Shown here one piece after another: positions 1 to 64,000 of a stretch of DNA of 64,000 nucleotides. The stretch spans positions 93,203 through 157,202 of the forward strand of contig NZ_AFNV02000005.1 in NCBI RefSeq assembly GCF_000215955.2. The letters are read 5' to 3'. This DNA is from Salinisphaera shabanensis E1L3A (GTDB taxonomy: Bacteria; Pseudomonadota; Gammaproteobacteria; Nevskiales; Salinisphaeraceae). The translations under genes were made by a program, and so were the position numbers. Position 1 is the stretch's first letter. Each line of letters starts with the position of its first letter. Below the pieces are notes generated by a model. That model was not told where the DNA came from and ran no database searches. It was given only the letters and a program-made list of their open reading frames with translations.

Positions 1-2523
1 GCGCACATTCAACCCGGCTTCGTTACGCAAGGCGAGTGCGTTGGCCACGATCGCGCGTGCCAGCGCCATGCGCCGTTCCAGGTCGGCATCGATGAGCGCG
101 GCGTCGGCGGCGGGGAAATCAGCCAGATGGACCGAGGCGCGGGCGCCGCTTTCGTTGACCAGCTGGCCGTAGAGCCAGTCGGCAAAGAAGGGCGCAATCG
201 GCGCCATCATGGCTGCGACATCGCGCAGACAGGTCAGCGTGGTGTGATAGGCCGCGCGCTTGTCCGCAACTTCCGCTTCACTGGCATCGCCACCGGCATC
301 GGCGCGCGCGCCGGCCCAGAAACGGGCCCGCGAACGGCGGATATACCAGTTCGACAAGGCATCGATAAAACGCTCGACCGCACGTGCCGCACGCGTGGGG
401 TTGTATTCGTCCAGCGCGGCCGAGGCTTCGGCAGCCGTGGATTGCAGCCGGGAAAGAATCCAGCGATCCAGTTCGGGACGCTCTGCCACGGCCGGTGCCG
501 GCGTATCGGCGGTGAAACCGTCGATATTGGCGTAGGTGGCAAAGAACGAATAGACGTTTTCCAGCGTACCGAACACCTTGGTGCGTGTTTCGCGCAGACC
601 ACGATCGGCGTATTTGGTGTTATCCCACGGCGGGCTGTTGGCCAGCATGTACCAACGGATGACGTCGGCGCCGTGTTCATCCAGGGCTTCGAACGGGTCG
701 ACCGTATTGCCCTTCGACTTGGACATCTTCTCGCCGTTGGCATCCAGCAGCAGGCCGTTGACGACCACGTTCTTGTAGGCCGGCGAGTCCTTGATGAGCG
801 TGCCGATGGCATGCAGCGAATAGAACCAGCCACGGGTCTGATCGACGCCTTCGCAGATGAAATCGGCGGGGAAGTTGGCTTCGAAGCGCTCCTGGTTTTC
901 GAACGGGTAATGCCACTGGGCGAACGGCATGGCGCCCGAGTCGAACCAGACGTCGATGATTTCCGGAACACGGCGCATGGTGCCGCCGTCTTCGGCTGTC
1001 CAGGTGATGGCATCGACCTGCGGCTTGTGCAGATCCAGGGTGTCGTCGTCGGCGACCTGATCGCCCGCGTACTCGCGCAGCTCGGCGATGGAGCCGATGA
1101 CCACGATCTCGTCCGGGTTGTTGTCGTTGACCCAAATGGGCAGCGGCGTGCCCCAGAAGCGATGCCGGGACAGCGCCCAGTCGACGTTGTTTTCCAGCCA
1201 GTCGCCGAAGCGACCGGTGCCGACATGGGCCGGGAACCAGTTGATACGGTCGTTGTAGGCGACCAGCTTGTCCTTGTTCTGCTGGGTGGCGACGAACCAG
1301 GACTCGACCGGGTAGTTCATCAAGGGGGTGCCCTTGCGCCAGTCGTGCGGGTAGTTGTGCACGGTCACCTGTTGCGAGAACAGCAGGCCGCGATCCTTGA
1401 GATCGCGTGCGACCGGCTTGTCGGCGTCCTTGAACCACAGCCCGCCGACCAACGGGAAGTCGGCCTGAAAATGGCCATTGCGCTCGATCGGGTTGAATAC
1501 CGGCATGCCTTCAGCCGACGTCACACGGAAATCGTCCGCACCGAAGGCCGGGGCTTCGTGGGCAATGCCGGTGCCGTCGTCGGTGGTGATGAAATCGGCC
1601 GCGATCACGCGCCAGGCCTGATCGGCCTCGGGATGATCGGCAAAACAGTCGTAGGGGGGCTTGTAGCGCTTGCCGATGAGGGCATCGGCGCCAAAGGTTT
1701 CGAGGATTTCGGCGTTCTCGCCCAGCGTGGCGGCCACACAGGCCTTGGCCACGATGTAGACCGAGCCGTCTTCGGCGCGTGCCTTGGCATATTCGATATT
1801 CGGGCCGACCGCGAGGGCTACGTTCGAGGGCATGGTCCAGGGCGTGGTGGTCCACGCGAGTATCGCCACGTCCGGCTCGTCTTCGAGGAAGAACTTCACC
1901 GTGATCGACGGATCTTGTACTTCCTTGTAGCCGAGGCTGACCTCGTGCGAGGACAGCACCGTGCCCGAGCCCGGTGAATACCAGTGAATCTTGTGGCCCT
2001 TGTAGAGCAGACCCTGCTCGTGGAGCTGCTTGAGCAGCCACCAGACCGATTCGATATATTCGTTGGAGAAGGTGACGTAGGGCGCATCCAGATCGGCCCA
2101 GAAGCCGATCCGCCGGGTCAGATCGTCCCACTGGGTCTTGTAGCGCAGCACCGATTCGCGACAGGCCGCATTGTATTCGGCGATGCCGTAGTTCTCGATA
2201 TCCTCGCGCGACTTCAGGCCCAGTTCCTTCTCGACCTCGATCTCGACCGGCAGGCCGTGGGTATCCCAGCCGGCCTTGCGATCGACCCGATAGCCGCACA
2301 TCGTCTTGTAGCGACAGAAGGTGTCCTTGATCGTGCGCCCGAGCACATGATGAATACCCGGCCGGCCGTTGGCCGTGGGCGGGCCTTCATAGAAGGTGAA
2401 GGTCGGGCCATCGGCACGCGCGGCGGTGCTGGCCTCGAATACCTCCTCCTGATCCCACCAGCGGCGGATATCGCCGTCCAGTGCAGACAGGTCAAGCGGC
2501 TTGTGTTCGGTGAAACCGGTCAT
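1..2523 (-). CDS. ileS: Isoleucyl-tRNA synthetase, eukaryote-like type 2 (partial, C-terminus off the window)
   Basis: Charges tRNA-Ile with isoleucine in the cytoplasm. The first 841 codons are visible, starting at ATG 2523 (MTGFTEHKPLD), and the frame stays open to base 1, so the tRNA-binding C-terminal part is missing from the window. A KMSKS loop (EKMSKSKGNT, about 710-735) and the DxxHGLPVE segment (AGWDTHGLPVE) are present. The class I HxGH signature reads G56-I57-H58-H59 rather than HIGH. The surrounding residues (RTIKDTFCRYKT, then YNAACRESVLRYKTQW) match the eukaryote-like IleRS2 group, not the usual gammaproteobacterial type. It lies downstream of yidD with an 88-bp gap and no obvious Shine-Dalgarno. 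Family assignment is very secure; the subtype is read from motifs. Confidence 0.97.
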   Translation of the reverse strand, partial: MTGFTEHKPLDLSALDGDIRRWWDQEEVFEASTAARADGPTFTFYEGPPTANGRPGIHHVLGRTIKDTFCRYKTMCGYRVDRKAGWDTHGLPVEIEVEKELGLKSREDIENYGIAEYNAACRESVLRYKTQWDDLTRRIGFWADLDAPYVTFSNEYIESVWWLLKQLHEQGLLYKGHKIHWYSPGSGTVLSSHEVSLGYKEVQDPSITVKFFLEDEPDVAILAWTTTPWTMPSNVALAVGPNIEYAKARAEDGSVYIVAKACVAATLGENAEILETFGADALIGKRYKPPYDCFADHPEADQAWRVIAADFITTDDGTGIAHEAPAFGADDFRVTSAEGMPVFNPIERNGHFQADFPLVGGLWFKDADKPVARDLKDRGLLFSQQVTVHNYPHDWRKGTPLMNYPVESWFVATQQNKDKLVAYNDRINWFPAHVGTGRFGDWLENNVDWALSRHRFWGTPLPIWVNDNNPDEIVVIGSIAELREYAGDQVADDDTLDLHKPQVDAITWTAEDGGTMRRVPEIIDVWFDSGAMPFAQWHYPFENQERFEANFPADFICEGVDQTRGWFYSLHAIGTLIKDSPAYKNVVVNGLLLDANGEKMSKSKGNTVDPFEALDEHGADVIRWYMLANSPPWDNTKYADRGLRETRTKVFGTLENVYSFFATYANIDGFTADTPAPAVAERPELDRWILSRLQSTAAEASAALDEYNPTRAARAVERFIDALSNWYIRRSRARFWAGARADAGGDASEAEVADKRAAYHTTLTCLRDVAAMMAPIAPFFADWLYGQLVNESGARASVHLADFPAADAALIDADLERRMALARAIVANALALRNEAGLNVR

Positions 2524-2611
2524 GGGCGTGACGTCGATCCAGGCAGGCGTGGCAATCAAAGCGCGACATCATAAACCCTGCGTGCGCCCCACGCATCGGG
2601 CTCGGGCTTTG

Positions 2612-2872
2612 TCAACGCTTGTCGCGAGCCGGTGGCACCGGGTCGAAACCGCCTTCGCGCAGCGGATGACAGCGCGTGATGCGTCGAAACGCCAGCCAAG
2701 AGCCGCGAATCGGCCCGTGTACTTGCAGCGCTTCCAGCGCATAGGCCGAACAACTGGGCATGTAGCGACAGCGCGGGCCCAGCAGGGGCGAGAGCGTATA
2801 GCGATATATCACGATCGGCAGCTGCAATAGCCGGACGAACAACCAGCGTATGGCCGCACGAATCGATGTCAT
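2612..2872 (-). CDS. yidD: Membrane protein insertion efficiency factor YidD
   Basis: Small membrane-associated protein thought to assist YidC-dependent insertion of inner-membrane proteins. The 86-residue product has an N-terminal amphipathic/hydrophobic helix and the family signature: [20 protein letters not shown], then [10 protein letters not shown] and a C-terminal RCHP segment. I chose ATG 2872 ([10 protein letters not shown]), which matches the usual length; an in-frame ATG at 2890 would add six residues. In most bacteria yidD sits between rnpA and yidC near the origin, whereas here it lies between a sensor kinase gene (30 bp upstream) and ileS. Confidence 0.93.
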
Positions 2873-2902
2873 AGCGCTCTGCTGTGTCATGGCGTATCCA
2901 GT

Positions 2903-4267
2903 CTAGCGTGCGTCGATCTCTGCCGGCGACGCGACCAGCGGTACGAACAGCGACAACGTCACGCCGCGACCAGCGTTTCGCAACAATCTGAAGCGTCCGC
3001 CGAGCGCAGCGACGCGTTCCTGCAGCCCCGTCAGCCCCAGCCCGAGCGGCGTGTCTTCGCCCATGCCACGACCATCGTCCACAACCTCGATCGCCAGACC
3101 GCGATCGCCCCCCGCACCGACCACCTGCAGGCTTATCTGCACGCATCGCGCCTGGGCATGGCGCGCGACATTGGTCAGACATTCCTGTACAGCGCGATAG
3201 ACCGTCACGCGCACGGCGTCATCCAGATCGTCGTCCAGCCCGTCCATATCGAGCTGCCAGTCGATCTCGGGCAGACGGGTTTGCCAGTCCTCGACCAGAT
3301 AAGACAACGAATCGCGCAGGCCGAAGTCGTCGAGCACGGCCGGGCGCAGGCGATTGAGCAAACGCTTGATACGCTGCTGAAGCAGGCCCACATGCGCCTG
3401 AATCGCGGTCACACGCTGCAGGGCACTGTCCTTGTCGTCGCGCCCGAGCGCCCAGGTGATCGCCTGCACATCACTGCGAATGCCAAACAGATAGGGCGCC
3501 ATCTCGTCATGCAACTCGCGCGCGATCGCACGGCGTTCTTCTTCCTGCATGCCGACCAGTTTCTGGGTGAGCAGCCGCCGCTGTCGGGTGGCATCGCGCA
3601 ACACAGCCACTACATGATTGAACTTGACCTGCGTATCCGCGAGTTCGGCCACGGCCGGGCCACAGACCGGCGCACTGAAGTCCCCTGCTTCGAGGCGCTC
3701 GAAACCGGCATGCAGATCGCGCAATGGCTTGAGTCCGAACCATAGTCCCAGATAGGTCAGCACACAGACACTCGCGAGAATCCAGACCGCGAGCCAGAAC
3801 AGATCGAAGACATCGCGCCACACCTCGGCGATTTCGTCTTCGATGCGGGCAGTAATACGGATACGCCCGAGGTCGCTGCCGCTGGCAAAAAGAATGGTGG
3901 CGAATTCATGGGTCGGCGGCACGATGAGCCGCTCGAACCAGTCCGGCGCAGGATCCGCTGGCATGGTGGGTGTGAGCGTGTGCCATTGGCCCGCGTCCGT
4001 TTCGATCTCGACCTGGACATGGCGCAAATCCTCGAACGCACGAGACAAGACCGCCAGCGCATCCGATGTGCGCGGACCGCTCAGATCGGCCATGAGAAAG
4101 CCGACCAGGCGCTGACTGAAATCCAGATTGGCCTGGATCTCCTCGACCGTGGCCTGGCGTGCGTTATGCAGAATAATGGCTGCGCCGCCCACCAGGCCCA
4201 GGCCCAGAATGCCGACAACGATCGCCAGAAGTCGTCCTTTCAAGGAAATACGCCGGGTACGGATCAC
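2903..4267 (-). CDS. Membrane sensor histidine kinase (NarL-partner, HisKA_3 type)
   Basis: Probable sensor kinase of a two-component system. The 454-residue protein has a first membrane helix (about residues 10-34), a periplasmic domain of roughly 115 residues, a second helix (about 153-176), a HAMP linker (177-228), and a HisKA_3 dimerisation segment RRAIARELHDEM with phospho-acceptor H253. The HATPase_c domain has an N box (ECLTNVARHA) and glycine boxes (DDGRGMG, GLGLTGLQERV). HisKA_3 kinases pair with LuxR/NarL-type regulators, and one lies just across the mxa operon at 15747. The start is GTG 4267 preceded by AGGGGG. It sits 191 bp downstream of the mxa operon in the same orientation, so it may control methanol oxidation, as MxaY-type kinases do elsewhere. 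The signal sensed is unknown. Confidence 0.9.
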   Translation of the reverse strand: MIRTRRISLKGRLLAIVVGILGLGLVGGAAIILHNARQATVEEIQANLDFSQRLVGFLMADLSGPRTSDALAVLSRAFEDLRHVQVEIETDAGQWHTLTPTMPADPAPDWFERLIVPPTHEFATILFASGSDLGRIRITARIEDEIAEVWRDVFDLFWLAVWILASVCVLTYLGLWFGLKPLRDLHAGFERLEAGDFSAPVCGPAVAELADTQVKFNHVVAVLRDATRQRRLLTQKLVGMQEEERRAIARELHDEMAPYLFGIRSDVQAITWALGRDDKDSALQRVTAIQAHVGLLQQRIKRLLNRLRPAVLDDFGLRDSLSYLVEDWQTRLPEIDWQLDMDGLDDDLDDAVRVTVYRAVQECLTNVARHAQARCVQISLQVVGAGGDRGLAIEVVDDGRGMGEDTPLGLGLTGLQERVAALGGRFRLLRNAGRGVTLSLFVPLVASPAEIDAR

Positions 4268-4404
4268 GCTGGCCCCCTATGACTCGAATGCGCACGAGGC
4301 CTGCTGACCGGCCCGTCTGCGCCTGCAAGCAAACATGCCGGCCAGCCGGCGCCCAATCCTCGCACGCACAACAGTCGACGCAAACGTCTGCCGCGTCGGG
4401 CGGC

Positions 4405-4435
4405 CATGCGCGCAGGCCCGGCACCTGCGCGCATG
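4405..4435 (-). terminator. Strong hairpin after the mxa operon
   Basis: A perfect 12-bp inverted repeat (CATGCGCGCAGG and its complement) with a 7-nt loop lies 24 bp beyond the stop codon of the last mxa-operon gene. No U-run follows on the minus strand, so it may be a Rho-dependent end, a 3' stabiliser or a processing site rather than a classical intrinsic terminator. Confidence 0.5.
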
Positions 4436-4458
4436 CACGAGCGCGAGTGCGTGCCGTA

Positions 4459-5397
4459 TCAATGGATGAAGCGGCCAAAGCCGCGTGGTCCCGAGCCGAC
4501 GTCAAGCACGATCTGCTCGTTCGTGTCGGCCAGATCGACCACCGAGACGGTATCGTCAAACCAGTTCGCGACCACGGCCCGGCCGGTCTGCGAATCGACC
4601 GCGACACCATCCGGCTGGCGGCCCACTTCGGCCTCGCCCAGACGCCTGCCCGTGGCCACATCGAAGCGTGCCAGCACGCCCGCTCTCTGCTCGCTGACCA
4701 GCAAGCTGCGCCCGTCGTCTGCCAGTGCCAGACCGTAAGGAAAAAGGCCGGTCGCGATACGTGCGGTGGTCGCGCCCGCGGCGATATCGATCACGCTGAT
4801 ATCGTCGCTACGCACGTTAGCTACATAGGCGCGTTTGCCCTGCGGGCCGACGATCAGTGCAAATGGTGCCGTGCCCACATCGACAGTGGCATGTACCGTA
4901 TTCGTGGCTGTATCGATGATCGACACGCTATCGCTTTCCCGATTGGCGGTGAGCAAATGGCCGCCATCCGGCGTGACCGCGACCCCGGCCGGCGCCGTGC
5001 CGACCGCCACGCGGGCGATGCGCTCGCCCTGTGCCGCGTCATAGACATCGACACAATCGGCTGCCCAGTCGGCCACATAGACACGACCGCTGGCCGGCGC
5101 AAGGGCCACGCCAAACGGCTCGCCGCCTATCGACCACACATCGACGACCGCGTCGCGGCTGCTGTCGATGACGGTCAACTGGCCGCTTTCCGGGTGCGTC
5201 ACATAGACGTTATCTGTACCCACGGCCACGCCCACCGGCCCGTCCGCCACCGCGATCCGGGCCGCGATACGGCGTGTTTGCGTATCGATACGCACCACGG
5301 TGTTGGCAACCTGCACGGTCATCCAGGCATCGGCGGCCCATAACGGGCCGGGCAGCAACACCCCGGCAGCAAGCACCAGCGCCGCGATCACGCGCAT
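4459..5397 (-). CDS. Periplasmic YVTN-type beta-propeller protein, last gene of mxa operon
   Basis: The 312-residue product has a Sec signal peptide (cleavage likely after PLWA-AD, about residue 22) and then six to seven propeller blades of about 40 residues, each with a phrase such as VYVTHPESGQLTVID, AYVANVRSDDISVID or AVVANWFDDTVSVVD. It resembles beta-propeller proteins found next to PQQ-dependent dehydrogenase genes. Its ATG (5397-5395) shares a base with the mxaD stop codon (TGATG), so it is translationally coupled to mxaD and belongs to the methanol operon. A periplasmic role with methanol dehydrogenase, such as assembly, scaffolding or electron-transfer partner, is likely, but no catalytic residues are evident. 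Confidence 0.85.
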   Translation of the reverse strand: MRVIAALVLAAGVLLPGPLWAADAWMTVQVANTVVRIDTQTRRIAARIAVADGPVGVAVGTDNVYVTHPESGQLTVIDSSRDAVVDVWSIGGEPFGVALAPASGRVYVADWAADCVDVYDAAQGERIARVAVGTAPAGVAVTPDGGHLLTANRESDSVSIIDTATNTVHATVDVGTAPFALIVGPQGKRAYVANVRSDDISVIDIAAGATTARIATGLFPYGLALADDGRSLLVSEQRAGVLARFDVATGRRLGEAEVGRQPDGVAVDSQTGRAVVANWFDDTVSVVDLADTNEQIVLDVGSGPRGFGRFIH

Positions 5398-5960
5398 CAG
5401 CCGTTACCTTCGACCTGGGCTTTCAGCGCTTGCAGGCCTTGCTTGAAAAAGTCGTGGATGGCTTTTTGGGCGGCCTCGTCGTTCTGATCCTCAGCCGGAA
5501 AATTACCGGTATCGCCGCGATAAAAACGCGCCAGCCAAGTCACATCGCTACCGCCGTCAGCCGCGGTGATATCGATGGTGGCGGTATAGAAACTGACCGG
5601 GAAAACCGCTGGATCTTCCTTGAGCAGACGATAGCCGAGATAGTGTTCCTCGGGCTTGTATTCATCCATGCTTTCGGTGATCTCGCCGCCGCCGTCGGCG
5701 AATACAAGCACGCGCTCGGCGCCGACCTTATCGGCGATTTCGTCATTGCCTTCGCTGGCCTGTACGGCCGAGAGTTGCGGCTGCCAGTCGGCGAAGGCGG
5801 ATATGTCGCCCACCACTTTCCACACCTCGGCCGGCGCGGCGTCGATATGGATCGTCTCCTGGGCCTTTTGTGGCGTCGGCCCATGCGCCAGGGCCGCGAT
5901 CGGAAACGCCAGAGCCAATACGACCAACAGGCCATGCAGCAATTGTTTGGATCGAATCAT
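5397..5960 (-). CDS. mxaD: MxaD-like periplasmic methanol oxidation protein
   Basis: Periplasmic SRPBCC/START-like protein of 187 residues. It has a signal peptide ending near ALAHG (residues 1-26), followed by IHIDAAPAEVWKVVGDISAF, the typical opening of the SRPBCC fold. In methylotrophs MxaD is reported to stimulate the interaction between methanol dehydrogenase and cytochrome cL. The gene overlaps mxaL by four bases (ATGA at 5957-5960) and its stop overlaps the start of the beta-propeller gene. Its place at the end of an mxaFJGIRSACKL series supports the name more strongly than the weakly conserved sequence does. Confidence 0.85.
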   Translation of the reverse strand: MIRSKQLLHGLLVVLALAFPIAALAHGPTPQKAQETIHIDAAPAEVWKVVGDISAFADWQPQLSAVQASEGNDEIADKVGAERVLVFADGGGEITESMDEYKPEEHYLGYRLLKEDPAVFPVSFYTATIDITAADGGSDVTWLARFYRGDTGNFPAEDQNDEAAQKAIHDFFKQGLQALKAQVEGNG

Positions 5961-7039
5961 CGGTCATTCCTTCTCTTCGTTTGAGTCAGGGTTCTGAAAA
6001 AGCGGGCAGAGCGCGGGCGCCGGCGCAGATCGCCCACCAGCGTGGCCAGCGGTACGCATACCGCCAGTACCAGCGCGGCGACGCCGAACAGCCAGCGGAC
6101 ATCACTCGCGCGGGTCTGGATCTCGGCCCAGTCGGGCGGCGTGATCAATGGGTACAACGCCGAATCGGCGTCGAGATGGACATAGCCGAAATCGGCTTTT
6201 TCGGCCATGTCCTGCAGGTGTGTTTCACGCACCGCCGACAAATGTTCGGTGCCGTTCTTGGCCGCTCGCCCCCACGGCGCGTTGCGGGGCACATAGCCTT
6301 CGATGGCTTCGGGGTTGGCCGGCTGGCCGAAGTTGGCGGCCTGCGGGACGTCGTCCTCGTCGTAAACGCCTATCCGTTCGCCCTCGGGGCTGTACTTGGG
6401 AATCGGCACCGGCGTATAGCCGCCCACACCCACGATCAGGCCATGCAACGGCGCGCTGTCGGCCGGTGGCGCGCCCGGTTCGTCTTTTTTCTTGCCGGGC
6501 ACCAGCAACGCCGGGTCCGGCTCGTAGCGCGAATTCACCGGCGGCGCTTCATGGCCGTCCGTGAGCATGACCAGGCTGGTGGTGTCGTCGATTCCGGCCT
6601 GGCCGCGCAATGCCCGCAGCTTTTCCATGCCGTCCACCAGCGCCCGATTGACGTTGCTGTCGGCCGCCCAGGCCATGCGCCAATCGATCTGGTCGATGCT
6701 GGCTTGCAGACTGTTGAAATGGGCACAGACCTCGAGCGGCATCAGGGTGATATTGACCGTGCGCTCGGTAAACAACGCCAACCCGGCCTGCGAGCCACAG
6801 GGCAGACGCGCAATCGTTGCGGCCACCGCGGCCTTGGCCTGGGCCAGACGCGTCACCGGCTCGCCTGCTACCCGGTAGTCGGCGACATTCATGCTGCGGG
6901 TGATATCGATCACGAACAGCGTGCTGTAGACCCGCTGCTGCAACGGCCAGCGCGGCACCACGAAGGTAGCCGTGGCCAGCGCCAAGGCACACAGCAGCGC
7001 CCAGAAGCGCCAATCCGCCAGACACGCCCGCTCGATCAC
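5957..7039 (-). CDS. mxaL: MxaL, VWA-domain protein for methanol dehydrogenase maturation
   Basis: Membrane-anchored von Willebrand factor A protein needed in other methylotrophs for calcium insertion into methanol dehydrogenase. It has an N-terminal membrane helix (WALLCALALATATFVV), a MIDAS-like metal site (FVIDITRSMN, the DxTxS form), and a C-terminal helix followed by a basic tail (GDLRRRPRSARFFR). I chose GTG 7039, whose GTGA overlaps the mxaK stop, giving 360 residues. A longer frame from 7075 would add twelve residues inside mxaK. It is flanked by mxaK and mxaD in the classical order. Confidence 0.88.
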   Translation of the reverse strand: MIERACLADWRFWALLCALALATATFVVPRWPLQQRVYSTLFVIDITRSMNVADYRVAGEPVTRLAQAKAAVAATIARLPCGSQAGLALFTERTVNITLMPLEVCAHFNSLQASIDQIDWRMAWAADSNVNRALVDGMEKLRALRGQAGIDDTTSLVMLTDGHEAPPVNSRYEPDPALLVPGKKKDEPGAPPADSAPLHGLIVGVGGYTPVPIPKYSPEGERIGVYDEDDVPQAANFGQPANPEAIEGYVPRNAPWGRAAKNGTEHLSAVRETHLQDMAEKADFGYVHLDADSALYPLITPPDWAEIQTRASDVRWLFGVAALVLAVCVPLATLVGDLRRRPRSARFFRTLTQTKRRNDR

Positions 7040-7614
7040 GGCAACCCTCGTGGAAAGCCGGGCATCTGCGACCACACATCCGGCTTGGCCTCGGGGTCAG
7101 TCGACGCTTCGCCATCATGCGTCGGCAAGTCACGCACGAGCCGCTGCGCCGCTTCGAAATTGTGTTTTGCCGGCCAGTAGTCCGGCGCGGCGCGTAGCGC
7201 ATCGCGATAGGCCTGCTTGGCCAACTCGGCCATGGTGCGTGCGCTGTCGATGTCATAACTCTCGGCTGCAGCCACGGAACGCCGCGCATAGAGATTGCCC
7301 AGGTTATAGCGGCTACGCGCGGCCAGCCCGTCCGGGTCGCTCCCATCGGCGCCGTAAGTCCGATTCCAGACCGCCCTATATGCGGCGCTTGCCTCGCGAT
7401 AACGCTGCAACCGCGCCTGGCCGTAGCCCCGAGCAAACAGTACCCGGAGCCCGGTGTCCGGCGTGATCGCAACCTCCTGGTGCGCCAACGCCGCCGTAAT
7501 GCGGCGTTGATCGCGTGCATGGTCATACCAGATCATCCCCTGCCAGACGGCAACGCCGACAGCGCAGCTCGCCACCGTCAACGCCAGCCATCGCAACTTA
7601 CGCAGCCGGCTCAT
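7036..7614 (-). CDS. mxaK: MxaK, methanol dehydrogenase maturation protein
   Basis: The 192-residue protein has one N-terminal membrane helix (WLALTVASCAVGVAVWQGM, residues 9-27) and a soluble part resembling short tetratricopeptide-like helices (ARGYGQARLQRYREASAAYR; RYNLGNLYARR; AYRDALRAAPDYWPAKHNFE). MxaK is required for calcium insertion into methanol dehydrogenase in Methylobacterium. The start ATG 7614 overlaps the mxaC stop (ATGA), and the stop overlaps the mxaL GTG. The identification rests on TPR-like content and position between mxaC and mxaL. Confidence 0.85.
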   Translation of the reverse strand: MSRLRKLRWLALTVASCAVGVAVWQGMIWYDHARDQRRITAALAHQEVAITPDTGLRVLFARGYGQARLQRYREASAAYRAVWNRTYGADGSDPDGLAARSRYNLGNLYARRSVAAAESYDIDSARTMAELAKQAYRDALRAAPDYWPAKHNFEAAQRLVRDLPTHDGEASTDPEAKPDVWSQMPGFPRGLP

Positions 7615-8597
7615 ACGGCGAGCCTGCGTTCCGCGGCCTTGGCGAATACCCCGACCAGCAGCAATACGGCGGCCGCGCCATACGCCCAGCCACTCAGATC
7701 CCAGCGCGGAATACGTTCGCTATAGACCAGCGGCTGGGTTTCCAGACGGTCGATATCGGCAATCGCCTGCGCCAGGGCGGCCGGATTGTCGGCCTCGTAT
7801 GGCGTATACGGCACCTGCAGTGTCTGGAAGAACTTGTGCAGATAGCGCTCGGGCATCGCCTTGGCGTTGTCGTTACGGGCGTCCTTGGGCTTATCGAAAA
7901 GCCCAGGACTGCCGGCAGTGCGCAGAAATATCCAGTACAGCGATGCGTCGTATGTGGCGAACTGGGCACGCAGCCGTTCCGCGCTACGGAAATCGATTTC
8001 AGCCGCCCCATCGGAGATGAGCACGATCGCGCGCGATGCGCTGGCGCGCCGCTCGCTGAAATACGACAGCGCCATGAACAGCCCCTCGGCCACATTCGTG
8101 AACGCCAACCCCGGCGTGGCCGCGGCTTCGACCGCAGCCCGGGCTGCGACCCGGTCGTCGGACAGCGGCACCACCGCCATCGGCCGGGTACTGAAAGCCA
8201 CCACGCCGAACAGATCATGCTCGCGTTCATCGATGAACGCGCTCAGCAGACGGCGCGCGGTTTCGCTCTTGGACGCGTCGCCGCCGCGCGGGTTACGCCC
8301 GGCAAAGGTCTGATCCATGCTCAGGCTGCGATCGAGCGTGAGCACGATATGCGCACCGCGCGCGACCTTTTCGACGCGCTGTGCGCCGATGAACGGGCGG
8401 GCGAGCGCGAACACCAACGCCGCGATCGCCAACGAGGCCAAGGCACGCAGTGCCCAATCCAATAGCACAGACACACGATCGGCCGGCAGCATGGCCAACG
8501 ATGCCGCCTCGCTGTCGGCCAGCGGCTGGCGCCACCATGGCAGTAGCGCCAACACCAGCGCCAACAGCACGACCGGCATATCGACACCGATATTCAT
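7611..8597 (-). CDS. mxaC: MxaC, VWA-domain maturation protein
   Basis: The 328-residue protein has an N-terminal membrane helix (VVLLALVLALLPWW), a second helix near residues 50-68, a von Willebrand A domain with a complete MIDAS motif (TLDRSLSMD, DxSxS) and VLISDGAAE further on, and a C-terminal helix (GAAAVLLLVGVFAKAAE). It belongs with the MoxR-type ATPase MxaR and the other VWA proteins (MxaL, MxaS) in the chaperone-like system that matures methanol dehydrogenase. It overlaps mxaA and mxaK by four bases on each side. Confidence 0.87.
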   Translation of the reverse strand: MNIGVDMPVVLLALVLALLPWWRQPLADSEAASLAMLPADRVSVLLDWALRALASLAIAALVFALARPFIGAQRVEKVARGAHIVLTLDRSLSMDQTFAGRNPRGGDASKSETARRLLSAFIDEREHDLFGVVAFSTRPMAVVPLSDDRVAARAAVEAAATPGLAFTNVAEGLFMALSYFSERRASASRAIVLISDGAAEIDFRSAERLRAQFATYDASLYWIFLRTAGSPGLFDKPKDARNDNAKAMPERYLHKFFQTLQVPYTPYEADNPAALAQAIADIDRLETQPLVYSERIPRWDLSGWAYGAAAVLLLVGVFAKAAERRLAV

Positions 8598-9523
8598 GCG
8601 TTGAGCTCACGCTTTCGACAGCGCCGAACCAGGCGTTCGAGACCTGCCAGCAGTTCGCCGTTATCACAATCTGCAGGCTGTGTCGCGGCAAAGAAATAAC
8701 GGCGCGAAAAATCGAAGAACGTGGCGATGTCGTCGACCAGATCGGCAAAGACCGGGTGCGCAGCGATAAACGCGTCGAGATCGTCGGCGAATACAGCCTG
8801 GCCGGCCGTTTCGTCGAAGGCCCTGTGTACCGTGCGCAGGGCTTGGGCCGCGGCCGGCGCACGGCGCTGGCGGCGCAGGCTCAGCCACGCTTTGGCAAAC
8901 GGCCCGCGTGCACGTGCCGACAGATACCCGGCCGCCCAGGCCCAAATCAGCAGCGCCGATAACGCGATCGTCAGGCCGGCAAAGGTCGCCCACCGCGGCC
9001 CGGCCACGGCTGGACGCATGGGCACGGCATCGGCAAGCAACAGGTCATTTTCGGCATCGCCGAACCGGGCATCCGGGTTCAGTTCCAGAATGGGCGACAT
9101 GGTGAACACGAACGCCGGCACGCTGCGCGTGATGCGTTCACCCCCGGTATTGACGGCCGCCAGATCTAGGCCCGGCAACTCGCGACGCGTGGCCTGCAAC
9201 GGTGCATAGAACAATTGATAGTCGAGACGCACGCTGACCGCACCGCCAGACGCTTGCGCCGTGCGAATATCCACGGCGGCCAGATCGAGCCAGTACGACT
9301 GCTCGCCGCTCCGGGGCAGCGATGCGCGTTCGAGCCGAAACCCAGGCGGCAACTGCAAATGCAGCGCCCGCTGGACACGATCGCCCACGACATGCCCATA
9401 AGCGCGCGGCTCGTCGATGGATAGCCCGATCTCGGGCCTTGTTTGAGCAGCGACATCGCCCCAAATCAACAGCGCACAAATCAGCGACAGCACGCCAACG
9501 ATCGAACGCTGCCGAACGCTCAT
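8594..9523 (-). CDS. mxaA: MxaA, methanol dehydrogenase calcium insertion protein
   Basis: The 309-residue protein starts with a signal peptide or anchor (VGVLSLICALLIWGDVAAQ), carries a periplasmic beta-rich domain (residues 30-150), then a membrane helix (FAGLTIALSALLIWAWAAGY) and a helical cytoplasmic tail that includes ALRTVHRAFDETAGQ. MxaA mutants elsewhere make methanol dehydrogenase without calcium. It is coupled to mxaS and mxaC by ATGA overlaps, in the standard S-A-C gene order. Confidence 0.85.
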   Translation of the reverse strand: MSVRQRSIVGVLSLICALLIWGDVAAQTRPEIGLSIDEPRAYGHVVGDRVQRALHLQLPPGFRLERASLPRSGEQSYWLDLAAVDIRTAQASGGAVSVRLDYQLFYAPLQATRRELPGLDLAAVNTGGERITRSVPAFVFTMSPILELNPDARFGDAENDLLLADAVPMRPAVAGPRWATFAGLTIALSALLIWAWAAGYLSARARGPFAKAWLSLRRQRRAPAAAQALRTVHRAFDETAGQAVFADDLDAFIAAHPVFADLVDDIATFFDFSRRYFFAATQPADCDNGELLAGLERLVRRCRKRELNA

Positions 9524-10404
9524 GCCGTGCGCAGGAAGTAATCGGTAAACGTGCTGGCGACAAAGTGCGGGCCGGCAAAAAGCGGTGGGCGCCCGCTACG
9601 GGTAAAACGCCGAGTGAGCTCGGCTCGGCGGCCGGCATAGGCCGCGCGCCATTGTTCGGCCAAGGCCTGACGCATCCATAGCGTACGGCGACGGCCCGTT
9701 TCGGGATCGACCAGATGCACCAAGCCACGCCGCGGCAAATCGGCATATTCGCGTGCATCCCATACCACCACCGGCACCACATCGTGGCGCGCCAGATGCG
9801 CGAGAATGCGCGCGAGGCGTCCTGTCGGCCAATGAAAATCCGACACCAGAAACACCAGCGCGCGACGCTGCGGCAACCGTTCGGCCAGGGCGGGCTCGTC
9901 GTCCACGGTGCCGCCCAGCGGTAACGGATCGGCCAGCCGGCGCAGCAGGTCGTCGACCCCACCGCGGCGAAAACTCGCGGGCAAATAGAACGCATCGCGA
10001 CGGTTACGATCGTCGCTTGTGCCACGCATGCTGCCCTGGCCTATACCGATAAACCCGAAGGCATCACCGCCGCCATGCGCCGAGCGCGCCACGGCCGCGA
10101 CACAGTCGCTCAGAAAGCGTTGCTTGTCGGCAAAACGCATCGAGGCGGACAGATCCGCCACCATGATCACGTTGATCGCACTACGCTGGCGATACACTCG
10201 CGTATACAGCATGCCAAACGGGTCGCGCACACTGGCGCGCACGTCCAGGCGACGCGGATCCGGATAATCCAGCAACGAGGCATAGCCCGAAAACAGCTGG
10301 CCCATGCCGGCACGGCGACTGGTATGCATGCCGGGGCGCATGCCGCGTGCCGGCCAGGACACCCGGTAGATGAACTCTTCTGCGCGCTGGCAGGAATCGC
10401 TCAC
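9520..10404 (-). CDS. mxaS: MxaS, DUF58/VWA-like protein
   Basis: Cytoplasmic DUF58-family protein of 294 residues with a MIDAS-like motif (IMVADLSASMR), normally partnered with a MoxR ATPase. An upstream arginine-rich stretch contains RRLDVRASVRDPFG, typical of DUF58 N-terminal parts, and FLVSDFHWPTG forms the second metal-site strand. The start is GTG 10404 within a GTGA that overlaps the mxaR stop. Together with MxaR it probably forms the ATP-driven part of the methanol dehydrogenase maturation machinery. Confidence 0.87.
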   Translation of the reverse strand: MSDSCQRAEEFIYRVSWPARGMRPGMHTSRRAGMGQLFSGYASLLDYPDPRRLDVRASVRDPFGMLYTRVYRQRSAINVIMVADLSASMRFADKQRFLSDCVAAVARSAHGGGDAFGFIGIGQGSMRGTSDDRNRRDAFYLPASFRRGGVDDLLRRLADPLPLGGTVDDEPALAERLPQRRALVFLVSDFHWPTGRLARILAHLARHDVVPVVVWDAREYADLPRRGLVHLVDPETGRRRTLWMRQALAEQWRAAYAGRRAELTRRFTRSGRPPLFAGPHFVASTFTDYFLRTA

Positions 10405-11420
10405 GGCGCAGCCACACGCGCGACGGCGGCCTCGATCAGCCGGCCAATGATTTCGTCGCGACGGATTTCATAGACCGGATTGAAGAAGATGCGATGACCG
10501 GTGGTTTCGAGCAAGACGGCCCGAATATCCTCCGGCACGACCATGTCGCGCTCGGCCAGCCAGGCGTTCACCCGCGCAGCGCGAACCATCATGCTCATAC
10601 CGCGCGGGCTGCCGCCGCCGGCGACCAGCGCCTCGATGTCCACATCGTCGAGCTCGATACCGTGGGCTGCCGGTGCGCGTACCACCTGCCACAGATCAAG
10701 CGCATAGTTCTGCAGGGTCTCGCTGACCGTTACCGAATCCTGGAGCGTCTGCGAGAACGCGTTCAGTGCGGTGTAGTCGACCAAGCCCGGTTCGACCTGG
10801 TCGATCAGCGTATCGGCATCGTGATAGCGGGTATCGAACATGAGCGACCGCAGTGCGTCACGCTCGGTCGGTGCAGCGATACCGATTTCCATGAAAAAAC
10901 GATCGCGCGCGGCTGCCGGCAGCTCGAAGGTTTCTTCGCGCTCGATCCGGTTGCGGTCGGCAAACACGAGCAAATGCGGGAAACGGTATTCGCGATTGAA
11001 GGCATGCATGGTGCGCTCGGCCATGAGCCGTAGCAGCAGCGAATGCACCTGCGGGCGGGCACGGTTGATCTCGTTGAAAAAGAAGGTCGCCAGCGCCTCA
11101 CCATGGCGTAGCACCGGCCCCGGCTCGACGCGTGGGCGCCCTTGTTCATCGATGAAGGTGTGATAAGCCATGTCCGACGGCATCAGGTCGACGGTGCCTT
11201 CGAGACGTTCGTAGCCACCGCCCAGACCACGTGCCATCGCCCTTAACAACGTGGTCTTGCCTACGCCGACGTCGCCTTCGAGCAATACATGGCCACGTGC
11301 GAACACGGCGATGAGCATCAGGTGAACCGCGCGCTGCTGGCCCACCATGACCGAATTGACCTGGTGGGCCAGACGCAGCGCACGCGCACGCCAGTCGGCG
11401 AGCTGGTTGTCGTTATCCAT
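10401..11420 (-). CDS. mxaR: MxaR, MoxR-family AAA+ ATPase
   Basis: MoxR-type AAA+ chaperone ATPase of 339 residues. Walker A is GDVGVGKTT (residues 49-57), Walker B is FFFNEINRARPQ (MoxR proteins keep NEINR), and the sensor region and lid follow through GGGSPRG. I chose ATG 11420 (MDNDNQLADW); an alternative start at 11477 would add 19 residues not typical of the family. It is separated from mxaI by a 101-bp gap, the largest inside the operon, so it could have its own entry point. It is presumed to work with the VWA proteins MxaS, MxaC and MxaL. Confidence 0.9.
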   Translation of the reverse strand: MDNDNQLADWRARALRLAHQVNSVMVGQQRAVHLMLIAVFARGHVLLEGDVGVGKTTLLRAMARGLGGGYERLEGTVDLMPSDMAYHTFIDEQGRPRVEPGPVLRHGEALATFFFNEINRARPQVHSLLLRLMAERTMHAFNREYRFPHLLVFADRNRIEREETFELPAAARDRFFMEIGIAAPTERDALRSLMFDTRYHDADTLIDQVEPGLVDYTALNAFSQTLQDSVTVSETLQNYALDLWQVVRAPAAHGIELDDVDIEALVAGGGSPRGMSMMVRAARVNAWLAERDMVVPEDIRAVLLETTGHRIFFNPVYEIRRDEIIGRLIEAAVARVAAP

Positions 11421-11521
11421 CACTAGCGTTCCAATACGCAGCGGCGGCGCCCCGCAACTGTCAGAAAGTCGCCGCACCCGCCGGTCTTGTCGAAGGCTGC
11501 GGCTCGGTCATAGACGTCACG

Positions 11522-11851
11522 CTAGCTCTGCTCGTCTTCGCTCATCGCTTGCTGGAGTTCCAACTCATCCGTGTCGTTGACCCATTCGCCGGTTTTCTTG
11601 AAATGCTCGACGCGCATGGCGTTGCGTTTCTCCATGCCCTGAATGGACTCCTGCTGCTTGTTGAGCTCGCTATCGCTGTGCTTCGGGTCGTACTTGCTGC
11701 CTTCGATCTTGTCCGGATACCCGGGCTTGGGCTCCCAGCACACACCGGGCTCACTGCAGTTCGTGCCGTCGTAGGCAAGGGCGGCGCCCGCCCCCATTCC
11801 GCCGCCGATTGTTACGAGCACCGTGCCGATGATCAGATTGCGTTTACGCAT
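11522..11851 (-). CDS. mxaI: MxaI, methanol dehydrogenase small (beta) subunit
   Basis: Small subunit of the periplasmic alpha2beta2 calcium-dependent methanol dehydrogenase. The 109-residue precursor has a signal peptide (residues 1-26, ending ALA). The mature N-terminus is the highly conserved YDGTNCSEPGVCWEPKPG, followed by KIEGSKYDPKH and RVEHFKKTGEWV, which match known MxaI closely. MxaI accompanies MxaF but not the lanthanide enzyme XoxF. The start at ATG 11851 has an AAGGAG ribosome site. The mature protein is lysine- and glutamate-rich, as in the family. Confidence 0.96.
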   Translation of the reverse strand: MRKRNLIIGTVLVTIGGGMGAGAALAYDGTNCSEPGVCWEPKPGYPDKIEGSKYDPKHSDSELNKQQESIQGMEKRNAMRVEHFKKTGEWVNDTDELELQQAMSEDEQS

Positions 11852-11902
11852 GTTGATATCTCCTTTGTTATCGCCTTGGCTTTTTGTTGTTATGCGCCTT
11901 GA

Positions 11903-12448
11903 TCAGCCCGCGTCGTCGCCGGCGTCGGGTTTTGCCTTGCGCTTTTTGAGCAATGCCTTCTTTTCTTCCAACGTCAGCCACTTGGCCTTGGAAGCCTTGC
12001 CTTCATAGATGCTGCGGATATAGGCCATCGACTCGAGCATTTCGGTCTTGGTCATCGACATGTAGTGCGGACCCATCTGGGCCCGGGCGCCACCGAAGAT
12101 GGTGGAAAACAGGCCGGCATCGGTCATGTTGGTTTCGTAGGTCCAATAGTCGTCGACGAGCGACGGGCCGATCTTGCCCTTGCCGTAATGACCATGGCAG
12201 CCGGCACAGGCGACCAGAAATTCATCCTTGCCTTTCTGCACGGCCGCTTCGTCGCCGTTGAGCGGGTTCTTGCCGGTCTTTTCGAACTGCTTGACCGCAT
12301 CCGGGTTTTCGCCCACTTCGGCCTTGGAAAGATCGAGAACCTCGCCGTTGAGCGTGTTACGAAACGTTTCCGCCGCCCCAGCGAGTGTCGCGATCGAGGC
12401 CAACACCAGCGCTGCCACAGCAAGATTCCTAGGTTTGCCATACCGCAT
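11903..12448 (-). CDS. mxaG: Cytochrome cL, electron acceptor of methanol dehydrogenase
   Basis: Periplasmic c-type cytochrome that takes electrons from methanol dehydrogenase. The 181-residue precursor has a signal peptide (about residues 1-25, ending AGAAE), one haem-binding motif CAGCH (C81, C84, H85), and a downstream methionine-rich segment (MGPHYMSMTKTEMLE) that can provide the axial ligand. The tail is lysine-rich. ATG 12448 overlaps the mxaJ stop as TGATG. Gene order and motif make it MxaG. Confidence 0.94.
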   Translation of the reverse strand: MRYGKPRNLAVAALVLASIATLAGAAETFRNTLNGEVLDLSKAEVGENPDAVKQFEKTGKNPLNGDEAAVQKGKDEFLVACAGCHGHYGKGKIGPSLVDDYWTYETNMTDAGLFSTIFGGARAQMGPHYMSMTKTEMLESMAYIRSIYEGKASKAKWLTLEEKKALLKKRKAKPDAGDDAG

Positions 12449-13326
12449 CAGGACGATTCTCCGTTGGCTCGAGACTCGCTCTGCGCCGAGGCCGCCGCCT
12501 TCTGGCCAACTAACGGAAAGCCCTCCTCTTCCAATACCGCTTGAATCTCGTCGCGACGGGCCGTCAAGGCCTTGTCGAGCGCATCGCGAAGCTCTGTGTC
12601 GTCGCTGCGCGTTGCCATGGCCTGGGCATAGCTGAACTCCAGCGTTTCGTCGCGGCGCGTGCGTGTATCCGGCACGCTGTTCATGGTCAGCGGTTCATCG
12701 CTGGCCTCGACATAACGGGCCGCCTCCGGACCCCAGAGAATGGCGATATCGGCTTCGCCATCGACGACCTCGGAAATCATTTTCTCGGGGTCGTAACGCA
12801 CGTATTCGTTTCGTCGCGACTTGAAGCCAATTAGCGAATACATGTAGTTGAGGTTGTCGTCCCACTTGTTCATGTCGCGCAGCTTCGGCTCGACCGGGCT
12901 GTATGGCGATACCGCAAAGCGCGTCATCTTGGCCAGATCGGGACTGTCCCAATCGGTGACGGTCACGTCCTCATCCGCGGGATAGATGAACACATAGCTC
13001 GAGCGGTAATAGGCCTCGGTGGTGGCCACACGTGGGTCGCCCGAATCCACCCCGGTGATCACATCGCACTTGTCTTCCTTGAGATAGTTGGGCACCAGAT
13101 AGATGCCCGGGTCGTCGGCCCATACGAATTCGGCCTCACGGCCCATTTCATCTGCCACGATCCGGGCAATATGGTTTTCGAAACCACTGCCGTCACTCGC
13201 GGAAAAGGGCAATTCGTTCTTGGCCGCACAGATACGCAGCGGCTCGGCCGCGGATACCTGCGCGGACGCTGTGACCACGATGGCGGACGCCGCGGCCAGA
13301 CTCAGCAACTTGCCTGTAGCTGTCAT
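12448..13326 (-). CDS. mxaJ: MxaJ, periplasmic substrate-binding-like methanol oxidation protein
   Basis: Periplasmic protein of the solute-binding fold (SBP family 3-like), 292 residues, with a signal peptide ending ASAQVSAAE (about residue 27). Characteristic segments are LRICAAKNELPFS, then KCDVITGVDSGDPRV and ADIAILWGPEAARYV. MxaJ proteins are encoded directly after mxaF and are thought to help assemble or stabilise methanol dehydrogenase rather than drive transport, since no ABC partner is present here. A GGAG ribosome site lies 11 nt before ATG 13326. Confidence 0.93.
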   Translation of the reverse strand: MTATGKLLSLAAASAIVVTASAQVSAAEPLRICAAKNELPFSASDGSGFENHIARIVADEMGREAEFVWADDPGIYLVPNYLKEDKCDVITGVDSGDPRVATTEAYYRSSYVFIYPADEDVTVTDWDSPDLAKMTRFAVSPYSPVEPKLRDMNKWDDNLNYMYSLIGFKSRRNEYVRYDPEKMISEVVDGEADIAILWGPEAARYVEASDEPLTMNSVPDTRTRRDETLEFSYAQAMATRSDDTELRDALDKALTARRDEIQAVLEEEGFPLVGQKAAASAQSESRANGESS

Positions 13327-13358
13327 GCTCGAAAACTCCGATCGATAAGAGATAAAGA

Positions 13359-13380
13359 CGGCGGGCTGTGTAGCCCGCCG
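13359..13380 (-). terminator. Hairpin between mxaF and mxaJ (attenuator or mRNA stabiliser)
   Basis: A perfect 9-bp GC-rich stem (CGGCGGGCT and its complement) with a 4-nt loop sits in the 77-bp gap between mxaF and mxaJ. On the minus strand it is followed by TCTTTATCTC, a poor U-run. It would allow partial read-through, giving much more mxaF mRNA than downstream mRNA. Confidence 0.6.
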
Positions 13381-13403
13381 CCCCGATAGTCATCGGGCCA
13401 GAA

Positions 13404-15335
13404 TCAGTTGCTGGCTTGTCGATCGTTGCCGGCAGAAGCACTCTGGGACTGGTACTCGCCAGTCTGGATGTCCTTCGTATACGGGCTCTCGCCGTCGAGC
13501 GAGAAGGCAATGAAGCCGCCGCCCATCTGGGTATGGTTGGCCAGTTCCTTGAACGCGCCCACCGCACCGAGACCGGCCGACGGGTCGTTCAGATCGAAGA
13601 CCAGGCCCACACCCGGCCAGCCGCCGACGCCGTAGTTGATGCCGACGTACTGAGTGCCGTCATGCATGTAGGTAATCGGGTGCCCGATCACGCCGGACGG
13701 CAGCTTGAACTTCCATAGCAGTTCGCCGGTACGCGAGTCGCGCGCCTTGATGAAGCCATCCAGCGTGCCGTAGAACACGAGGTTGCCAGCGGTCGCCGTA
13801 GTGCCGCCCCAGACCGCAAAGCGCTCCATGACTTCCCATTTGAAGTCGCCGGTCTTGGCGTCATACGCCTTGACCTGCCCCGAACCGGTGCCTTCTTCGC
13901 GATTGCCCTTCGGGCCCGGATAGGTCCACACATTGGCGCCCACGAAGAACTGACCGGCACGGTAGGGCAGCATGTAGGGCTCCCAGTCCATGCACAGGTG
14001 GTTCATGCCGATGAAGAACAGCTGCTGATTGGGGTCGTAGGAGTCTACGCCCTGGTTGTGATAGCCCATCGCCGAGGGGCAGATATCCTTCGAGCGATGA
14101 TCCATACGGGTGCCGTATTCCGGGTCGCGTACCGGCTGGCCGGATTCCATATCGACATGCTTCACCCAGTTGACGGTATCGTCCATCTTGTCGGCACGCA
14201 CCAGGTCGCCGTTGGTCCGGTCGAGGCTATAGAGAATGCCGTTGCGATCCGGATGGGTCAGCAGCTTGCGCTTCTCGCCGTCGATCTCCTGTTCGGAGAG
14301 CATCATCACGTTGACGCCGGCATAGTCCCATTCGTCGTGTGGCGTCTTCTGATAGCCGAACTTCGCTTCGCCGGTTTCCAGATCGCGACCGAAAATGGTC
14401 ATCGTCCACTTGTTGTCGCCCGGACGCATGGTCTCGTTCCAGGGCGCCGGGTTGCCGGAACCGTAATAGAACAGCTCTTCTTCCGGATCATAGGCGTACC
14501 AGCCCCAGTTGGTGCCGCCGCCGATCTTCCAGGCGTCGCCTTCCCAGGTCTTGGTGCCGAGGCCCTCCTGACCATATTGGGGATTATTGATGTTGAAATC
14601 GTCGGCAAGCAGCAGATCCTCGTCCGGGCCGGTGGCATAGGCACGCCACTCCTGTTCGCCGGTTTTGACGTTAAAAGCTGTGACCACGCCGCGAACACCG
14701 AGCTCCGCGCCGGAGGAACCGACGATCACCTTGTCCTTGACCACATACGGCGACTGGGTGAGCGTCTGGCCGACCGACGGGTCCATGACTTCCAGCTTCC
14801 AATACTGCTCGCCGGTCTCGGCGTTGAGGGCCAGCAGATGGCCGTCGAGCAGCGTTTCGATCACCAGCGGCGGCGTATCGCCGTCGCCCGGATAGTAGGC
14901 CAACCCGCGGTTGACCACGTCACAGCAGGCCACCGAGCGTGCGGCCGGATCCTGCTTGGGCTTGTACTGCCATACGATCCGGTTGGGGTCGTCCAGGTCA
15001 AGCGCGAACACGTTGTTCGGATACGGCCCGTTGATGTACATCATGCCGTCGACAACGATCGGCGCGCCTTCATGGCCGTTGAGCACACCGGTGGAAAACG
15101 ACCAGGCCGGCGTCAGATTCTGAACGTTCTCTGCGTTGACCTGGGTGGATTCGCTGAAATGGTTGCAGTCGTAGTTCTTACACTGCATGACCCAGTTTTC
15201 TTCGCTCTGGGACAGTTCGTTTAGCTTGTCGCCTTGGCTTTGCTGTGCTGTCGCGGGTACCGCCGCCAGACAGACTGAAACCGTAGCCAGAGCAAAACAA
15301 CCCTGACGTATCGACGTACGCCTTGCTCGTGCCAT
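13404..15335 (-). CDS. mxaF: PQQ-dependent methanol dehydrogenase large subunit (calcium type)
   Basis: Oxidises methanol to formaldehyde in the periplasm using PQQ. The 643-residue precursor has a signal peptide ending VPATAQ (about residue 30) and an eight-bladed quinoprotein propeller. Visible hallmarks are the vicinal disulfide C137-C138 (VACCDVV), metal ligand candidates E211 (GAELGVRG) and N295 (GSGNPAPWN), and the active-site segment [10 protein letters not shown] with catalytic D337. Position 339 is Ala, where lanthanide-dependent XoxF enzymes carry a second Asp, so this is a calcium enzyme. The presence of mxaI agrees. The strong ribosome site AGAGGAG (15344-15350) precedes ATG 15335. 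It is the first and presumably most expressed gene of the operon. Confidence 0.98.
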
Positions 15336-15746
15336 GTGCTGATCTCCTCTTTGCGCTTATTGTTTTGTTTTGTTTTTTTCATCTCGCGATGACCGCGACG
15401 ACGCTCTAATAGGTATAGAGCAACACCCGATTCGCCGATACGGCCGAAAACCACCGATCTACTTGAGTCGTTTCCCATTTCTCGCGTCTTTATTTCTTGC
15501 ACGATTGGGACATATTCCCGACTGGAGCCGGCACGCAAAGGCTGCGGAGGCAATACGGCAGCCGACGCAGGCCGATATCGGGCGAGGATAAATCCGACGC
15601 ACGGGTTTACCGCCCGGACAGCACCGCAACATCGGGATCGCGCAGCGACTTCATTACGGGAGAAAGTCCCGGCGACCTATTGGCTAGCATTGTGGCCAAC
15701 AGACGTAGCCGCGACGGCTACCCTCACTGCAACCCGAAGTTCGCCT
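15336..15746. promoter_or_regulatory. Divergent control region mxaF / response regulator
   Basis: This 411-bp gap separates mxaF (leftward) from the regulator gene (rightward). It holds the mxaF ribosome site (15344-15350) and an A-rich mxaF leader on the minus strand (about 15355-15381). An imperfect inverted repeat TTGGGA-CATAT-TCCCGA lies at 15505-15521 and could bind a NarL/LuxR-type regulator. I could not assign a convincing sigma-70 promoter for either gene, and no ORF here looks real. Confidence 0.45.
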
Positions 15747-16442
15747 ATGAATACATCGATACTGCTGGTGGACGACCACGAAATCGTGCGGCGTGGGTGC
15801 CGCGAACTGCTCGCGCACGGCGACTACCACGTAACCCATGAAGCCGCGTCCGGCGAAAAGGCATGGCGGCTGTTCCTGTCCGAGTCCCCGCGCGTGATCG
15901 TGCTGGATCTGTCGATGGACAATATGGGTGGTCTCGAAATCGTCCGACGCGTACACGCCCACGACACGCGTACCGCGGTGCTGGTGTTCACCATGCACGA
16001 TGATCCAACCTATGCCACGCGTGCGCTCAAGGCCGGCGCCATGGGCTATATCACCAAGACCAGCCCGCCGGAGAGCCTGCTGGAAGGCATCGAGAAAGTA
16101 CTCAAGGGCTCGATCTATCTCAGCCAGGACATCGCCCAGGCGATCGCGTTGAGCGAGCTGTCGATACACGACAACCCCGTCAAGGCGCTTTCGGCACGCG
16201 AGTTCGAGGTATTCCAGCTTCTTGTCGACGGCCACAGCAATCCGCAGATTGCGCAGACCTTGTCGTTAAGCCATAAGTCGGTATCGAACTACGTGCTTCG
16301 CATAAAGCACAAGCTGGCGGCCGACAGCATTGCCGACCTCGTGCGACTGGCCATCAATCAGGGGCTGACCAAGCATAACGTGGTGCCCGACCGACGCCCG
16401 AGCCGGTCGCGTTCCGGGCGCCACCCTTCATCCATGGCTTGA
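15747..16442 (+). CDS. LuxR/NarL-family response regulator, divergent from mxaF
   Basis: The 231-residue regulator has a receiver domain (residues 1-120: ILLVDDHEIVRRG, phospho-acceptor D54 in VIVLDLSMDNMGG, then MGYITKTSPPESL with the conserved Lys). A C-terminal LuxR helix-turn-helix follows (LSAREFEVFQLLVDGHSN, then HKSVSNYVLRIKHKL). I chose ATG 15747 (MNTSILLVDDHE). It lies 411 bp from the divergent mxaF start and is the natural partner of the HisKA_3 kinase at 2903, the two genes bracketing the mxa operon. A role in methanol-dependent control is inferred from position. The C-terminal 30 residues (arginine/serine-rich) extend past the usual end. Confidence 0.92.
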   Translation: MNTSILLVDDHEIVRRGCRELLAHGDYHVTHEAASGEKAWRLFLSESPRVIVLDLSMDNMGGLEIVRRVHAHDTRTAVLVFTMHDDPTYATRALKAGAMGYITKTSPPESLLEGIEKVLKGSIYLSQDIAQAIALSELSIHDNPVKALSAREFEVFQLLVDGHSNPQIAQTLSLSHKSVSNYVLRIKHKLAADSIADLVRLAINQGLTKHNVVPDRRPSRSRSGRHPSSMA

Positions 16443-16501
16443 CTGAACGCCGTGCAGACCCAACCTTGGGAATAACACTCATACCGGCGCGCCCCAAGGC
16501 C

Positions 16502-16918
16502 ATGGATACACAGATCGAGCAACTCAAGGCCACGTTCGAGATGCTGCCCGACTGGGAGGAACGCTATCGCTTCATCATCGATCTGGGTCGCAAGCTCGAG
16601 CCGCTAGACGACGAAGAGCGCAACGAGGCCACCCGTGTGCGCGGCTGCATGAGCCAGGTATGGCTCGTGGCCGACGAAAGCGAGGACGACCGGCTGCATT
16701 TTCGCGGCGACTCGGATGCGCATATCGTGCGCGGCCTGATCGGCGTTCTGTTGATGATCTATTCCGACAAGACGCCGCGCGAGATCGCCGAGATCGATAT
16801 CAACCAGATATTCACCGATCTCAATCTCGAACAGCACATCACCATGAACCGGCGCAACGGCCTTTATTCGATGGTAGAAACCATCCAGCGTACCGCCAAT
16901 CGGCAGCTCGATTCCTAA
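16502..16918 (+). CDS. sufE: SufE-family sulfur acceptor protein
   Basis: Accepts persulfide sulfur from a SufS/CsdA-type cysteine desulfurase for Fe-S cluster assembly in the cytoplasm. The 138-residue protein has the SufE architecture: LPDWEERYRFIIDLGRKLEP near the N-terminus and the acceptor cysteine C49 in ATRVRGCMSQVW. ATG 16502 gives the normal family length; an upstream start at 16439 would overlap the regulator gene and add 21 atypical residues. No sufS, sufB or csdA is nearby, so it could be the SufE or the CsdE paralogue. Confidence 0.93.
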   Translation: MDTQIEQLKATFEMLPDWEERYRFIIDLGRKLEPLDDEERNEATRVRGCMSQVWLVADESEDDRLHFRGDSDAHIVRGLIGVLLMIYSDKTPREIAEIDINQIFTDLNLEQHITMNRRNGLYSMVETIQRTANRQLDS

Positions 16919-17006
16919 TCTTCGCTACGATCGGCTATGCTGCGGCGTCGATTCACGCCGCGCCTTGTTCTAGGCTTTCATGCGCGGCCTGCGCAGGAAA
17001 TAGGCC

Positions 17007-17777
17007 ATGTCCAAGAATCGCCCCGTCGCTCTGATTACCGGCTCGTCTTCCGGCATTGGTGCGGCCACCGCCCGCCTGCTCGCCGAACGCGGCTACAACG
17101 TGGTCATCAACTATTCACGCAGCGCGGATGCCGCCGAACAGGTCGCCAAAGAATGCGAAGCGCTGGGCGCCGACACGATCGTGCAGCAGGCCAATGTCGC
17201 CGAAGATGCAGACTGTCGTGCGCTGGCCCAGAGCGCGCTCGATCGCTGGGGCCGTATCGATGCGCTGGTCAACAATGCTGGCACGACACGTTTTTGCGCG
17301 CACGAAAATCTCGAAGGCCTGAGCGCCGAAGATTTCCATACACTCTACGGCGTCAATACCATCGGCGCGTTTCAAATGGTGCGCGCGGTGACACCTACGA
17401 TGCAGCAATCCGGCCAGGGCAGCATCGTAAATGTCGCATCCATTGCCGGCGTAATGGGCTTCGGCAGCTCGATCGCCTATGCCGCTTCCAAGGGCGCGCT
17501 GATCACGATGACCAAATCGCTGGCCCGCGCGCTTGGCCCGGCCATTCGCGTGAATGCGGTATGTCCCGGTTTCGTGCGCGGCAGCTGGCTCGCCGAAGGC
17601 CTGGGTGAAAAGCGCTATAACGCGATGATCGCGCGCTTGGAAGCCAATACGCCGCTCGCGCGCGTGTGTACACCGGAAGATGTCGCTGAATCGATCGCCT
17701 ATTTCACAACAGGCGCCGGCATCACAACCGGGGAAACACTACTGCTGGACGGCGGCACCCATCTTGGCCGAATGTAA
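17007..17777 (+). CDS. Short-chain dehydrogenase/reductase
   Basis: Classical SDR of 256 residues. The cofactor motif is TGSSSGIGAATA (TGxxxGxG), with NNAG at VNNAGTTRF. The catalytic Ser is in VNVASIAGVMG and the Tyr-Lys pair in AYAASKGAL, and the C-terminal VNAVCPGFVRG and GETLLLDGG match FabG-like enzymes. The NYSR segment after the second strand suggests NADP(H) preference. The substrate cannot be told. It converges with the FMN oxidase gene, with only a 4-bp gap. Confidence 0.9.
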   Translation: MSKNRPVALITGSSSGIGAATARLLAERGYNVVINYSRSADAAEQVAKECEALGADTIVQQANVAEDADCRALAQSALDRWGRIDALVNNAGTTRFCAHENLEGLSAEDFHTLYGVNTIGAFQMVRAVTPTMQQSGQGSIVNVASIAGVMGFGSSIAYAASKGALITMTKSLARALGPAIRVNAVCPGFVRGSWLAEGLGEKRYNAMIARLEANTPLARVCTPEDVAESIAYFTTGAGITTGETLLLDGGTHLGRM

Positions 17778-17781
17778 GCGC

Positions 17782-18957
17782 CTAATAACGCGTTGACGCC
17801 AATGCAGCGCGTGTAAGCCTGTCGATACGGTCATGACCGGTCAGCGCCAGGGTGAGATCAATATCGGCGAGCAGACGGCGTAGTACCTCGGCCACGCCTT
17901 GTTCGCCGGCACAGGCCAGCCCCCAAGCGAATGGCCGCCCGACGAGCACTGCATCCGCGCCGAGGGCAACGGCCTTGAGCACGTCCGCGCCGCGCCGAAT
18001 GCCGCTATCGAAGAGCACGCTCATATGGTCGCCCACGGCATCGACCACGCCAGCCAACGCGTCGATGGCGGCAATACTGCCGTCGACCTGACGCCCGCCG
18101 TGATTCGATACGATCACACCGTCCATGCCGGCCCGCCGCGCGGCCAGCGCGTCTTCGGGGTGCAACACGCCCTTGAGAATGAGCGGCAGGTTGGTGGCGG
18201 CACGCAGTTTGGCCAGATCCGACCAGCTGCGTTCGGGCGAGGCATAGACCTGGGACCAGTGCTTGACGGTGGCCACCACGTCTTCATCCGGCGCTTTGTC
18301 GAGCCCGGCACAGAACACCGGATCGCTGGTGTAGTTGGCCAACCCCTTGCCCTGTAAAAACGGCAGGTAAGCGCCTTCGAGATCGCGCTCACGCCAGGCT
18401 AGCATCTTGGTATCCAGCGTGATGACAATCGCTTCGTAACCGGCCTTCTCGGCGCGTTGTACGAGGCTGGTCGCCAGCTCGTCGTCGTTGGGCCAGTACA
18501 GCTGATACCAGCCGGTGGTATCACCCAGTTCGCTCTTGACCTGCTCCATCGGATACGACGACACCGTGGACAGAGTCATCGGCACACCGACGTCGGCCGC
18601 GGCGCGCGCGACCGCAAGCTCGGCATCCGGGTGCAGTATTTCCTGTACGCCCAGCGGCGCGAGCATCAGCGGGGTTGCGTGCTTCTTGCCGAGAACCGTC
18701 GTACTCAGATCCCGTTCGCTGACGTCGGTAAGCATGCGCGGAAACAGCGGGTAACGATCAAAGCTGTGGCGGTTGGCCGCCATCGACGCCTCGCCTGCGC
18801 CGCCGGCCACATACCAGTACGCCGCCGGGTCGAGCACTTCGCGCGCCCGCGCTTCCAGATCTTCATAACGCAACGGCAAGATGGGCAATTCGCCCTTGAG
18901 CCCGGCGCTGTAAATACCGAACTGATGATTGCCGTAAGGGGTGTTCGTCCGATCCAC
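17782..18957 (-). CDS. FMN-dependent alpha-hydroxy acid oxidase, lactate 2-monooxygenase-like
   Basis: Cytoplasmic FMN enzyme of the glycolate oxidase/lactate dehydrogenase family, 391 residues. The family pattern is intact: AYWYVAGGAGEASM near the N-terminus, WYQLYWPNDDEL, LKGVLHPEDA (FMN-binding Lys) and SNHGGRQVDG with the catalytic His-Gly-Gly-Arg. The tail carries GADAVLVGRPFAWGLA and LTGHDRIDRL. The length and the AWRERDLEGAYLPFL insertion resemble lactate 2-monooxygenases, which convert L-lactate and oxygen to acetate and carbon dioxide; a simple lactate oxidase cannot be excluded. The start is GTG 18957 with GAGGAG eight bases upstream. Confidence 0.85.
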   Translation of the reverse strand: MDRTNTPYGNHQFGIYSAGLKGELPILPLRYEDLEARAREVLDPAAYWYVAGGAGEASMAANRHSFDRYPLFPRMLTDVSERDLSTTVLGKKHATPLMLAPLGVQEILHPDAELAVARAAADVGVPMTLSTVSSYPMEQVKSELGDTTGWYQLYWPNDDELATSLVQRAEKAGYEAIVITLDTKMLAWRERDLEGAYLPFLQGKGLANYTSDPVFCAGLDKAPDEDVVATVKHWSQVYASPERSWSDLAKLRAATNLPLILKGVLHPEDALAARRAGMDGVIVSNHGGRQVDGSIAAIDALAGVVDAVGDHMSVLFDSGIRRGADVLKAVALGADAVLVGRPFAWGLACAGEQGVAEVLRRLLADIDLTLALTGHDRIDRLTRAALASTRY

Positions 18958-19009
18958 CGGCGTGCTCCTCGATCATTGTTTTATTTCGTATGCACCGGCC
19001 GTTCCATAC

Positions 19010-19035
19010 AAAAACAGCCGGCACAAGGCCGGCTG
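19010..19035 (-). terminator. Intrinsic terminator downstream of zapG
   Basis: An 8-bp perfect stem (CAGCCGGC and complement) with a 5-nt loop is followed on the minus strand by TTTTTG. It lies 57 bp after the zapG stop and just upstream of the lactate oxidase start, so it ends zapG transcription. Confidence 0.8.
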
Positions 19036-19058
19036 AATCAGAACAGCATTTCGTTTTT

Positions 19059-19085
19059 CACGCAAGCGCGCAGCGCGCCTGCGTG
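19059..19085. repeat. Second GC-rich hairpin next to the zapG stop
   Basis: CACGCA and TGCGTG form a 6-bp outer stem around an inner alternating GC segment able to pair partly. It sits 7 bp from the zapG stop codon, in tandem with the intrinsic terminator at 19010-19035. A T-run precedes it on the plus strand. It is probably part of the same transcript end. Confidence 0.45.
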
Positions 19086-19091
19086 AGGCAG

Positions 19092-19790
19092 CTATTCGAG
19101 GCCGTAGCGCTTGCCGTCCTTTCCTTTCTGTTCCTTATTCCAGGGTCGGTCGTTGGAGGAATCACTGTTCATCACGGTAGCGCGATTGGGCGCGTCCTTA
19201 GCCTCGGCTTTTGCGGCTTCACCAGCTTTATCATCAGCCTTTACCTGGGTACCGGCGGCCCCAGCTTTATCGCTGGTTTTGGCCTGAGTGCCAGCGGCTT
19301 CAGCCGTCTTTGCCGGCTCCGACGGTTGCGTGTCGGCCGGGGTGGCGCGCTGACCCGTACTCTCGGCCGCCGCAGCCGCCGGCTTCGCTTCGGCCGTGCT
19401 TTTGGCGCTTTTATCGCCACCCTGCTTGGATTGCGCTGCCTGCGTATTTGTCGACGACTTGTCGACCGAGGTGTCGCGCGTAATCGCTTCCGGGGCGGGC
19501 GGCGGGGTCACGAGCTTCTCGGGATGCATCTCCGCGAGTTTTTCGGCGCCATCCGCCATGTGCTGATACATATCGCGATAGTCATCGACCATGCGGGACA
19601 TGATCGCCGACGTCTGCTCGAAGTGCTCACGCACGTCGTTCTTGTAGCTGTCGTGCTTTTCCGTGGCCTCCTTCATGGCGACGGATTTCTTGCCACCGAA
19701 ACGGCTACCGAGGAAGTAACCAACGATGAGCGCAACGACGGCGCACACGACAACGATCAGAATGAATGCGATAGGGCTCAGATTGGCCAT
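19092..19790 (-). CDS. zapG: ZapG/YhcB-like (DUF1043) inner-membrane protein with long low-complexity tail
   Basis: Inner-membrane protein linked to cell division and envelope growth in gammaproteobacteria. The N-terminal helix (FILIVVVCAVVALIVGYFLG) is followed by the DUF1043 core (VREHFEQTSAIMSRMVDDYR, DMYQHMADGAEKL), which matches E. coli ZapG. From about residue 90 to 232 the protein is an Ala/Lys/Thr/Asp-rich low-complexity tail (repeated TQAK, DKAGAAGTQ, EAAKAEAKDA) ending in KGKDGKRYGLE. The family is usually about 130 residues, so the tail roughly doubles it. Confidence 0.85.
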   Translation of the reverse strand: MANLSPIAFILIVVVCAVVALIVGYFLGSRFGGKKSVAMKEATEKHDSYKNDVREHFEQTSAIMSRMVDDYRDMYQHMADGAEKLAEMHPEKLVTPPPAPEAITRDTSVDKSSTNTQAAQSKQGGDKSAKSTAEAKPAAAAAESTGQRATPADTQPSEPAKTAEAAGTQAKTSDKAGAAGTQVKADDKAGEAAKAEAKDAPNRATVMNSDSSNDRPWNKEQKGKDGKRYGLE

Positions 19791-20028
19791 GAAGCGGTTT
19801 CTCCCGGTGCAAAGCGTAAATCGTACTTGCGCCCATACTGTGTCGTCGCGCCGCTAACGGCAAGTCATCGCCATGCAACCTTGGTCGGGGTTCAGCGGTG
19901 GACACAACATGACTTTCCATAGCGGGACCCGTTAAATGCGGGCGCGTCGCAGGCAGGACGCAAGCCCACCGCTGCACGCCGATTGAGCGCCAGCGATGGG
20001 CCTGTTTCAGTCGGGGCGTTGCGGCATA

Positions 20029-20442
20029 TCAGCCCAACAGGCGGCGGTATTCCTTGAGCATGCAGCGGTCCATGACCACCTCGATGCCGGCGTCCACGGC
20101 CTTCTGCGCGGCTTCGTGGTGAATCACGCCTTCCTGGAGCCAGAGCGTGCGCACCCCACGTTCGATGCAGGCATCCACGATCTGGGGCACATGCTCAGAC
20201 GCGCGAAACACATCGACCACGTCGACCATGCCGGTCACGTGCCTCAAGTCCGGAAATGCATTCTCGCCAAGTACCTTGTCTTCGTTCGGATTGACCGGAA
20301 CGATATCGAAGCCTTCGCTCTGCAATGCCTCGGCAACACCATACGACGCTCGATCGGGATTGGAGGACAGGCCAATCACAGCCACGCGCCGCGTCTGCGT
20401 CAGGATCTCTCGGATACGGCTATCTTCAGTGATTATCGACAT
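20029..20442 (-). CDS. CoA-binding domain protein, YccU family
   Basis: Small 137-residue protein made of one CoA_binding_2 Rossmann domain. RRVAVIGLSSNPDRASYGVA opens the nucleotide-binding fold, followed by IVPVNPNEDKVLGE, VVDVFRASEHVPQIV and LWLQEGVIHHEA, with a C-terminal MDRCMLKEYRRL. These segments match the E. coli YccU group, whose exact role is unknown. It starts at ATG 20442, nine bases after the lipoprotein gene stop, so the two are probably co-transcribed. Confidence 0.92.
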   Translation of the reverse strand: MSIITEDSRIREILTQTRRVAVIGLSSNPDRASYGVAEALQSEGFDIVPVNPNEDKVLGENAFPDLRHVTGMVDVVDVFRASEHVPQIVDACIERGVRTLWLQEGVIHHEAAQKAVDAGIEVVMDRCMLKEYRRLLG

Positions 20443-20451
20443 CGGGTTGAA

Positions 20452-21294
20452 CTAGGAAGCGGAATTGAAGTTGTCGGTCACCCGATCGCTGGCCGCGGCC
20501 AACGTATCGATGATCGCTTTCTTGAGCGCCTGGTTGGTCCAGATCAGTTCAGGCTGGCCCTGGAGTGCCGCGTATTCACTCAGCGTGCTGTCCTCGACAT
20601 TGCGATAGACGAACAACAGCATCAGCGGCACGCGCTGCTCCAGTTTGGCCGAAATATTGGTGCGCGTTTCTGCCACCATCTGTTCGACACGGCTGTTCTC
20701 GACCTGGTACTCGGCGGCCGAGGCCGCGTTGCGCGCACGAATCATGGCTTCGAGCAGGGTGACGTTGAACTCGGTCTGCAACTGGACCACCTGCATGTTC
20801 TCGGCCAGCAGATCGATCTGCCGCAACCGCTGTTTGCGGTCGTCGGTCGCGGGCTGATCGACGAACGCCTTGAAGTTGTCAGCGAAGTTCGGATCACCCG
20901 TGGCCGATTCCAAACCGATCATGCGTGTAGCCAGCGGTGTGTGCAGGGCATCGGCCGCTACCGTCAGCGACCGCTGCTGGTCGTCTTCGGCCGCTGCGTC
21001 CCGCAGACGGTCGAGCACATCCTGCTGCAGCGTTTGCGGATCGTAGGCTTCGTAGACCGCGTCGCGTAGCGCGCTGCGCGTCGCGGTGTCCACGTCCTCG
21101 GGCAGATTCTGATTGAGCGACTGGGTCACGGCCGGCGCGGCCTGCGCAAGCAGGTCCGGCACGTCATACGCAGCCATGACACGGTCGGCGGCGCTTTCCT
21201 GCGCGGCTCTGTCGGCCGGGCCGGTCGCACAACCGGCCAACACGGCAGCAGTCATCAATACGCCAATAAGATAGGATTTCGCTTGCGGTTTCAC
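20452..21294 (-). CDS. Predicted outer-membrane or periplasmic lipoprotein, unknown function
   Basis: The 280-residue protein begins with a lipoprotein signal (IGVLMTAAVLAGC, lipobox LAGC with Cys about residue 22). The rest is acidic and predominantly helical, including a long heptad-like region (QIDLLAENMQVVQLQTEFNV) and repeated Ala/Asp-rich helices. It weakly resembles DUF2059-type proteins in the segments around YEAYDPQTLQQ and YSEYAAL-type endings, but I would not name it. The start is GTG 21294 with AGGTGA upstream, and it diverges from the metalloprotease-like gene with 14 bp between them. Confidence 0.8.
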   Translation of the reverse strand: MKPQAKSYLIGVLMTAAVLAGCATGPADRAAQESAADRVMAAYDVPDLLAQAAPAVTQSLNQNLPEDVDTATRSALRDAVYEAYDPQTLQQDVLDRLRDAAAEDDQQRSLTVAADALHTPLATRMIGLESATGDPNFADNFKAFVDQPATDDRKQRLRQIDLLAENMQVVQLQTEFNVTLLEAMIRARNAASAAEYQVENSRVEQMVAETRTNISAKLEQRVPLMLLFVYRNVEDSTLSEYAALQGQPELIWTNQALKKAIIDTLAAASDRVTDNFNSAS

Positions 21295-21308
21295 GTTTCA
21301 CCTGTGCA

Positions 21309-21851
21309 TTGAGCAATTTGCATACTGTACGCCAAAGCCCCGACCCCGTGCCCGTAACGCAAGGCGTGCTCGCTGTCGAAGCGCTGGGTTTCGACACTCT
21401 TGGCTCGTTTTTCGCCCGCCTGGGTCTGACCCTTGCGCGTGTAAATCCCGGCCAAAGTATCCCCGGCAGCTTCTGGGGCGACGAGGAAGCCGGCCTGATC
21501 GGCGACACGATCTACGTGCGCGACGACACGCCGGTCCACTCGGCCATGCATGAGGCCGGCCACTATGTGTGTATGGACCAGACGCGACGCGACGGCCTGC
21601 ATACCAACGCCGGCGGCACCTACGACGAGGAAAACGCGGTTTGCTATTGGCAGATCCTTGCCAGCGCGCATCTCGACGGTATGGACCACGAGCGCATGTG
21701 TGCCGATATGGATCGCTGGGGCTATACGTTTCGTCTGGGCAGCGCCGCCGCTTGGTTTGCGCAAGACGCCGAAGACGCGCACGCCTGGCTCGTATCCGCC
21801 GGCCTGATCGATGCCGAGAGCGGCGCGCTCATTATTGGCGTACGCCACTGA
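21309..21851 (+). CDS. HExxH-like (HEAGH) putative zinc-binding protein, unknown family
   Basis: I do not recognise a named family. The protein (up to 180 residues) contains HSAMHEAGHYVCMD, an HExxH zinc-protease-type motif, followed by a conserved-looking acidic/aromatic stretch (YDEENAVCYWQI, HERMCADMDRWGY). The motif suggests a soluble zinc metallopeptidase or a degenerate relative. There is no signal peptide. The start is uncertain: TTG 21309 begins the open frame without a ribosome site, and GTG 21348 is an alternative. It is divergent from the lipoprotein gene and converges on gpmA. Confidence 0.7.
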   Translation: MSNLHTVRQSPDPVPVTQGVLAVEALGFDTLGSFFARLGLTLARVNPGQSIPGSFWGDEEAGLIGDTIYVRDDTPVHSAMHEAGHYVCMDQTRRDGLHTNAGGTYDEENAVCYWQILASAHLDGMDHERMCADMDRWGYTFRLGSAAAWFAQDAEDAHAWLVSAGLIDAESGALIIGVRH

Positions 21852-21865
21852 GCGCGCGTAAGAAG

Positions 21866-21918
21866 CTCTGATCTATCCATACAAAGCGCCGGCGTAACCG
21901 GAGGCGAATAGATCAGAG
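21866..21918. repeat. 11-bp inverted repeat spanning the gpmA stop codon
   Basis: CTCTGATCTAT (21866-21876) and its exact complement (21908-21918) flank a 31-nt interval between two convergent genes, and the right arm includes the gpmA stop. It could act as a bidirectional end signal, though no U-run is visible. Confidence 0.45.
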
Positions 21919-22674
21919 GTTCCCCAACTTCGACTTCGCCTGATCAGCCACCGCTTTCGCGGCCGCCTCGGCCGCGTCGGCGTCGCCGAGGTAACGCGAC
22001 TCGATGACGTTGAGTTCGCCGTCGAGCGTGTACAGCTGCGGAATACCGGTCGGGATGTTCACGCCGGTGATCACATCGTCGGCGATGCCGTCGAGATACT
22101 TCACCAGCGCGCGCAGGCTGTTGCCGTGCGCCGTGACCAGTACCGTTTCGCCCGCCTTCAGGCGCGGCGCGATCGCGTCGTGCCAGTACGGGAGCACCCG
22201 CTCAAGCGTGAGCGCGAGCGATTCGGTGCCGGGCAGTACGCGTGCGTCCAGATGCCGATAGCGCACGTCGTTGCGCGGATGGCCCGGATCGTCAGCGGCC
22301 ATTTCCGGCGGCGGAATATCGTAGCTGCGGCGCCAGATATGCACCTGCTCCTCGCCGTGCTTGGCCGCGGTTTCGGCCTTGTCGAGGCCTTGCAGACCGC
22401 CGTAGTGGCGTTCATTCAAGCGCCAGTGGCGGACCACATCGACCCACGGCTGCTCCAGCTCTTCGAGCGCAAGCCACATCGTCTTGATCGCGCGCTGAAG
22501 CATCGACGTGAACACGATATCGAACCGAATACCTTCTTCGGCGAGCAGTCGACCGGCGGCACGCGCCTCGGCCCGGCCTTGGTCAGTGAGATCAACGTCG
22601 ACCCAGCCGGTGAATCGATTTTCGAGGTTCCACTGGCTCTGGCCGTGGCGTAGCAGTACGAGCTTGCCGGGCAT
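21913..22674 (-). CDS. gpmA: 2,3-bisphosphoglycerate-dependent phosphoglycerate mutase
   Basis: Glycolytic enzyme interconverting 3- and 2-phosphoglycerate. The 253-residue product starts [20 protein letters not shown] with phospho-acceptor His in the RHG motif (H10). [16 protein letters not shown] and the second catalytic His ([15 protein letters not shown]) follow. ATG 22674 is preceded by AAGGAG; a longer frame from 22707 lacks support. The C-terminal Ala-rich tail ([19 protein letters not shown]) extends a little beyond the E. coli enzyme. Confidence 0.96.
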
Positions 22675-22724
22675 CGTTTCTCCTTGTTCTGGTCGGCCGG
22701 CGCCCAACCGACGCCGGGGAACGA

Positions 22725-23135
22725 TCAGCTGCCCGGTTCGGCCCAGCTGATCCGAAGATCGTGTTGTATCCCGAATTCACGGGCGGCGTCGATATCCTTG
22801 CCCATATAGATATCGATCTTGTTGCTCCAACGGCTGTTCATTTTGTCGCGTACAACATAGACGCCGGGCATGCCTTCGATCTTAACGCGAGCGCCATGAG
22901 TCAGCCCTTGCCGGATCAAATCACGAGAGACAGCAATGGCGCGCATCCCTGGGCGCAGTTCATCGCCCCATGCAGCGATCGACGGCTTCTTGGCCGTTGT
23001 CTGCCAAGGCACGGAATTATACGCTGTAGCCGACACGCTCAGCTCTTTCCATTCGACCGATTCGGCCGCGGCTGTAGAGAGTGACGCGCACAACAGTACG
23101 AGCACGCTTATCGTTGTTATGACAAAACGACGCAT
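22725..23135 (-). CDS. Exported 3D-domain protein (RlpA/MltA-like beta-barrel fold)
   Basis: The 136-residue protein has a signal peptide ([21 protein letters not shown]) and one 3D domain with the three Asp positions in the pattern IAVSRDL, YVVRDKM and KIDIYMG, followed by AREFGIQ. 3D domains occur in cell-wall hydrolases and lytic transglycosylases (MltA, YuiC). Here the domain stands alone, as in short secreted peptidoglycan-active proteins. ATG 23135 was chosen over an upstream start at 23174, because it begins the signal peptide. It lies 50 bp upstream of gpmA. Confidence 0.82.
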
Positions 23136-23182
23136 GAAAACGTAGGCGACTAAATTAAGCCGCGCAGGATACACTGCCTAGC

Positions 23183-24061
23183 TTAACGTGGGCTGTCCGA
23201 GACGACTTTTTTCACGAACGCTGCAAAGTCATCAAGCTCGCTGCCGGTCGAACGCAACGGCGCCGCAAGCGGCGCGACCAGCCCAATATGACTGGTTTTG
23301 GGATAGATTTCCAATTCGACCGTTCCGCCCACATCATTCATGCGCGCGGCCATGTTTCGGCTGTTTTTCGGATACACCGTCGTGTCTGCCGCACCGTGCA
23401 TGAGCAGCATCGGCGGCTCGTCGCCGTCGACGAACTCGATCGGCTGACTTTCAGGCCAGCTGCTGCGCGGCGCGAAAATCTCCTGCAGCACCGGGTCGCG
23501 TATCGGCAGGAAATCATACGGCCCGGCCATGCCGACAAAGCCGGCCAGGTCCGTGATCGATGAGCCAGCCGCGTTTAGATAACGCCCGTCCGTGGCGAGC
23601 ATGGCCGCGATATGCGCGCCTGCCGAATGCCCTGACACGAACAGATGCGTTGGGTCGCCGCCATAGTCGACCGCATGATTTTGCGCCCAGGCAACGGCCC
23701 TGGCCCCATCTTCCACAAATCCGGGAAACGTGGTTTCCGGATAGAGACGGTAATCGGGCAATACGGCAATGAAGCCACGCGAAGCCAGGGCCTGCCCCAC
23801 AAAACGATAGCCGTTCTTGTCGCCGCTCTGCCAGCTGCCGCCATAGAAGAACACGACGACCGGCGCGCCAGCGGCGTGTTCGTTGGGCACATAGACATCG
23901 AGCGTCTGGCGCTCGAGATCGCCATAGGCAATATCCGCATGCCGCTCGTAGCCCCAGCGCGGGGTCAGCGCATTGGCCCAGAACTGACCCGAACAGGCGG
24001 TGGCCAATAGCGAGATCGCACCCATCAGCAACGCACCAGCGGTCCGCGTACCACGCCTCAC
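23183..24061 (-). CDS. Lipoprotein alpha/beta hydrolase (esterase/lipase-like)
   Basis: The 292-residue protein has a lipoprotein signal ([13 protein letters not shown], lipobox LATAC), so it is probably anchored in the envelope. The alpha/beta hydrolase core has an HGG-like oxyanion segment ([16 protein letters not shown]), nucleophile elbow GHSAGAH, acid region ([11 protein letters not shown]) and catalytic His (KTSHIGLV). This resembles carboxylesterases of the BD-FAE/ATP-independent lipase type. The start is GTG 24061 in a GTGA overlap with the gorA stop, so translation is coupled. The substrate is not predictable. Confidence 0.87.
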
Positions 24062-25404
24062 GTCATGGTGACGAATTCTTCCGCACTAGTCGGATGAATC
24101 GCCACGGTATCGTCGAAATCGGTCTTGGTCGCGCCCATTTTCACGGCGACCGCAAAGCCCTGCAGCATCTCGTCGGCGCCATCGCCAATCACATGCGCGC
24201 CGACGATTTTTTCGTCATCGCCCACGCATACGAGCTTCATATCGCTGGGGATCTTGTGTTCGAGCACGCCGTGATACAGCGCGACATAGTGGCTGGTGTA
24301 GATCTTCACCGCATCGTCGCCGTACTGCGCGCGGGCATCCGCTTCGGAAAGGCCGACACTGCCGATGGGCGGGTGCGTGAACACCACGGTCGGGATGTTG
24401 TGGTAATCGAGCTTGCGATCCGGCTGGCCGCCAAACAAACGGTCCGACAGCCGTCGGCCCGCGGCGATGGCGACCGGGGTGAGCTCGATCGCGCCGGTGA
24501 CGTCGCCCAGCGCATGCACGCCGTCGATGGACGTGTCCTGCCATTCGTCCACGACGGTCGTGCCGTCGGACGCCAGCGCCACGCCTGAAGCCTCTATATC
24601 GAGATTATCGGTATTCGGCAGCCGTCCGATCGCCCAGATGAGCTTATCGACGGTCACCGAACCGCCGTCTTCGAAGTCGACCCGGATCTGCTCGCCGGCT
24701 TCGCTGAGCTCGGCGGCACTGCGATGCATCTGTACATCGATACCGGCGTCTTTCATGCGTTCGATGAGCGTATTGCCCAGCATCGAATCGAACTCCTTGA
24801 TGACATGGTCCTTTCGCAGCAGCAGCTTGACCTCGCTGCCGAGCGCATTGAGCACGCCCGCAAGTTCCACCGCGATATAACCGCTGCCCACGATCGCCAC
24901 GCTGTCCGGGCGTTCGCGCCAGGTAAAGAAGCCGTCCGAGTCGGTGCCCAGGGCCGCGCCGGGGATATCCGGCCAGTGCGGCTTGCCGCCGGTGGCAATC
25001 ACCACATGTTCGGCTTCGAGCTCGCGCTCGCCGACGGCAATCCGGCGCTCGCCGACAAAACGCGCATCGCCGGCAATGAACTCGACCTCGTCCTTGTCGA
25101 GATTGCGCGCGTAAATGCCGTTGAGACGCTGGATATAGGTTTCGCGGTTATCGACGAGTTTGGCCCAGTCGTGCTCGGGCACGCCGGTGGCGAAGCCATA
25201 GTGCGTCGCATCGCGCGCGTGCTGGGCGAATTCCGCCGCATGCCACATAACCTTCTTCGGCACACAGCCCACGTTTACGCAGGTGCCGCCGAGCCGGCCG
25301 CGCTCGATCAACGCCACTTTCTTGCCATAACTGGCCGCCCGGCGCGCGGTCGCCATGCCGCCGCTGCCACCGCCGATTACGACCAGATCGAAATGTTCAC
25401 TCAT
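24058..25404 (-). CDS. gorA: Glutathione-disulfide reductase
   Basis: NADPH-dependent flavoenzyme that reduces oxidised glutathione in the cytoplasm. The 448-residue protein has an FAD motif ([15 protein letters not shown]), the redox-active disulfide [13 protein letters not shown] (C42 and C47), an NAD(P)H motif ([17 protein letters not shown]), and the dimer interface end with catalytic His-Glu ([13 protein letters not shown]). Length and motif order match bacterial GorA rather than dihydrolipoamide dehydrogenase. It is the first gene of a unit with the coupled hydrolase lipoprotein. Confidence 0.95.
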
Positions 25405-25546
25405 AATCGTTCGCTCACCATATGATGGTGCCCATTGTATTCACCGCAACGCGGTACGTCGTCGCACGCTCTTGATCGCGCGACGGCGGACCGCACATTC
25501 GCTGCTACTGACGGCGCCGCAGCGCCCGCTTCGTTTTCCATACGAG

Positions 25547-27625
25547 ATGATCATGACCGATACGCAAATCAACCCGCTGGTGGCCATGCTCGACGGCGGC
25601 CAGCTACCGGATTTCGACTCCATCAAGCCCGAACATGCCGAGCCCGCCGTTGAACAGATGATTGCCGACGCCCGGCGCGCGGTGGATCGCGCCATCGCCG
25701 AAAGCGTCGACCCGAGCTGGAACAATCTCGTCGCGCCGCTGGACGCAGCCGAGGATCGCATCGGCCGTGCCTTCTCGCCGGTATCGCATCTGCATTCGGT
25801 GATGGATTCACCGGCATGGCGCGAGGCCTATCAGGCCTGCCTGCCCAAGCTCACCGCCTTCTCTTCCGAACTGGGCCAGAACACGGCCCTGTTCGAAGCA
25901 GTGCAGCGCCTGCGCGAGTCCGACGAGTTCGACACCCTCGACGCCGCCCAGCAGCGCGTCGTCACCGACATGCTGCGCGATTTCCGTCTTTCCGGTGTGG
26001 CACTAGACGACGAGAAAAAGAAGCGCTATGCCGAGATCGCCCAGCGTCTGAGCGAACTATCGACCACCTTCCAGCAGAACGTGCTCGATGCCACCCAGGC
26101 CTGGCGCAAGCACCTCACCGACGAAGCACGGCTGAGCGGCCTGCCCGACTCGGCGCGCTCGCTGCTGGCCCAGAACGCGGCCAACAAGGAGCTCGACGGC
26201 TGGCTGGTCACCCTCGATGCGCCAAGCTTCATCGCCATCATGACCCATGCCGACGATCGCGCGCTGCGCGCCGAAGTCTACGAGGCATTCTCCAGCCGTG
26301 CGTCGGAAGTCGGCCCCAATGCCGACGAATTCGATAACAGCGCGATCATGGACGAGATTCTGGCATTGCGGCACGAGGCCGCAGGCCTGCTCGGCTTCGA
26401 CAACTATGCCGAGAAATCGCTGGCCACCAAGATGGCCGAAACGCCGGACGAGATCGAAGCCTTCCTGCTCGATCTGGCCGCACGCAGCCGCGGCCCGGCG
26501 GAAGCCGAGCTGGCCGAGCTCAAGGCGCTCGCCGCCGATGACGGCATCGAGGACTTTGCTGCCTGGGACGTCGGCTACTACGGCGAAAAACTCAAGGAAC
26601 AGCGCTACGATTATTCCGCCGAGGACCTGCGCCCCTATTTCCAGGCGCCGAAGGTGATCGACGGCCTGTTCAAGGTCGTGGAAAAGCTCTACGGCATTCG
26701 GATCGCCGCGCTTGAGGGCGTGTCCACCTGGCATGAGGACGTCACCGTCTATGAAATTCGCGATGAGGCCGACGAGCGCCGTGGCGTGTTCTATCTCGAC
26801 CCCTATGCCCGCGAAGGCAAGCGCGGCGGTGCCTGGATGGACGGCTTCCAGAGCCGGCGGGCCGGCGACGAGGGCCTGCAGCTGCCGGTCGCGTTTCTGA
26901 CCTGCAACTTCTCGCCGCCCATCGGTGGCGAACCGGCGCTGCTCACCCACGACGAGGTCACCACGCTGTTCCACGAATTCGGTCACGGCCTGCACCACAT
27001 GCTCACGCGTGTGGACTACGGCCCGATTTCCGGTATCGCCGGCGTGGAATGGGACGCGGTCGAGCTCCCCAGCCAGTTCATGGAAAACTGGTGCTGGGAG
27101 CGCGAATCTCTGGATCTGTTCGCTGCCCACTACGAGACCGGCGAGGCCCTGCCGCAGGACCTGTTCGACAAGCTCTATGCCTCGCGCAACCACATGGCCG
27201 GCTGGCAGATGCTGCGTCAGGTGGAAATCTCCTTGTTCGATCTGCGCCTGCATCGGGACTACGACGCCAACACCGCCAGCCAGGTGATGGATACCCTGTC
27301 CAAAGTGCGTGCCGAAGTGGCCGTGCTCACGCCGCCGGCGGTCAACCGCTTTCCGCACAGTTTCCAGCACGTATTCGCAGGCGGCTATGCAGCCGGCTAC
27401 TACAGCTACAAATGGGCCGAAGTGCTTTCGGCGGACGCCTTTGCCGCCTTCGAAGAAACCGACCTGTTCGATGCCGACACCGGCCAGCGGTTTCTCACCG
27501 AAGTGCTCGAGCGCGGCGGCACCCGCGATGCGATGGACAACTTCGTGGCTTTTCGCGGCCGCGAACCGTCGATCGATGCGCTGCTGCGCCACAGCGGGCT
27601 CGACGGCAACGAGCGTGCCGCCTAG
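25547..27625 (+). CDS. prlC: Oligopeptidase A (M3 zinc metallopeptidase)
   Basis: Cytoplasmic thimet-type oligopeptidase that degrades short peptides, including cleaved signal peptides. The 692-residue protein carries the M3 zinc motif LFHEFGHGLHHML (H476 to H480), with the third ligand Glu downstream in WDAVELPSQFMENW. ATG 25547 is the first sensible start; ATG 25553 (MTDTQINPL) would remove two residues. It is transcribed alone and meets the DUF1499 lipoprotein gene tail to tail with 12 bp between them. Confidence 0.96.
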   Translation: MIMTDTQINPLVAMLDGGQLPDFDSIKPEHAEPAVEQMIADARRAVDRAIAESVDPSWNNLVAPLDAAEDRIGRAFSPVSHLHSVMDSPAWREAYQACLPKLTAFSSELGQNTALFEAVQRLRESDEFDTLDAAQQRVVTDMLRDFRLSGVALDDEKKKRYAEIAQRLSELSTTFQQNVLDATQAWRKHLTDEARLSGLPDSARSLLAQNAANKELDGWLVTLDAPSFIAIMTHADDRALRAEVYEAFSSRASEVGPNADEFDNSAIMDEILALRHEAAGLLGFDNYAEKSLATKMAETPDEIEAFLLDLAARSRGPAEAELAELKALAADDGIEDFAAWDVGYYGEKLKEQRYDYSAEDLRPYFQAPKVIDGLFKVVEKLYGIRIAALEGVSTWHEDVTVYEIRDEADERRGVFYLDPYAREGKRGGAWMDGFQSRRAGDEGLQLPVAFLTCNFSPPIGGEPALLTHDEVTTLFHEFGHGLHHMLTRVDYGPISGIAGVEWDAVELPSQFMENWCWERESLDLFAAHYETGEALPQDLFDKLYASRNHMAGWQMLRQVEISLFDLRLHRDYDANTASQVMDTLSKVRAEVAVLTPPAVNRFPHSFQHVFAGGYAAGYYSYKWAEVLSADAFAAFEETDLFDADTGQRFLTEVLERGGTRDAMDNFVAFRGREPSIDALLRHSGLDGNERAA

Positions 27626-27637
27626 CGCGGCTCCGGA

Positions 27638-28108
27638 TCAGGCCTTGGCCGACAGCTGCGCGTTAAAACGAGCGCGCAGCTGTTCCACCCGTTTTCGATT
27701 GACGCTGAAATCGTAGTAGCCCAGACGCGAGGACGATTTCACATCGATGATTTCGGCCTCCGGTCGCACGATAAACGTCACGTCATCGACAAAACCCAGC
27801 GTGCTGCGAAAGGTGGCATGGATGAAACGCTCTTCAGCGCGCTCTACGGTCGCGCCCTCGCTGGCGGCAAGGATATCCAACAGGGTCTGGCGGGCAGCCG
27901 CGGCCGTCGCCTGCTTGTAGGCAAACGGCGCGACGTATTTCGATCCGCCCTTGTCGGCCTGGGAAGACACGCAATGGGGCGCGCTCGAACAAGGCGTGAA
28001 TTCGTCCGCCGAACGGGTGAACTGCTTGGGCGGCGGACTCGCACAGCCGATCACGCCCGAGGTCATTACAATAGCGGCCGCAAACGGCTTGGATAGAAGT
28101 CGACGCAC
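27638..28108 (-). CDS. DUF1499 lipoprotein
   Basis: The product of about 156 residues has a lipoprotein signal (LLSKPFAAAIVMTSGVIGC) and a DUF1499 domain with its features: PCSSAPHCVSSQA near the N-terminus and a C-terminal IDVKSSSRLGYYDFSVNRKR. DUF1499 proteins are small exported or membrane proteins of unknown function, often near exonuclease III or photosynthesis genes. I place the start at GTG 28108, because it opens the lipoprotein signal; the frame is open upstream to 28174. Confidence 0.85.
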   Translation of the reverse strand: MRRLLSKPFAAAIVMTSGVIGCASPPPKQFTRSADEFTPCSSAPHCVSSQADKGGSKYVAPFAYKQATAAAARQTLLDILAASEGATVERAEERFIHATFRSTLGFVDDVTFIVRPEAEIIDVKSSSRLGYYDFSVNRKRVEQLRARFNAQLSAKA

Positions 28109-28188
28109 GGTGTGATCCGCGAGGGCAAAAGCGAGCCCAGGTATATCGCGCCCACCGCGTCGTACGCAACGCAAAGGAACTCTGTCTC

Positions 28189-28962
28189 ATGCAGATCGCC
28201 ACCTGGAACGTCAATTCGCTCAACGTGCGCCTGGAGCATGTCCTCGCCTGGCTGGAAAAGCACCCGGTCGATGCGCTCGCGCTGCAGGAAACCAAGCTCA
28301 CCGACGACAAGTTCCCGCGCGACGCCATCCGTGAGGCCGGCTACGAAACCGTATTCACCGGCCAGAAAACCTACAACGGCGTCGCCCTGCTCACGAAAAC
28401 GCCGGCCGAAGACATCGCTTATGCGCTGCCCGGCTTCGAGGACGACCATAAGCGCGTGATCGCCGCGACCGTCAACGGCGTACGCGTGATCGGCGTGTAT
28501 TGCCCCAACGGCCAGGCGCTGGATTCGCCCAAGTTTGAATACAAACTGGCCTGGTTCGAAGCGCTGGCCAGCTGGCTGAATACCGAACTGCAGAACCACG
28601 ACAAGCTGGTGCTCACCGGCGATTTCAATATCGCCCCGCGCCCGGAAGACACCTACGACCCGGAAAGATGGGAAGGTCGCATTCTGTGCTCGCCGCCCGA
28701 GCGCGCGGCCTTGCAGACCCTGCTCGACGCCGGGCTTGCGGACTGCTGGCGGCTGTTCGACGAGCGTGAAGGCCGCCACCGTTTCACCTGGTGGGACTAT
28801 CGCAACGGCGGCTGGGCCCGAAACGCCGGCCTGCGTATCGACCACGTGCTCGCCACGCCGGCGCTGGTGGACGTCTGTCGCGAGTGCAAGGCCCATGTCG
28901 GCGAGCGCGGGCGCAAGCGCCCGTCGGATCACGTACCGGTGGTTGCTGAGTTCGACGTCTAG
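28189..28962 (+). CDS. xthA: Exodeoxyribonuclease III
   Basis: AP endonuclease and 3'-5' exonuclease of base excision repair. The 257-residue protein shows the exonuclease-endonuclease-phosphatase active site: ATWNVNSLNVR, QETK (LQETKLTDD), TGDFNIAPRPED, and the C-terminal SDHVPVVAEF with catalytic Asp-His. ATG 28189 has AAAGGA upstream. It ends 1 bp before the convergent BASS transporter gene. Confidence 0.97.
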   Translation: MQIATWNVNSLNVRLEHVLAWLEKHPVDALALQETKLTDDKFPRDAIREAGYETVFTGQKTYNGVALLTKTPAEDIAYALPGFEDDHKRVIAATVNGVRVIGVYCPNGQALDSPKFEYKLAWFEALASWLNTELQNHDKLVLTGDFNIAPRPEDTYDPERWEGRILCSPPERAALQTLLDAGLADCWRLFDEREGRHRFTWWDYRNGGWARNAGLRIDHVLATPALVDVCRECKAHVGERGRKRPSDHVPVVAEFDV

Positions 28963-28963
28963 A

Positions 28964-29833
28964 CTAGTCAGGTGCGCGCTGAGTGATACGGCCGACACCG
29001 ATAAGCCCCAGCCCGAACAAAAACATCAGCACGCCGTACACGGCCGACGGCACCGACATCTCGCTGGAATCCAGCAACGTGAGGGTGACGAGCAGGCCAA
29101 GCGTGGCGTTCTTGATGCCGAGTTCGATCGCGACGGTGAGCGCATCCCGCGACGGCAGACCGGTAAGCCGACCGCCGAGAAACCCCAGGGCGATCCCGGC
29201 GATATTGAGCGCGGCCGCGGCCGCGCCGGCCGTTTGCAGCAGGGTCCAGAACTCGTCGCGTACCTGCATCACGATCGCCGCGATGAGTGCGGCCAGCACG
29301 AGCATGCCGAACAGGCTGACCAGACTCTCCGAGCGTTTCGCAAAACCCGGAGCAATACGGCGTATGCCCATGCCCAGCGATACGGGAATCAGGATGATGA
29401 CCACCAGCGTGGCGATCGTGCGCAGCACCGGCAGCGAGATGCGCTCGCTGGTATCCATATAGAGCTGCATCGCCAGATTCGTGAACAGCGGCAGCGTGAG
29501 GATAGTCACCAGACTTGCCAGTACCGTCAGCACGATCGAGAGCGCGACATTGCCACGGGCGAGAAACGTGAACAGGTTGGACGTGGTGCCACCCGGACAG
29601 GCGGCAATGATTACGAGCCCCACGGCAATGGGGCCGGGCAAACCCAGAAGCATCGCGATCGCAAAAGCCGCGACCGGCAGCAAAAGAATCTGGGCGATGG
29701 CGCCTATGATCGTCGCCCGAGGATAGATCACCACATTGCGAAAATCGCGCGGTGCGAGCGTCAGCCCCATCCCGAGCATGATGATGAACAACGAAACCGG
29801 CAAACCGATCTGAATCAGTGGGCCCTGTTCCAT
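28964..29833 (-). CDS. Bile acid:sodium symporter (BASS) family transporter
   Basis: Inner-membrane transporter of 289 residues with eight to nine predicted hydrophobic helices. BASS hallmarks include GLVIIAACPGGTTSNLFTFL, containing a conserved Pro-Gly-Gly-Thr-Ser-Asn crossover motif, and a second crossover IELGIKNATLGLLV. BASS proteins take up organic acids or other solutes with sodium. The substrate is unknown. It is a single gene converging on xthA. Confidence 0.92.
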   Translation of the reverse strand: MEQGPLIQIGLPVSLFIIMLGMGLTLAPRDFRNVVIYPRATIIGAIAQILLLPVAAFAIAMLLGLPGPIAVGLVIIAACPGGTTSNLFTFLARGNVALSIVLTVLASLVTILTLPLFTNLAMQLYMDTSERISLPVLRTIATLVVIILIPVSLGMGIRRIAPGFAKRSESLVSLFGMLVLAALIAAIVMQVRDEFWTLLQTAGAAAAALNIAGIALGFLGGRLTGLPSRDALTVAIELGIKNATLGLLVTLTLLDSSEMSVPSAVYGVLMFLFGLGLIGVGRITQRAPD

Positions 29834-29944
29834 GCGCGCGCTCCCCGTTTTTGGCGCCGGTTGTCGTTGACGCCTGGTTATTATTATTCGAGGATCGCCG
29901 CCGGCGACCCGCTACGCAGAATATGTCCCGTATCGACTTTTCGG

Positions 29945-29974
29945 GCAAACAAAAACGGCGCCTCGCGGGCGCCG
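29945..29974 (-). terminator. Intrinsic terminator of the Gfo/Idh/MocA gene
   Basis: The perfect 8-bp stem ACGGCGCC with complement GGCGCCGT and a 5-nt loop is followed on the minus strand by TTTTTGTTTG. It starts 28 bp after the stop codon at 30002, making a clear end for that transcript. Confidence 0.88.
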
Positions 29975-30001
29975 TCGTTGAGCAGCGAGCGTCAGCTATG
30001 G

Positions 30002-30955
30002 CTAGTAGCGGCTGGACTCCTGGACCGCTGCATTGATGCGCTCGAGCGTTTCCACCACCGCCAGCGCGCTTTCGCCGTCGGAGCGGGCGGGTTCGCGGTC
30101 GACGATACGATCGAGGAAATGCTGCAGTTCGAGTTTGAGCGGCTGGCCGTCGCCGCGGTGGACGACCTCACTGCCTTCGTCGTGGTTCTGCAATTCGGCA
30201 TCAATCCAGCGACGGTGCAGGGTCACCGTCTGGGCGACTTCGTCATAGACGAGCATGCCGCGCGAGCCACGCAGGATCGTGCGGCGATCGGTCTCTGGCC
30301 ACAGCCAGGACGTATGGATATTGCCGCGCACACCGTTGCCGAATTCCAGATGCACGTGCACTTCATCTTCCACGCCGAGGCCGAGCATGCGATGGCCGGT
30401 ACCGCGCACCCGCTCGGGCGCCTCGCCCACCAGATAAAGCATGACTGCCATGTCATGAACGCCGATATCCCAGATCACGTTCTCGGCACTGCGCGCCCGA
30501 CCGAGATTGAGCCGTTCGTGGCGAATCGAGAACAGCTCTCCGATCTCGCCGGACGCCACGTAATCGCGTATCCAGGCGATCGCCGGCTGATAGATCAACA
30601 GATGGCCGACCATGAGAATCGCGTTATTGTGCCGGGCGGCATCCACCAGCTGACGGGCTTCGCCCGAGCTGTGCGTAAGCGGTTTTTCGACGAACACGTC
30701 CTTGCCGGCTTCGATGGCCGCCATGGCGATCTCGAAGTGCGACGGCGTAGGTGTGGCGATGGTCACCGCATCGCAGTCGGCGGATTCCAGGGCAGCACGC
30801 CAGTCCTCGAACAGCGACACGCCCGGATACTGTTCGCCGTAGCCGTTCAGCCGTTCCGTGTTGCCTTCCGCGATCCCGGCCAACACGCCGAGTTCGTCGA
30901 GATTGCGGATAATGTTCTTGCCCCAGGCGCCGGCCCCAATCGCCACTACTCGCAT
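30002..30955 (-). CDS. Gfo/Idh/MocA-family NAD(P)-dependent oxidoreductase
   Basis: The 317-residue protein has a Rossmann motif (VVAIGAGAWGKNIIRNL), the family signature VFVEKPLTH with the conserved Lys, and the downstream VIWDIGVHDMAVMLYL with catalytic Asp-His. Such enzymes oxidise sugars, inositols or UDP-sugars. The NAD(H)-linked sugar dehydrogenase group for surface polysaccharides (WlbA-like) is a fair comparison, but nothing nearby fixes the substrate. ATG 30955 was chosen over a start at 30973. Confidence 0.88.
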   Translation of the reverse strand: MRVVAIGAGAWGKNIIRNLDELGVLAGIAEGNTERLNGYGEQYPGVSLFEDWRAALESADCDAVTIATPTPSHFEIAMAAIEAGKDVFVEKPLTHSSGEARQLVDAARHNNAILMVGHLLIYQPAIAWIRDYVASGEIGELFSIRHERLNLGRARSAENVIWDIGVHDMAVMLYLVGEAPERVRGTGHRMLGLGVEDEVHVHLEFGNGVRGNIHTSWLWPETDRRTILRGSRGMLVYDEVAQTVTLHRRWIDAELQNHDEGSEVVHRGDGQPLKLELQHFLDRIVDREPARSDGESALAVVETLERINAAVQESSRY

Positions 30956-31264
30956 ACGTCGTCGTCCTGTCACCGGTTCGTAACGCGCCGTAGTGTACGC
31001 GCTTGTTTTGCTGCAAGCCCGATCCGCACGCGCCAGGGCCGATGCGCGCCCGGCCAGACTGCGCGAATCGCGAGCTCAGCGTGGGTTGCCAACACCTCTG
31101 CCCGATATTTCCCCGCGCACCGCCAGGCCTTGGCCGCATTGGTCCTGCGCGCAATAACACGCACAAACTCCGTACCCGGGTCCACGTTGTGCAGCTACCG
31201 CGTACATGCCTATATTCGGTCGACCCTCTGCCGCGTTCAGCCCTCTATCTGTCGGAGCATCACC
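30956..31264. other. 309-bp divergent gap, nothing recognised
   Basis: This is the shared upstream region of the Gfo/Idh/MocA gene (leftward) and the DUF411 gene (rightward). It must hold their promoters, but I see no convincing sigma-70 pair, hairpin or repeat, and no coding-like frame. Confidence 0.4.
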
Positions 31265-31705
31265 ATGACCGCCTCTCGCTTTCGCTCGCTATCGCGATTT
31301 GCTGCCACCCTGCTGCTATGGGCGCTCGCCAGCGCGGCGATCGCCGCGCCAGTGAGCGCGACACTGTATCGCGATGCAAGCTGCGGCTGCTGTCACAAAT
31401 ACGTCGATCATCTGCGGGTCGCTGGCTTCGACGTCACCGTCGCCGATATGGGCAATCGCGCCGAGCGGTTTGGCGCCGCGGGCGTACCGCCCGAGCTGAG
31501 TTCCTGCCACATGATGCGTATCGGCGGTTATACCGTCGTAGGGCATGTGCCACTCGAAATCGTTGCAAGACTGCTGCGAGAACAACCCGATATCGACGGC
31601 ATCGCGCTGCCCGGCATGCCCATCGGCACCCCCGGTATGCCCGGCGAGAAAACACAGACGTTCGTCGTGCGTACGTTGCAAGGCGATGTCTATGCGCGGC
31701 TTTAG
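31265..31705 (+). CDS. DUF411 periplasmic metal-binding protein
   Basis: The 146-residue protein has a signal peptide (RFAATLLLWALASAAIAAP). The DUF411 domain has the motif RDASCGCCHKYVDHL (three Cys plus His), then PPELSSCHMMRIGGYTVVGH, and ends with a glycine-methionine-proline segment (GMPIGTPGMPG). DUF411 proteins are linked to copper handling and are often encoded in copper-resistance clusters. A MerR regulator and a copper-type P-ATPase follow on the same strand from 31906, supporting a copper-related role. It is separated from them by the MerR promoter. Confidence 0.88.
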   Translation: MTASRFRSLSRFAATLLLWALASAAIAAPVSATLYRDASCGCCHKYVDHLRVAGFDVTVADMGNRAERFGAAGVPPELSSCHMMRIGGYTVVGHVPLEIVARLLREQPDIDGIALPGMPIGTPGMPGEKTQTFVVRTLQGDVYARL

Positions 31706-31849
31706 CCTCGTTTGATCTGACGCGCGCAGGGCCGCTGATTCGGCCGACCCATGGCCTCAAAACTGAGCCAACCCTGCGCCGTTTACCTTGTAGATAGATA
31801 CGCTCGACATTCCTGGGCACCTGCGCTCGATGACGGCAGCCGTCGCCGC

Positions 31850-31880
31850 TTGACACCGTAGTCGAGTACGGACTTAACCT
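31850..31880 (+). promoter_or_regulatory. MerR-type metal-responsive promoter with 19-bp spacer
   Basis: TTGACA (31850-31855) and TAACCT (31875-31880) are separated by exactly 19 bp, the over-long spacer typical of MerR-activated promoters. An inverted repeat CCGTA-N6-TACGG lies inside the spacer as the probable MerR operator. Transcription should begin near 31887, which rules out the upstream ATG at 31882 as a start codon and points to ATG 31906. Confidence 0.85.
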
Positions 31881-31905
31881 CATGCCATATCCACCGGATG
31901 TCGAT

Positions 31906-32301
31906 ATGGCTTACTCCATCGGACAACTCGCCCGCGCTGCCGATACCGGCGTGGAAACCATTCGCTACTACGAACGGCGCGGCCTGATGCCGGAACCACC
32001 GCGCGCGGCCAGCGGCTATCGACGCTATCCGGACGATGCCGCGCAGCGACTGCATTTCATTCGGCGCGCCAAACGCCTGGGCTTCACGCTCGATGAAATA
32101 TCGGCCTTGCTGCAACTGCAGGCCGGCGGCCAGCGCGCGGACATCAAGGCGATTGCCGAAGCCAAGCTCGAAGAAATCGAAACCCGCCTGGACGATCTGC
32201 AGCGCATGCGCGCCACGCTTCAAGACATGACTCAGCGCTGCTCGGGCCACGGTCCGGTCGAGGGCTGCCCCATCATCGAAACGTTGAACGATAATGACTG
32301 A
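31906..32301 (+). CDS. MerR-family heavy-metal-responsive regulator
   Basis: The 131-residue regulator has the MerR winged helix ([53 protein letters not shown]) and the dimerisation helix ([12 protein letters not shown]). The metal loop is [13 protein letters not shown], with eight residues between the cysteines, one more than in CueR. At the position of CueR Ser77 or MerR Cys82 it has Arg (GGQRADIK). It overlaps the P-type ATPase gene by eight bases, so the pair is one autoregulated transcript from the promoter at 31850. It probably senses copper or a related soft metal. Confidence 0.92.
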
Positions 32302-34714
32302 CTGCTGCCACCAAGACGCGGATCACGACGATACGGTCAAGGACCCGGTCTGCGGCATGAGCGTCGTGCCCGGCGAAAAACCGCAGTACGACTACAACGG
32401 CCAGACCTATCATTTCTGCTGTGCGCGCTGTCGCGACCGCTTCGCCACCGACCCGGAATCGTTTCTGAACCCGGTGAAGGACGACACACCCGCGCCACCC
32501 GGCACGCGCTATATCTGCCCGATGTGCCCGGGCGTGGAAAGCGATGGCCCGGCCGAATGCCCGAAGTGCGGCATGGCACTGGAACCGGCCAAGCCGCCGA
32601 AACGCCAGACCCAGTACACCTGCCCCATGCATCCGGAAATCGTCGAAGACAAACCCGGCGACTGTCCGAAATGCGGTATGGCACTGGAGCCGACCACGGT
32701 CAGCCCCGACACCGAAGATCCGGAACTCAAGGCCATGCAGCGCCGATTCTGGATCAGCCTGCCGCTGGCCGGCGCGGTTTTCATATTGGCCATGGGCGAC
32801 ATGATTCCCGGGCTCGACTTGCATAGCTGGCTCGGCGCGGGCTTTGGCTGGTTGCAGTTCGCGCTCGCGACACCCGTGGTCTTCTATTGCGGCGGCTTTG
32901 CGTTCAAGCGCGCCTGGCAGTCGGTGGTCAACGCCAGCCCCAATATGTGGACGCTGATCGCGCTGGGCGTGGGCGCGGCCTACGGCTTTTCGCTATTCGC
33001 GCTATTGCTGCCCGGCCTACTGCCCGACGCCTTCATTCAGGACGGACACACGCCGCTGTATTTCGAAGCCGCTGCCGTAATCATCACGTTGATCCTGCTT
33101 GGACAGGTCATGGAAGCTCGCGCCCGCGGCGCCACCTCACGCGCGCTGTCCGCCCTGCTCGATCTGGCCCCGCCCAGCGCGCATCGCCTCGATGACGAGG
33201 GCAATGAAACCGATGTCGCGCTCGACGATCTGACCCAGGGCGATCGCCTGCGCGTACGACCGGGCGAAAAGGTGCCGGTCGACGGCGTGATCGTCGACGG
33301 CCGATCCACGCTCGATGAATCCATGATTACCGGTGAGCCGGAGCCGCAGAGCAAGCAGCCTGGCGACACGGTCACCGGCGGCACGGTCAATCAGACCGGC
33401 GGCTTCGTGATGCAGGCCGAGTCGGTGGGCGACGACACGGTGCTCTCGCGCATCGTGGACATGGTCGCTGCGGCCCAGCGCTCGCGCGCGCCTATTCAAG
33501 GCATGGCCGACAAGGTCGCGAGCGTATTCGTGCCCGCCGTGGTGCTCTGCGCCGTTGCCGCGTTCGCGGTCTGGGCGCTGGTGGGGCCGGAACCCGCGCT
33601 TTCCCATGCGCTGGTTGCGGCGATTTCGGTACTCATCATTGCCTGCCCCTGCGCGCTAGGTCTGGCCACCCCGATGTCAGTGATGGTGGGCATTGGCCGC
33701 GGCGCGCGCGAAGGCGTGCTTATCCGTGACGCCGAGGCGCTCGAGCGCATGCAGGACGTCGATGTGCTGCTCATGGACAAGACCGGCACGCTCACCGAAG
33801 GCGCACCGCGTCTGGTCGGCATCGAAACCGCGGCCGATTTCGACGAAACCGAGTTGTTGCGTCTGGCCGCCACCCTCGAACGCGCCAGCGAACATCCGCT
33901 CGCCCGCGCGATTTGTAATGCCGCAAGCGAGCAGGAATTGTCGCTCGGCGAGGCGGCGGAGTTCGAATCGGTGACCGGTCAAGGTGTGGGCGGCCGTATC
34001 GACTATCATGATGTGCAGATCGGCAATGCCGCGCTGATGAAAGACAAGTCCATCGATACCGGCGCCTTGGATACACGTGCCGAGGAACGCCGCGGCCGCG
34101 GCGAGACAGTGATGTGGGTGGCCGTCGATGGCGCCCTGGCCGGCTTTGTTGCCGTGGCCGATCCGATCAAGGCAAACACGCGCGATGCCGTGGCCATTCT
34201 TCACGAGGCCGGTTTACGATTGGTGATGCTCACCGGCGATAGCGAAGCCACCGCCCAGGCGGTCGCACGCGAGTTGGGCATCGACGAAGTGCATGCCGGC
34301 GCGCTGCCCGAAGACAAGCACGCCCTGGTCGAAAAGCTTCAGCAGCAAGGCCACCGCGTCGCCATGGCCGGCGACGGCGTCAACGACGCCCCCGCGCTCG
34401 CCCAGGCCGATGTGGGCATCGCCATGGGCACCGGCACCGATATCGCCATGGAAAGCGCGCCGATTACGCTGGTCAAAGGCGACCTGCGCGGTATTGCCAA
34501 GGCTCAACAGCTTTCGGCCCAGAGCATGCGCAATATCCGCCAAAATCTGTTCTTTGCCTTTGCCTACAACGGCGCCGGCGTACCGATCGCGGCAGGCGTG
34601 CTCTATCCGCTGCTGGGCACCATGCTCTCGCCGATGCTCGCTGCGGCGGCCATGAGTCTTTCGTCGGTTTCGGTGATCACGAACGCGTTGCGTCTGCGCC
34701 GGGCATCGCTGTAA
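32294..34714 (+). CDS. copA: Copper-translocating P1B-type ATPase with YHS and two metal-binding N-terminal domains
   Basis: Inner-membrane efflux ATPase of 806 residues. The N-terminal part has a YHS domain ([20 protein letters not shown]) and two short heavy-metal-binding repeats ([37 protein letters not shown]). Eight predicted membrane helices, the transport motif CPC (451-453), phosphorylated Asp495 in [16 protein letters not shown]-type hinge and GDGVNDAP follow. The set is typical of Cu(I) or mixed copper/silver exporters. Its ribosome site lies inside the merR 3' end, and the frames overlap by 8 bp. Confidence 0.95.
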
Positions 34715-34879
34715 TAAGTCGAAGCCGTTCGCCGCGGGATGTTCCTTCGTGCAGGACGCTGTCTTTAGGGATTACGTGGTTGTCCTGATAGCCGCGCCCC
34801 GGTCTTGTAGGCACAGTCGCCAGTCTGTCGATACGCCGCCTAGGCGTCGACGAATCAAACAACAGCAAGGGATTGCATC

Positions 34880-35269
34880 ATGCAGACCGAAGACTTCATT
34901 GCCCGCGTAGAGCAGGCCGAAGGCGTCAACGACCGCACCGTGGCGACGAACGTGACCTATGCGACCATCGAATCGCTATGCCTGCACTTGCCGCAGGAAG
35001 AGATTCGTCAGCTCACCTCGCAGCTGCCGGCAGAGCTTTCGCAATCCGCACTCAAGGGCGGCCAGCAGCAGACCGGTGACGCCCAGAGCACCGTCGCGCT
35101 CGATGACTTTTATAGCGAAGTCGCCACTCGCGCCAACATGGATGCGAACGATGTGCGCGAACCCGTGCGTGCCGTGATCAACACCCTGAAACAGGCCGTG
35201 ACCACGGGCGAATTCGTCGACGTCACGTTCGACCTGCCGCCCGAGCTGAATACCCTTCTGGCCAGCTAA
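34880..35269 (+). CDS. DUF2267 protein
   Basis: Small acidic 129-residue cytoplasmic protein of the DUF2267 family. Two helical repeats carry the typical phrases ATNVTYATIESLCLHLPQEE and REPVRAVINTLKQAVTTGEF with LPPELNTLL. The function of the family is unknown; members are often stress- or envelope-associated. A GGGATT element precedes ATG 34880. It is separated from the copper ATPase by 165 bp and is probably its own transcript. Confidence 0.88.
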   Translation: MQTEDFIARVEQAEGVNDRTVATNVTYATIESLCLHLPQEEIRQLTSQLPAELSQSALKGGQQQTGDAQSTVALDDFYSEVATRANMDANDVREPVRAVINTLKQAVTTGEFVDVTFDLPPELNTLLAS

Positions 35270-35327
35270 CGACTGAACGCGATTACGCCCGGGCGGCGGA
35301 TAGGCGCCAGCGGTTCCAAGCCGTGCG

Positions 35328-36569
35328 TCAATCATCGTCTAAAAGTGCCCGGGCGTGCGCTTTTTCGATGCCGGCCAGTTTCTGCATCGCTATGGTGCCG
35401 ACCACTGGCCCGAGCGCAAGCACAGCGAAGGCATACGACCAGCCCAGTGCTTCATGCACGATGGGAATGAGCCAAATCGTGGGTATCGTCAGGACATAGC
35501 CGATAGCCTGCTGCAGCGTAAGTGCGGTCCCGACATACCGTTGATCACCCAGTTCCGTGATCACGGTCGAGAACTGGGCCGAATCCGCGACCACCCAGAA
35601 CCCCCAGATCAGGCCCACGATCATAATCACGGGCCAGGCGCTTACCGAGATCAAACCGATAAGCAGCGCACAGCTGCCGGATACGATCATGGCCAGCGAT
35701 GTGGCCCGTCCGCGTCCCCAGCGATCGCCCAGAATGCCGCCGACCCAGCAACCCACAGCGCCCACGCCGATCACGGCGAAAGTCGCCACGGCGCTCATCG
35801 CCAGGGGTGCCTGAAACGCATGCGCACTGAGCACATCGCCGAAGAACACGCCGAACCACGCCCACATGGCATACAGCTCCCACATGTGCCCGAAATAGCC
35901 GATACAGGCCAGCCGCACGGGCCGATCGGCGAACACCTGCCACGCCTTGCGCGGGTCGAACACGGCGCGCGGAAAGTCGAACGGGCCATCGCGCCCCAGA
36001 TACTGGGCGATCGCGCCGCCGGCGAGCGACATGATCGAACTCGCTACGATCACGACCTGCCAGTCCACCCCGCCCAGACCGTTGATCAGATGCGGGGCAG
36101 CCGAACCGACGGTCAGTGCGCCAACCATGATGCCGAGCGCCGTGCCCCGCTTTACCTTGAACCAGGTCGCCATTACTTTCATGGCTGGCGGATAGACGCT
36201 GGCCAGACCGAATCCGGTCAGCATGCGCAGCACGACCGCCAGAGCGATCGGCGGCGTCAACAGCAACAGCGCATTCGACAATGCAGCGAGCGTTGCACCG
36301 TAGAACATCAGCCGGCGCGGCGCGACACGATCGGCGATATTGAAGATCGCACTGGCTAGCGCCCCGGCCACGAAGCCGATCTGTACCGCAATGGTCATCC
36401 ATGCCGCTGCGCCCGCGGATAGCGCCCAGGTTTCGCGCAGCTGTGGCACCACGGCCGTAGCGGAAAACCAGCTTGTCATACCCAGAAGCAGCGCAACGGC
36501 AAGAATCACGAGCGCCTGCCAGCGACCCGCCGGATCCCGGATGGCGGCGTTCGGCTGCGCCGGCATCAT
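35328..36569 (-). CDS. MFS transporter, probably oxalate/formate or nitrate-like antiporter type
   Basis: The 413-residue inner-membrane protein has twelve predicted helices in two halves. The loop-2/3 region reads FNIADRVAPRRLMF and the loop-8/9 region WVGGILGDRWGRGRAT, an MFS signature. The presence of TSWFSATAVVPQL and the N-terminal pattern is reminiscent of multidrug or small-anion MFS carriers. The specific substrate is not clear. I chose ATG 36569 (MMPAQPNAAIRD), since the upstream part of the open frame looks like non-coding sequence. It diverges from the diguanylate cyclase gene with a 271-bp gap. Confidence 0.88.
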   Translation of the reverse strand: MMPAQPNAAIRDPAGRWQALVILAVALLLGMTSWFSATAVVPQLRETWALSAGAAAWMTIAVQIGFVAGALASAIFNIADRVAPRRLMFYGATLAALSNALLLLTPPIALAVVLRMLTGFGLASVYPPAMKVMATWFKVKRGTALGIMVGALTVGSAAPHLINGLGGVDWQVVIVASSIMSLAGGAIAQYLGRDGPFDFPRAVFDPRKAWQVFADRPVRLACIGYFGHMWELYAMWAWFGVFFGDVLSAHAFQAPLAMSAVATFAVIGVGAVGCWVGGILGDRWGRGRATSLAMIVSGSCALLIGLISVSAWPVIMIVGLIWGFWVVADSAQFSTVITELGDQRYVGTALTLQQAIGYVLTIPTIWLIPIVHEALGWSYAFAVLALGPVVGTIAMQKLAGIEKAHARALLDDD

Positions 36570-36840
36570 CGTGTGCGCTTTAACATAACCGCATTGCCCA
36601 GGCACCGCGAGCGGGCTTTCTCGTATATCGCCATGGTCTGTTCTCCGGTTCGCGAATAAAGCGGTCTTGGCGCCGCCTTGTGGTGACATACCACAGTCCT
36701 CATCCTGCAATAAATGCCGAAATCCCCCACGAGGTTGCGATCGGTTTGCGGTAGGCTGCTCAATCGAGGGCATCGTGCGCGCCGATCCGACATCGAAAAC
36801 CGCTTCGAAACACGGCTTAGCGCGCGTAAGGGGGAGAGTC

Positions 36841-38262
36841 TTGAAGCGTAAAAGAGCAGATGTGAAAGAAGACGAAACATTGACGCTCGATACGCAATCG
36901 TTGCGCTTGATACTGGCCGGGGTGTTCGCCGACGTCAGCGAGGCCGTCATCGTCACGGACGTCGACCGCCGAGTGGTGATGACCAACACGGCCGCCAATA
37001 ATCTCTTTCGTTATTCCGCCGCCGAATTCGCCGGTCTTTTCACCGCCGAGTTATACGAGCGACAGCAGGATTTCGAAGAGCTCGGGGCAACCCGATACAA
37101 CGCCCAGGCCGACGACGTCCACCGTACTTATCTCATGCGCTATCGTCGTCGCGACGGCAGTGTATTCGAAGGCGAGACCACGGGTGGCGTCATTCGCGAC
37201 AGCGAGCAGGGCAGCCCGATGTTTCTGGGTATCGTTCGCGATGTCTCGTCGCGGATCGCCACCGACAAGGTCCTGCACGCACTCCACCAGATCACATCCG
37301 ATCCCACGCGCGGTTTCGAACAACGCCAGCGCGAGATCATCGAACTGGGCGCACAGCATTTCGGCCTGCCTTATGGCGTGGTCGCTCAAATCGTCGATCA
37401 GCGCTACGAGATCATGGAGGCGCTATCACCCGACGGCAGCATGGCTGCCGGTGAGGTCTACGACGTATCCGATACGTATTGCTGGCATGTGCTGGCGCAG
37501 CGCGGCCCATTCGGGGTTCATCACGCCGCCGAAAGCCAGCTGTGTGCGCACCCGTGCTACGAGAAATTCAAACTCGAGGCCTATCTCGGCGCGCCGATTG
37601 CAGTCGACGGCCGTGTTTATGGCGTGCTCAGCTTTTCCAGCTCGCTGCCTACGACGGCCTTCGGCCAACGCGACTATGACCTGATGGGCATGTTCGCGCA
37701 GTGGCTGGGCCATGAAATCGCTCGCGAACAGGATCTCACCGCCCTTCGCGTTGCACACGAGCGGCTGCACCGGCTCGCCACCCATGACGAATTGACGGGC
37801 CTGGGCAACCGCCGGCTGCTTGTAGAGCAGTTCGACCATGAACTCGATCGTGGCCACCGCTATGCCCATAGCCTGAGCGTCGCCTTGATCGACTTCGACC
37901 ATTTCAAGCAGCTCAACGATCGCTATGGTCACGCCGCCGGGGATGCCGCGCTCAAACTGTTCGCCCGTCTTGCCCGCCAGACGCTGCGCACCAGCGATAC
38001 CATCGGACGTTGGGGCGGTGAGGAATTTCTCGCTCTGTTACCAGAGACGCCGCTGTCCGCAGCCGCTGGTACGCTCGAACGGCTCATCGCAGCCATGCGG
38101 GATACACCACTCGAAATCGATGGCGAGACGATTCCGTTGACCGTATCCGCCGGTGTGACGAGTACACGTGGCGACGAAGCGCCGGAGCAGGTGCTCAAGC
38201 GTGCCGACGAGGCGCTCTATCGCGCCAAGGACGACGGCCGCGACCGCGTCCACTGCCGCTAG
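36841..38262 (+). CDS. PAS-GAF-GGDEF diguanylate cyclase
   Basis: The cytoplasmic signalling enzyme makes cyclic di-GMP. The 473-residue protein has a PAS domain (about residues 20-140: EAVIVTDVDRRVVMTNTAA, then GIVRDVSSR), a GAF domain (about 150-300: FGLPYGVVAQI, YCWHVLAQRG, YLGAPIAVDGRVYGVLSF), and a GGDEF domain with active site GGEEF (392-396) and an upstream inhibitory site RTSD. I chose TTG 36841 because GGGGGAG lies a few bases upstream; the long in-frame extension before it has no ribosome site. It lies upstream of the GGDEF-EAL and BLUF genes on the same strand. Confidence 0.9.
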   Translation: MKRKRADVKEDETLTLDTQSLRLILAGVFADVSEAVIVTDVDRRVVMTNTAANNLFRYSAAEFAGLFTAELYERQQDFEELGATRYNAQADDVHRTYLMRYRRRDGSVFEGETTGGVIRDSEQGSPMFLGIVRDVSSRIATDKVLHALHQITSDPTRGFEQRQREIIELGAQHFGLPYGVVAQIVDQRYEIMEALSPDGSMAAGEVYDVSDTYCWHVLAQRGPFGVHHAAESQLCAHPCYEKFKLEAYLGAPIAVDGRVYGVLSFSSSLPTTAFGQRDYDLMGMFAQWLGHEIAREQDLTALRVAHERLHRLATHDELTGLGNRRLLVEQFDHELDRGHRYAHSLSVALIDFDHFKQLNDRYGHAAGDAALKLFARLARQTLRTSDTIGRWGGEEFLALLPETPLSAAAGTLERLIAAMRDTPLEIDGETIPLTVSAGVTSTRGDEAPEQVLKRADEALYRAKDDGRDRVHCR

Positions 38263-38386
38263 CCCGCCTCGCCCCGCTCAAGTTGGCAGGATAACCGCCG
38301 ATCAACCGTCGTACTACCGATTTGAATCGCGCGGACCGGCGTCGCCGGTCTGCCCAGTGTCGCTGTGCGGCAAACGGGTCCTGAGC

Positions 38387-40003
38387 ATGATCGACAGCGT
38401 GCCGCAGCTTGAGGCGCTTGCTACAGGCATTGCCATCATCAATGGCGACAACGTCATCGTGCACGCGAACACCGCTTTCGCCCGTCGGCTGAACGTCGAT
38501 GCGCTTCCCTATCGTTTGACCGATATCGATCTGCCCGAGGCACGCTCCCGAGATCTGCTCGAGTGGCAGCTACGCGATATCGGCGAATCAGCGCTCACGG
38601 TTGCTATCGCGCCGGGGCGTTCACTGACGTTTTATATCGGCGCCCAACGCGAGGGGCAGCGGCTGATCATCGCGGCCAGCGGCTGGCCGCACCGCGACGA
38701 ATCCACGCGCGACCTCGCCGCGCAACTCGACCCGTTGACCGGCTTCGGCAACCGTCTGATGTATGCCGAACGCCTGCGCGAATTCGAAGCCATGGGCACC
38801 AAGGCGGCCGCGGTGCTCATCATCGATCTCGATCATTTCAAACAGGTCAACGATACGCTCGGCCATGGCACGGGCGACGAACTGCTGGGGCTCGTCGCTC
38901 AGCGTATTCGTGCGTCGACTCGCGGCAACGACACGCTGATCCGCCTTGGCGGCGACGAGTTCGTGGTTCTTATACCGGAAGAAAAACATTGCGAAGGGCT
39001 CGAGGCCCTGGCCGGCCGGCTGGTCAATCTGCTCGGTCGCCCGTTTCTGGTCAACGGGCATCAGATCAATATCGGCGCCAGCATCGGAGTCGCCACCCTC
39101 GTCGGTGACAGCGACCAGCTACAGGATTTGCTGCGTCACGCCGACCTCGCACTTTACGAGGCCAAACATCGCGGCCGCGCGGGCCACTACGTGTTTCAGT
39201 CACCCCTAGAACAACGTGCGTTCGACCGGCGCGAGTTCGAAGTCGATCTGCGGCGCGCCCTCGGACTGAGACAGTTCACCCTCCACTACCAGCCACAGAC
39301 CTCGATCGCGGATCGACGCGTCACCGGTTTCGAAGCATTGATTCGTTGGGAACATCCCACGCGCGGACGCGTGTCGCCGCTGGATTTCATCCCGCTCGCC
39401 GAGGAGATCGGCGAAATTGCCGCCATCGGCCGCTGGGTGATCCGGTGCGCCTGCGAGGAGGCCATGGCCTGGCAAGACGAGCGTCTGAGCGTGGCGGTGA
39501 ACGTCTCGCCAGCCCAGTTCGCCGACGACACAATCGTCGATGCCGTTCGCGATGCACTCGATCACAGCGGGCTCGCACCGGCGCGGCTCGAGCTGGAAAT
39601 CACCGAGGGACTCTTTCTCGAGGAATCGGAATCGATCATGCGCCGGCTATGGGCCATCAAGGAGCTGGGCGTGGCCGTCGCGATCGACGATTTCGGCACC
39701 GGCTACGCATCGCTGGGTTACCTCAACAGCTTCCCGTTCTCCAAGATCAAGATCGACAAGTCGTTCATTCAGGCCGAACCGTCGCCGCGCGCGAAGGCCC
39801 TGATCAGCGGCATTCTGGCCATGGGCTCGAACCTCGGCATGGCGACCACCGCCGAGGGCATCGAAACCCTAGAGCAATACACGCAGCTCGAACACGATGG
39901 CTGCAGCCTGGCCCAGGGCTACTACATCGCCCGACCGATGCCGGCCGGTCAGATTGCCGATTTTCTCGAACGTTTCTGCCCGCCTACGGCAAGAGCCAGC
40001 TGA
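38387..40003 (+). CDS. GGDEF-EAL cyclic-di-GMP signalling protein
   Basis: The 538-residue protein has an N-terminal PAS-like sensor (about residues 10-110: LATGIAIINGDNVIVHANTA), a GGDEF domain with intact GGDEF (188-192) preceded by the inhibitory site RGND, and an EAL domain with EALIRW at 316. It also keeps AVNVSPAQF, LELEITEG, DDFGTGYASLGYL and AEGIETLEQ. All metal and catalytic residues for phosphodiesterase activity are present, so it may be bifunctional. ATG 38387 (MIDSVPQLEALA) is the first good start. It is 124 bp after the cyclase gene and 14 bp before the BLUF gene. Confidence 0.92.
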   Translation: MIDSVPQLEALATGIAIINGDNVIVHANTAFARRLNVDALPYRLTDIDLPEARSRDLLEWQLRDIGESALTVAIAPGRSLTFYIGAQREGQRLIIAASGWPHRDESTRDLAAQLDPLTGFGNRLMYAERLREFEAMGTKAAAVLIIDLDHFKQVNDTLGHGTGDELLGLVAQRIRASTRGNDTLIRLGGDEFVVLIPEEKHCEGLEALAGRLVNLLGRPFLVNGHQINIGASIGVATLVGDSDQLQDLLRHADLALYEAKHRGRAGHYVFQSPLEQRAFDRREFEVDLRRALGLRQFTLHYQPQTSIADRRVTGFEALIRWEHPTRGRVSPLDFIPLAEEIGEIAAIGRWVIRCACEEAMAWQDERLSVAVNVSPAQFADDTIVDAVRDALDHSGLAPARLELEITEGLFLEESESIMRRLWAIKELGVAVAIDDFGTGYASLGYLNSFPFSKIKIDKSFIQAEPSPRAKALISGILAMGSNLGMATTAEGIETLEQYTQLEHDGCSLAQGYYIARPMPAGQIADFLERFCPPTARAS

Positions 40004-40017
40004 TTTCAGGAGACCTC

Positions 40018-40446
40018 ATGACCGCTGTGTTGTACCGCCTCGTCTATATGAGCCGCAATGATATTACCGACGAGATCGATACCCAGATCGACGGCATCCT
40101 GAAAACTTCGCGCGAAAACAACCGCCTCGCGGAAGTCACCGGCGCACTGATGTTCAATACGGGCTGCTTCGCCCAGGTGCTCGAAGGCCCGCACAACGCG
40201 ATCCAGGCAACGTTCGAGCGCATCCAGTGCGACGAGCGCCATTCCGACGTGACGGTGTTGCTGTTCGAGCCATCGAACAAACGCTCCTTTTCCAGCTGGG
40301 CGATGGCCTACGTTGGCGCGCAAGAATCCGCTCTGGAACGTTTTGGAAATCTTGGCGACGAATCCGGCTTCGAGTTCACTGCACTTGACGGCGATGACAT
40401 CTACAACGTGCTGCTCGATAACCTGCACGATGCCGAAGCACAGTAA
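40018..40446 (+). CDS. BLUF-domain blue-light photoreceptor (short type)
   Basis: The 142-residue protein is a BLUF domain binding FAD. The flavin-contacting residues known from AppA are all present: Tyr10 (LVYMSR), Asn35 (SRENNR), Gln53 (FAQVLEG), and a Trp and Met in FSSWAMAYVG. The domain occupies residues 1-95, followed by an acidic C-terminal helix (YNVLLDNLHDAEAQ). CAGGAG precedes ATG 40018. Being 14 bp after a GGDEF-EAL gene, it probably regulates that protein by light, in the way fused or separate BLUF proteins control EAL enzymes elsewhere. Confidence 0.94.
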   Translation: MTAVLYRLVYMSRNDITDEIDTQIDGILKTSRENNRLAEVTGALMFNTGCFAQVLEGPHNAIQATFERIQCDERHSDVTVLLFEPSNKRSFSSWAMAYVGAQESALERFGNLGDESGFEFTALDGDDIYNVLLDNLHDAEAQ

Positions 40447-40469
40447 AGCCAACGCGGCAGTGACACGTC

Positions 40470-40489
40470 GAAAAGCCTAAGTCGAGGCT
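40470..40489 (-). terminator. Weak hairpin with U-run after the dpp-like operon
   Basis: A 5-bp stem AGCCT/AGGCT with a 6-nt loop is followed on the minus strand by TTTTCG, two bases after the stop of the last ABC gene. It sits between two convergent units. Confidence 0.5.
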
Positions 40490-40490
40490 C

Positions 40491-41549
40491 TCAGCCCTGG
40501 GCGAGCGCGCTCTCCTGAACCTCTTCGGCGAAATGACAGGCCGCCGAGTGCTCGGGTGCCATGCTCAGCAGGCGCGGTTCGGATTCCTGGCAGAGGTCGA
40601 CGCCGCGCGGGCAGCGGCCATAGAAACGACACACGTTCGGGTCCGGATTGACCGGGCTGCGCGGATCGCCCGGCAGGTGAATCCGTTCGACCGGACTTTC
40701 CTCGATCGTGCGCGGGATGGCCGAGATCAGCGCGCGCGTGTACGGATGCGCGGCCTGTTCGAAGACCTGCTCGGCGGTGCCGGTTTCCACGATACGGCCC
40801 AGATACATCACGATCACGCGGTCGCAGAGCAGCCGCACCACGTTCAGATCGTGGGACACGAACAGATAGCTGATGCCCAGGCGCGTACGCAGATCGTCCA
40901 GCAGCTTGAGAATCACCGCCTGTACCGACACATCGAGCGCCGAGGTGGGCTCGTCGAGCACCAGCAGGCGTGGTTCGGGCGCAAGTGCCCGGGCAATGTT
41001 CACGCGCGCTTTCTGGCCGCCCGACAGCTGGTGCGGCAGCCGGTCCAGCAGCTCTTCCGGAAAACCCACATCGCGGGCCAGTTCGGCCACGCGCGGCCGG
41101 CATTCCGCTGTTGATCGTTTCTTGAGACGCCGCAACGGTTCGGCAATCGCATCGAAGGCGCTATGCCGCGGGTTGAGGCTGTCGTGCGGGTCCTGAAAGA
41201 CGACCTGGATCGCACCGCGCTCGGGGGTGCGCGCGAACGCGCGGGTATTGATGGCAGCAATATCCTTACCTTCGAACAGGATCGTGCCCGCACTGGGCTC
41301 GATCAGCCGCGTGATCAGACTCACCAGCGTCGATTTGCCACAGCCGGACTCGCCGACCAGGCCGACGCTTTCGCCCGTGCCGATGGTGAAGCTCACATCA
41401 TCGACCGCATGCAGCTTCGGCGCCGGGCGCGGCTGGTGGCGGGCCCAACCGCGCAATGCACGCATGGGCGCCGACTCGCCGTCGGAAACCGGATACAGCT
41501 TGGACAAGCCCTGGATGTCGAGCAACGGTTTTATAGCGGCCTCCGACAA
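40491..41549 (-). CDS. Peptide/nickel-type ABC transporter ATPase, second subunit (DppF-like)
   Basis: ATP-binding subunit of a dipeptide/oligopeptide/nickel-type importer. Walker A is [10 protein letters not shown], the signature is [14 protein letters not shown], and Walker B is [12 protein letters not shown]. The oligopeptide ATPase C-terminal extension follows with its cysteine pattern ([20 protein letters not shown]). The start is unclear. TTG 41549 is the nearest normal start; an ATA at 41534 would give the family-like opening [15 protein letters not shown] with a well-placed GGAGG, and TTG 41525 is another possibility. It overlaps the dppD-like gene. Confidence 0.9.
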
Positions 41550-42499
41550 GCGAAATAATGATCGGGCGCCTGCACATCGGCGTCGAAGCGCGGGCCGGGG
41601 TCGTCGCACTCGGCGACCCGGCGCGGGCAGCGCTCGGCAAACCGACAGACGGGCAGATCGGCATTGAGCGGCGGAATACGCCCGGGCACCGATTCCAGCG
41701 CATCGAGTGACGTAGTGCTGGTCGGCGTCGCCGCCATCAGGCCAGCGGTATAGGGATGTCGCGGCGCGGCAAACAAGGACGCCGTCGGCGCGGTTTCGAC
41801 GACCTGACCGGCATGCATGACCGCAATTCGGTCGGCGTACTGCGAGGCCAGGGCCAGATCATGGGTAATCAACAGCGTAGCCAGCCCGGTCTCGCGGCCA
41901 AGCTCGGCGAGCAGATCCATGATCGTGGCCTGGGTGGTCACATCCAGACCCGTGATGGGCTCGTCAGCGATCAGCAGGCGCGGCTTGCAGCACAGGGCGA
42001 TCGCGATCATCACGCGCTGACACAGCCCGCCCGACAACTCGAACGGGTAGGCATCGTAGCGGCGCGCCGGGTCGGGAATACGCACCTGTTCGAGCGCTTC
42101 GATTGCGCGCCGTTTCGCGTCGCCCCGGGCGACCGGGCCATGCCGGCGCAGCACGTCTTCAATCTGGTGGCCGACCTTGCGAATGGGGTTGAGCGCAGTC
42201 CGCGGGCTTTGAAAGATCATCGCCATTTCGCGCCCGCGTACTTCATCCAGATCGCGGCGGTTGGCGTTGAGCAGATCCATACCGCCGAACTGCACCTGTC
42301 CGTTCGGAATCCGCGCCGCATCGTCGAGAATGCCCATGATCGAAAACGCCGCGACCGACTTGCCGGAGCCGCTTTCGCCCACCACGGCCAGGGTTTCGCC
42401 GCGTGCGATCGACAGCGCCACATGGTCGAGCACATGCACCGTACCCGCCCGGCTACGAAACTCCACGCTCAGATCGGAGACCTCCAGCAACGCGCTCAT
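41531..42499 (-). CDS. Peptide/nickel-type ABC transporter ATPase, first subunit (DppD-like)
   Basis: The 322-residue ATP-binding subunit has Walker [12 protein letters not shown], signature [12 protein letters not shown], Walker [13 protein letters not shown] and H-loop [10 protein letters not shown]. The oligopeptide-type C-terminal part is [20 protein letters not shown]. Cys in the signature (GGLCQR rather than GGMRQR/GGQRQR) is unusual but tolerated. ATG 42499 overlaps the dppC-like stop by four bases. Confidence 0.93.
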
Positions 42500-43347
42500 G
42501 TGCGTCGCCTCGGGTCGATCAGATCGCGCAGCCCGTCGCCCATCATGTTGAAGCAGAACACGGCAATCATCAGCGATACGCCGGGGAAAACCGCCAGCCA
42601 CCATTCGCCGGAGACGATGAACTGGGCGCCTTCGGCGACCATGATCCCCCACTCCGGTGTCGGCGGGCGCACGCCCAGACCGATGAACGACAGCCCGGCC
42701 GCGTTCAATATCGCCCAGCCCATGTTCAACGACAGCTGCACCATCATAGCCGGCAGAATATTCGGATAGAGATGGCGCGCGAGCACGCCGATATTGCCGT
42801 TGCCGGCCACCTTGGCAGCGGCTGCGAAACCCGATTCACGGCGCACGCCGATTTCGGCACGGGCCACACGCGCATAAAACGGCAGGTTGATCACCGCGGT
42901 GGCGTAGACGATGTTCTCGACACTGTTACCCAGCACCGCGACGATGCCCATCGCCAGCACGAACAAGGGAAATGCCATCACCGTATCGATGACGCGGCCG
43001 ATCACGCGATCAGTCCAGCCGCCGTAGTAGCCAGCGAGGCTACCCAGCACGCTGCCGCCAAAAAACGCGAGCGCGACGGCCGAGAGGGCAATCATCAAGT
43101 CGAGCCGGGTGGCCACGATCACGCGGCTGAGCACATCGCGGCCCAGATGATCGGTGCCGAACCAGTGCTCGGCGGACGGCGCCATGAGCTTGATCGCGGT
43201 ATCGCTGGCCAGCGGGTCGTAGGGGGCAATCCATGGGCCGAAAGCCGCCAGCAGCACCAGAACAAAGAACATCGCAAAAGCAACAACCGTCAGCGGGTTC
43301 TCGCCGAGCACATAGCGGGCATGGGTGAATGTCGAGGCGGCAGCCAT
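42496..43347 (-). CDS. Peptide/nickel-type ABC permease (DppC-like)
   Basis: The 283-residue inner-membrane permease has five to six helices. The N-terminal pattern is FGTDHLGRDVLSR, and the EAA-like loop is FAAAAKVAGNGNIGVLARHLYPNI; it ends with SFIGLGVRPPTPEWGIMV. It starts at ATG 43347, sharing a base with the dppB-like stop (TGATG). Confidence 0.93.
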   Translation of the reverse strand: MAAASTFTHARYVLGENPLTVVAFAMFFVLVLLAAFGPWIAPYDPLASDTAIKLMAPSAEHWFGTDHLGRDVLSRVIVATRLDLMIALSAVALAFFGGSVLGSLAGYYGGWTDRVIGRVIDTVMAFPLFVLAMGIVAVLGNSVENIVYATAVINLPFYARVARAEIGVRRESGFAAAAKVAGNGNIGVLARHLYPNILPAMMVQLSLNMGWAILNAAGLSFIGLGVRPPTPEWGIMVAEGAQFIVSGEWWLAVFPGVSLMIAVFCFNMMGDGLRDLIDPRRRT

Positions 43348-44366
43348 CAGGATGCGGCCCTAATTCTGGGATCAATCACCGCGTACAGCAGGTCGATAGT
43401 CAGGTTGAGCGTAACGAACAGCAGCGCCATCGCCAGGACGAAGCCTTGGACCGCCGCGTAGTCCGATGCCACGAGCGCATCGATCGCAAACGAGCCGATA
43501 CCCGGCCAGGAAAAGACTTTCTCCACCAGCACATTCGCGCCCAGCAAAAACGAAAACACCATGCCCAGCGTCGTGAGCACCGACAGCAGCGCATTACGCA
43601 GCGCATAGGTGAACAACACCGTGCGCGTGGCCAGCCCGCTGGCACGGGCGGTGCGAATATAGTCGCTCGACAACACATCCAGCATGGCGGCCCGGGTCAT
43701 GCGCGCGATCGGGGCGAGCGCGAAGATGCCGAGTGTGAGCGCGGGCAGAAATATATGCGCCAGGCTGGCCCGGAAAACCTCGACATCCCCCGCGATGAGG
43801 CTATCGACCAGATAGAGCCCGGTGACCCGATCCGGGGCGATATGCATGAAATCCAGCCGCCCGAGCGGTGCCGGTGCCCAGCCGAGCAGGTAGTAGAAGA
43901 CATAAACCAATAACAGGCCGGTGAAGAACACCGGCATGGATACGCCGGTGGTCACAATAATCCGACAGATATGATCGACCCAGCTGTTCGGTCGCGTTGC
44001 AGCCAGTACCCCCAACGGAATTGCGACCACGATCGCGATCAGCAGACCGAGCAGGGTCAATTCGAGCGATGCCGGCAGGCGCCGGCTCAGCTCTTCGGTG
44101 ACATCGCGACCCGTGCTGAGCGACACGCCCCAGTCGCCCGCAGCCAGGCCTTCCACATAGCTTGCAAACTGCACCGGCAAGCTGCGATCCAGCCCCATCG
44201 CATGGCGCACCTGGGCAATGGATTCGGCATCCGCAGCCGGGCCCGCGTAGAACACCGCCGGATCGCCCGGCAGTGCACGCGTGAGCATAAACGTTACCAG
44301 AATCACGCCGAACAGCGTCGGCAGTGCTTCGAGCAGACGCTTGGCAATCGTGGCCAGACCGGACAT
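43347..44366 (-). CDS. Peptide/nickel-type ABC permease (DppB-like)
   Basis: The 339-residue permease has the DppB-type N-terminus (LLEALPTLFGVILVTFMLTR, LPGDPA) and a long first periplasmic loop. The cytoplasmic EAA loop is YIRTARASGLATRTVLFTYA, and the C-terminus is VFSWPGIGSFAIDALVASDY. It begins 3 bp after the substrate-binding protein stop and overlaps the dppC-like gene. The partner of DppC in a heterodimeric channel. Confidence 0.93.
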   Translation of the reverse strand: MSGLATIAKRLLEALPTLFGVILVTFMLTRALPGDPAVFYAGPAADAESIAQVRHAMGLDRSLPVQFASYVEGLAAGDWGVSLSTGRDVTEELSRRLPASLELTLLGLLIAIVVAIPLGVLAATRPNSWVDHICRIIVTTGVSMPVFFTGLLLVYVFYYLLGWAPAPLGRLDFMHIAPDRVTGLYLVDSLIAGDVEVFRASLAHIFLPALTLGIFALAPIARMTRAAMLDVLSSDYIRTARASGLATRTVLFTYALRNALLSVLTTLGMVFSFLLGANVLVEKVFSWPGIGSFAIDALVASDYAAVQGFVLAMALLFVTLNLTIDLLYAVIDPRIRAAS

Positions 44367-44369
44367 GGA

Positions 44370-45989
44370 TCAGACTTTCTTCAATGGCCGGCAATCGAGC
44401 TGGCGATGGAACCAGTACTCGTAGCCCTGCACGTTCTTCTGCATGGCCACGTCGAGGTTCGGCTGCCAAAGCGGTATCAACGGCACGTCCTCGAAAGCGA
44501 TCGCGATCATCTGCTTGATGTTCGGCACATAGGCCGGATCGTCGACCGGGATATGCAGCGTCTCGTCGACCAACGTATCGATGGTCGGATTGCTGTAGTT
44601 CATCGAGTTGAACAGATGGCCTTTCACATAGGCCCAGAAGAAGTAGTAGTCGGGATAATTGAGCCAGCCGCCGAAGTTCTTCAGGTGCATGGCCAGGCTT
44701 TTCTCGACCAGCGCCTGGGTGCGCCAGTTCGCGCCGGGAATCTTGTCGATCGGCGTGCGTATGCCGATCTTGCCCAGGCTTTCCTGGATCAGCAGCGCGG
44801 TCGGCTCGGTCCATTGCGCCAGGCCCAGATTTATTGACAGCGGCACTTCGAAACCGTTGCCGTGGCCGGCTTCTTCAAGCAGCGCACGGGCCTTGTCGAG
44901 ATCGGTGTCGTAGGGAAACGGCTGTGGCCAGTCTGCCGATGCCGGCGTAAACGACTGGCCACCGTGCATCATGCGCCCACGCCGGTAGGCCGCCGCATCG
45001 AAGATCTTTTCGTAGGGCAGCGCATAGGCAATGGCCTGGCGCACGCGCTTGTCGTCGAAAGGGGCCATTTCCACATTCAGGCCGAGCGCGTTGACACAGT
45101 TCTCGATGGGCACGCCGGCTACGTTGATCTTGTCGCTGGCATGCAGATCGGCTGCTTCCTTGGGCGGCAGATCGAGCGAGATATCGGTATCGCCGCGTTC
45201 GATGAGCGCACGGCGCGTGGACGCGGACGGCACTTCGCGGATGATTACCCGCTTGAGTGCCGGCACCTCGCCGTTCTGCCAGTCGTCGTAGCGTTCGTAG
45301 ACGGTTTGCTCGCCCGGATCCCAGCGCAGCAGCTTGTAGGCGCCACCGCCGGCCGGCGTGCGGTGCAGATAATCGGTCGCCCAGGGGTCGTCATCGGTGG
45401 CATGGGCCTTGGCCACTTCCGAATTGATGATAATCGGCACTGGCACGGCCAGATCCGGCAGCGTGAGCTTGCTCGGACGCAGGAAATTGATCTTGAAGGT
45501 GTGCTCGTCGATCACTTCGAACTGCTCGGGCTTTTCCAGCGAGCCGGCTTTCATCTGCACGGTGGGAAAGCCGCCAACGGTGACTGCACGATCGAACGAC
45601 CATTTCACGTCATGCGCGGTAATCGGCTTGCCATCCCAGAAGGTGGCTGTCTTGCGCAGATGAAATACCGCCGACATCTTGTCGTCGGCGACGTCCCAGC
45701 TTTCGGCCACTTCGGGCACGAGTGTTTCGTAGTCGTACGAGACGGTGCCGTCGTCCAGTGTTTTCGTGCCGTAGCTGAGCAATCGATCATAGAGATTGAC
45801 TGCGATCGCATAGCTGGGCCGGTTCGTACCCTCGCGATGAATATCCATGCTGTTCGGGCCGGAACCCGTAACCACGATCAGCGTTTCGCGGTTGCCAGCC
45901 GCATGGGCCGGCATGAACTTGAACAACGGCAGGCTGCCGGCCGCGCCCGCGATCAGCGCGCTGTTCTTGAGAAAGGTTCTACGATCCAT
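44370..45989 (-). CDS. Extracytoplasmic substrate-binding protein, peptide/nickel family, Tat-exported
   Basis: Solute-binding protein (SBP family 5, DppA/OppA/NikA type), 539 residues. It begins with a twin-arginine signal: M-D-R-R-T-F-L-K, then hydrophobic ALIAGAAGSLPLF and PAHAAGN. The mature part shows the family pattern (VPEVAESWDVADDKMSAVFH, PITAHDVKWSFDRAV, DKRVRQAIAYALPYEKI). The substrate is unknown. Tat export suggests folding with a cofactor or metal, or simply family habit. It is first in a five-gene operon with permeases and ATPases, and a TTGCATACA element lies about 90 bp upstream. Confidence 0.93.
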   Translation of the reverse strand: MDRRTFLKNSALIAGAAGSLPLFKFMPAHAAGNRETLIVVTGSGPNSMDIHREGTNRPSYAIAVNLYDRLLSYGTKTLDDGTVSYDYETLVPEVAESWDVADDKMSAVFHLRKTATFWDGKPITAHDVKWSFDRAVTVGGFPTVQMKAGSLEKPEQFEVIDEHTFKINFLRPSKLTLPDLAVPVPIIINSEVAKAHATDDDPWATDYLHRTPAGGGAYKLLRWDPGEQTVYERYDDWQNGEVPALKRVIIREVPSASTRRALIERGDTDISLDLPPKEAADLHASDKINVAGVPIENCVNALGLNVEMAPFDDKRVRQAIAYALPYEKIFDAAAYRRGRMMHGGQSFTPASADWPQPFPYDTDLDKARALLEEAGHGNGFEVPLSINLGLAQWTEPTALLIQESLGKIGIRTPIDKIPGANWRTQALVEKSLAMHLKNFGGWLNYPDYYFFWAYVKGHLFNSMNYSNPTIDTLVDETLHIPVDDPAYVPNIKQMIAIAFEDVPLIPLWQPNLDVAMQKNVQGYEYWFHRQLDCRPLKKV

Positions 45990-46077
45990 GACGGTCCCGT
46001 GTCGATTACCCGCAGCGCGCCTGTTGCGCCATAGCGGATTTCAAACCAGACCGGGGCTATCGCAATTTGTGTACCAG

Positions 46078-46089
46078 CTTGCATACATA
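46078..46089. promoter_or_regulatory. Partial copy of the island operator before the dpp-like operon
   Basis: CTTGCATACATA matches nine consecutive bases (TTGCATACA) of the 12-bp element found exactly at 55775-55786 and 58480-58491, with three mismatches at the ends. It lies 89 bp upstream of the substrate-binding protein start. Operator function is inference. Confidence 0.35.
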
Positions 46090-46233
46090 TTGATTACAGA
46101 CGTGTTCGGGTCGTCGGAATGGCCAAACTGCAAGGCTTGAGCAATGGCGGGGAAGCGGATCTACCCTTGTGCCCCAAAAGTGTGCATACGCGGCGACGGC
46201 GCACCGCGAGCGGCTCGAACACGGGCCAACGCA

Positions 46234-46271
46234 AAAAAGCGGATACCGGCCGAAGCCCGTATCCGCTTTTT
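46234..46271. terminator. Bidirectional intrinsic terminator
   Basis: A perfect 13-bp inverted repeat (AAAAAGCGGATAC and its complement) with a 12-nt loop gives a U-run on either strand. It lies 39 bp after the amino-acid binding protein stop and ends that operon on the minus strand. The rest of this 321-bp gap (45990-46233) is the upstream region of the dpp-like operon. Confidence 0.92.
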
Positions 46272-46310
46272 CATCTTCGCGACGCTGCAGGGGACAGCGT
46301 CTACAACCGG

Positions 46311-47132
46311 CTATTCGCTGTCGTTCTTGATCAGTGCTTCCACGGGAATATCCCATTTCTTGGCATTTTCGTCGGCCTTGCCCGAGCTCATGTACCAGGC
46401 CATGTCTTGCTTGATGTCATCGGCGAACTCGCTGTTCTTGCGAAGCGCGATACCCACTTTCGTGGTGTTCGGGTCGCGGAAGGCGATCTCGAACTTGCCT
46501 TCGTTCTGACTCTGGGCATAGGCGAGCGTGGTCAGCGTTTCAAGAATGCCGGATAGACGACCGTTGGCCAGCTGCGGAATTTCCTGGGCAACCGACGGAT
46601 ACGACTTCGGCTGGATGGCCGGTTTGCCCTGCGATTCGCAGTGTTTTTCGCTGGCCGCGGTCACAGCATCCATCTCCGGCGCGCTACCGGTGAGAATGCC
46701 GATATTCTTGCCGCACATATCGTCGTAGCTGGTCAAAGAATCGGCGTCTTCAGCTCGCACCATCACGGCAAAGCCGTTTTCGATGTAGTTGATGAAATCC
46801 ACGCTCTTGCGCCGTTCGGCCGTGTTGTAGATATCGGATACCACCATATCCACGCGCCCGCTCTTGAGCGACGGCAGCAGGCCGTTGAAGGCACTGGTCT
46901 TGAGCTCGTAGTCCCAGCCGCCGTGCTCGGACATGGCTTCGATCATGTCCATCTCGAAGCCGATGATCTTCGAGGTATCTTCGGAATCGCGATAGCTCAA
47001 CGGCGGAAAATCAGCCGAGGTGGCAATCGTGTAGGAATCACCGTCGGCGGCGAATGCCGGTGCTGCAGTCACGGCGGCAGCCAGCAGGGCGGACGCGGTC
47101 ATCAGTTTCTTGAAGGGTGTGGTCTCGGTCAT
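46311..47132 (-). CDS. Amino-acid-type ABC substrate-binding protein (SBP family 3)
   Basis: The 273-residue periplasmic protein has a signal peptide ending AAPAFAADG (about residue 29). The SBP_bac_3 fold follows (YTIATSADFPPLSY, IIGFEMDMIEAMSEH, RVDMVVSDIYNTAERR, GKNIGILTGSA). Such proteins bind amino acids, opines or related compounds. The gene follows the fused permease-ATPase by 3 bp with AGAGG as ribosome site inside the preceding stop region. A strong terminator at 46234 ends the pair. Confidence 0.92.
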   Translation of the reverse strand: MTETTPFKKLMTASALLAAAVTAAPAFAADGDSYTIATSADFPPLSYRDSEDTSKIIGFEMDMIEAMSEHGGWDYELKTSAFNGLLPSLKSGRVDMVVSDIYNTAERRKSVDFINYIENGFAVMVRAEDADSLTSYDDMCGKNIGILTGSAPEMDAVTAASEKHCESQGKPAIQPKSYPSVAQEIPQLANGRLSGILETLTTLAYAQSQNEGKFEIAFRDPNTTKVGIALRKNSEFADDIKQDMAWYMSSGKADENAKKWDIPVEALIKNDSE

Positions 47133-47135
47133 GGC

Positions 47136-48782
47136 TCATACCTCTTGAGTTTTGGATGGTCTACCTTCGGAACGTTGCTCGATCAGATGCACGAAATTCT
47201 TCGTGCGTGGGTTGTCCGGCGAGTTGAAGACCTCTTCCGGCGCGCCGTGCTGGACGATTTCGCCGTCTTCCATGAACACGACCTTGTCGGCCCAGTCGCG
47301 GGCGAACACGATCTCGTGGCTGACCACCACCATGGTCATGCCGGATTCGGCGAGCTTGCGCATGAGGTCGAGCACCTCGTTGACAAGCTCGGGATCAAGC
47401 GCAGAGGTCGGCTCATCGAACAGCAGCAGCTTGGGTCGCGTCGCCACCGCACGAATGATGGCGATACGCTGCTGCTGGCCACCGGACAGCTGATGCGGAT
47501 AGTGGTTTTCGTATTCGGCCAGCCCGGCCCAGGCCAACAGCTCGCGAGCCTCGGCACGGGCCTGATCGCGTTTCGTGCCGTGAACGCGTACCGGCGCTTC
47601 GATCACGTTTTCGAGCACGGTCAGGTGGTCGAACAGATTGAAATGCTGAAACACCATGCCGACGCCGACCCTGGCGCGAGAGCGCGCCGCATCACGCAGG
47701 GGCACCGGACGACCGGCGGAGGCGCGATAGCCCACGAACTGGCCGCCCACGGTGATCTCGCCGTCGTCAACGGTTTCCAGACGGTTGATGGTGCGTAGCA
47801 GCGTGGTCTTGCCGGAGCCGCTGGGCCCGATCAGAAACACCACCTCGCCCGGGAAGATATTGAACGACACGTCGCGCAGCACGCGTTTGCCGTGGAAGGA
47901 TTTGGCGACCTTGTTGATCACCACATACGGCCGGCGCGGGCCGTCGGCGCGTCTGCCGTCCTTGTTTGCAAGCGCCCGTCCGGGATTGAGAAATTTCTGC
48001 AGGGCCGGCGCTTCAGTATCGATTGTCTTGCCGCCACTCTCGGCACCGGCCGGCGCCGTCTCGCCGGTGAGCGGGTTCTCGCCGCGTTCACGCCCGGCCT
48101 GGGCCGCGATCGCAATAGCGTGCCCGCGCCGTTCGAGATCGAGATGGCGCTCGAGATAATTCTGGGCCAGCGCGATCAACGTGGTGGCGCCCAGATAGAG
48201 CACGCCGGCCGCCAGGAAGACCTCGACATACTGAAAATTGGTCGACACCACCTGCTCGCTGCTGAGCGTGAGCTCCTGCACGGTGATTACCGAGGCCAGC
48301 GAGGTGTGCTTGACGATGACCATGCCTTCGTTGGCCATCGCCGGGGCAATCGAGCGCATCGCCTGCGGCATGATCACGCGGTGCATGATCTGCCAGGAAC
48401 TCAAACCCAGTGCACTGGCCGCATCGCGCTGGGTCTTCTTGATCGACTGCAGACCGCCGCGGATGATCTCCGACATGAAGGCGATCTCGTTGAGCATCAG
48501 GCCCAGAACCGCCGTCCAGAATGCACTCAGGCCGAGGCCGACCAGCGGCAGCACGTTGTACCAGAACAACAGCTGCAACAGGATCGGCGTGCCGCGCATG
48601 ACCCAGATAAAGGGAATGGGCAACAGCCGCACGATCCGGTAGTGCGACATGCGCATCATCGCCATGCCCAGCGAGAACGGCAGCGCCGCCGCGAACGCGA
48701 GCACGGCGATGATCATCGCTGTCTTCAACCCCTCCCACAGCAACGGCAAGGTCAGGTAATGCAGAAATGCGCTAGCGTCCAT
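47136..48782 (-). CDS. Fused ABC permease and ATP-binding protein, amino-acid type
   Basis: One 548-residue polypeptide combining two ABC subunits. Residues about 1-220 are a HisM/GlnP-type permease (TAMIIAVLAFAAALPFSLGM, RGTPILLQLLFWYN, EAA loop ASALGLSSWQIMHRVIMPQA). A linker of about 60 residues follows, and residues about 285-540 are an ATPase (Walker [50 protein letters not shown]). ATG 48782 opens the permease. Only one permease is encoded, so it probably works as a homodimer with the binding protein encoded 3 bp downstream. Confidence 0.93.
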   Translation of the reverse strand: MDASAFLHYLTLPLLWEGLKTAMIIAVLAFAAALPFSLGMAMMRMSHYRIVRLLPIPFIWVMRGTPILLQLLFWYNVLPLVGLGLSAFWTAVLGLMLNEIAFMSEIIRGGLQSIKKTQRDAASALGLSSWQIMHRVIMPQAMRSIAPAMANEGMVIVKHTSLASVITVQELTLSSEQVVSTNFQYVEVFLAAGVLYLGATTLIALAQNYLERHLDLERRGHAIAIAAQAGRERGENPLTGETAPAGAESGGKTIDTEAPALQKFLNPGRALANKDGRRADGPRRPYVVINKVAKSFHGKRVLRDVSFNIFPGEVVFLIGPSGSGKTTLLRTINRLETVDDGEITVGGQFVGYRASAGRPVPLRDAARSRARVGVGMVFQHFNLFDHLTVLENVIEAPVRVHGTKRDQARAEARELLAWAGLAEYENHYPHQLSGGQQQRIAIIRAVATRPKLLLFDEPTSALDPELVNEVLDLMRKLAESGMTMVVVSHEIVFARDWADKVVFMEDGEIVQHGAPEEVFNSPDNPRTKNFVHLIEQRSEGRPSKTQEV

Positions 48783-48988
48783 CGAACCCTCTTTTCGGTG
48801 ACACGACCCGCCGCGGCGGATACGCCACCGGCAGTTATCGCGACATACGGTTGTCGTTTCGTCGGTCGGCGCCGGATATCGACGCCGTCGTCCTGCTTTC
48901 TTTGCGGCATGCCACGTCGCGCAGTCGACTACGTGCTGCGGCGCAGCATCGCGGGGTCGTTACTACGGCAACGACGCCGCCTCAGTTA

Positions 48989-49023
48989 AAAAAAGCGCGA
49001 CTGCGCCGCCCCCACGACGCAGC
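48989..49023 (-). terminator. Probable terminator after the DUF1116 gene
   Basis: An imperfect stem (CTGCG/CGCAG around a G-rich loop) is followed on the minus strand by GCGC and a run of seven T, starting 5 bp past the stop of the operon's last gene. Confidence 0.55.
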
Positions 49024-49027
49024 CCCG

Positions 49028-50137
49028 CTATCCCCCAAACAAGGCCAGGTCTGGCGCGTAGAAACCGCGCCCGGCCAATCCACCGTCCGGCGTATCCGCA
49101 ACCATGGCCAGATGCACAAGCGGCACCCGCCCGCTTGCCGCAATGCGATGACGACAGACCAAACCGGTCGCCGCATCGCAGACCGCCTCGGCCCGCGTGT
49201 CGGCATCTGTCGGTAACAGCTCGTGCCAGGCGTCAACTAGGGCGGGCGCGAAAGTGAGCGCCTGGCCGCCCAGACCACAAAAATCGATCACCGGACTGTC
49301 GCCAACCGCGCCCAGCACCGGTATTTGTTCGCAATCGGTCATACGGACGCCGGTCGGCGCGCCGGCGCCCGTCGTGCGCCAGGCTTTTTCGCCCGCGAAG
49401 CGCACGCCGAAGCAGCGGCCATTGCCACCCACCGACGCGATCGAGCCGCCGTGTTTGTGCATTGCCCAGGCACTTGCCGCCATCAGAATCGGCAAGACAA
49501 AGTTGGCGTTCGCGGCAATCGATTCGCGGTAGTCGTGCGGCAAGTCATTCAGCACGAACAGCAGGCGATCGTTGGCTACCGCAGTACGGGCATGGCATTC
49601 GTCGCCGGCCACCAGCGACACATCGATCCAGTCGCACACCGGCAACGGCACCGCGGCCAAACGGGGTGCCAGTACATCGAACGCCCATTCGGCCTGTTGA
49701 CGCAGATGGCTCACACAGATGTCGTCTGCCGAACCAAAACGCAGCGCTGGCGGCGCGCTTTCGGCGATGGGCGCCAACATGTCGTGGCCGTCGTCGCCCA
49801 CTTGAAAGACCGGCATCGCGGTCGACACCACCTGGGCCAGCGGCGTGACCACGCCGTGGTCCTGAGCCGGCGCCAGCTGAACCGCACCGGCGTCAATCGC
49901 TTCGGCGGCTTCGTCAGCCGTTCTGCCGGCATAGACGAGCGCGTGGATGGCCGCATTGCGTAACGGATACGACAGCGCGCGCGTATCAAGCGGCGGGCCG
50001 GCATGCAGCAGCACATCGTCGCCGAGCGCCGGGCGTACATCGCCGAGCCGCGCGACGCCACGCAGACGGGCGCCCTCGAAAAGCGCGGCCATCTGTGCGC
50101 GCTTGGCCTCAAGCCGGTTTGCGACAACAGCGCTCAT
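49028..50137 (-). CDS. DUF1116 protein, AllG/YlbE-like
   Basis: The 369-residue protein resembles the E. coli YlbE/AllG family (DUF1116): DVLLHAGPPLDTRALSYPLR near residue 40, GAVQLAPAQDHGVVTPLAQ, then SLVAGDECHARTAVAN. AllG is a subunit of the AllFGH oxamate carbamoyltransferase that acts at the end of allantoin breakdown. FdrA/AllF and AllH-type genes are not visible in the window, so it either acts alone, pairs with a remote partner, or has a new role. ATG 50137 overlaps the CoxG-like stop (ATGA), so it is the last gene of the molybdenum-hydroxylase operon. Confidence 0.8.
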   Translation of the reverse strand: MSAVVANRLEAKRAQMAALFEGARLRGVARLGDVRPALGDDVLLHAGPPLDTRALSYPLRNAAIHALVYAGRTADEAAEAIDAGAVQLAPAQDHGVVTPLAQVVSTAMPVFQVGDDGHDMLAPIAESAPPALRFGSADDICVSHLRQQAEWAFDVLAPRLAAVPLPVCDWIDVSLVAGDECHARTAVANDRLLFVLNDLPHDYRESIAANANFVLPILMAASAWAMHKHGGSIASVGGNGRCFGVRFAGEKAWRTTGAGAPTGVRMTDCEQIPVLGAVGDSPVIDFCGLGGQALTFAPALVDAWHELLPTDADTRAEAVCDAATGLVCRHRIAASGRVPLVHLAMVADTPDGGLAGRGFYAPDLALFGG

Positions 50138-50778
50138 GCCGACGATTTGCCCAGCAGCCGGCGCCACCAGTTCACGATCATCCGCCAGATCAGGCTCAGT
50201 GCATTGACCGAACTCGTATCCACCGATTTCAGCCGCGGGCGGGAGCCGGCCGGCATCTCGGCGCGTTCGGGCGTCGGGCGGGTTTCGTCCGCAGACACAC
50301 ATGCATCGGTTGCCGCTTGGGCCGGCTCGGGCTCGGATTGGAGCGCCTGCTGCAGGTTGTCGGCAAAGTCGCGTGTGAGCTGGTCGGCCAACGCCTTGAC
50401 GATGCCCTCGCGGCTGAACTGGGCCAGCTTGCCGGTGATCGAGAAAGACACGTTCAGCTCGACCGCGGTTGCGGCCCCTTCGTCGAAAACAGCAAAGGCG
50501 GCTTCGCCTTTCACGCGGCTGTTGCTCTTGCGATCGGTACCGCAGCCCTGCAGGCCGCCGGTGCGCGCGGCGTCATCGAGACGCAACTCACCTTCGCCGG
50601 CAAACGCCGCCGAAATCGGACCGAGCTTGACCTGAAAGGTCAGCTTGAGCTGGTTGTCTTCGACCGGTTCACGCAGCGTGGCGCCGGGCAGGCAATCCAC
50701 CAGCAACGCCGGATCCTGAAAGGCCTGCCAGACATCGTCGGCCGGGGCGGCGATCGTGAAGCGTTGTTTAACGTCCAT
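50134..50778 (-). CDS. CoxG-like SRPBCC protein with C-terminal membrane segment
   Basis: The 214-residue protein has an SRPBCC domain of the CoxG type (QRFTIAAPADDVWQAFQDPA, DCLPGATLREPV, LGPISAAFAGEGEL, residues 1-145). An acidic linker follows, and a C-terminal amphipathic/hydrophobic helix (SLIWRMIVNWWRRLLG) can anchor it to the membrane. CoxG proteins accompany carbon monoxide dehydrogenase-like molybdenum enzymes and help anchor or mature them. ATG 50778 lies 11 bp inside the small-subunit gene end. Confidence 0.87.
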   Translation of the reverse strand: MDVKQRFTIAAPADDVWQAFQDPALLVDCLPGATLREPVEDNQLKLTFQVKLGPISAAFAGEGELRLDDAARTGGLQGCGTDRKSNSRVKGEAAFAVFDEGAATAVELNVSFSITGKLAQFSREGIVKALADQLTRDFADNLQQALQSEPEPAQAATDACVSADETRPTPERAEMPAGSRPRLKSVDTSSVNALSLIWRMIVNWWRRLLGKSSA

Positions 50779-51286
50779 CGGAACTCTCGTGGGGATAGGT
50801 TTCGAGCACGCGCTGAATCGCCCGCACGATGCCGCGATAGCCGGTACAACGGCACAGATTGCCGGCCAGCTCTTCGCGGATACGGGCCTCGTCGGCCTGC
50901 GGCAGGCGCTGCACGATGTCGCGCGCGGTAATGAGCATGCCGGGCGTGCAGTAACCGCATTGCAGGGCATGTTCTTCGCTGAAGGCACGGCGCAGGGCCG
51001 CGCCGAGCGGGTCGTTTTCGAAGGCCTCGAGGGTACGAATTTCGCGGCCTTCGAAGCGCGTGGCGGACTGTAGACAGGAACGCTGCGGCACACCGTCGAT
51101 CTCGACCGTGCAGGCACCGCATACGCCCTGCTCGCAGCCCAGATGGGTCGCGGTCAGGCCACAGTGCTCGCGCAGCACATCGGCCAGGTGCGTGCGCGGT
51201 TCGGCGCTGACTTCGCGTTCCTCGCCATTCACATGCAGTCGGAACGTCACCGTATGGCTTTCGGGGAATTCGAGATGGGCGCTCAT
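50768..51286 (-). CDS. Molybdenum hydroxylase small subunit, two [2Fe-2S] clusters
   Basis: Electron-transfer subunit (xanthine dehydrogenase/CoxS family), 172 residues. The plant-type ferredoxin motif is LGCEQGVCGACTVEIDG with the fourth Cys in QRSC. The C-terminal second cluster is LQCGYCTPGMLI with NLCRCTGYRG. All eight cysteines are present. It is coupled to the FAD subunit gene by an ATGA overlap. Confidence 0.95.
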   Translation of the reverse strand: MSAHLEFPESHTVTFRLHVNGEEREVSAEPRTHLADVLREHCGLTATHLGCEQGVCGACTVEIDGVPQRSCLQSATRFEGREIRTLEAFENDPLGAALRRAFSEEHALQCGYCTPGMLITARDIVQRLPQADEARIREELAGNLCRCTGYRGIVRAIQRVLETYPHESSDGR

Positions 51287-52098
51287 GCGGTACCTCGGAT
51301 ATCAGCAATCACGTCGGCGAGCAGGCCGGCATGCAGGGCGCGGCGATGGCCGCTGATTGATAAGGCGTCGTCGTCGAGCAAGACCTGGCGGGCGTCTGGC
51401 TCGGCCAGTTCGTCGAACAGGCCTGCGCGTTCGATCACCACGGGCGCGCCGTCGAGTGCGGAGAACACCAGCCGCTCGATGCCGGTCTGGCCGTCGACCA
51501 CGCCGCTGACAATGGCCAGCGCGAATTCGCCGGTCTTGCGGCAGAACTTGCGATAGGACCAGCGCGCGGTGTCGCCGAGCGCCGGCACGCGGATCGCGGT
51601 GAGTACGTCGGCCTCGGCCAGTGTTGTCTCGAACGCCGAGGTCATGAAGTCGCGGGCGGCGACCTGACGGGTGCCATCCGGGCCCTGGATATCGAAAGTC
51701 GCACCCAGCGCGGCGGTCGCGGCTATCCAGTCGGCCGCCGGATCGGCATGACAGATGCTGCCGCCGATGGTGCCGCTGTTGCGTACGGCTCGGTAGGCAA
51801 TACCGGCCGCCACATGCGCCAGCATGCCGCCCGTCGCATCGTCGTAACGGCCGTCTTCGAGCCTGGCATGCGTTACGAGCGGGCCGATGACCATCTCGTC
51901 GCTCTCAATACGCAGGCCCTTGAGCGCGTCCAGCCCGACGATATCGATCACGCATTCCGGCTGGGCCAGACGCAGATTGAGCATGGCCCCCAGCGACTGG
52001 CCGCCGGCGATCGGTTTGGCGAACGGGTCGGCCTGCAGCGCTTCGACTGCCCCGGCCACATCGGACGCGCGTTCGATGCGGTAATCAATCGCTTTCAT
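51283..52098 (-). CDS. Molybdenum hydroxylase FAD-binding medium subunit
   Basis: The 271-residue subunit (CoxM family) has the FAD motifs PIAGGQSLGAMLNLRLA (about residues 30-46) and IRNSGTIGG-like SGTIGGSICHADPAADW. It transfers electrons from the iron-sulfur subunit to the final acceptor. ATG 52098 lies 14 bp inside the large-subunit gene. Confidence 0.94.
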   Translation of the reverse strand: MKAIDYRIERASDVAGAVEALQADPFAKPIAGGQSLGAMLNLRLAQPECVIDIVGLDALKGLRIESDEMVIGPLVTHARLEDGRYDDATGGMLAHVAAGIAYRAVRNSGTIGGSICHADPAADWIAATAALGATFDIQGPDGTRQVAARDFMTSAFETTLAEADVLTAIRVPALGDTARWSYRKFCRKTGEFALAIVSGVVDGQTGIERLVFSALDGAPVVIERAGLFDELAEPDARQVLLDDDALSISGHRRALHAGLLADVIADIRGTA

Positions 52099-54442
52099 GC
52101 GCCGCCTCCAATGCCGCGATCACCCGTTCGGGGCTGATCGGCACGCTATGAATCTCGGCGCCCAGGCCGCCCAGCGCATCGTTGACCGCATTGGTGATCG
52201 CCGCGGGCGGCGCAATCGCCCCGCCTTCGCCGATACCTTTCTGGCCGAACGTGCTGAACGGACTCGGCGTTTCCATATGCTCGATAGTGAGATGCGGCAT
52301 TTCGGCCGCGCCCGGCACCATGTAGTCGGCCAGCGTCGAGGCCAATGGTTGGGCTTCGTCGTCGAAGGGTATTTCCTCGTAGAGCGCAGTACCGATGCCC
52401 TGGGCCAGGCCGCCGAGCAGCTGGCCTTCGACCACCATCGGGTTGAGCAGCACGCCGCCGTCTTCGCAGATGGCGTAGTCGAGCAGCTTGACCGCGCCGG
52501 TGACGGTATCCACCTCGACCGCGCACGCATGGGTGGCATAGCTGAATGTGCCCATATCCGGGCGCATCTTGTAGCCGGCAACGAGGCCGAGCCCGGCCGG
52601 GTCGACGTCGTCCGGCAACAGCTGCGGCGCGCGATACCAGGTATGCGCGATGTCGGCAAGCGTCATCGAACGGCTGCGATCGCCGCTGACCACACCGCCA
52701 TTTTCGAAGATCAGATCGTCCGCTGCGACGTCCATCAAGTGGCTGGCCAGACGACGCACGCGATCGGCGAGTTTTTCACAGGCGGCAGCGACCGCGCCGC
52801 CTGACATCACGGCATTGCGCGAGCCCCAGGTCCCGGTGGAATACGGCGAACCGCCGGTATCGCCGTGCATGATGCGCACCTGTTCCGGGTCGATACCCAG
52901 CACGGTGTTCGCGACCTGGGCCATGGTTGTTTCCATGCTCTGGCCATGCGAATGCGCGCCGATCTGAAGTTCGAGAATGCCGTCGGTGGTCACGCGCGCA
53001 TTGCACTGCTCGTAGCCGGGCACCATCGGAATGCCCCAGCCGTGGTAGACCGACGTGCCGTGGGCGCCCTGTTCACAGAACGTGGCCAGGCCCAGGCCGA
53101 TCCGCTTGCGGCCATTGGTTTCGGCCTGGCGCGCGCGCCAGCCGGACCAGTCGAGCGCTTCGACCGCGCGATGCATGCAGGCGATATAGTCGCCGGAGTC
53201 GAACAGCTTGTTCGTGATGTTCGTATAGGGCATGTCGTCGGGGCCGACGAGACTGCGCTCGCGCAGCTCGAACGGCTCGATGCCCAGCTCGCGGGCGGCG
53301 ATATCCAGCATCACCTCCAGCGCGAAACACACGCCGGTGCGGGCCACGCCGCGATACGGCAGGATCGGCGGCTTGTTGGTCGCCGCCGAGCGCGTATGAC
53401 AGCTGTAGCTGTCCATCTTGTACGGCCCGGGGAGAATCGAGCCGATCTGGGCCGCTTCCAGACAGGCCGAAAACGGATATGACGAATAGGCGCCCGAATC
53501 CACGATAGCATCGCAGTCGATGCCGGCCAGCCGGCCGCTACGCTCGACGTGCACGCTGATGTCGTAGGCGTGTTCGCGACAGTTGGCATTGGCCGACAGA
53601 TGCTCGTTTCGATCCTCGATCCACCGGATCGGGCGATCGAGCTTCATCGCCAGCCACGCACAACAGATTTCTTCGGGCAGCAGAATGCCCTTGTAGCCGA
53701 ACCCGCCGCCCACGTCGGGCGAGACGACGCGTACCTGGCCTTCATCCAGGCCCAGGCATTCGGCCAGGCCGGTTCGGTTGATATGCGGCATCTGTGCCGC
53801 GCTGGTCATTTCCAGGCGATTGAGCCGATGGTCCCACCAACAGACGACGCCGCGGCCTTCCAGCGGCACCTGACACTGTCGCGAAGTGGACAATTGCCGG
53901 CGCACGCTCACGACGTCGTCAGCTATGCCCGCCTTATTGTCGACTTGGGTTTCCAGGAAAACGTTGGAATCCCAGTGCTCGTGCAGCTTGCCTTCGGCCG
54001 TCCCGTTGGCCGCGGCATGCATATCCGAAACGACCGGCAGGTCTTCGTAATCGACGAACACCTGCTCGGCCAGATCCTCGGCACGGGCGCGACTGGGTGC
54101 CACACACATGGCCACCATTTCGCCGACGAAACGGACCTTGTCCTTTGCCAGCGGATACTGCTCGGATTTCTGAAAGCCGGGCAGCTTGGAGGCGGCAACA
54201 ATCGGCTTCACCTCGGCCATATCGGCCATGGTGTAGACCAGCGATTCCCAGCCTTCCGGTTTTTCGATGTCCACGATGCGGGCATGGGCCACCGGCGCAC
54301 GTACGAACGCCACGTCCAACATGCCGGGGCGCCGGATATCGGCCACGAACTCGCCCCGGCCACTCAGAAAACGCGCATCTTCCTTGCGCGCGAGCCGGGC
54401 GCCGATGCCCTTGGCCTGGGTGTCGGGCGGGGCGCCGGTCAT
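52085..54442 (-). CDS. Molybdenum hydroxylase large subunit (molybdopterin, CoxL/XDH type)
   Basis: The 785-residue catalytic subunit has the aldehyde oxidase/xanthine dehydrogenase fold: an a/b hammerhead start (GARLARKEDARFLSGRGEF), then DVGGGFGYKG, the active-site loop PYRGVARTG, and the C-terminal catalytic Glu in KGIGEGGAIAPPAA. The form I carbon monoxide dehydrogenase loop with its cysteine is absent, so CO oxidation is unlikely. Hydroxylation of a carbon next to nitrogen in a heterocycle or an aldehyde is more probable. ATG 54442 overlaps the amidohydrolase stop (ATGA). Confidence 0.93.
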   Translation of the reverse strand: MTGAPPDTQAKGIGARLARKEDARFLSGRGEFVADIRRPGMLDVAFVRAPVAHARIVDIEKPEGWESLVYTMADMAEVKPIVAASKLPGFQKSEQYPLAKDKVRFVGEMVAMCVAPSRARAEDLAEQVFVDYEDLPVVSDMHAAANGTAEGKLHEHWDSNVFLETQVDNKAGIADDVVSVRRQLSTSRQCQVPLEGRGVVCWWDHRLNRLEMTSAAQMPHINRTGLAECLGLDEGQVRVVSPDVGGGFGYKGILLPEEICCAWLAMKLDRPIRWIEDRNEHLSANANCREHAYDISVHVERSGRLAGIDCDAIVDSGAYSSYPFSACLEAAQIGSILPGPYKMDSYSCHTRSAATNKPPILPYRGVARTGVCFALEVMLDIAARELGIEPFELRERSLVGPDDMPYTNITNKLFDSGDYIACMHRAVEALDWSGWRARQAETNGRKRIGLGLATFCEQGAHGTSVYHGWGIPMVPGYEQCNARVTTDGILELQIGAHSHGQSMETTMAQVANTVLGIDPEQVRIMHGDTGGSPYSTGTWGSRNAVMSGGAVAAACEKLADRVRRLASHLMDVAADDLIFENGGVVSGDRSRSMTLADIAHTWYRAPQLLPDDVDPAGLGLVAGYKMRPDMGTFSYATHACAVEVDTVTGAVKLLDYAICEDGGVLLNPMVVEGQLLGGLAQGIGTALYEEIPFDDEAQPLASTLADYMVPGAAEMPHLTIEHMETPSPFSTFGQKGIGEGGAIAPPAAITNAVNDALGGLGAEIHSVPISPERVIAALEAAHESD

Positions 54443-55710
54443 GCCGAGGCTTGGGCCGGCGTGAACTGGGGCAGCGTGGGCGCGTCGGCATCGAAACGCT
54501 CGCCCGCGCGCAGACAAAAGCGCGGCGTGAGCATGCGCTCGGCGCTCACGCGATGGCCTTCGTTATCGCGCAGCGTCCATTGGCCGCGCTCGTCGTTGAG
54601 TACCGACACGTCCGCGACCGCGCCCGGCTTGAGATGGCCGATCTCGTCGGCCATGCCGAGCAGGGCCGCCGCATTGGAGGTCACCATCGGCACGACCTGA
54701 TCGAGCGTGAGCCCCAGCGCGAGCATGCTGGTCATCGCCGAGGTCAGCGAAAACCGTACCGCGCCCGCGAACATGTGATCGCCTTCTTCGGGGTCGGAAT
54801 GGATATCCGGCGTGCCCGGCGGCGGCGCGATACGCGTGTTGTAGCCGTGCATGTCGGCGCCGAGGGTGTTGGGCACGATGCCGGCATCGAGCACCTTGCG
54901 AGCGACATCAAAGCTGAAGTGCGAGCCGTGGCCCACATCGATCTTCACGCCCTTTTCGATCACGTCGCGAATGAGCTCATGGACCTTGCCGTGCTTGTCC
55001 ACAAAACCACCGGGATGACGGGTGAACGGATGCGCGAGCACGTCGCCCGGCTTCACCAGTTCGAGCACGCTCGGAAAGATGGTGTCCGGATCGATATCCA
55101 TCGGATCTTCCGGCGACGGCCAGAGCTGGCCGAAGTGCAGATAGACCGGCATGCGCGACTGCCGCCCGATCTGGGCCGCGAGCTTGATCACATCCATGCC
55201 CCAGCGCTGGAAACCGCCCAACTCGGCGTGCGCCTTGATCCCCTTCACCAAATCAGGATTCGCGTCGACCGCCTTGGCGGTGGCATCGATATCCAGACAC
55301 TCCGGCTGATAGAGCTGCGGGTAGTAGTGCCCTTCCAGCCCGCCAACGAGATAGGCCGAGATGAAGGCGAGCACACGCGTTTTCGCCGGCTCGGCGATGA
55401 AATGGCGAAAGCCCGGCAGCGTCATACAGCTCGGCCCGCCTTGGTCGACCAGCGTGGTCACGCCCGAGCGCACGCCAACCATATCCGGATCGAGACCGAA
55501 GCGGCCGGTCACATAGCGATAGATATGGGCATGCGTATCGATCATGCCCGGCAAAACGAGATTGCCCGTACAGTCGATAACCTCGGCGTCCGAAGCATAG
55601 GGTGCGTTCAGACCGGTAACAATACCGTTCTGTATGACCAGGTCGGCCTGTTCATCCGTACCCGTCACCGGGTCCACGACCCGACCGCCTTTCAACACCG
55701 TTGTCGACAT
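54439..55710 (-). CDS. Amidohydrolase, deacetylase/cyclic-amidohydrolase type
   Basis: Metal-dependent amidohydrolase (TIM barrel) of 423 residues. An N-terminal HxH pair (GMIDTHAHIYRYV, H60 and H62), then GIKAHAELGG with a possible bridging Lys, YLHFG, VLAHPFTRHPGG and NTLGADMHG follow; these supply the expected metal ligands. Related enzymes open cyclic amides or remove acyl groups. ATG 55710 has CAGGAG upstream. It is the first gene of an operon with the molybdenum hydroxylase, which suggests it acts on the hydroxylated ring product. The substrate is unknown. Confidence 0.85.
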   Translation of the reverse strand: MSTTVLKGGRVVDPVTGTDEQADLVIQNGIVTGLNAPYASDAEVIDCTGNLVLPGMIDTHAHIYRYVTGRFGLDPDMVGVRSGVTTLVDQGGPSCMTLPGFRHFIAEPAKTRVLAFISAYLVGGLEGHYYPQLYQPECLDIDATAKAVDANPDLVKGIKAHAELGGFQRWGMDVIKLAAQIGRQSRMPVYLHFGQLWPSPEDPMDIDPDTIFPSVLELVKPGDVLAHPFTRHPGGFVDKHGKVHELIRDVIEKGVKIDVGHGSHFSFDVARKVLDAGIVPNTLGADMHGYNTRIAPPPGTPDIHSDPEEGDHMFAGAVRFSLTSAMTSMLALGLTLDQVVPMVTSNAAALLGMADEIGHLKPGAVADVSVLNDERGQWTLRDNEGHRVSAERMLTPRFCLRAGERFDADAPTLPQFTPAQASA

Positions 55711-55774
55711 TCTGGCTCCTGCATCTTGCGATCTGCGATACCCAGAGAGCGCAAGGCCTATGCCAATACACGAC

Positions 55775-55786
55775 GTTGCATACAAC
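55775..55786. promoter_or_regulatory. Palindromic operator candidate GTTGCATACAAC
   Basis: A 12-bp near-palindrome (arms GTTG/CAAC) between the AT-rich promoter area and the start of the amidohydrolase gene. The same sequence, reverse-complemented, occurs at 58480-58491 upstream of the amidase operon and hpxW-like gene. Size and symmetry suit a MarR dimer, and a marR gene lies in between. Confidence 0.6.
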
Positions 55787-55895
55787 ATATGACACGTAAG
55801 TAACTAATATATATTGTTTTAAATATTTATAAATTAAGTGGCACACCCCTCACTAGGCGATGACTGGGCGCCGAACGCCAACTGCCTCGTGCTCT

Positions 55896-55920
55896 AAAAA
55901 AAAACGCTGCTGCACCAGCA
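55896..55920 (-). terminator. Intrinsic terminator of the amidase-hpxZ-marR operon
   Basis: A 5-bp stem TGCTG/CAGCA with a 3-nt loop is followed on the minus strand by GCG and nine T, about 150 bp after the marR stop. The long U-run makes termination likely despite the short stem. Confidence 0.65.
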
Positions 55921-56069
55921 TGGGGAATTTATGTGGCGCACCTCACATATCGATGCGGCACGACCCGGGTCGCCGTACGCTCAGTGCATCGCCGGCAAAC
56001 GATCGGGGGATTCGATGCCCGGCCCCGCCCCAACCACTGGTTGCGAGACGACGCGGCAGAACAGGCGTG

Positions 56070-56570
56070 CTAACGCAGCCGAAACGGGACGGTGCCCATC
56101 TCGTTGTTCGCCTCCACCAGGCGCGCCAGATACAGGACCAGCAGGTCGCGATCCGGCCCGGCGAGGGCTTCGACCGTGCGCTCGTGGGCGCGCTGTACCG
56201 CAGCGGTCATCTGCTGCACGTGCTGGCGCCCTTTATGGGTGGCGCGGGTCAGGCGTACGCGCCCGTCTTCAGTACTCTGCCGGCGTTCGACCAGTTCGCG
56301 CTGCTCAAGCCGACGCAGCACCTCGCCTACGCTCGTGCGTTCCAACCCGATCTCGTGGGCCAGCGTCATCTGATCCAACTCGCCGTGTTCGGCCAGCGCG
56401 GTGAGCACGCTGTATTGCACCGGGGTGATATTGAATCCCTCGGTTTCCTTGGTGAACAGCGCGCTATGAATCTGGTGCAGCCGACGAATCAGAAACCCGG
56501 GGCGAACCAGCAGCGGCGACCGCTCTTCGATAGCAGCCAGTTCTTCGGAAACATCGACAGGATCGGGCAT
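56070..56570 (-). CDS. MarR-family transcriptional regulator
   Basis: The 166-residue regulator has the MarR winged helix: ITPVQYSVLTALAEHGELDQ, then LAHEIGLERTSVGEVLRRLEQ and the wing VERRQSTEDGRVRLTRATHKG. It lies in the same orientation after the amidase and HpxZ-like genes, with a 140-bp gap to the latter. It is the best candidate for controlling the catabolic island through the repeated GTTGTATGCAAC element, probably relieved by a pathway intermediate; that is inference from position. Confidence 0.92.
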   Translation of the reverse strand: MPDPVDVSEELAAIEERSPLLVRPGFLIRRLHQIHSALFTKETEGFNITPVQYSVLTALAEHGELDQMTLAHEIGLERTSVGEVLRRLEQRELVERRQSTEDGRVRLTRATHKGRQHVQQMTAAVQRAHERTVEALAGPDRDLLVLYLARLVEANNEMGTVPFRLR

Positions 56571-56710
56571 GGCAATGGAACACGCGTGGGAAGGGGGCCG
56601 GCGATGCCGCGACAGTCCAAAAGCCCGAACCGGGGCCGGTGATCGCGAATCGACGGGCGGTCGGTCGGCGCTGCATCGGCGACCGACTCACCCGGCGTTT
56701 TACACACCCA

Positions 56711-57112
56711 TCAATTCTTTGGCAACGCAGACACGTGCGCCGAGACCACTCGCCAGCCCGCCTCGAAGCGCACCCAGCACTGGCTTTGCCGGCCGATCGA
56801 GACGCCGTCCGCACCGTCGCGCTCGAATTCGACACTGGCGGTGGCGAAATCCTCGCCGAACGTCGTAATTGCGATATGCCGTATCCGGCGATCGAGATTC
56901 GCAGGACTGCGTGACTTGCGAAACGCCTGGATCTCGTCGTAACCATAGAGCATTTCGGTCGCCCCGAAGCGCACCGTGTGCTCGCTGGTCCAGAACAGTT
57001 CGTCGAGCGTATCGATATCGTTACCGGTGAGCGCGGCTTCATAGCGCATGAGCGCATCCGTGACTTCGGCGACCACATCGCGCCGGTTGACCTGTTCGAG
57101 CGACTGACTCAT
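56711..57112 (-). CDS. hpxZ: HpxZ/AtzH-like DUF3225 protein
   Basis: The 133-residue protein has a SnoaL-like cone fold (DUF3225): EVTDALMRYEAALTGNDID, then LDELFWTSEHTVRFGATE, YGYDEIQAFRKSRS and FERDGADGVSIGRQSQCWVR. AtzH/HpxZ proteins are encoded with amidases of oxalurate, cyanuric acid or biuret breakdown and assist them, possibly as a subunit. ATG 57112 overlaps the amidase stop (ATGA), which fits a functional pairing. HpxZ is the name used for oxalurate catabolism; the true pathway here is not proved. Confidence 0.85.
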   Translation of the reverse strand: MSQSLEQVNRRDVVAEVTDALMRYEAALTGNDIDTLDELFWTSEHTVRFGATEMLYGYDEIQAFRKSRSPANLDRRIRHIAITTFGEDFATASVEFERDGADGVSIGRQSQCWVRFEAGWRVVSAHVSALPKN

Positions 57113-58323
57113 GCCGGCACCGCCTTGGGCGGCACCGGGGCCTGCGGACACACACGACGGGCCAGTTCAATCAGGCGCATATCGCCGTTTCGACGCGTCA
57201 TGATCGATAGCCCCAACGGCAGACCGTCCTTCATCGCCAACGGCAGGTTCATCTGCGGCAAGCCGGCCAGCCCGGCGCTGCACAGCAACGACATCGCTTG
57301 GTAGCGATAGGTGGTTTCCAGTGCCTCATCCGTAGCGCCGCGCGGCGGCGCGGGACGCGGTGTCGTGGGCAGGACCACGACATCGTCTTCGCCGATCAGC
57401 GCGTCGAGCCGCTTAACAATCTCGGCGCGATGGGCCTGGGCTTCGCGCAGCTGCGCGGCGTTGATCTGCCCGGCCTGTTCGATACGCTCGCGCACACCGG
57501 GGCCAAGCGTGGGACGAGTTTGTGCGACCCAATCACCCAGCGCGTCCCAGACATCGGCGGCCTGGATGATACGAAAGGTCTCGAACCATTCGGCCAGGCC
57601 GTCTTCGGCCAGCTGTATTTCCTGCATTCGATCGGCCTGCGCACCGAGCGTTTCCAGCGCCGGCAAGAAGGCGGCCGCGATTTCCGTATCCACCGCTTCG
57701 AAGGCGTCGGTGGCAATCAATACACGCTTGAAAGCGCCCTGCTCCCGGGCATCCGGCAAGAGCACGCGCCCGACCCGTTCGAAGATATGGGCATCGCGGG
57801 CGAACCAGCCGATGCAATCGAACTGGCTGGCAAAGCGCAGCAAACCGCGCGTGGCGACCCGGCCATGGGTCGTGCGCAGGCCGAGCAGGCCGCAATAACT
57901 CGACGGCACCCGCACCGAACCACCGCAATCCGTACCCAGCGCGAAATCCACCAGCCCGGCACATACCGCCGCCGCCGAGCCACTGGAGGAGCCGCCGGCC
58001 AGGCGGCCGAGGCCCCAGCTGTTCGCCGGGGCACCGTAATGGATATTGTCACCCGTCAACGAGTAGCACAGCTCATCGGAAATCGTACGACCGACCAGTT
58101 CCCCGCCAGCCGCCAACAGGCGATCGATGCAATCGGCATTGGTATCCGCCGGCGGGTGCGAAGCCAGCCACTGCGGCTGGCCGAACCCGGTCCGCGTACC
58201 GGCAATATCGAATACATCCTTGACCGCAAAAAGCAGCCCACTGAGCACGCCCTCGCCCGTCGGTGCCAGGGCCGCCGGATTGTCGCGACAAAAGGCACCG
58301 ACCGTATGGAGCGTAGTGCTCAT
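57109..58323 (-). CDS. Amidase-signature hydrolase (AtzF/HpxY-like)
   Basis: Amidase of 404 residues with a Ser-Ser-Lys triad: K35 (FAVKDVFDIAG), cis-Ser112 in GGSSSGSAAAV, and nucleophile Ser136 in TDCGGSVRVPSSYCG. The short length and the AtzF-like N-terminus place it near allophanate and oxalurate hydrolases. With hpxZ downstream and an HpxW-like gene divergent, oxalurate hydrolysis to oxamate is plausible. ATG 58323 overlaps the stop of a small upstream frame. An in-frame open extension of 113 codons upstream is not included, because it looks non-coding and contains the operator. Confidence 0.88.
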   Translation of the reverse strand: MSTTLHTVGAFCRDNPAALAPTGEGVLSGLLFAVKDVFDIAGTRTGFGQPQWLASHPPADTNADCIDRLLAAGGELVGRTISDELCYSLTGDNIHYGAPANSWGLGRLAGGSSSGSAAAVCAGLVDFALGTDCGGSVRVPSSYCGLLGLRTTHGRVATRGLLRFASQFDCIGWFARDAHIFERVGRVLLPDAREQGAFKRVLIATDAFEAVDTEIAAAFLPALETLGAQADRMQEIQLAEDGLAEWFETFRIIQAADVWDALGDWVAQTRPTLGPGVRERIEQAGQINAAQLREAQAHRAEIVKRLDALIGEDDVVVLPTTPRPAPPRGATDEALETTYRYQAMSLLCSAGLAGLPQMNLPLAMKDGLPLGLSIMTRRNGDMRLIELARRVCPQAPVPPKAVPA

Positions 58324-58436
58324 CGCTGGCCTGCCCACGGCCGGCCGCAATAATCCGGCGCAGCGGCCACGATATTCGCGCCGTACGCGCGCTTCACCGT
58401 CGAAGTGGACCGTCTTCGCAAGCAGGTCGATGCCAC
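58320..58436 (-). CDS. Possible 38-codon coupled leader peptide before the amidase gene
   Basis: GTG 58436 lies six bases after the strong ribosome site AAAGGAG (58442-58448). The frame runs 38 codons (opening VASTCLRRRSTSTVKRAYGA) and its TGA overlaps the amidase ATG as ATGA. The product is basic and matches no family I know; the small AtzG/HpxX-type protein expected next to such amidases is different in composition. It could be a leader that couples translation, or chance. Confidence 0.3.
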   Translation of the reverse strand: MASTCLRRRSTSTVKRAYGANIVAAAPDYCGRPWAGQR

Positions 58437-58689
58437 AACACTCTCCTTTCGCCGTCACAAGCGAGCAGTTGAACGCGTCGTTGTATGCAACGCCTATGCC
58501 ATGTAATGATCTGCGACCGAACGATGTCTCGACGCATTGCCTGGTGGTGCGGACAGGTGTCTGCAGGTCGAAAGCCACCAACTGAGGCCAGCATGCGCGC
58601 GTCGCATCCGTCATCATTTCGCGGCGACGCACTATCAACTCGGGCGTGAGCCGGTATGGCAACGCCGCTAGTCATTGAGGACGTTATCT
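58324..58689. promoter_or_regulatory. Divergent control region between amidase operon and hpxW-like gene
   Basis: The 366-bp gap holds the operator GTTGTATGCAAC (58480-58491) and, on the minus strand, the ribosome site AAAGGAG (58442-58448). On the minus strand TTACAT and TACAAC near the operator could form a weak promoter, so a bound repressor would block it. On the plus strand TTGAGG (58675-58680) acts as the hpxW-like ribosome site. Confidence 0.5.
58480..58491. promoter_or_regulatory. Palindromic operator candidate GTTGTATGCAAC
   Basis: Exact reverse complement of the element at 55775-55786. Each copy also has the 10-mer GCCTATGCCA close by (58492-58501 and 55756-55765). It lies about 30 bp upstream of the ribosome site of the amidase leader and 199 bp before the hpxW-like start, so it can serve both directions. 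Confidence 0.6.
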
Positions 58690-60273
58690 ATGCTGCAAAG
58701 CGCGAAAGGCCGTTACGGCTGTGTCACCGCCCCTCATCTATCCGCCGCGCTCGCCGGGCGCGACGTGCTCGCTGCTGGCGGCAATGCCATTGAAGCCATG
58801 GTGGCCAGCGCGGCAACTATCGCCGTGGTCTATCCGCATATGAATTCGATCGGCGGCGACGGCTTCTGGCTGATCAAGAAACCCGGTCAGGCGACGATCG
58901 GCATTTCCGCTTGCGGTCGGGCTGCGGCGCTGGCTACGCCGGACTGGTATGCCGAGCACGGTCATCGCGACCAGATCCCGGCGCGCGGCGCGCAGGCCGC
59001 GCTGACCGTACCGGCGACGATCGCCGGATGGCAGGCTGCGCTGAACCAGCTCGAACGCGAGCCGATGGCGCTGGAGACCCTGCTCGCGCCGGCGATCGCG
59101 CATGCCCGCGAGGGCTTTGTGACCACCGGCAATCAAGCTGCCTGCACCGCCGCCAAGGCGAACGAGCTGCGCGATGTGCCCGGTTTTGCGGGTATTTTTC
59201 TGCCCAACGGCCACGTCCCGCGCGAGGGCGACATCTTCGTTCAGAACGCGCTTGCCAATACGCTCGAGACGCTGGCGCGCGAAGGGCTCGACAGCTATTA
59301 CACCGGTTCGCTGGCGGCAACGCATGGCGCCTATCTGGAGGCCATGGGGTCGCCGCTGCGTACATCCGACCTCGCACAATGCGCGGCCGAACTCGTCGCC
59401 CCGCTGTCGACGGAACTGTCGGTGGGCACGATCTACAATATGCCGCCGCCCACCCAGGGCGTGTCGTCGTTGATGATTCTGGCCCTGTTCGACCGTTTGA
59501 AGGTGGCCGAAGCCGAGGGCTTCGATCATCTGCACGGGCTGATCGAGGCGACCAAGCAGGCTTTCCTGATCCGCAACGCGGAACTGGGCGACCCCGACCA
59601 TATGACGCGCCCGGCCGAATCGTGGCTGGAGGCCGCGTATCTCGATGAACTGCATGCCGCGATCGACCCGCGCAAGGCCCTGGACTGGCCCTACGAAGCC
59701 AAACGCGGCGATACCATCTGGATGGGTGCGACCGACCGCGACGGCACCATGGTGAGCTTCATTCAGAGCGTGTTCTGGGAGTTCGGCTCGGGGCTGACCT
59801 GTCCCGACACTGGCGTGGCGTTCCAGAATCGCGGTGCCGGTTTCTCCCTGGCCCCGGGCGCCAACCAGCTCGCGCCCGGCAAGCGCCCGTTCCATACCCT
59901 CAACCCCGCCATGGCCGAACTTAATGACGGGCGCGTGATGGCTTACGGCACCATGGGCGGCGAAGGTCAGCCGCAGACGCAGGCCGCAGTCTTCTCGCGC
60001 TATGCGATGTACGGTCAGGGCCTGCAACGCGCGGTGACCGCACCACGCTGGCTGCTCGGCAAGACCTGGGGCGATGCCACCACCAGCCTCAAGCTGGAGA
60101 ATCGTTTCGATCCGGCGCTGGTGGAAGAACTCATCGCCACCGGCCATCAGGTCGAGATGATCGATGCGTTCTCCGATCTGGCTGGCCACGCGGGCGCGGT
60201 GGTGCGTCACCCCGAGGGCTATTGCGAAGGTGCGAGCGATCCGCGTGCCGATGGCGGCGCGGTCACGCTCTAG
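58690..60273 (+). CDS. Gamma-glutamyltransferase-fold hydrolase, HpxW (oxamate amidohydrolase)-like
   Basis: Ntn-hydrolase of 527 residues that cleaves itself to create an N-terminal Thr. The predicted nucleophile is T342 in KRGDTIWMGATDRDG, where true gamma-glutamyltransferases carry a TTH-type motif. The Gly-rich NSIGGDGFWLI and the TMGGEGQPQTQAAVF region match the family. The GDT-IWMG form resembles HpxW, the oxamate amidohydrolase of Klebsiella purine breakdown. No signal peptide is visible, in contrast with periplasmic Ggt. ATG 58690 has TTGAGGA ten bases upstream; TTG 58675 also opens the frame. The HpxY- and HpxZ-like genes are divergent. Confidence 0.85.
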   Translation: MLQSAKGRYGCVTAPHLSAALAGRDVLAAGGNAIEAMVASAATIAVVYPHMNSIGGDGFWLIKKPGQATIGISACGRAAALATPDWYAEHGHRDQIPARGAQAALTVPATIAGWQAALNQLEREPMALETLLAPAIAHAREGFVTTGNQAACTAAKANELRDVPGFAGIFLPNGHVPREGDIFVQNALANTLETLAREGLDSYYTGSLAATHGAYLEAMGSPLRTSDLAQCAAELVAPLSTELSVGTIYNMPPPTQGVSSLMILALFDRLKVAEAEGFDHLHGLIEATKQAFLIRNAELGDPDHMTRPAESWLEAAYLDELHAAIDPRKALDWPYEAKRGDTIWMGATDRDGTMVSFIQSVFWEFGSGLTCPDTGVAFQNRGAGFSLAPGANQLAPGKRPFHTLNPAMAELNDGRVMAYGTMGGEGQPQTQAAVFSRYAMYGQGLQRAVTAPRWLLGKTWGDATTSLKLENRFDPALVEELIATGHQVEMIDAFSDLAGHAGAVVRHPEGYCEGASDPRADGGAVTL

Positions 60274-60338
60274 CCGCCAAACGACGATCGGCGCCGCCAT
60301 GCCAGAATAGCGGGCTAGCTCAGGCAGCCCTACGACGC

Positions 60339-61160
60339 ATGGCACGGCGCCCTATTCTGGTATTCGACTCGGGCATCGGTGGCCTGACGGTACTGCGCGA
60401 AATCCGGCGCGTACTGCCCGACCGCCGATTGATCTACGTGGCCGACGATGCCGGTTTTCCCTACGGCGATTGGGACGAAGATCGCCTGCGCGCTCGCCTC
60501 ATAAGTCTGATTAGCGGTCTGCTGGCTGACTACACCCCGGAGATCACCGTCATCGCCTGTAATACCGCAGCGACTCTTGCCCTCGCTGATCTACGCGCGG
60601 CCTATCCGGGCGCGTGCTTCGTGGGCACCGTGCCGGCAATCAAACCGGCGGCCGAGCAAAGCCGTTCGGGCCTGATCTCGGTACTTGCCACACCGGCGAC
60701 CGTGCGGCGCGACTACACGCGCCGATTGATCGCAACATTCGCCGCCCACTGCGATCTCAATCTCGTGGGCAGCCGACACCTGGCACGGCTGGCCGAAGCA
60801 CATGTTCAAGGCACGCCGTACGACAGCAACACGGTTCGTACGGAGATCGCGCCCTGTTTCATCGAAAAGGCGAGTCGAAGAACCGATATCGTTGTACTCG
60901 CCTGCACCCATTACCCCTTTCTTACGAAGGTTTTCGAGCAACGCGCCCCCTGGCCGGTTACGTGGCTCGACCCGGCGCCCGCGATAGCACGCCATGTGCT
61001 CACGGTCTCCAAGGCTGGCCGCGACTTATCCGAAACGGAGCCAGCCCCGGTCGATGACACAGCGGATATCGCCATCGTGACGTCCGGCCGGGCGACACCG
61101 ACCCTGCACGCACTGTTACGCCAATTCGATCTTGCATTGGCCGCCTCGACAACGAACTGA
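60339..61160 (+). CDS. murI: Glutamate racemase
   Basis: Makes D-glutamate for peptidoglycan. The 273-residue protein has the catalytic residues D10 (LVFDSGIGGLTVLREI), C74 (VIACNTAATLAL) and C189 (VLACTHYPFLTKV), with the conserved YVADDAGFPYG. I chose ATG 60339 (MARRPILVFD); a longer frame begins inside the preceding gene. It follows the hpxW-like gene by 65 bp on the same strand but is probably functionally unrelated. Confidence 0.95.
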   Translation: MARRPILVFDSGIGGLTVLREIRRVLPDRRLIYVADDAGFPYGDWDEDRLRARLISLISGLLADYTPEITVIACNTAATLALADLRAAYPGACFVGTVPAIKPAAEQSRSGLISVLATPATVRRDYTRRLIATFAAHCDLNLVGSRHLARLAEAHVQGTPYDSNTVRTEIAPCFIEKASRRTDIVVLACTHYPFLTKVFEQRAPWPVTWLDPAPAIARHVLTVSKAGRDLSETEPAPVDDTADIAIVTSGRATPTLHALLRQFDLALAASTTN

Positions 61161-61585
61161 GTTACGTGTCGGCGCCTTCTGCCGGACGGCGTTTGAACGC
61201 TTGATCCGCTGCTGACTTGCGCGACGTTGCTCTTGTCTTAACCGCCCAGCGCTTGTGTCCGACATTCCCGTCTGCGGTTTTAAAATCGTCTCGTGACGCC
61301 GCTCGCGATCATTCGCCACCGCGCCAAGCGAATACGCGTTGCACAAGCGCCAAATCTAAACGGCTGATTTAGCGGAACTAAACTTAAAAGATAACGTTTC
61401 CGAACCTTACGCCTCGATTGATAAAGACGTTTTTATACGACGAGTACGATTCATGGCGGTGTAAGCGAAGAACAGCACGGGCATACCGGAAACAAAAAGA
61501 GCTGTGCTACAACAAACCAAAACAAGCAGTCGAAGCGCGCCCAAGCCAGCACGATTGCAACGGCCCCGCCGAGAGAGGAGAACCA
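61161..61585. promoter_or_regulatory. 425-bp upstream region of the reductase-desaturase operon
   Basis: No coding-like frame. A set of related inverted repeats (CTAAA-N7-TTTAG-N5-CTAAA, 61356-61382) lies 200 bp before the first gene and may be a regulator site. The ribosome site GAGAGGAG precedes ATG 61586. The sequence is less GC-rich around 61350-61500 than the genes beside it. Confidence 0.5.
61356..61382. repeat. Tandem inverted repeats CTAAA/TTTAG
   Basis: CTAAA at 61356-61360, TTTAG at 61368-61372, and CTAAA at 61378-61382 form two interleaved inverted repeats with 7- and 5-nt spacers. This arrangement is typical of a dimeric regulator site, possibly a TetR-type fatty-acid sensor. Confidence 0.4.
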
Positions 61586-62644
61586 ATGAAGCCGATCGTG
61601 AAGAAGGTGCTGCAAAGCTCCCTGGCCGAGTCTTTGACGAGCCCGTTGTCGGTCGATCACTACCTGGGGCTGATCGACAGCAAGCTATCCATCAACGAGC
61701 CGCGCGGGCGTATTGCCGACGTCGAGCGCCAGACCGAAGACAGCGTGACGCTCACGATCGCCCCCAACGACAACTGGGTCACCCCGCGGCCGGGCCAGCA
61801 TATTCTGTTCGGTATCGACCTCGACGGCGTTCGTCATCGCCGCTGCTTTTCCATCGCCAGCGCTGCAGGCGACAAGCGCGTGGAGATTACAGTCAAGCGC
61901 AACGGCGACGGCGTGGTGAGCAATTTCCTGGTCGACCATGCCGAGGAAGGGCAACTGGTCTATCTGAGCCATCCCGAAGGTGAGTTCTATCCCAACGTGG
62001 AGCCGCCGGCGCTGGCTTTTCTCCTCAGCGCGGGCAGCGGCATCACACCGGTGATGAGCATTCTGCGTTCCTGGATCGGCCAGGATTGTCTGCCGGACGT
62101 GGTGTTCATGCATTACGCCACGACGGCCGAAGACATGATCTATACCGACGAGCTCGCGGCACTGGCCGAAGAGCATTCGCGGCTTACGCTGATCATCCGC
62201 TATACCCAGAAGCACGGCCGTATCGACGGTGAAACGCTCGATCGCGAGGTGCCCGAGCTTGCCGAACGCATGACCTGGCTGTGCGGGCCGTCGGGCTTCA
62301 TGGACGCCGCCCAGGAACTGCTCGATACGCGCACAACGAAACCGATCTTTCGCGAACAGTTCGAATCCACCCGCCGCGAGGCCGCCGAGGGCGAAGGCGA
62401 GGTGCATTTCATCAAATCCGACGTGGCCGCGTCCGGTGACGAAGGCTCGCTGCTGGAAGTCGCCGAAAACGCGGGGCTGAACCCGCCCTACGGCTGCCGC
62501 ATGGGTATCTGCCATAGCTGCAAGTGCCGCGTGAGCGAGGGCACGGTACGCGACCTGCGCAACAACGAAGTCCACGAGATTCGCGATACCGATATCCAGA
62601 TCTGTATCCACGCCGCGGCGGGCGACGTCGCGCTGGAAATCTAA
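61586..62644 (+). CDS. Ferredoxin-fused flavin reductase (desaturase electron donor)
   Basis: The 352-residue protein has an FAD-binding ferredoxin-reductase barrel (HRRCFSIASAA, the RxxSxAS-like FAD motif), an NAD(P)H domain (LSAGSGITPVMSILRS; WLCGPSGFMDAAQE), and a C-terminal plant-type [2Fe-2S] ferredoxin (YGCRMGICHSCKCRVSEG with the fourth Cys in DIQICIH). This domain order matches reductases that supply electrons to membrane desaturases and hydroxylases. It is encoded 50 bp upstream of a fatty acid desaturase gene. Confidence 0.93.
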   Translation: MKPIVKKVLQSSLAESLTSPLSVDHYLGLIDSKLSINEPRGRIADVERQTEDSVTLTIAPNDNWVTPRPGQHILFGIDLDGVRHRRCFSIASAAGDKRVEITVKRNGDGVVSNFLVDHAEEGQLVYLSHPEGEFYPNVEPPALAFLLSAGSGITPVMSILRSWIGQDCLPDVVFMHYATTAEDMIYTDELAALAEEHSRLTLIIRYTQKHGRIDGETLDREVPELAERMTWLCGPSGFMDAAQELLDTRTTKPIFREQFESTRREAAEGEGEVHFIKSDVAASGDEGSLLEVAENAGLNPPYGCRMGICHSCKCRVSEGTVRDLRNNEVHEIRDTDIQICIHAAAGDVALEI

Positions 62645-62694
62645 CAGGCGTTCTCAATGCAATAACGCCGTCATACCTATCCGAGGAGAACACC

Positions 62695-63867
62695 ATGGGC
62701 CGACCGACACATTTAACCGACGCCGACGTCGAGCAACTCGGCGCCGAACTCGACGCGCTGCGCGACGAGGTGATGAATAGCCTCGGCAAGGACGACGCGC
62801 GCTATATCTATCGCGTGCTCAATACCCAACGCTTTTCCGAAGTGGCCGGCCGTGCGCTGCTATTCGCAGGCATCCTGCCGCCAGCCTGGCTGGCCGGCAC
62901 GGCGCTGCTATCGCTCTCCAAGATTCTGGAGAACATGGAAATCGGCCATAACGCCATGCACGGTCAGTGGGACTGGATGCAGGACCCGGCGCTCGACTCG
63001 GCCACCTACGACTGGGACAACACCTGTCCGGGCCGCGAGTGGAAGCATTCGCACAACTACATGCACCACACCTACACCAATATCGTGGGCATGGATCGCG
63101 ACTTGGGGTATTCCATCCTGCGCATGAGCGAAGATCAGAAATGGAATCCGGCCTTTCTGTTCCAGCCGTTCTATGTACTCGTTCTCGCCGCCTTCTTCCA
63201 GTGGGGCGTGGCCCTGCACGATCTCGAATGGGAACGCCTGGGCAAAGACAAGAGCTACGCCGAGGCGCTATCGCAGGGCCGCGATATCTGGCGCAAGGTC
63301 CGCCGGCAGGTGCTCAAGGACTATGTGCTGTTCCCGGTGCTGGCCGGGCCGATGGCGCCGTTCGTGTTTTCCGGCAACCTGGTGGCGAACTTCAATCGCA
63401 ATGTCTGGTCGTTTCTGATCATCTTCTGCGGGCATTTCACCGAGCAGGCCGAGATGTTTCGTATCGAGGAAACCGAGAACGAAACCCAGGGCGAGTGGTA
63501 TCTGCGCCAGATGCTGGCCTCGTCAAACGTGAACGGCTCGGTGCCCTTCCATGTGCTCACCGGTCATCTGGGCTACCAGATCGAGCACCATCTGTTCCCG
63601 GATATGCCGTCGAATCGCTATCGCGAAATCGGCCCGAAGATTCAGGCCATCGCCGAGCGCTACAACCTCAACTACAACACTGGCCCGTTCTCGAAACAGC
63701 TCGGCGGTGTGGCGAAAAGGATCCTGCGCATGGCGCTGCCCCACCGGCGCAAGCGCAAGGGCCCGATGCCTTCGAGCATCCACCACGAACGCCCGGCGCC
63801 GAAAACACAGGCGCAGCGGCGTACGCGCACAAACGGAGCGGCGGCCACCGCAGCGGCGACCCACTAA
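62695..63867 (+). CDS. Membrane fatty acid desaturase
   Basis: Inner-membrane di-iron fatty acid desaturase, 390 residues. The three histidine boxes are EIGHNAMHGQWDWMQD (H-x3-H), HSHNYMHHTYTN (H-x2-HH) and GYQIEHHLFPDMPSNR (HH). Two hydrophobic pairs of helices lie between the boxes. The last 50 residues are basic and low-complexity. The paired reductase supplies electrons. The ribosome site GAGGAG precedes ATG 62695. It introduces a cis double bond into acyl lipids, probably for membrane fluidity. Confidence 0.93.
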   Translation: MGRPTHLTDADVEQLGAELDALRDEVMNSLGKDDARYIYRVLNTQRFSEVAGRALLFAGILPPAWLAGTALLSLSKILENMEIGHNAMHGQWDWMQDPALDSATYDWDNTCPGREWKHSHNYMHHTYTNIVGMDRDLGYSILRMSEDQKWNPAFLFQPFYVLVLAAFFQWGVALHDLEWERLGKDKSYAEALSQGRDIWRKVRRQVLKDYVLFPVLAGPMAPFVFSGNLVANFNRNVWSFLIIFCGHFTEQAEMFRIEETENETQGEWYLRQMLASSNVNGSVPFHVLTGHLGYQIEHHLFPDMPSNRYREIGPKIQAIAERYNLNYNTGPFSKQLGGVAKRILRMALPHRRKRKGPMPSSIHHERPAPKTQAQRRTRTNGAAATAAATH

Positions 63868-63914
63868 AACGCTGCGTCGCCCCGACTATGTCGCACGCAC
63901 ACGCCGTTAGCGAA

Positions 63915-63946
63915 ACCGGCGCGCCCCGCTTCGGTGGCGCGCCGGT
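63915..63946. terminator. Hairpin after the desaturase gene
   Basis: Perfect 11-bp inverted repeat ACCGGCGCGCC with its complement and a 10-nt loop, 47 bp after the desaturase stop. There is no clear U-run, so it may be a Rho-dependent or bidirectional end signal. Confidence 0.6.
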
Positions 63947-64000
63947 CATGCCTTGCCGTTGCCAAGACAGGCTGGCGCTAGGTGTGATCTTTCAGTAGGT

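What the first reader, a model, noticed from the sequence alone, without database searches (positions are those of the whole stretch)
40491..60273. Candidate uncharacterised catabolic island for an N-heterocycle or ureide
Two importers, a molybdenum hydroxylase, a cyclic-amidohydrolase-like enzyme, an AllG-like protein, an amidase with HpxZ, a MarR regulator and an HpxW-like hydrolase lie together. A route can be imagined from a ring compound through hydroxylation and ring opening to oxalurate or oxamate and finally oxalate and ammonia. No known operon that I can name has this exact combination.
Basis: inference. Interest (0 to 1): 0.75.

Follow-up and report, generated by a model that had tools for sequence, protein, structure and literature searches.

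The report
Unassigned nitrogen-ring breakdown gene island
An 18-kb block of bacterial genes, whose core recurs in many other proteobacteria and which shares a rare DNA box with this genome's uric-acid genes, likely lets the cell import a small nitrogen-containing ring compound, still unidentified, and break it down, probably to ammonia and oxalate.

Summary
In detail: every named part is there. Amidohydrolase (AH), three-subunit molybdenum hydroxylase, CoxG and AllG-like genes overlap one another like one operon; amidase and HpxZ overlap; MarR, two ABC importers and a divergent HpxW complete the set. The piece 40438-58677 is a discrete unit, missing in a sister genome that keeps HpxW. In 87 AH loci from alpha-, beta- and gammaproteobacteria the core recurs (68 with full flanks: Mo hydroxylase 57, MarR 58, AllG 35). 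The oxidase can be swapped: five loci without the Mo hydroxylase carry a Rieske oxygenase-reductase pair. AllG (35) and an alpha/beta-hydrolase (17) never co-occur. MarR-type operators precede AH and, in other genomes, an importer. A 12-bp box (GTTGYATRCAAC) occurs four times in this 3.76-Mb genome: before AH, between amidase and HpxW, before a nucleobase-type importer, and between cyanuric-acid-hydrolase and urate-oxidase genes. This supports N-heterocycle/ureide catabolism. Substrate and route (ring oxidation, ring opening, oxamate, oxalate) remain inferred. Against a textbook oxalurate pathway: AllH and HpxX were not found, the amidase is not AtzE/HpxY-type, and amidase, HpxZ and HpxW are optional. 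A conserved catabolic regulon not found described in my paper searches; new variant of a known kind.

The parts
40491..41531 (-). DppF-like ABC importer ATPase (start codon uncertain)
41531..42499 (-). DppD-like ABC importer ATPase
42496..43347 (-). DppC-like permease
43347..44366 (-). DppB-like permease
44370..45989 (-). solute-binding protein family 5 of the dipeptide-type importer
   Evidence: PF00496; the same importer stands beside AH + AllG in L037
46311..47132 (-). solute-binding protein family 3 (polar-amino-acid type)
   Evidence: PF00497
47136..48782 (-). fused permease-ATPase of the polar-amino-acid-type importer
   Evidence: PF00528 + PF00005 in one 548-aa ORF
49028..50137 (-). AllG-like protein (DUF1116); no AllH found in the genome
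   Evidence: PF06545; sole match in the genome; AllH not found
50134..50778 (-). CoxG / SRPBCC protein
   Evidence: PF06240
50768..51286 (-). Mo hydroxylase 2Fe-2S subunit
   Evidence: PF01799
51283..52098 (-). Mo hydroxylase FAD subunit
   Evidence: PF00941
52085..54442 (-). Mo hydroxylase large subunit; closest solved chain by score is quinoline 2-oxidoreductase
   Evidence: P[YF]RGVAR in 72 of 74 large subunits, form-I CoxL motif in 0 of 74
54439..55710 (-). AH, cyclic-amidohydrolase-like enzyme of the Atu3266/cog3964 type
   Evidence: NF006689 over cut-off; six metal-ligand positions invariant in 87 of 87; model matches
55775..55786 (.). 12-bp box GTTGYATRCAAC in the AH promoter
55832..55855 (.). 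second, weaker MarR-type operator candidate
   Evidence: 10.3 bits, not significant alone
55927..55950 (.). MarR-type operator candidate upstream of AH
   Evidence: 21.3 bits; best of 20 shuffled windows 20.1
56070..56570 (-). MarR regulator
   Evidence: PF01047
56711..57112 (-). HpxZ / AtzH-like
   Evidence: NF033625 over cut-off; AtzH pocket residues kept by eye
57109..58323 (-). amidase (NF006169)
   Evidence: 487.7 bits, cut-off 391; PF01425
58480..58491 (.). 12-bp box GTTGYATRCAAC in the divergent amidase/HpxW promoter
   Evidence: same place in G187 and G195
58690..60273 (+). HpxW-like Ntn hydrolase (gamma-glutamyltranspeptidase family)
   Evidence: PF01019; best PDB match 5hft over both subunits

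Best explanation
This is a conserved catabolic gene island that is predicted to import a small N-heterocycle, oxidise its ring, open the ring with the metal-dependent amidohydrolase AH, and strip the opened, likely ureide-type chain to oxamate, from which HpxW would release ammonia and leave oxalate. Steps as I see them. (1) Uptake by one of two ABC importers (inferred). (2) Hydroxylation by the Mo hydroxylase, or in other lineages by a Rieske oxygenase or perhaps a luciferase-like flavin monooxygenase (the swap is shown, the chemistry inferred). (3) Hydrolytic ring opening by AH with a binuclear metal site (ligand pattern shown, substrate inferred; a hydantoin/parabanate-type five-membered ring giving oxalurate is my best guess). 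(4) Removal of the carbamoyl end by the AllG-like protein and/or amidase + HpxZ, HpxZ removing the carboxylate of the resulting carbamate as proposed for AtzH (inferred). (5) Oxamate to oxalate + NH3 by HpxW (inferred from similarity). Control is by the island's MarR on the AH operon (operator candidates shown, binding inferred) and by a second, unnamed regulator at GTTGYATRCAAC shared with urate / cyanuric-acid genes (sites shown, factor inferred).
For: Overlapping AH-MoL-MoM-MoS-CoxG-AllG genes. Conserved content in 87 AH loci (86 fetched plus the window); of 68 with full flank: MoL 57, MarR 58, AllG 35; amidase in 14 and HpxW in 9, always with AllG; HpxZ in 17, 16 with AllG. Gene order differs between lineages. 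Oxidase swap: Rieske oxygenase + reductase in 5 of the 68 loci, none with MoL. AllG versus alpha/beta-hydrolase: 35 and 17 loci, no overlap, 16 with neither. Distances of AH and its partners correlate, r 0.62-0.86 (related lineages inflate this). MarR-type operators before AH and MarR, and, at 20 bits or more, before SBP3 in four other loci and PhyH in one, and as a pair before AH in G000, G187 and G195. Box at four places in 3.76 Mb, chance expectation 0.38: two in the island, two at purine/triazine-type genes. Nearest solved Mo enzyme by score is quinoline 2-oxidoreductase. HpxW matches 5hft over both subunits. HpxZ keeps the AtzH pocket residues named in PMC6219798 (by eye).
Against: Amidase, HpxZ and HpxW are optional within about 10 kb of AH; many loci have only AH + Mo hydroxylase + AllG + importer, the 17 loci with the alpha/beta-hydrolase have none of AllG, HpxZ, amidase, HpxW over my thresholds, and 16 of 68 have neither AllG nor that hydrolase. 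HpxW stays in G171, G189 and G194, where AH was not found (G189 is 85% complete). AllH and AtzG/HpxX were not found; the amidase is far below the AtzE cut-offs. No oxalyl-CoA decarboxylase over cut-off, so an oxalate sink is unclear. No MarR-type operator at the amidase/HpxW promoter, and the window's own operator barely exceeds the best shuffled score. In G187 and G195 the 12-bp box is found only at amidase/HpxW, not at AH or elsewhere. Solved AH relatives carry names or, as recalled, activities other than ring ureide hydrolysis.
Confidence: 0.5

Rival explanations
1. AH is an acyclic N-acyl hydrolase (deacetylase type) and the Mo enzyme an aldehyde oxidase; the island degrades an acylated amino compound, not a ring.
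For: AH belongs to NF006689, 'amidohydrolase/deacetylase'; the best-scoring NCBIfam models of the Mo large subunit include glyceraldehyde dehydrogenase at 519.6 bits, all below cut-off; an acetamidase/formamidase-family protein is in some loci; the alpha/beta-hydrolase that replaces AllG has a lipase (9n8r) as best PDB match and kynurenine formamidase as third.
Against: Closest solved Mo enzyme is quinoline 2-oxidoreductase, 512.9 bits, against 299.4 for 4zoh (4zoh being the glyceraldehyde enzyme is recalled); the shared box links the island to uricase and cyanuric acid hydrolase; AtzH, the studied HpxZ relative, is reported to act on a ureide-type carbamate (PMC6219798 passages).
Confidence: 0.2
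2. A pyridine-, pyrimidine- or benzo-fused-ring pathway: two ring hydroxylations give a cyclic imide, AH opens it, the amidase removes the amide; oxamate is not involved and HpxW/HpxZ are later add-ons.
For: A second, divergent Mo hydroxylase stands near AH in L014 and L019 (in L014 it is the only one seen); amidase, HpxZ and HpxW are optional; a phenol-hydroxylase-type gene near the Caballeronia cluster has a matching operator.
Against: Three separate families each tied to oxalurate/oxamate (AllG, HpxZ, HpxW) accumulate in one cluster; the box ties the island to urate/ureide genes in this genome.
Confidence: 0.2
3. The neighbours serve separate substrates: HpxW (and perhaps amidase-HpxZ) belongs to urate/ureide breakdown, AH-Mo-AllG to another compound, and they lie together by chance of insertion.
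For: HpxW persists without the rest in three genus members; the MarR-type operator is at AH only.
Against: HpxW and amidase sit in one run with AH and AllG in L023, L025 and L030, and HpxW follows AH in L026, L029, L040; among the 68 AH loci HpxW is found only where AllG is, 9 of 9; the 12-bp box marks both promoters in the window.
Confidence: 0.1

Closest known systems
hpxWXYZ oxalurate/oxamate genes of Klebsiella
   Same: HpxW matches 5hft over both subunits (that 5hft is the Klebsiella HpxW is recalled) and HpxZ is over its curated cut-off
   Different: no HpxX/AtzG found, amidase of another family, joined to a Mo hydroxylase, AH and AllG
AllFGH oxamic transcarbamylase of E. coli (PMC11326118: abstract and passages seen)
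   Same: AllG-family protein
   Different: AllG stands without AllH: AllH not found in the own genome nor in 20 other cassette genomes
AtzDGEHF cyanuric acid operon (PMC6219798: passages seen)
   Same: amidase + AtzH-like pair; an AtzD-family gene elsewhere in this genome shares the 12-bp box
   Different: ring opening here would be by a metal amidohydrolase, after an oxidation; no AtzG found and no AtzE-type amidase in the cluster
Atu3266/cog3964 amidohydrolases (PDB 2ogj, 2ics, 8wzy, 8je0)
   Different: only 24-30% identity in those alignments; the cassette clade has a Mo/Rieske oxidase context
Quinoline 2-oxidoreductase-type Mo hydroxylases
   Same: closest solved large subunit by score
   Different: substrate unknown; a separate CoxG protein and the AH/AllG context

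Membership tests
HpxWXYZ oxalurate/oxamate pathway | HpxW (oxamate amidohydrolase) orthologue | tested here: met
   by sequence only; activity not tested
HpxWXYZ oxalurate/oxamate pathway | HpxZ equivalog | tested here: met
   NF033625 182 against cut-off 135
HpxWXYZ oxalurate/oxamate pathway | HpxY: AtzE-family amidase over cut-off | tested here: not met
   185.6 against 461 and 182.7 against 425.75, (that HpxY is AtzE-type is recalled)
HpxWXYZ oxalurate/oxamate pathway | HpxX / AtzG small subunit | tested here: not met
   PF13318 best 14.7 bits, cut-off 24, on another contig; no control genome was over the cut-off either, so there was no positive control
AllFGH oxamic transcarbamylase | AllG family protein | tested here: met
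   PF06545
AllFGH oxamic transcarbamylase | AllH in the same genome | tested here: not met
   0 of 1 and 0 of 20; E. coli control positive in both
AllFGH oxamic transcarbamylase | AllF (FdrA) | not tested
   no specific model was searched
Atu3266/cog3964-type amidohydrolase (NF006689) | score over curated cut-off | tested here: met
   406.5 against 371
Atu3266/cog3964-type amidohydrolase (NF006689) | HxH, Lys, two His, Asp metal-ligand pattern | tested here: met
   87 of 87, (ligand roles recalled from the superfamily)
aerobic CO dehydrogenase (form I CoxL) | AYxCSFR active-site loop | tested here: not met
   0 of 74, (motif recalled)
xanthine dehydrogenase | score over XDH equivalog cut-offs | tested here: not met
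   376.4 against 780, 350.7 against 916, 187.6 against 849.5
insertable genomic module | occupied and empty site in sister genomes | tested here: met
   G171 lacks window 40438-58677 between colinear flanks; gain or loss not resolved
N-heterocycle catabolic regulon | shared operator-like box with known N-heterocycle genes | tested here: met
   in this genome only; binding not tested
N-heterocycle catabolic regulon | turnover of a ring substrate | not testable with these tools
   needs enzyme assays

The most novel reading that the evidence does not exclude
An undescribed oxidative route for a small N-heterocycle (hydantoin/imidazole-type ring), spread over three classes of proteobacteria: three unrelated oxygenases (Mo hydroxylase, Rieske, flavin-luciferase type) feed one ring-opening amidohydrolase, and the opened ureide is cut either by a stand-alone AllG that works as a hydrolase without AllF/AllH or, in Bradyrhizobium-type clusters, by an unrelated alpha/beta-hydrolase, ending in oxamate and oxalate. 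This would give the orphan cog3964 subfamily and lone AllG proteins their physiological function.
Probability: 0.3. Interest if true: 0.78.

Novelty: new variant of a known kind. Interest (0 to 1): 0.6.

Why it matters
The core cassette (AH + oxidase + MarR, often AllG) was found in Burkholderiales, Bradyrhizobium, Azospirillum, Methylobacterium, pseudomonads and marine gammaproteobacteria, though it was in only 1 of 185 sampled genomes of the window's own class. Nine literature searches of the held library (listings, plus passages of four papers) showed no described operon like it. Knowing its substrate would assign functions to several families at once (cog3964 amidohydrolases next to Mo hydroxylases, stand-alone AllG, HpxZ with a non-AtzE amidase) and would point to a nitrogen source used in several habitats. 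The swaps (Mo to Rieske; AllG to alpha/beta-hydrolase) and the box shared with uricase make the question directly testable.

Tried and rejected
Rejected: AllG-like as part of AllFGH transcarbamylase (no AllH found). The Mo enzyme as CO dehydrogenase or xanthine dehydrogenase. The amidase as HpxY/AtzE and a hidden HpxX/AtzG (without a positive control). Oxalate use through oxalyl-CoA decarboxylase (three sub-threshold matches; all 14 control genomes ring too, so only the cut-off is informative).

Led nowhere: the best LivK solved relatives are mostly called amino-acid or urea binding proteins and do not name a ligand. Foldseek/VIA give the family, not the substrate. No paper on cog3964 function or on a bacterial operator like GTTGYATRCAAC turned up (only the listings were read, and 25 of 47 papers were listed). 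The alpha-type operator is absent from the window. AH is rare in the class: 1 of 185 sampled genomes, the own one.

Cautions. The 80 loci are the best of at least 350, so counts are conditional on AH and lean to close relatives. L008-L011 were left out of the counts (fetched through AllG or a 41% AH). In the AH alignments L069 and L081 were left out because the matched stretch held a stop, and other loci were left out for size: A2 has 41 and A3, the one modelled, 36 sequences. Identity thresholds were chosen by me. In one search the window's own proteins failed to load as queries; searches used a corrected set. The operator matrix was trained on sites before AH, so those hits are circular; the informative ones are hits elsewhere. 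Shuffled windows reached 20.1 bits, so hits below about 20 bits (LivK in L020 and L053, MoL in L044, AllG in L020 and others) may be chance; LivK in L055 (21.2) and MoL in L019 (20.7) share a divergent promoter with AH or MarR. Some searches of the Mo large subunit and AllG used starts a few residues off the final ones.
Full report
WHAT IS THERE. The finding's parts are all real. Family searches name, on the - strand: amidase (NF006169, over cut-off), HpxZ (NF033625, over cut-off), MarR, an amidohydrolase AH (NF006689, over cut-off), a Mo hydroxylase of three subunits, CoxG, an AllG-family protein (PF06545), a fused permease-ATPase with a family-3 binding protein, and a dipeptide-type ABC importer; on the + strand an HpxW-like Ntn hydrolase. 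From AH to AllG each gene overlaps the next by a few bases, and amidase overlaps HpxZ, so these are very likely two operons.

A DISCRETE UNIT. In sister genome G171 the flanks of the window are colinear up to base 40437 and again from 58678; the 18.2 kb between are missing. HpxW, just outside, is present there. G189 shows the same left flank and HpxW on its short contig, with other genes to the right. AH is in 3 of 14 genus genomes, G000, G187, G195; HpxW at 87% identity or more is in 6 of 14. In G187 and G195 the genes HpxW / amidase-HpxZ-MarR-AH-Mo follow the same order in other surroundings, except that in G187 genes matching window 26.3-31.0 kb lie beyond the dipeptide importer; the G195 contig ends inside the Mo genes. 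So the island is gained or lost as a piece, and HpxW can remain without it. Base composition of the island does not stand out. AH was in 1 of 185 sampled genomes of the class, the own one.

CONSERVATION. Plasmid hits led to the same set in Caballeronia, Paraburkholderia, Azospirillum, Pacificitalea and, in part, Methylobacterium and Geminicoccaceae. Azospirillum has AH, Mo hydroxylase, CoxG, AllG, HpxZ, amidase, MarR and HpxW, in another order and with another importer. A scan of genomes returned 80 more AH loci out of at least 350. With six plasmid loci and the window that makes 87; 68 have full flanks. Among these 68: MoL 57, MarR 58, branched-chain-type importer 41, AllG 35, CoxG 24, HpxZ 17, alpha/beta-hydrolase 17, amidase 14, family-3 binding protein 13, PhyH 9, HpxW 9, dipeptide-type binding protein 7. 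Amidase and HpxW never occur without AllG; HpxZ does so once. AllG and the alpha/beta-hydrolase never occur together; 16 loci have neither. Pairwise distances of AH correlate with those of MoL (74 loci, r 0.78), AllG (39, 0.62), HpxZ (19, 0.81), amidase (17, 0.84) and HpxW (9, 0.86), 0 of 999 permutations reaching each; shared ancestry of the hosts contributes to this.

THE OXIDASE IS INTERCHANGEABLE. Eleven of the 68 loci lack MoL. Five of them (L023, L024, L030, L053, L055: Pseudomonas, Marinobacterium, Amphritea, two Alloalcanivorax) carry a Rieske oxygenase with a VanA-type C-terminal domain plus its reductase; the other four are 79-86% and 49-68% identical to the L030 pair, and none of the 57 MoL loci has it at my threshold. 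Luciferase-like flavin monooxygenases are in three further loci without MoL (L020, L032, L061), but also in two with it (L004, L066). L014 has only a divergent Mo hydroxylase (35%), and L019 has that one and the normal one. L035 and L037 have none of these. I read this as different oxidations delivering the substrate of AH.

CO-REGULATION. In non-alphaproteobacterial loci a palindrome around GTGGTGTACCAC lies before AH and MarR; scanning with its matrix also gives strong hits (20 bits or more) before SBP3 in L002, L007, L032 and L047 and before PhyH in L032, and weaker or shared-promoter hits before LivK, MoL and AllG. In many alphaproteobacterial loci another palindrome, AATACGAAGCATGCTTCGTATT, lies mostly 60-70 bases before AH. 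In the window the best-scoring places in 64 kb are two sites before AH; with a symmetrised matrix they score 21.3 and 10.3, while 20 shuffled windows reached at most 20.1, so the first is marginal and the second not significant alone; but both orthologous promoters have strong pairs (G187 27.7 and 25.8; G195 31.1 and 27.1) and the fetched stretches of the HpxW-only genomes have none. A second palindrome, GTTGYATRCAAC, occurs in the window exactly twice: before AH (55775) and between amidase and HpxW (58480). In the whole 3.76-Mb genome it occurs at four places, against 0.38 expected from base composition and 0 for the reversed pattern. The other two are on contig C34: just before a BMP-type binding protein (by eye) with a PF02653 permease of a nucleobase-type importer, and between an AtzD-family cyanuric acid amidohydrolase (NF052395, over cut-off; the box overlaps the first codons of its longest ORF, so the gene must start further in) and OHCU decarboxylase - urate oxidase - hydroxyisourate hydrolase (all over cut-off) - xanthine-dehydrogenase-like subunits (below cut-off) - an XdhC-like gene (by eye) - an HpxW paralogue. 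G187 and G195 have one box each, at the amidase/HpxW promoter; three other genus members have one each at apparently unrelated places; eight have none; the reversed control pattern occurs once, in G196. So in this genome the island looks like part of the urate/ureide/triazine-type regulon; that link is not shown in the relatives.

HOW IT MOST LIKELY WORKS. Import; oxidation of a ring carbon; hydrolytic ring opening by AH; removal of the carbamoyl end of the opened chain by AllG-like and/or amidase + HpxZ; oxamate to oxalate + ammonia by HpxW. A hydantoin-to-parabanate-to-oxalurate scheme fits the tail enzymes best, but nothing here shows the substrate. The optional status of the tail enzymes and their absence from the alpha/beta-hydrolase loci argue that the core (oxidase + AH + AllG or alpha/beta-hydrolase) already yields something usable, so the oxamate end may be one of several.

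VERDICT. Observation confirmed; interpretation partly supported and strengthened by the shared box; textbook oxalurate membership not met. A conserved, apparently undescribed catabolic regulon: new variant of a known kind.

Noticed in passing
own genome contig C34 about 40000-92000 (L134-L136, L127): Large purine/urate/triazine-type catabolic region: allantoinase, RutB/BiuH-like hydrolases (below cut-off), formamidase, 8-oxoguanine deaminase, AtzD, OHCU decarboxylase, uricase, HIU hydrolase, xanthine-dehydrogenase-like genes, HpxW paralogue, BMP- and NMT1-type importers (by eye); two GTTGYATRCAAC boxes.
   Followed up: partly
47136-48782: Permease and ATPase of the polar-amino-acid-type importer are fused in one 548-aa ORF.
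   Followed up: no
17 loci such as L005, L051, L067, L072, L074, L090 (Bradyrhizobium, Methylobacterium and relatives): Version of the cassette with an alpha/beta-hydrolase and, in many, a small Rieske protein instead of AllG/HpxZ/amidase/HpxW, many with their own palindromic operator.
   Followed up: partly
L008, L009, L010: AllG-family proteins beside ring-hydroxylating Rieske oxygenases and, in Ruegeria and Paracoccus, an amidase, with no AH annotated in the stretch; the Rhodococcus ruber plasmid adds formate dehydrogenase and malate synthase G.
   Followed up: no
L014 and L019: A divergent Mo hydroxylase with NMT1-type binding protein and acetamidase/formamidase-family gene near AH.
   Followed up: no
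60342-63864: Right flank: glutamate-racemase-like gene (TIGR00067 over cut-off), a ferredoxin-reductase-type protein and a desaturase-like ORF (not checked by family search); syntenic in G171.
   Followed up: no
L002:544-2487: A phenol-hydroxylase-type monooxygenase gene near the Caballeronia cluster has a strong MarR-type operator match (23.0 bits) upstream.
   Followed up: no
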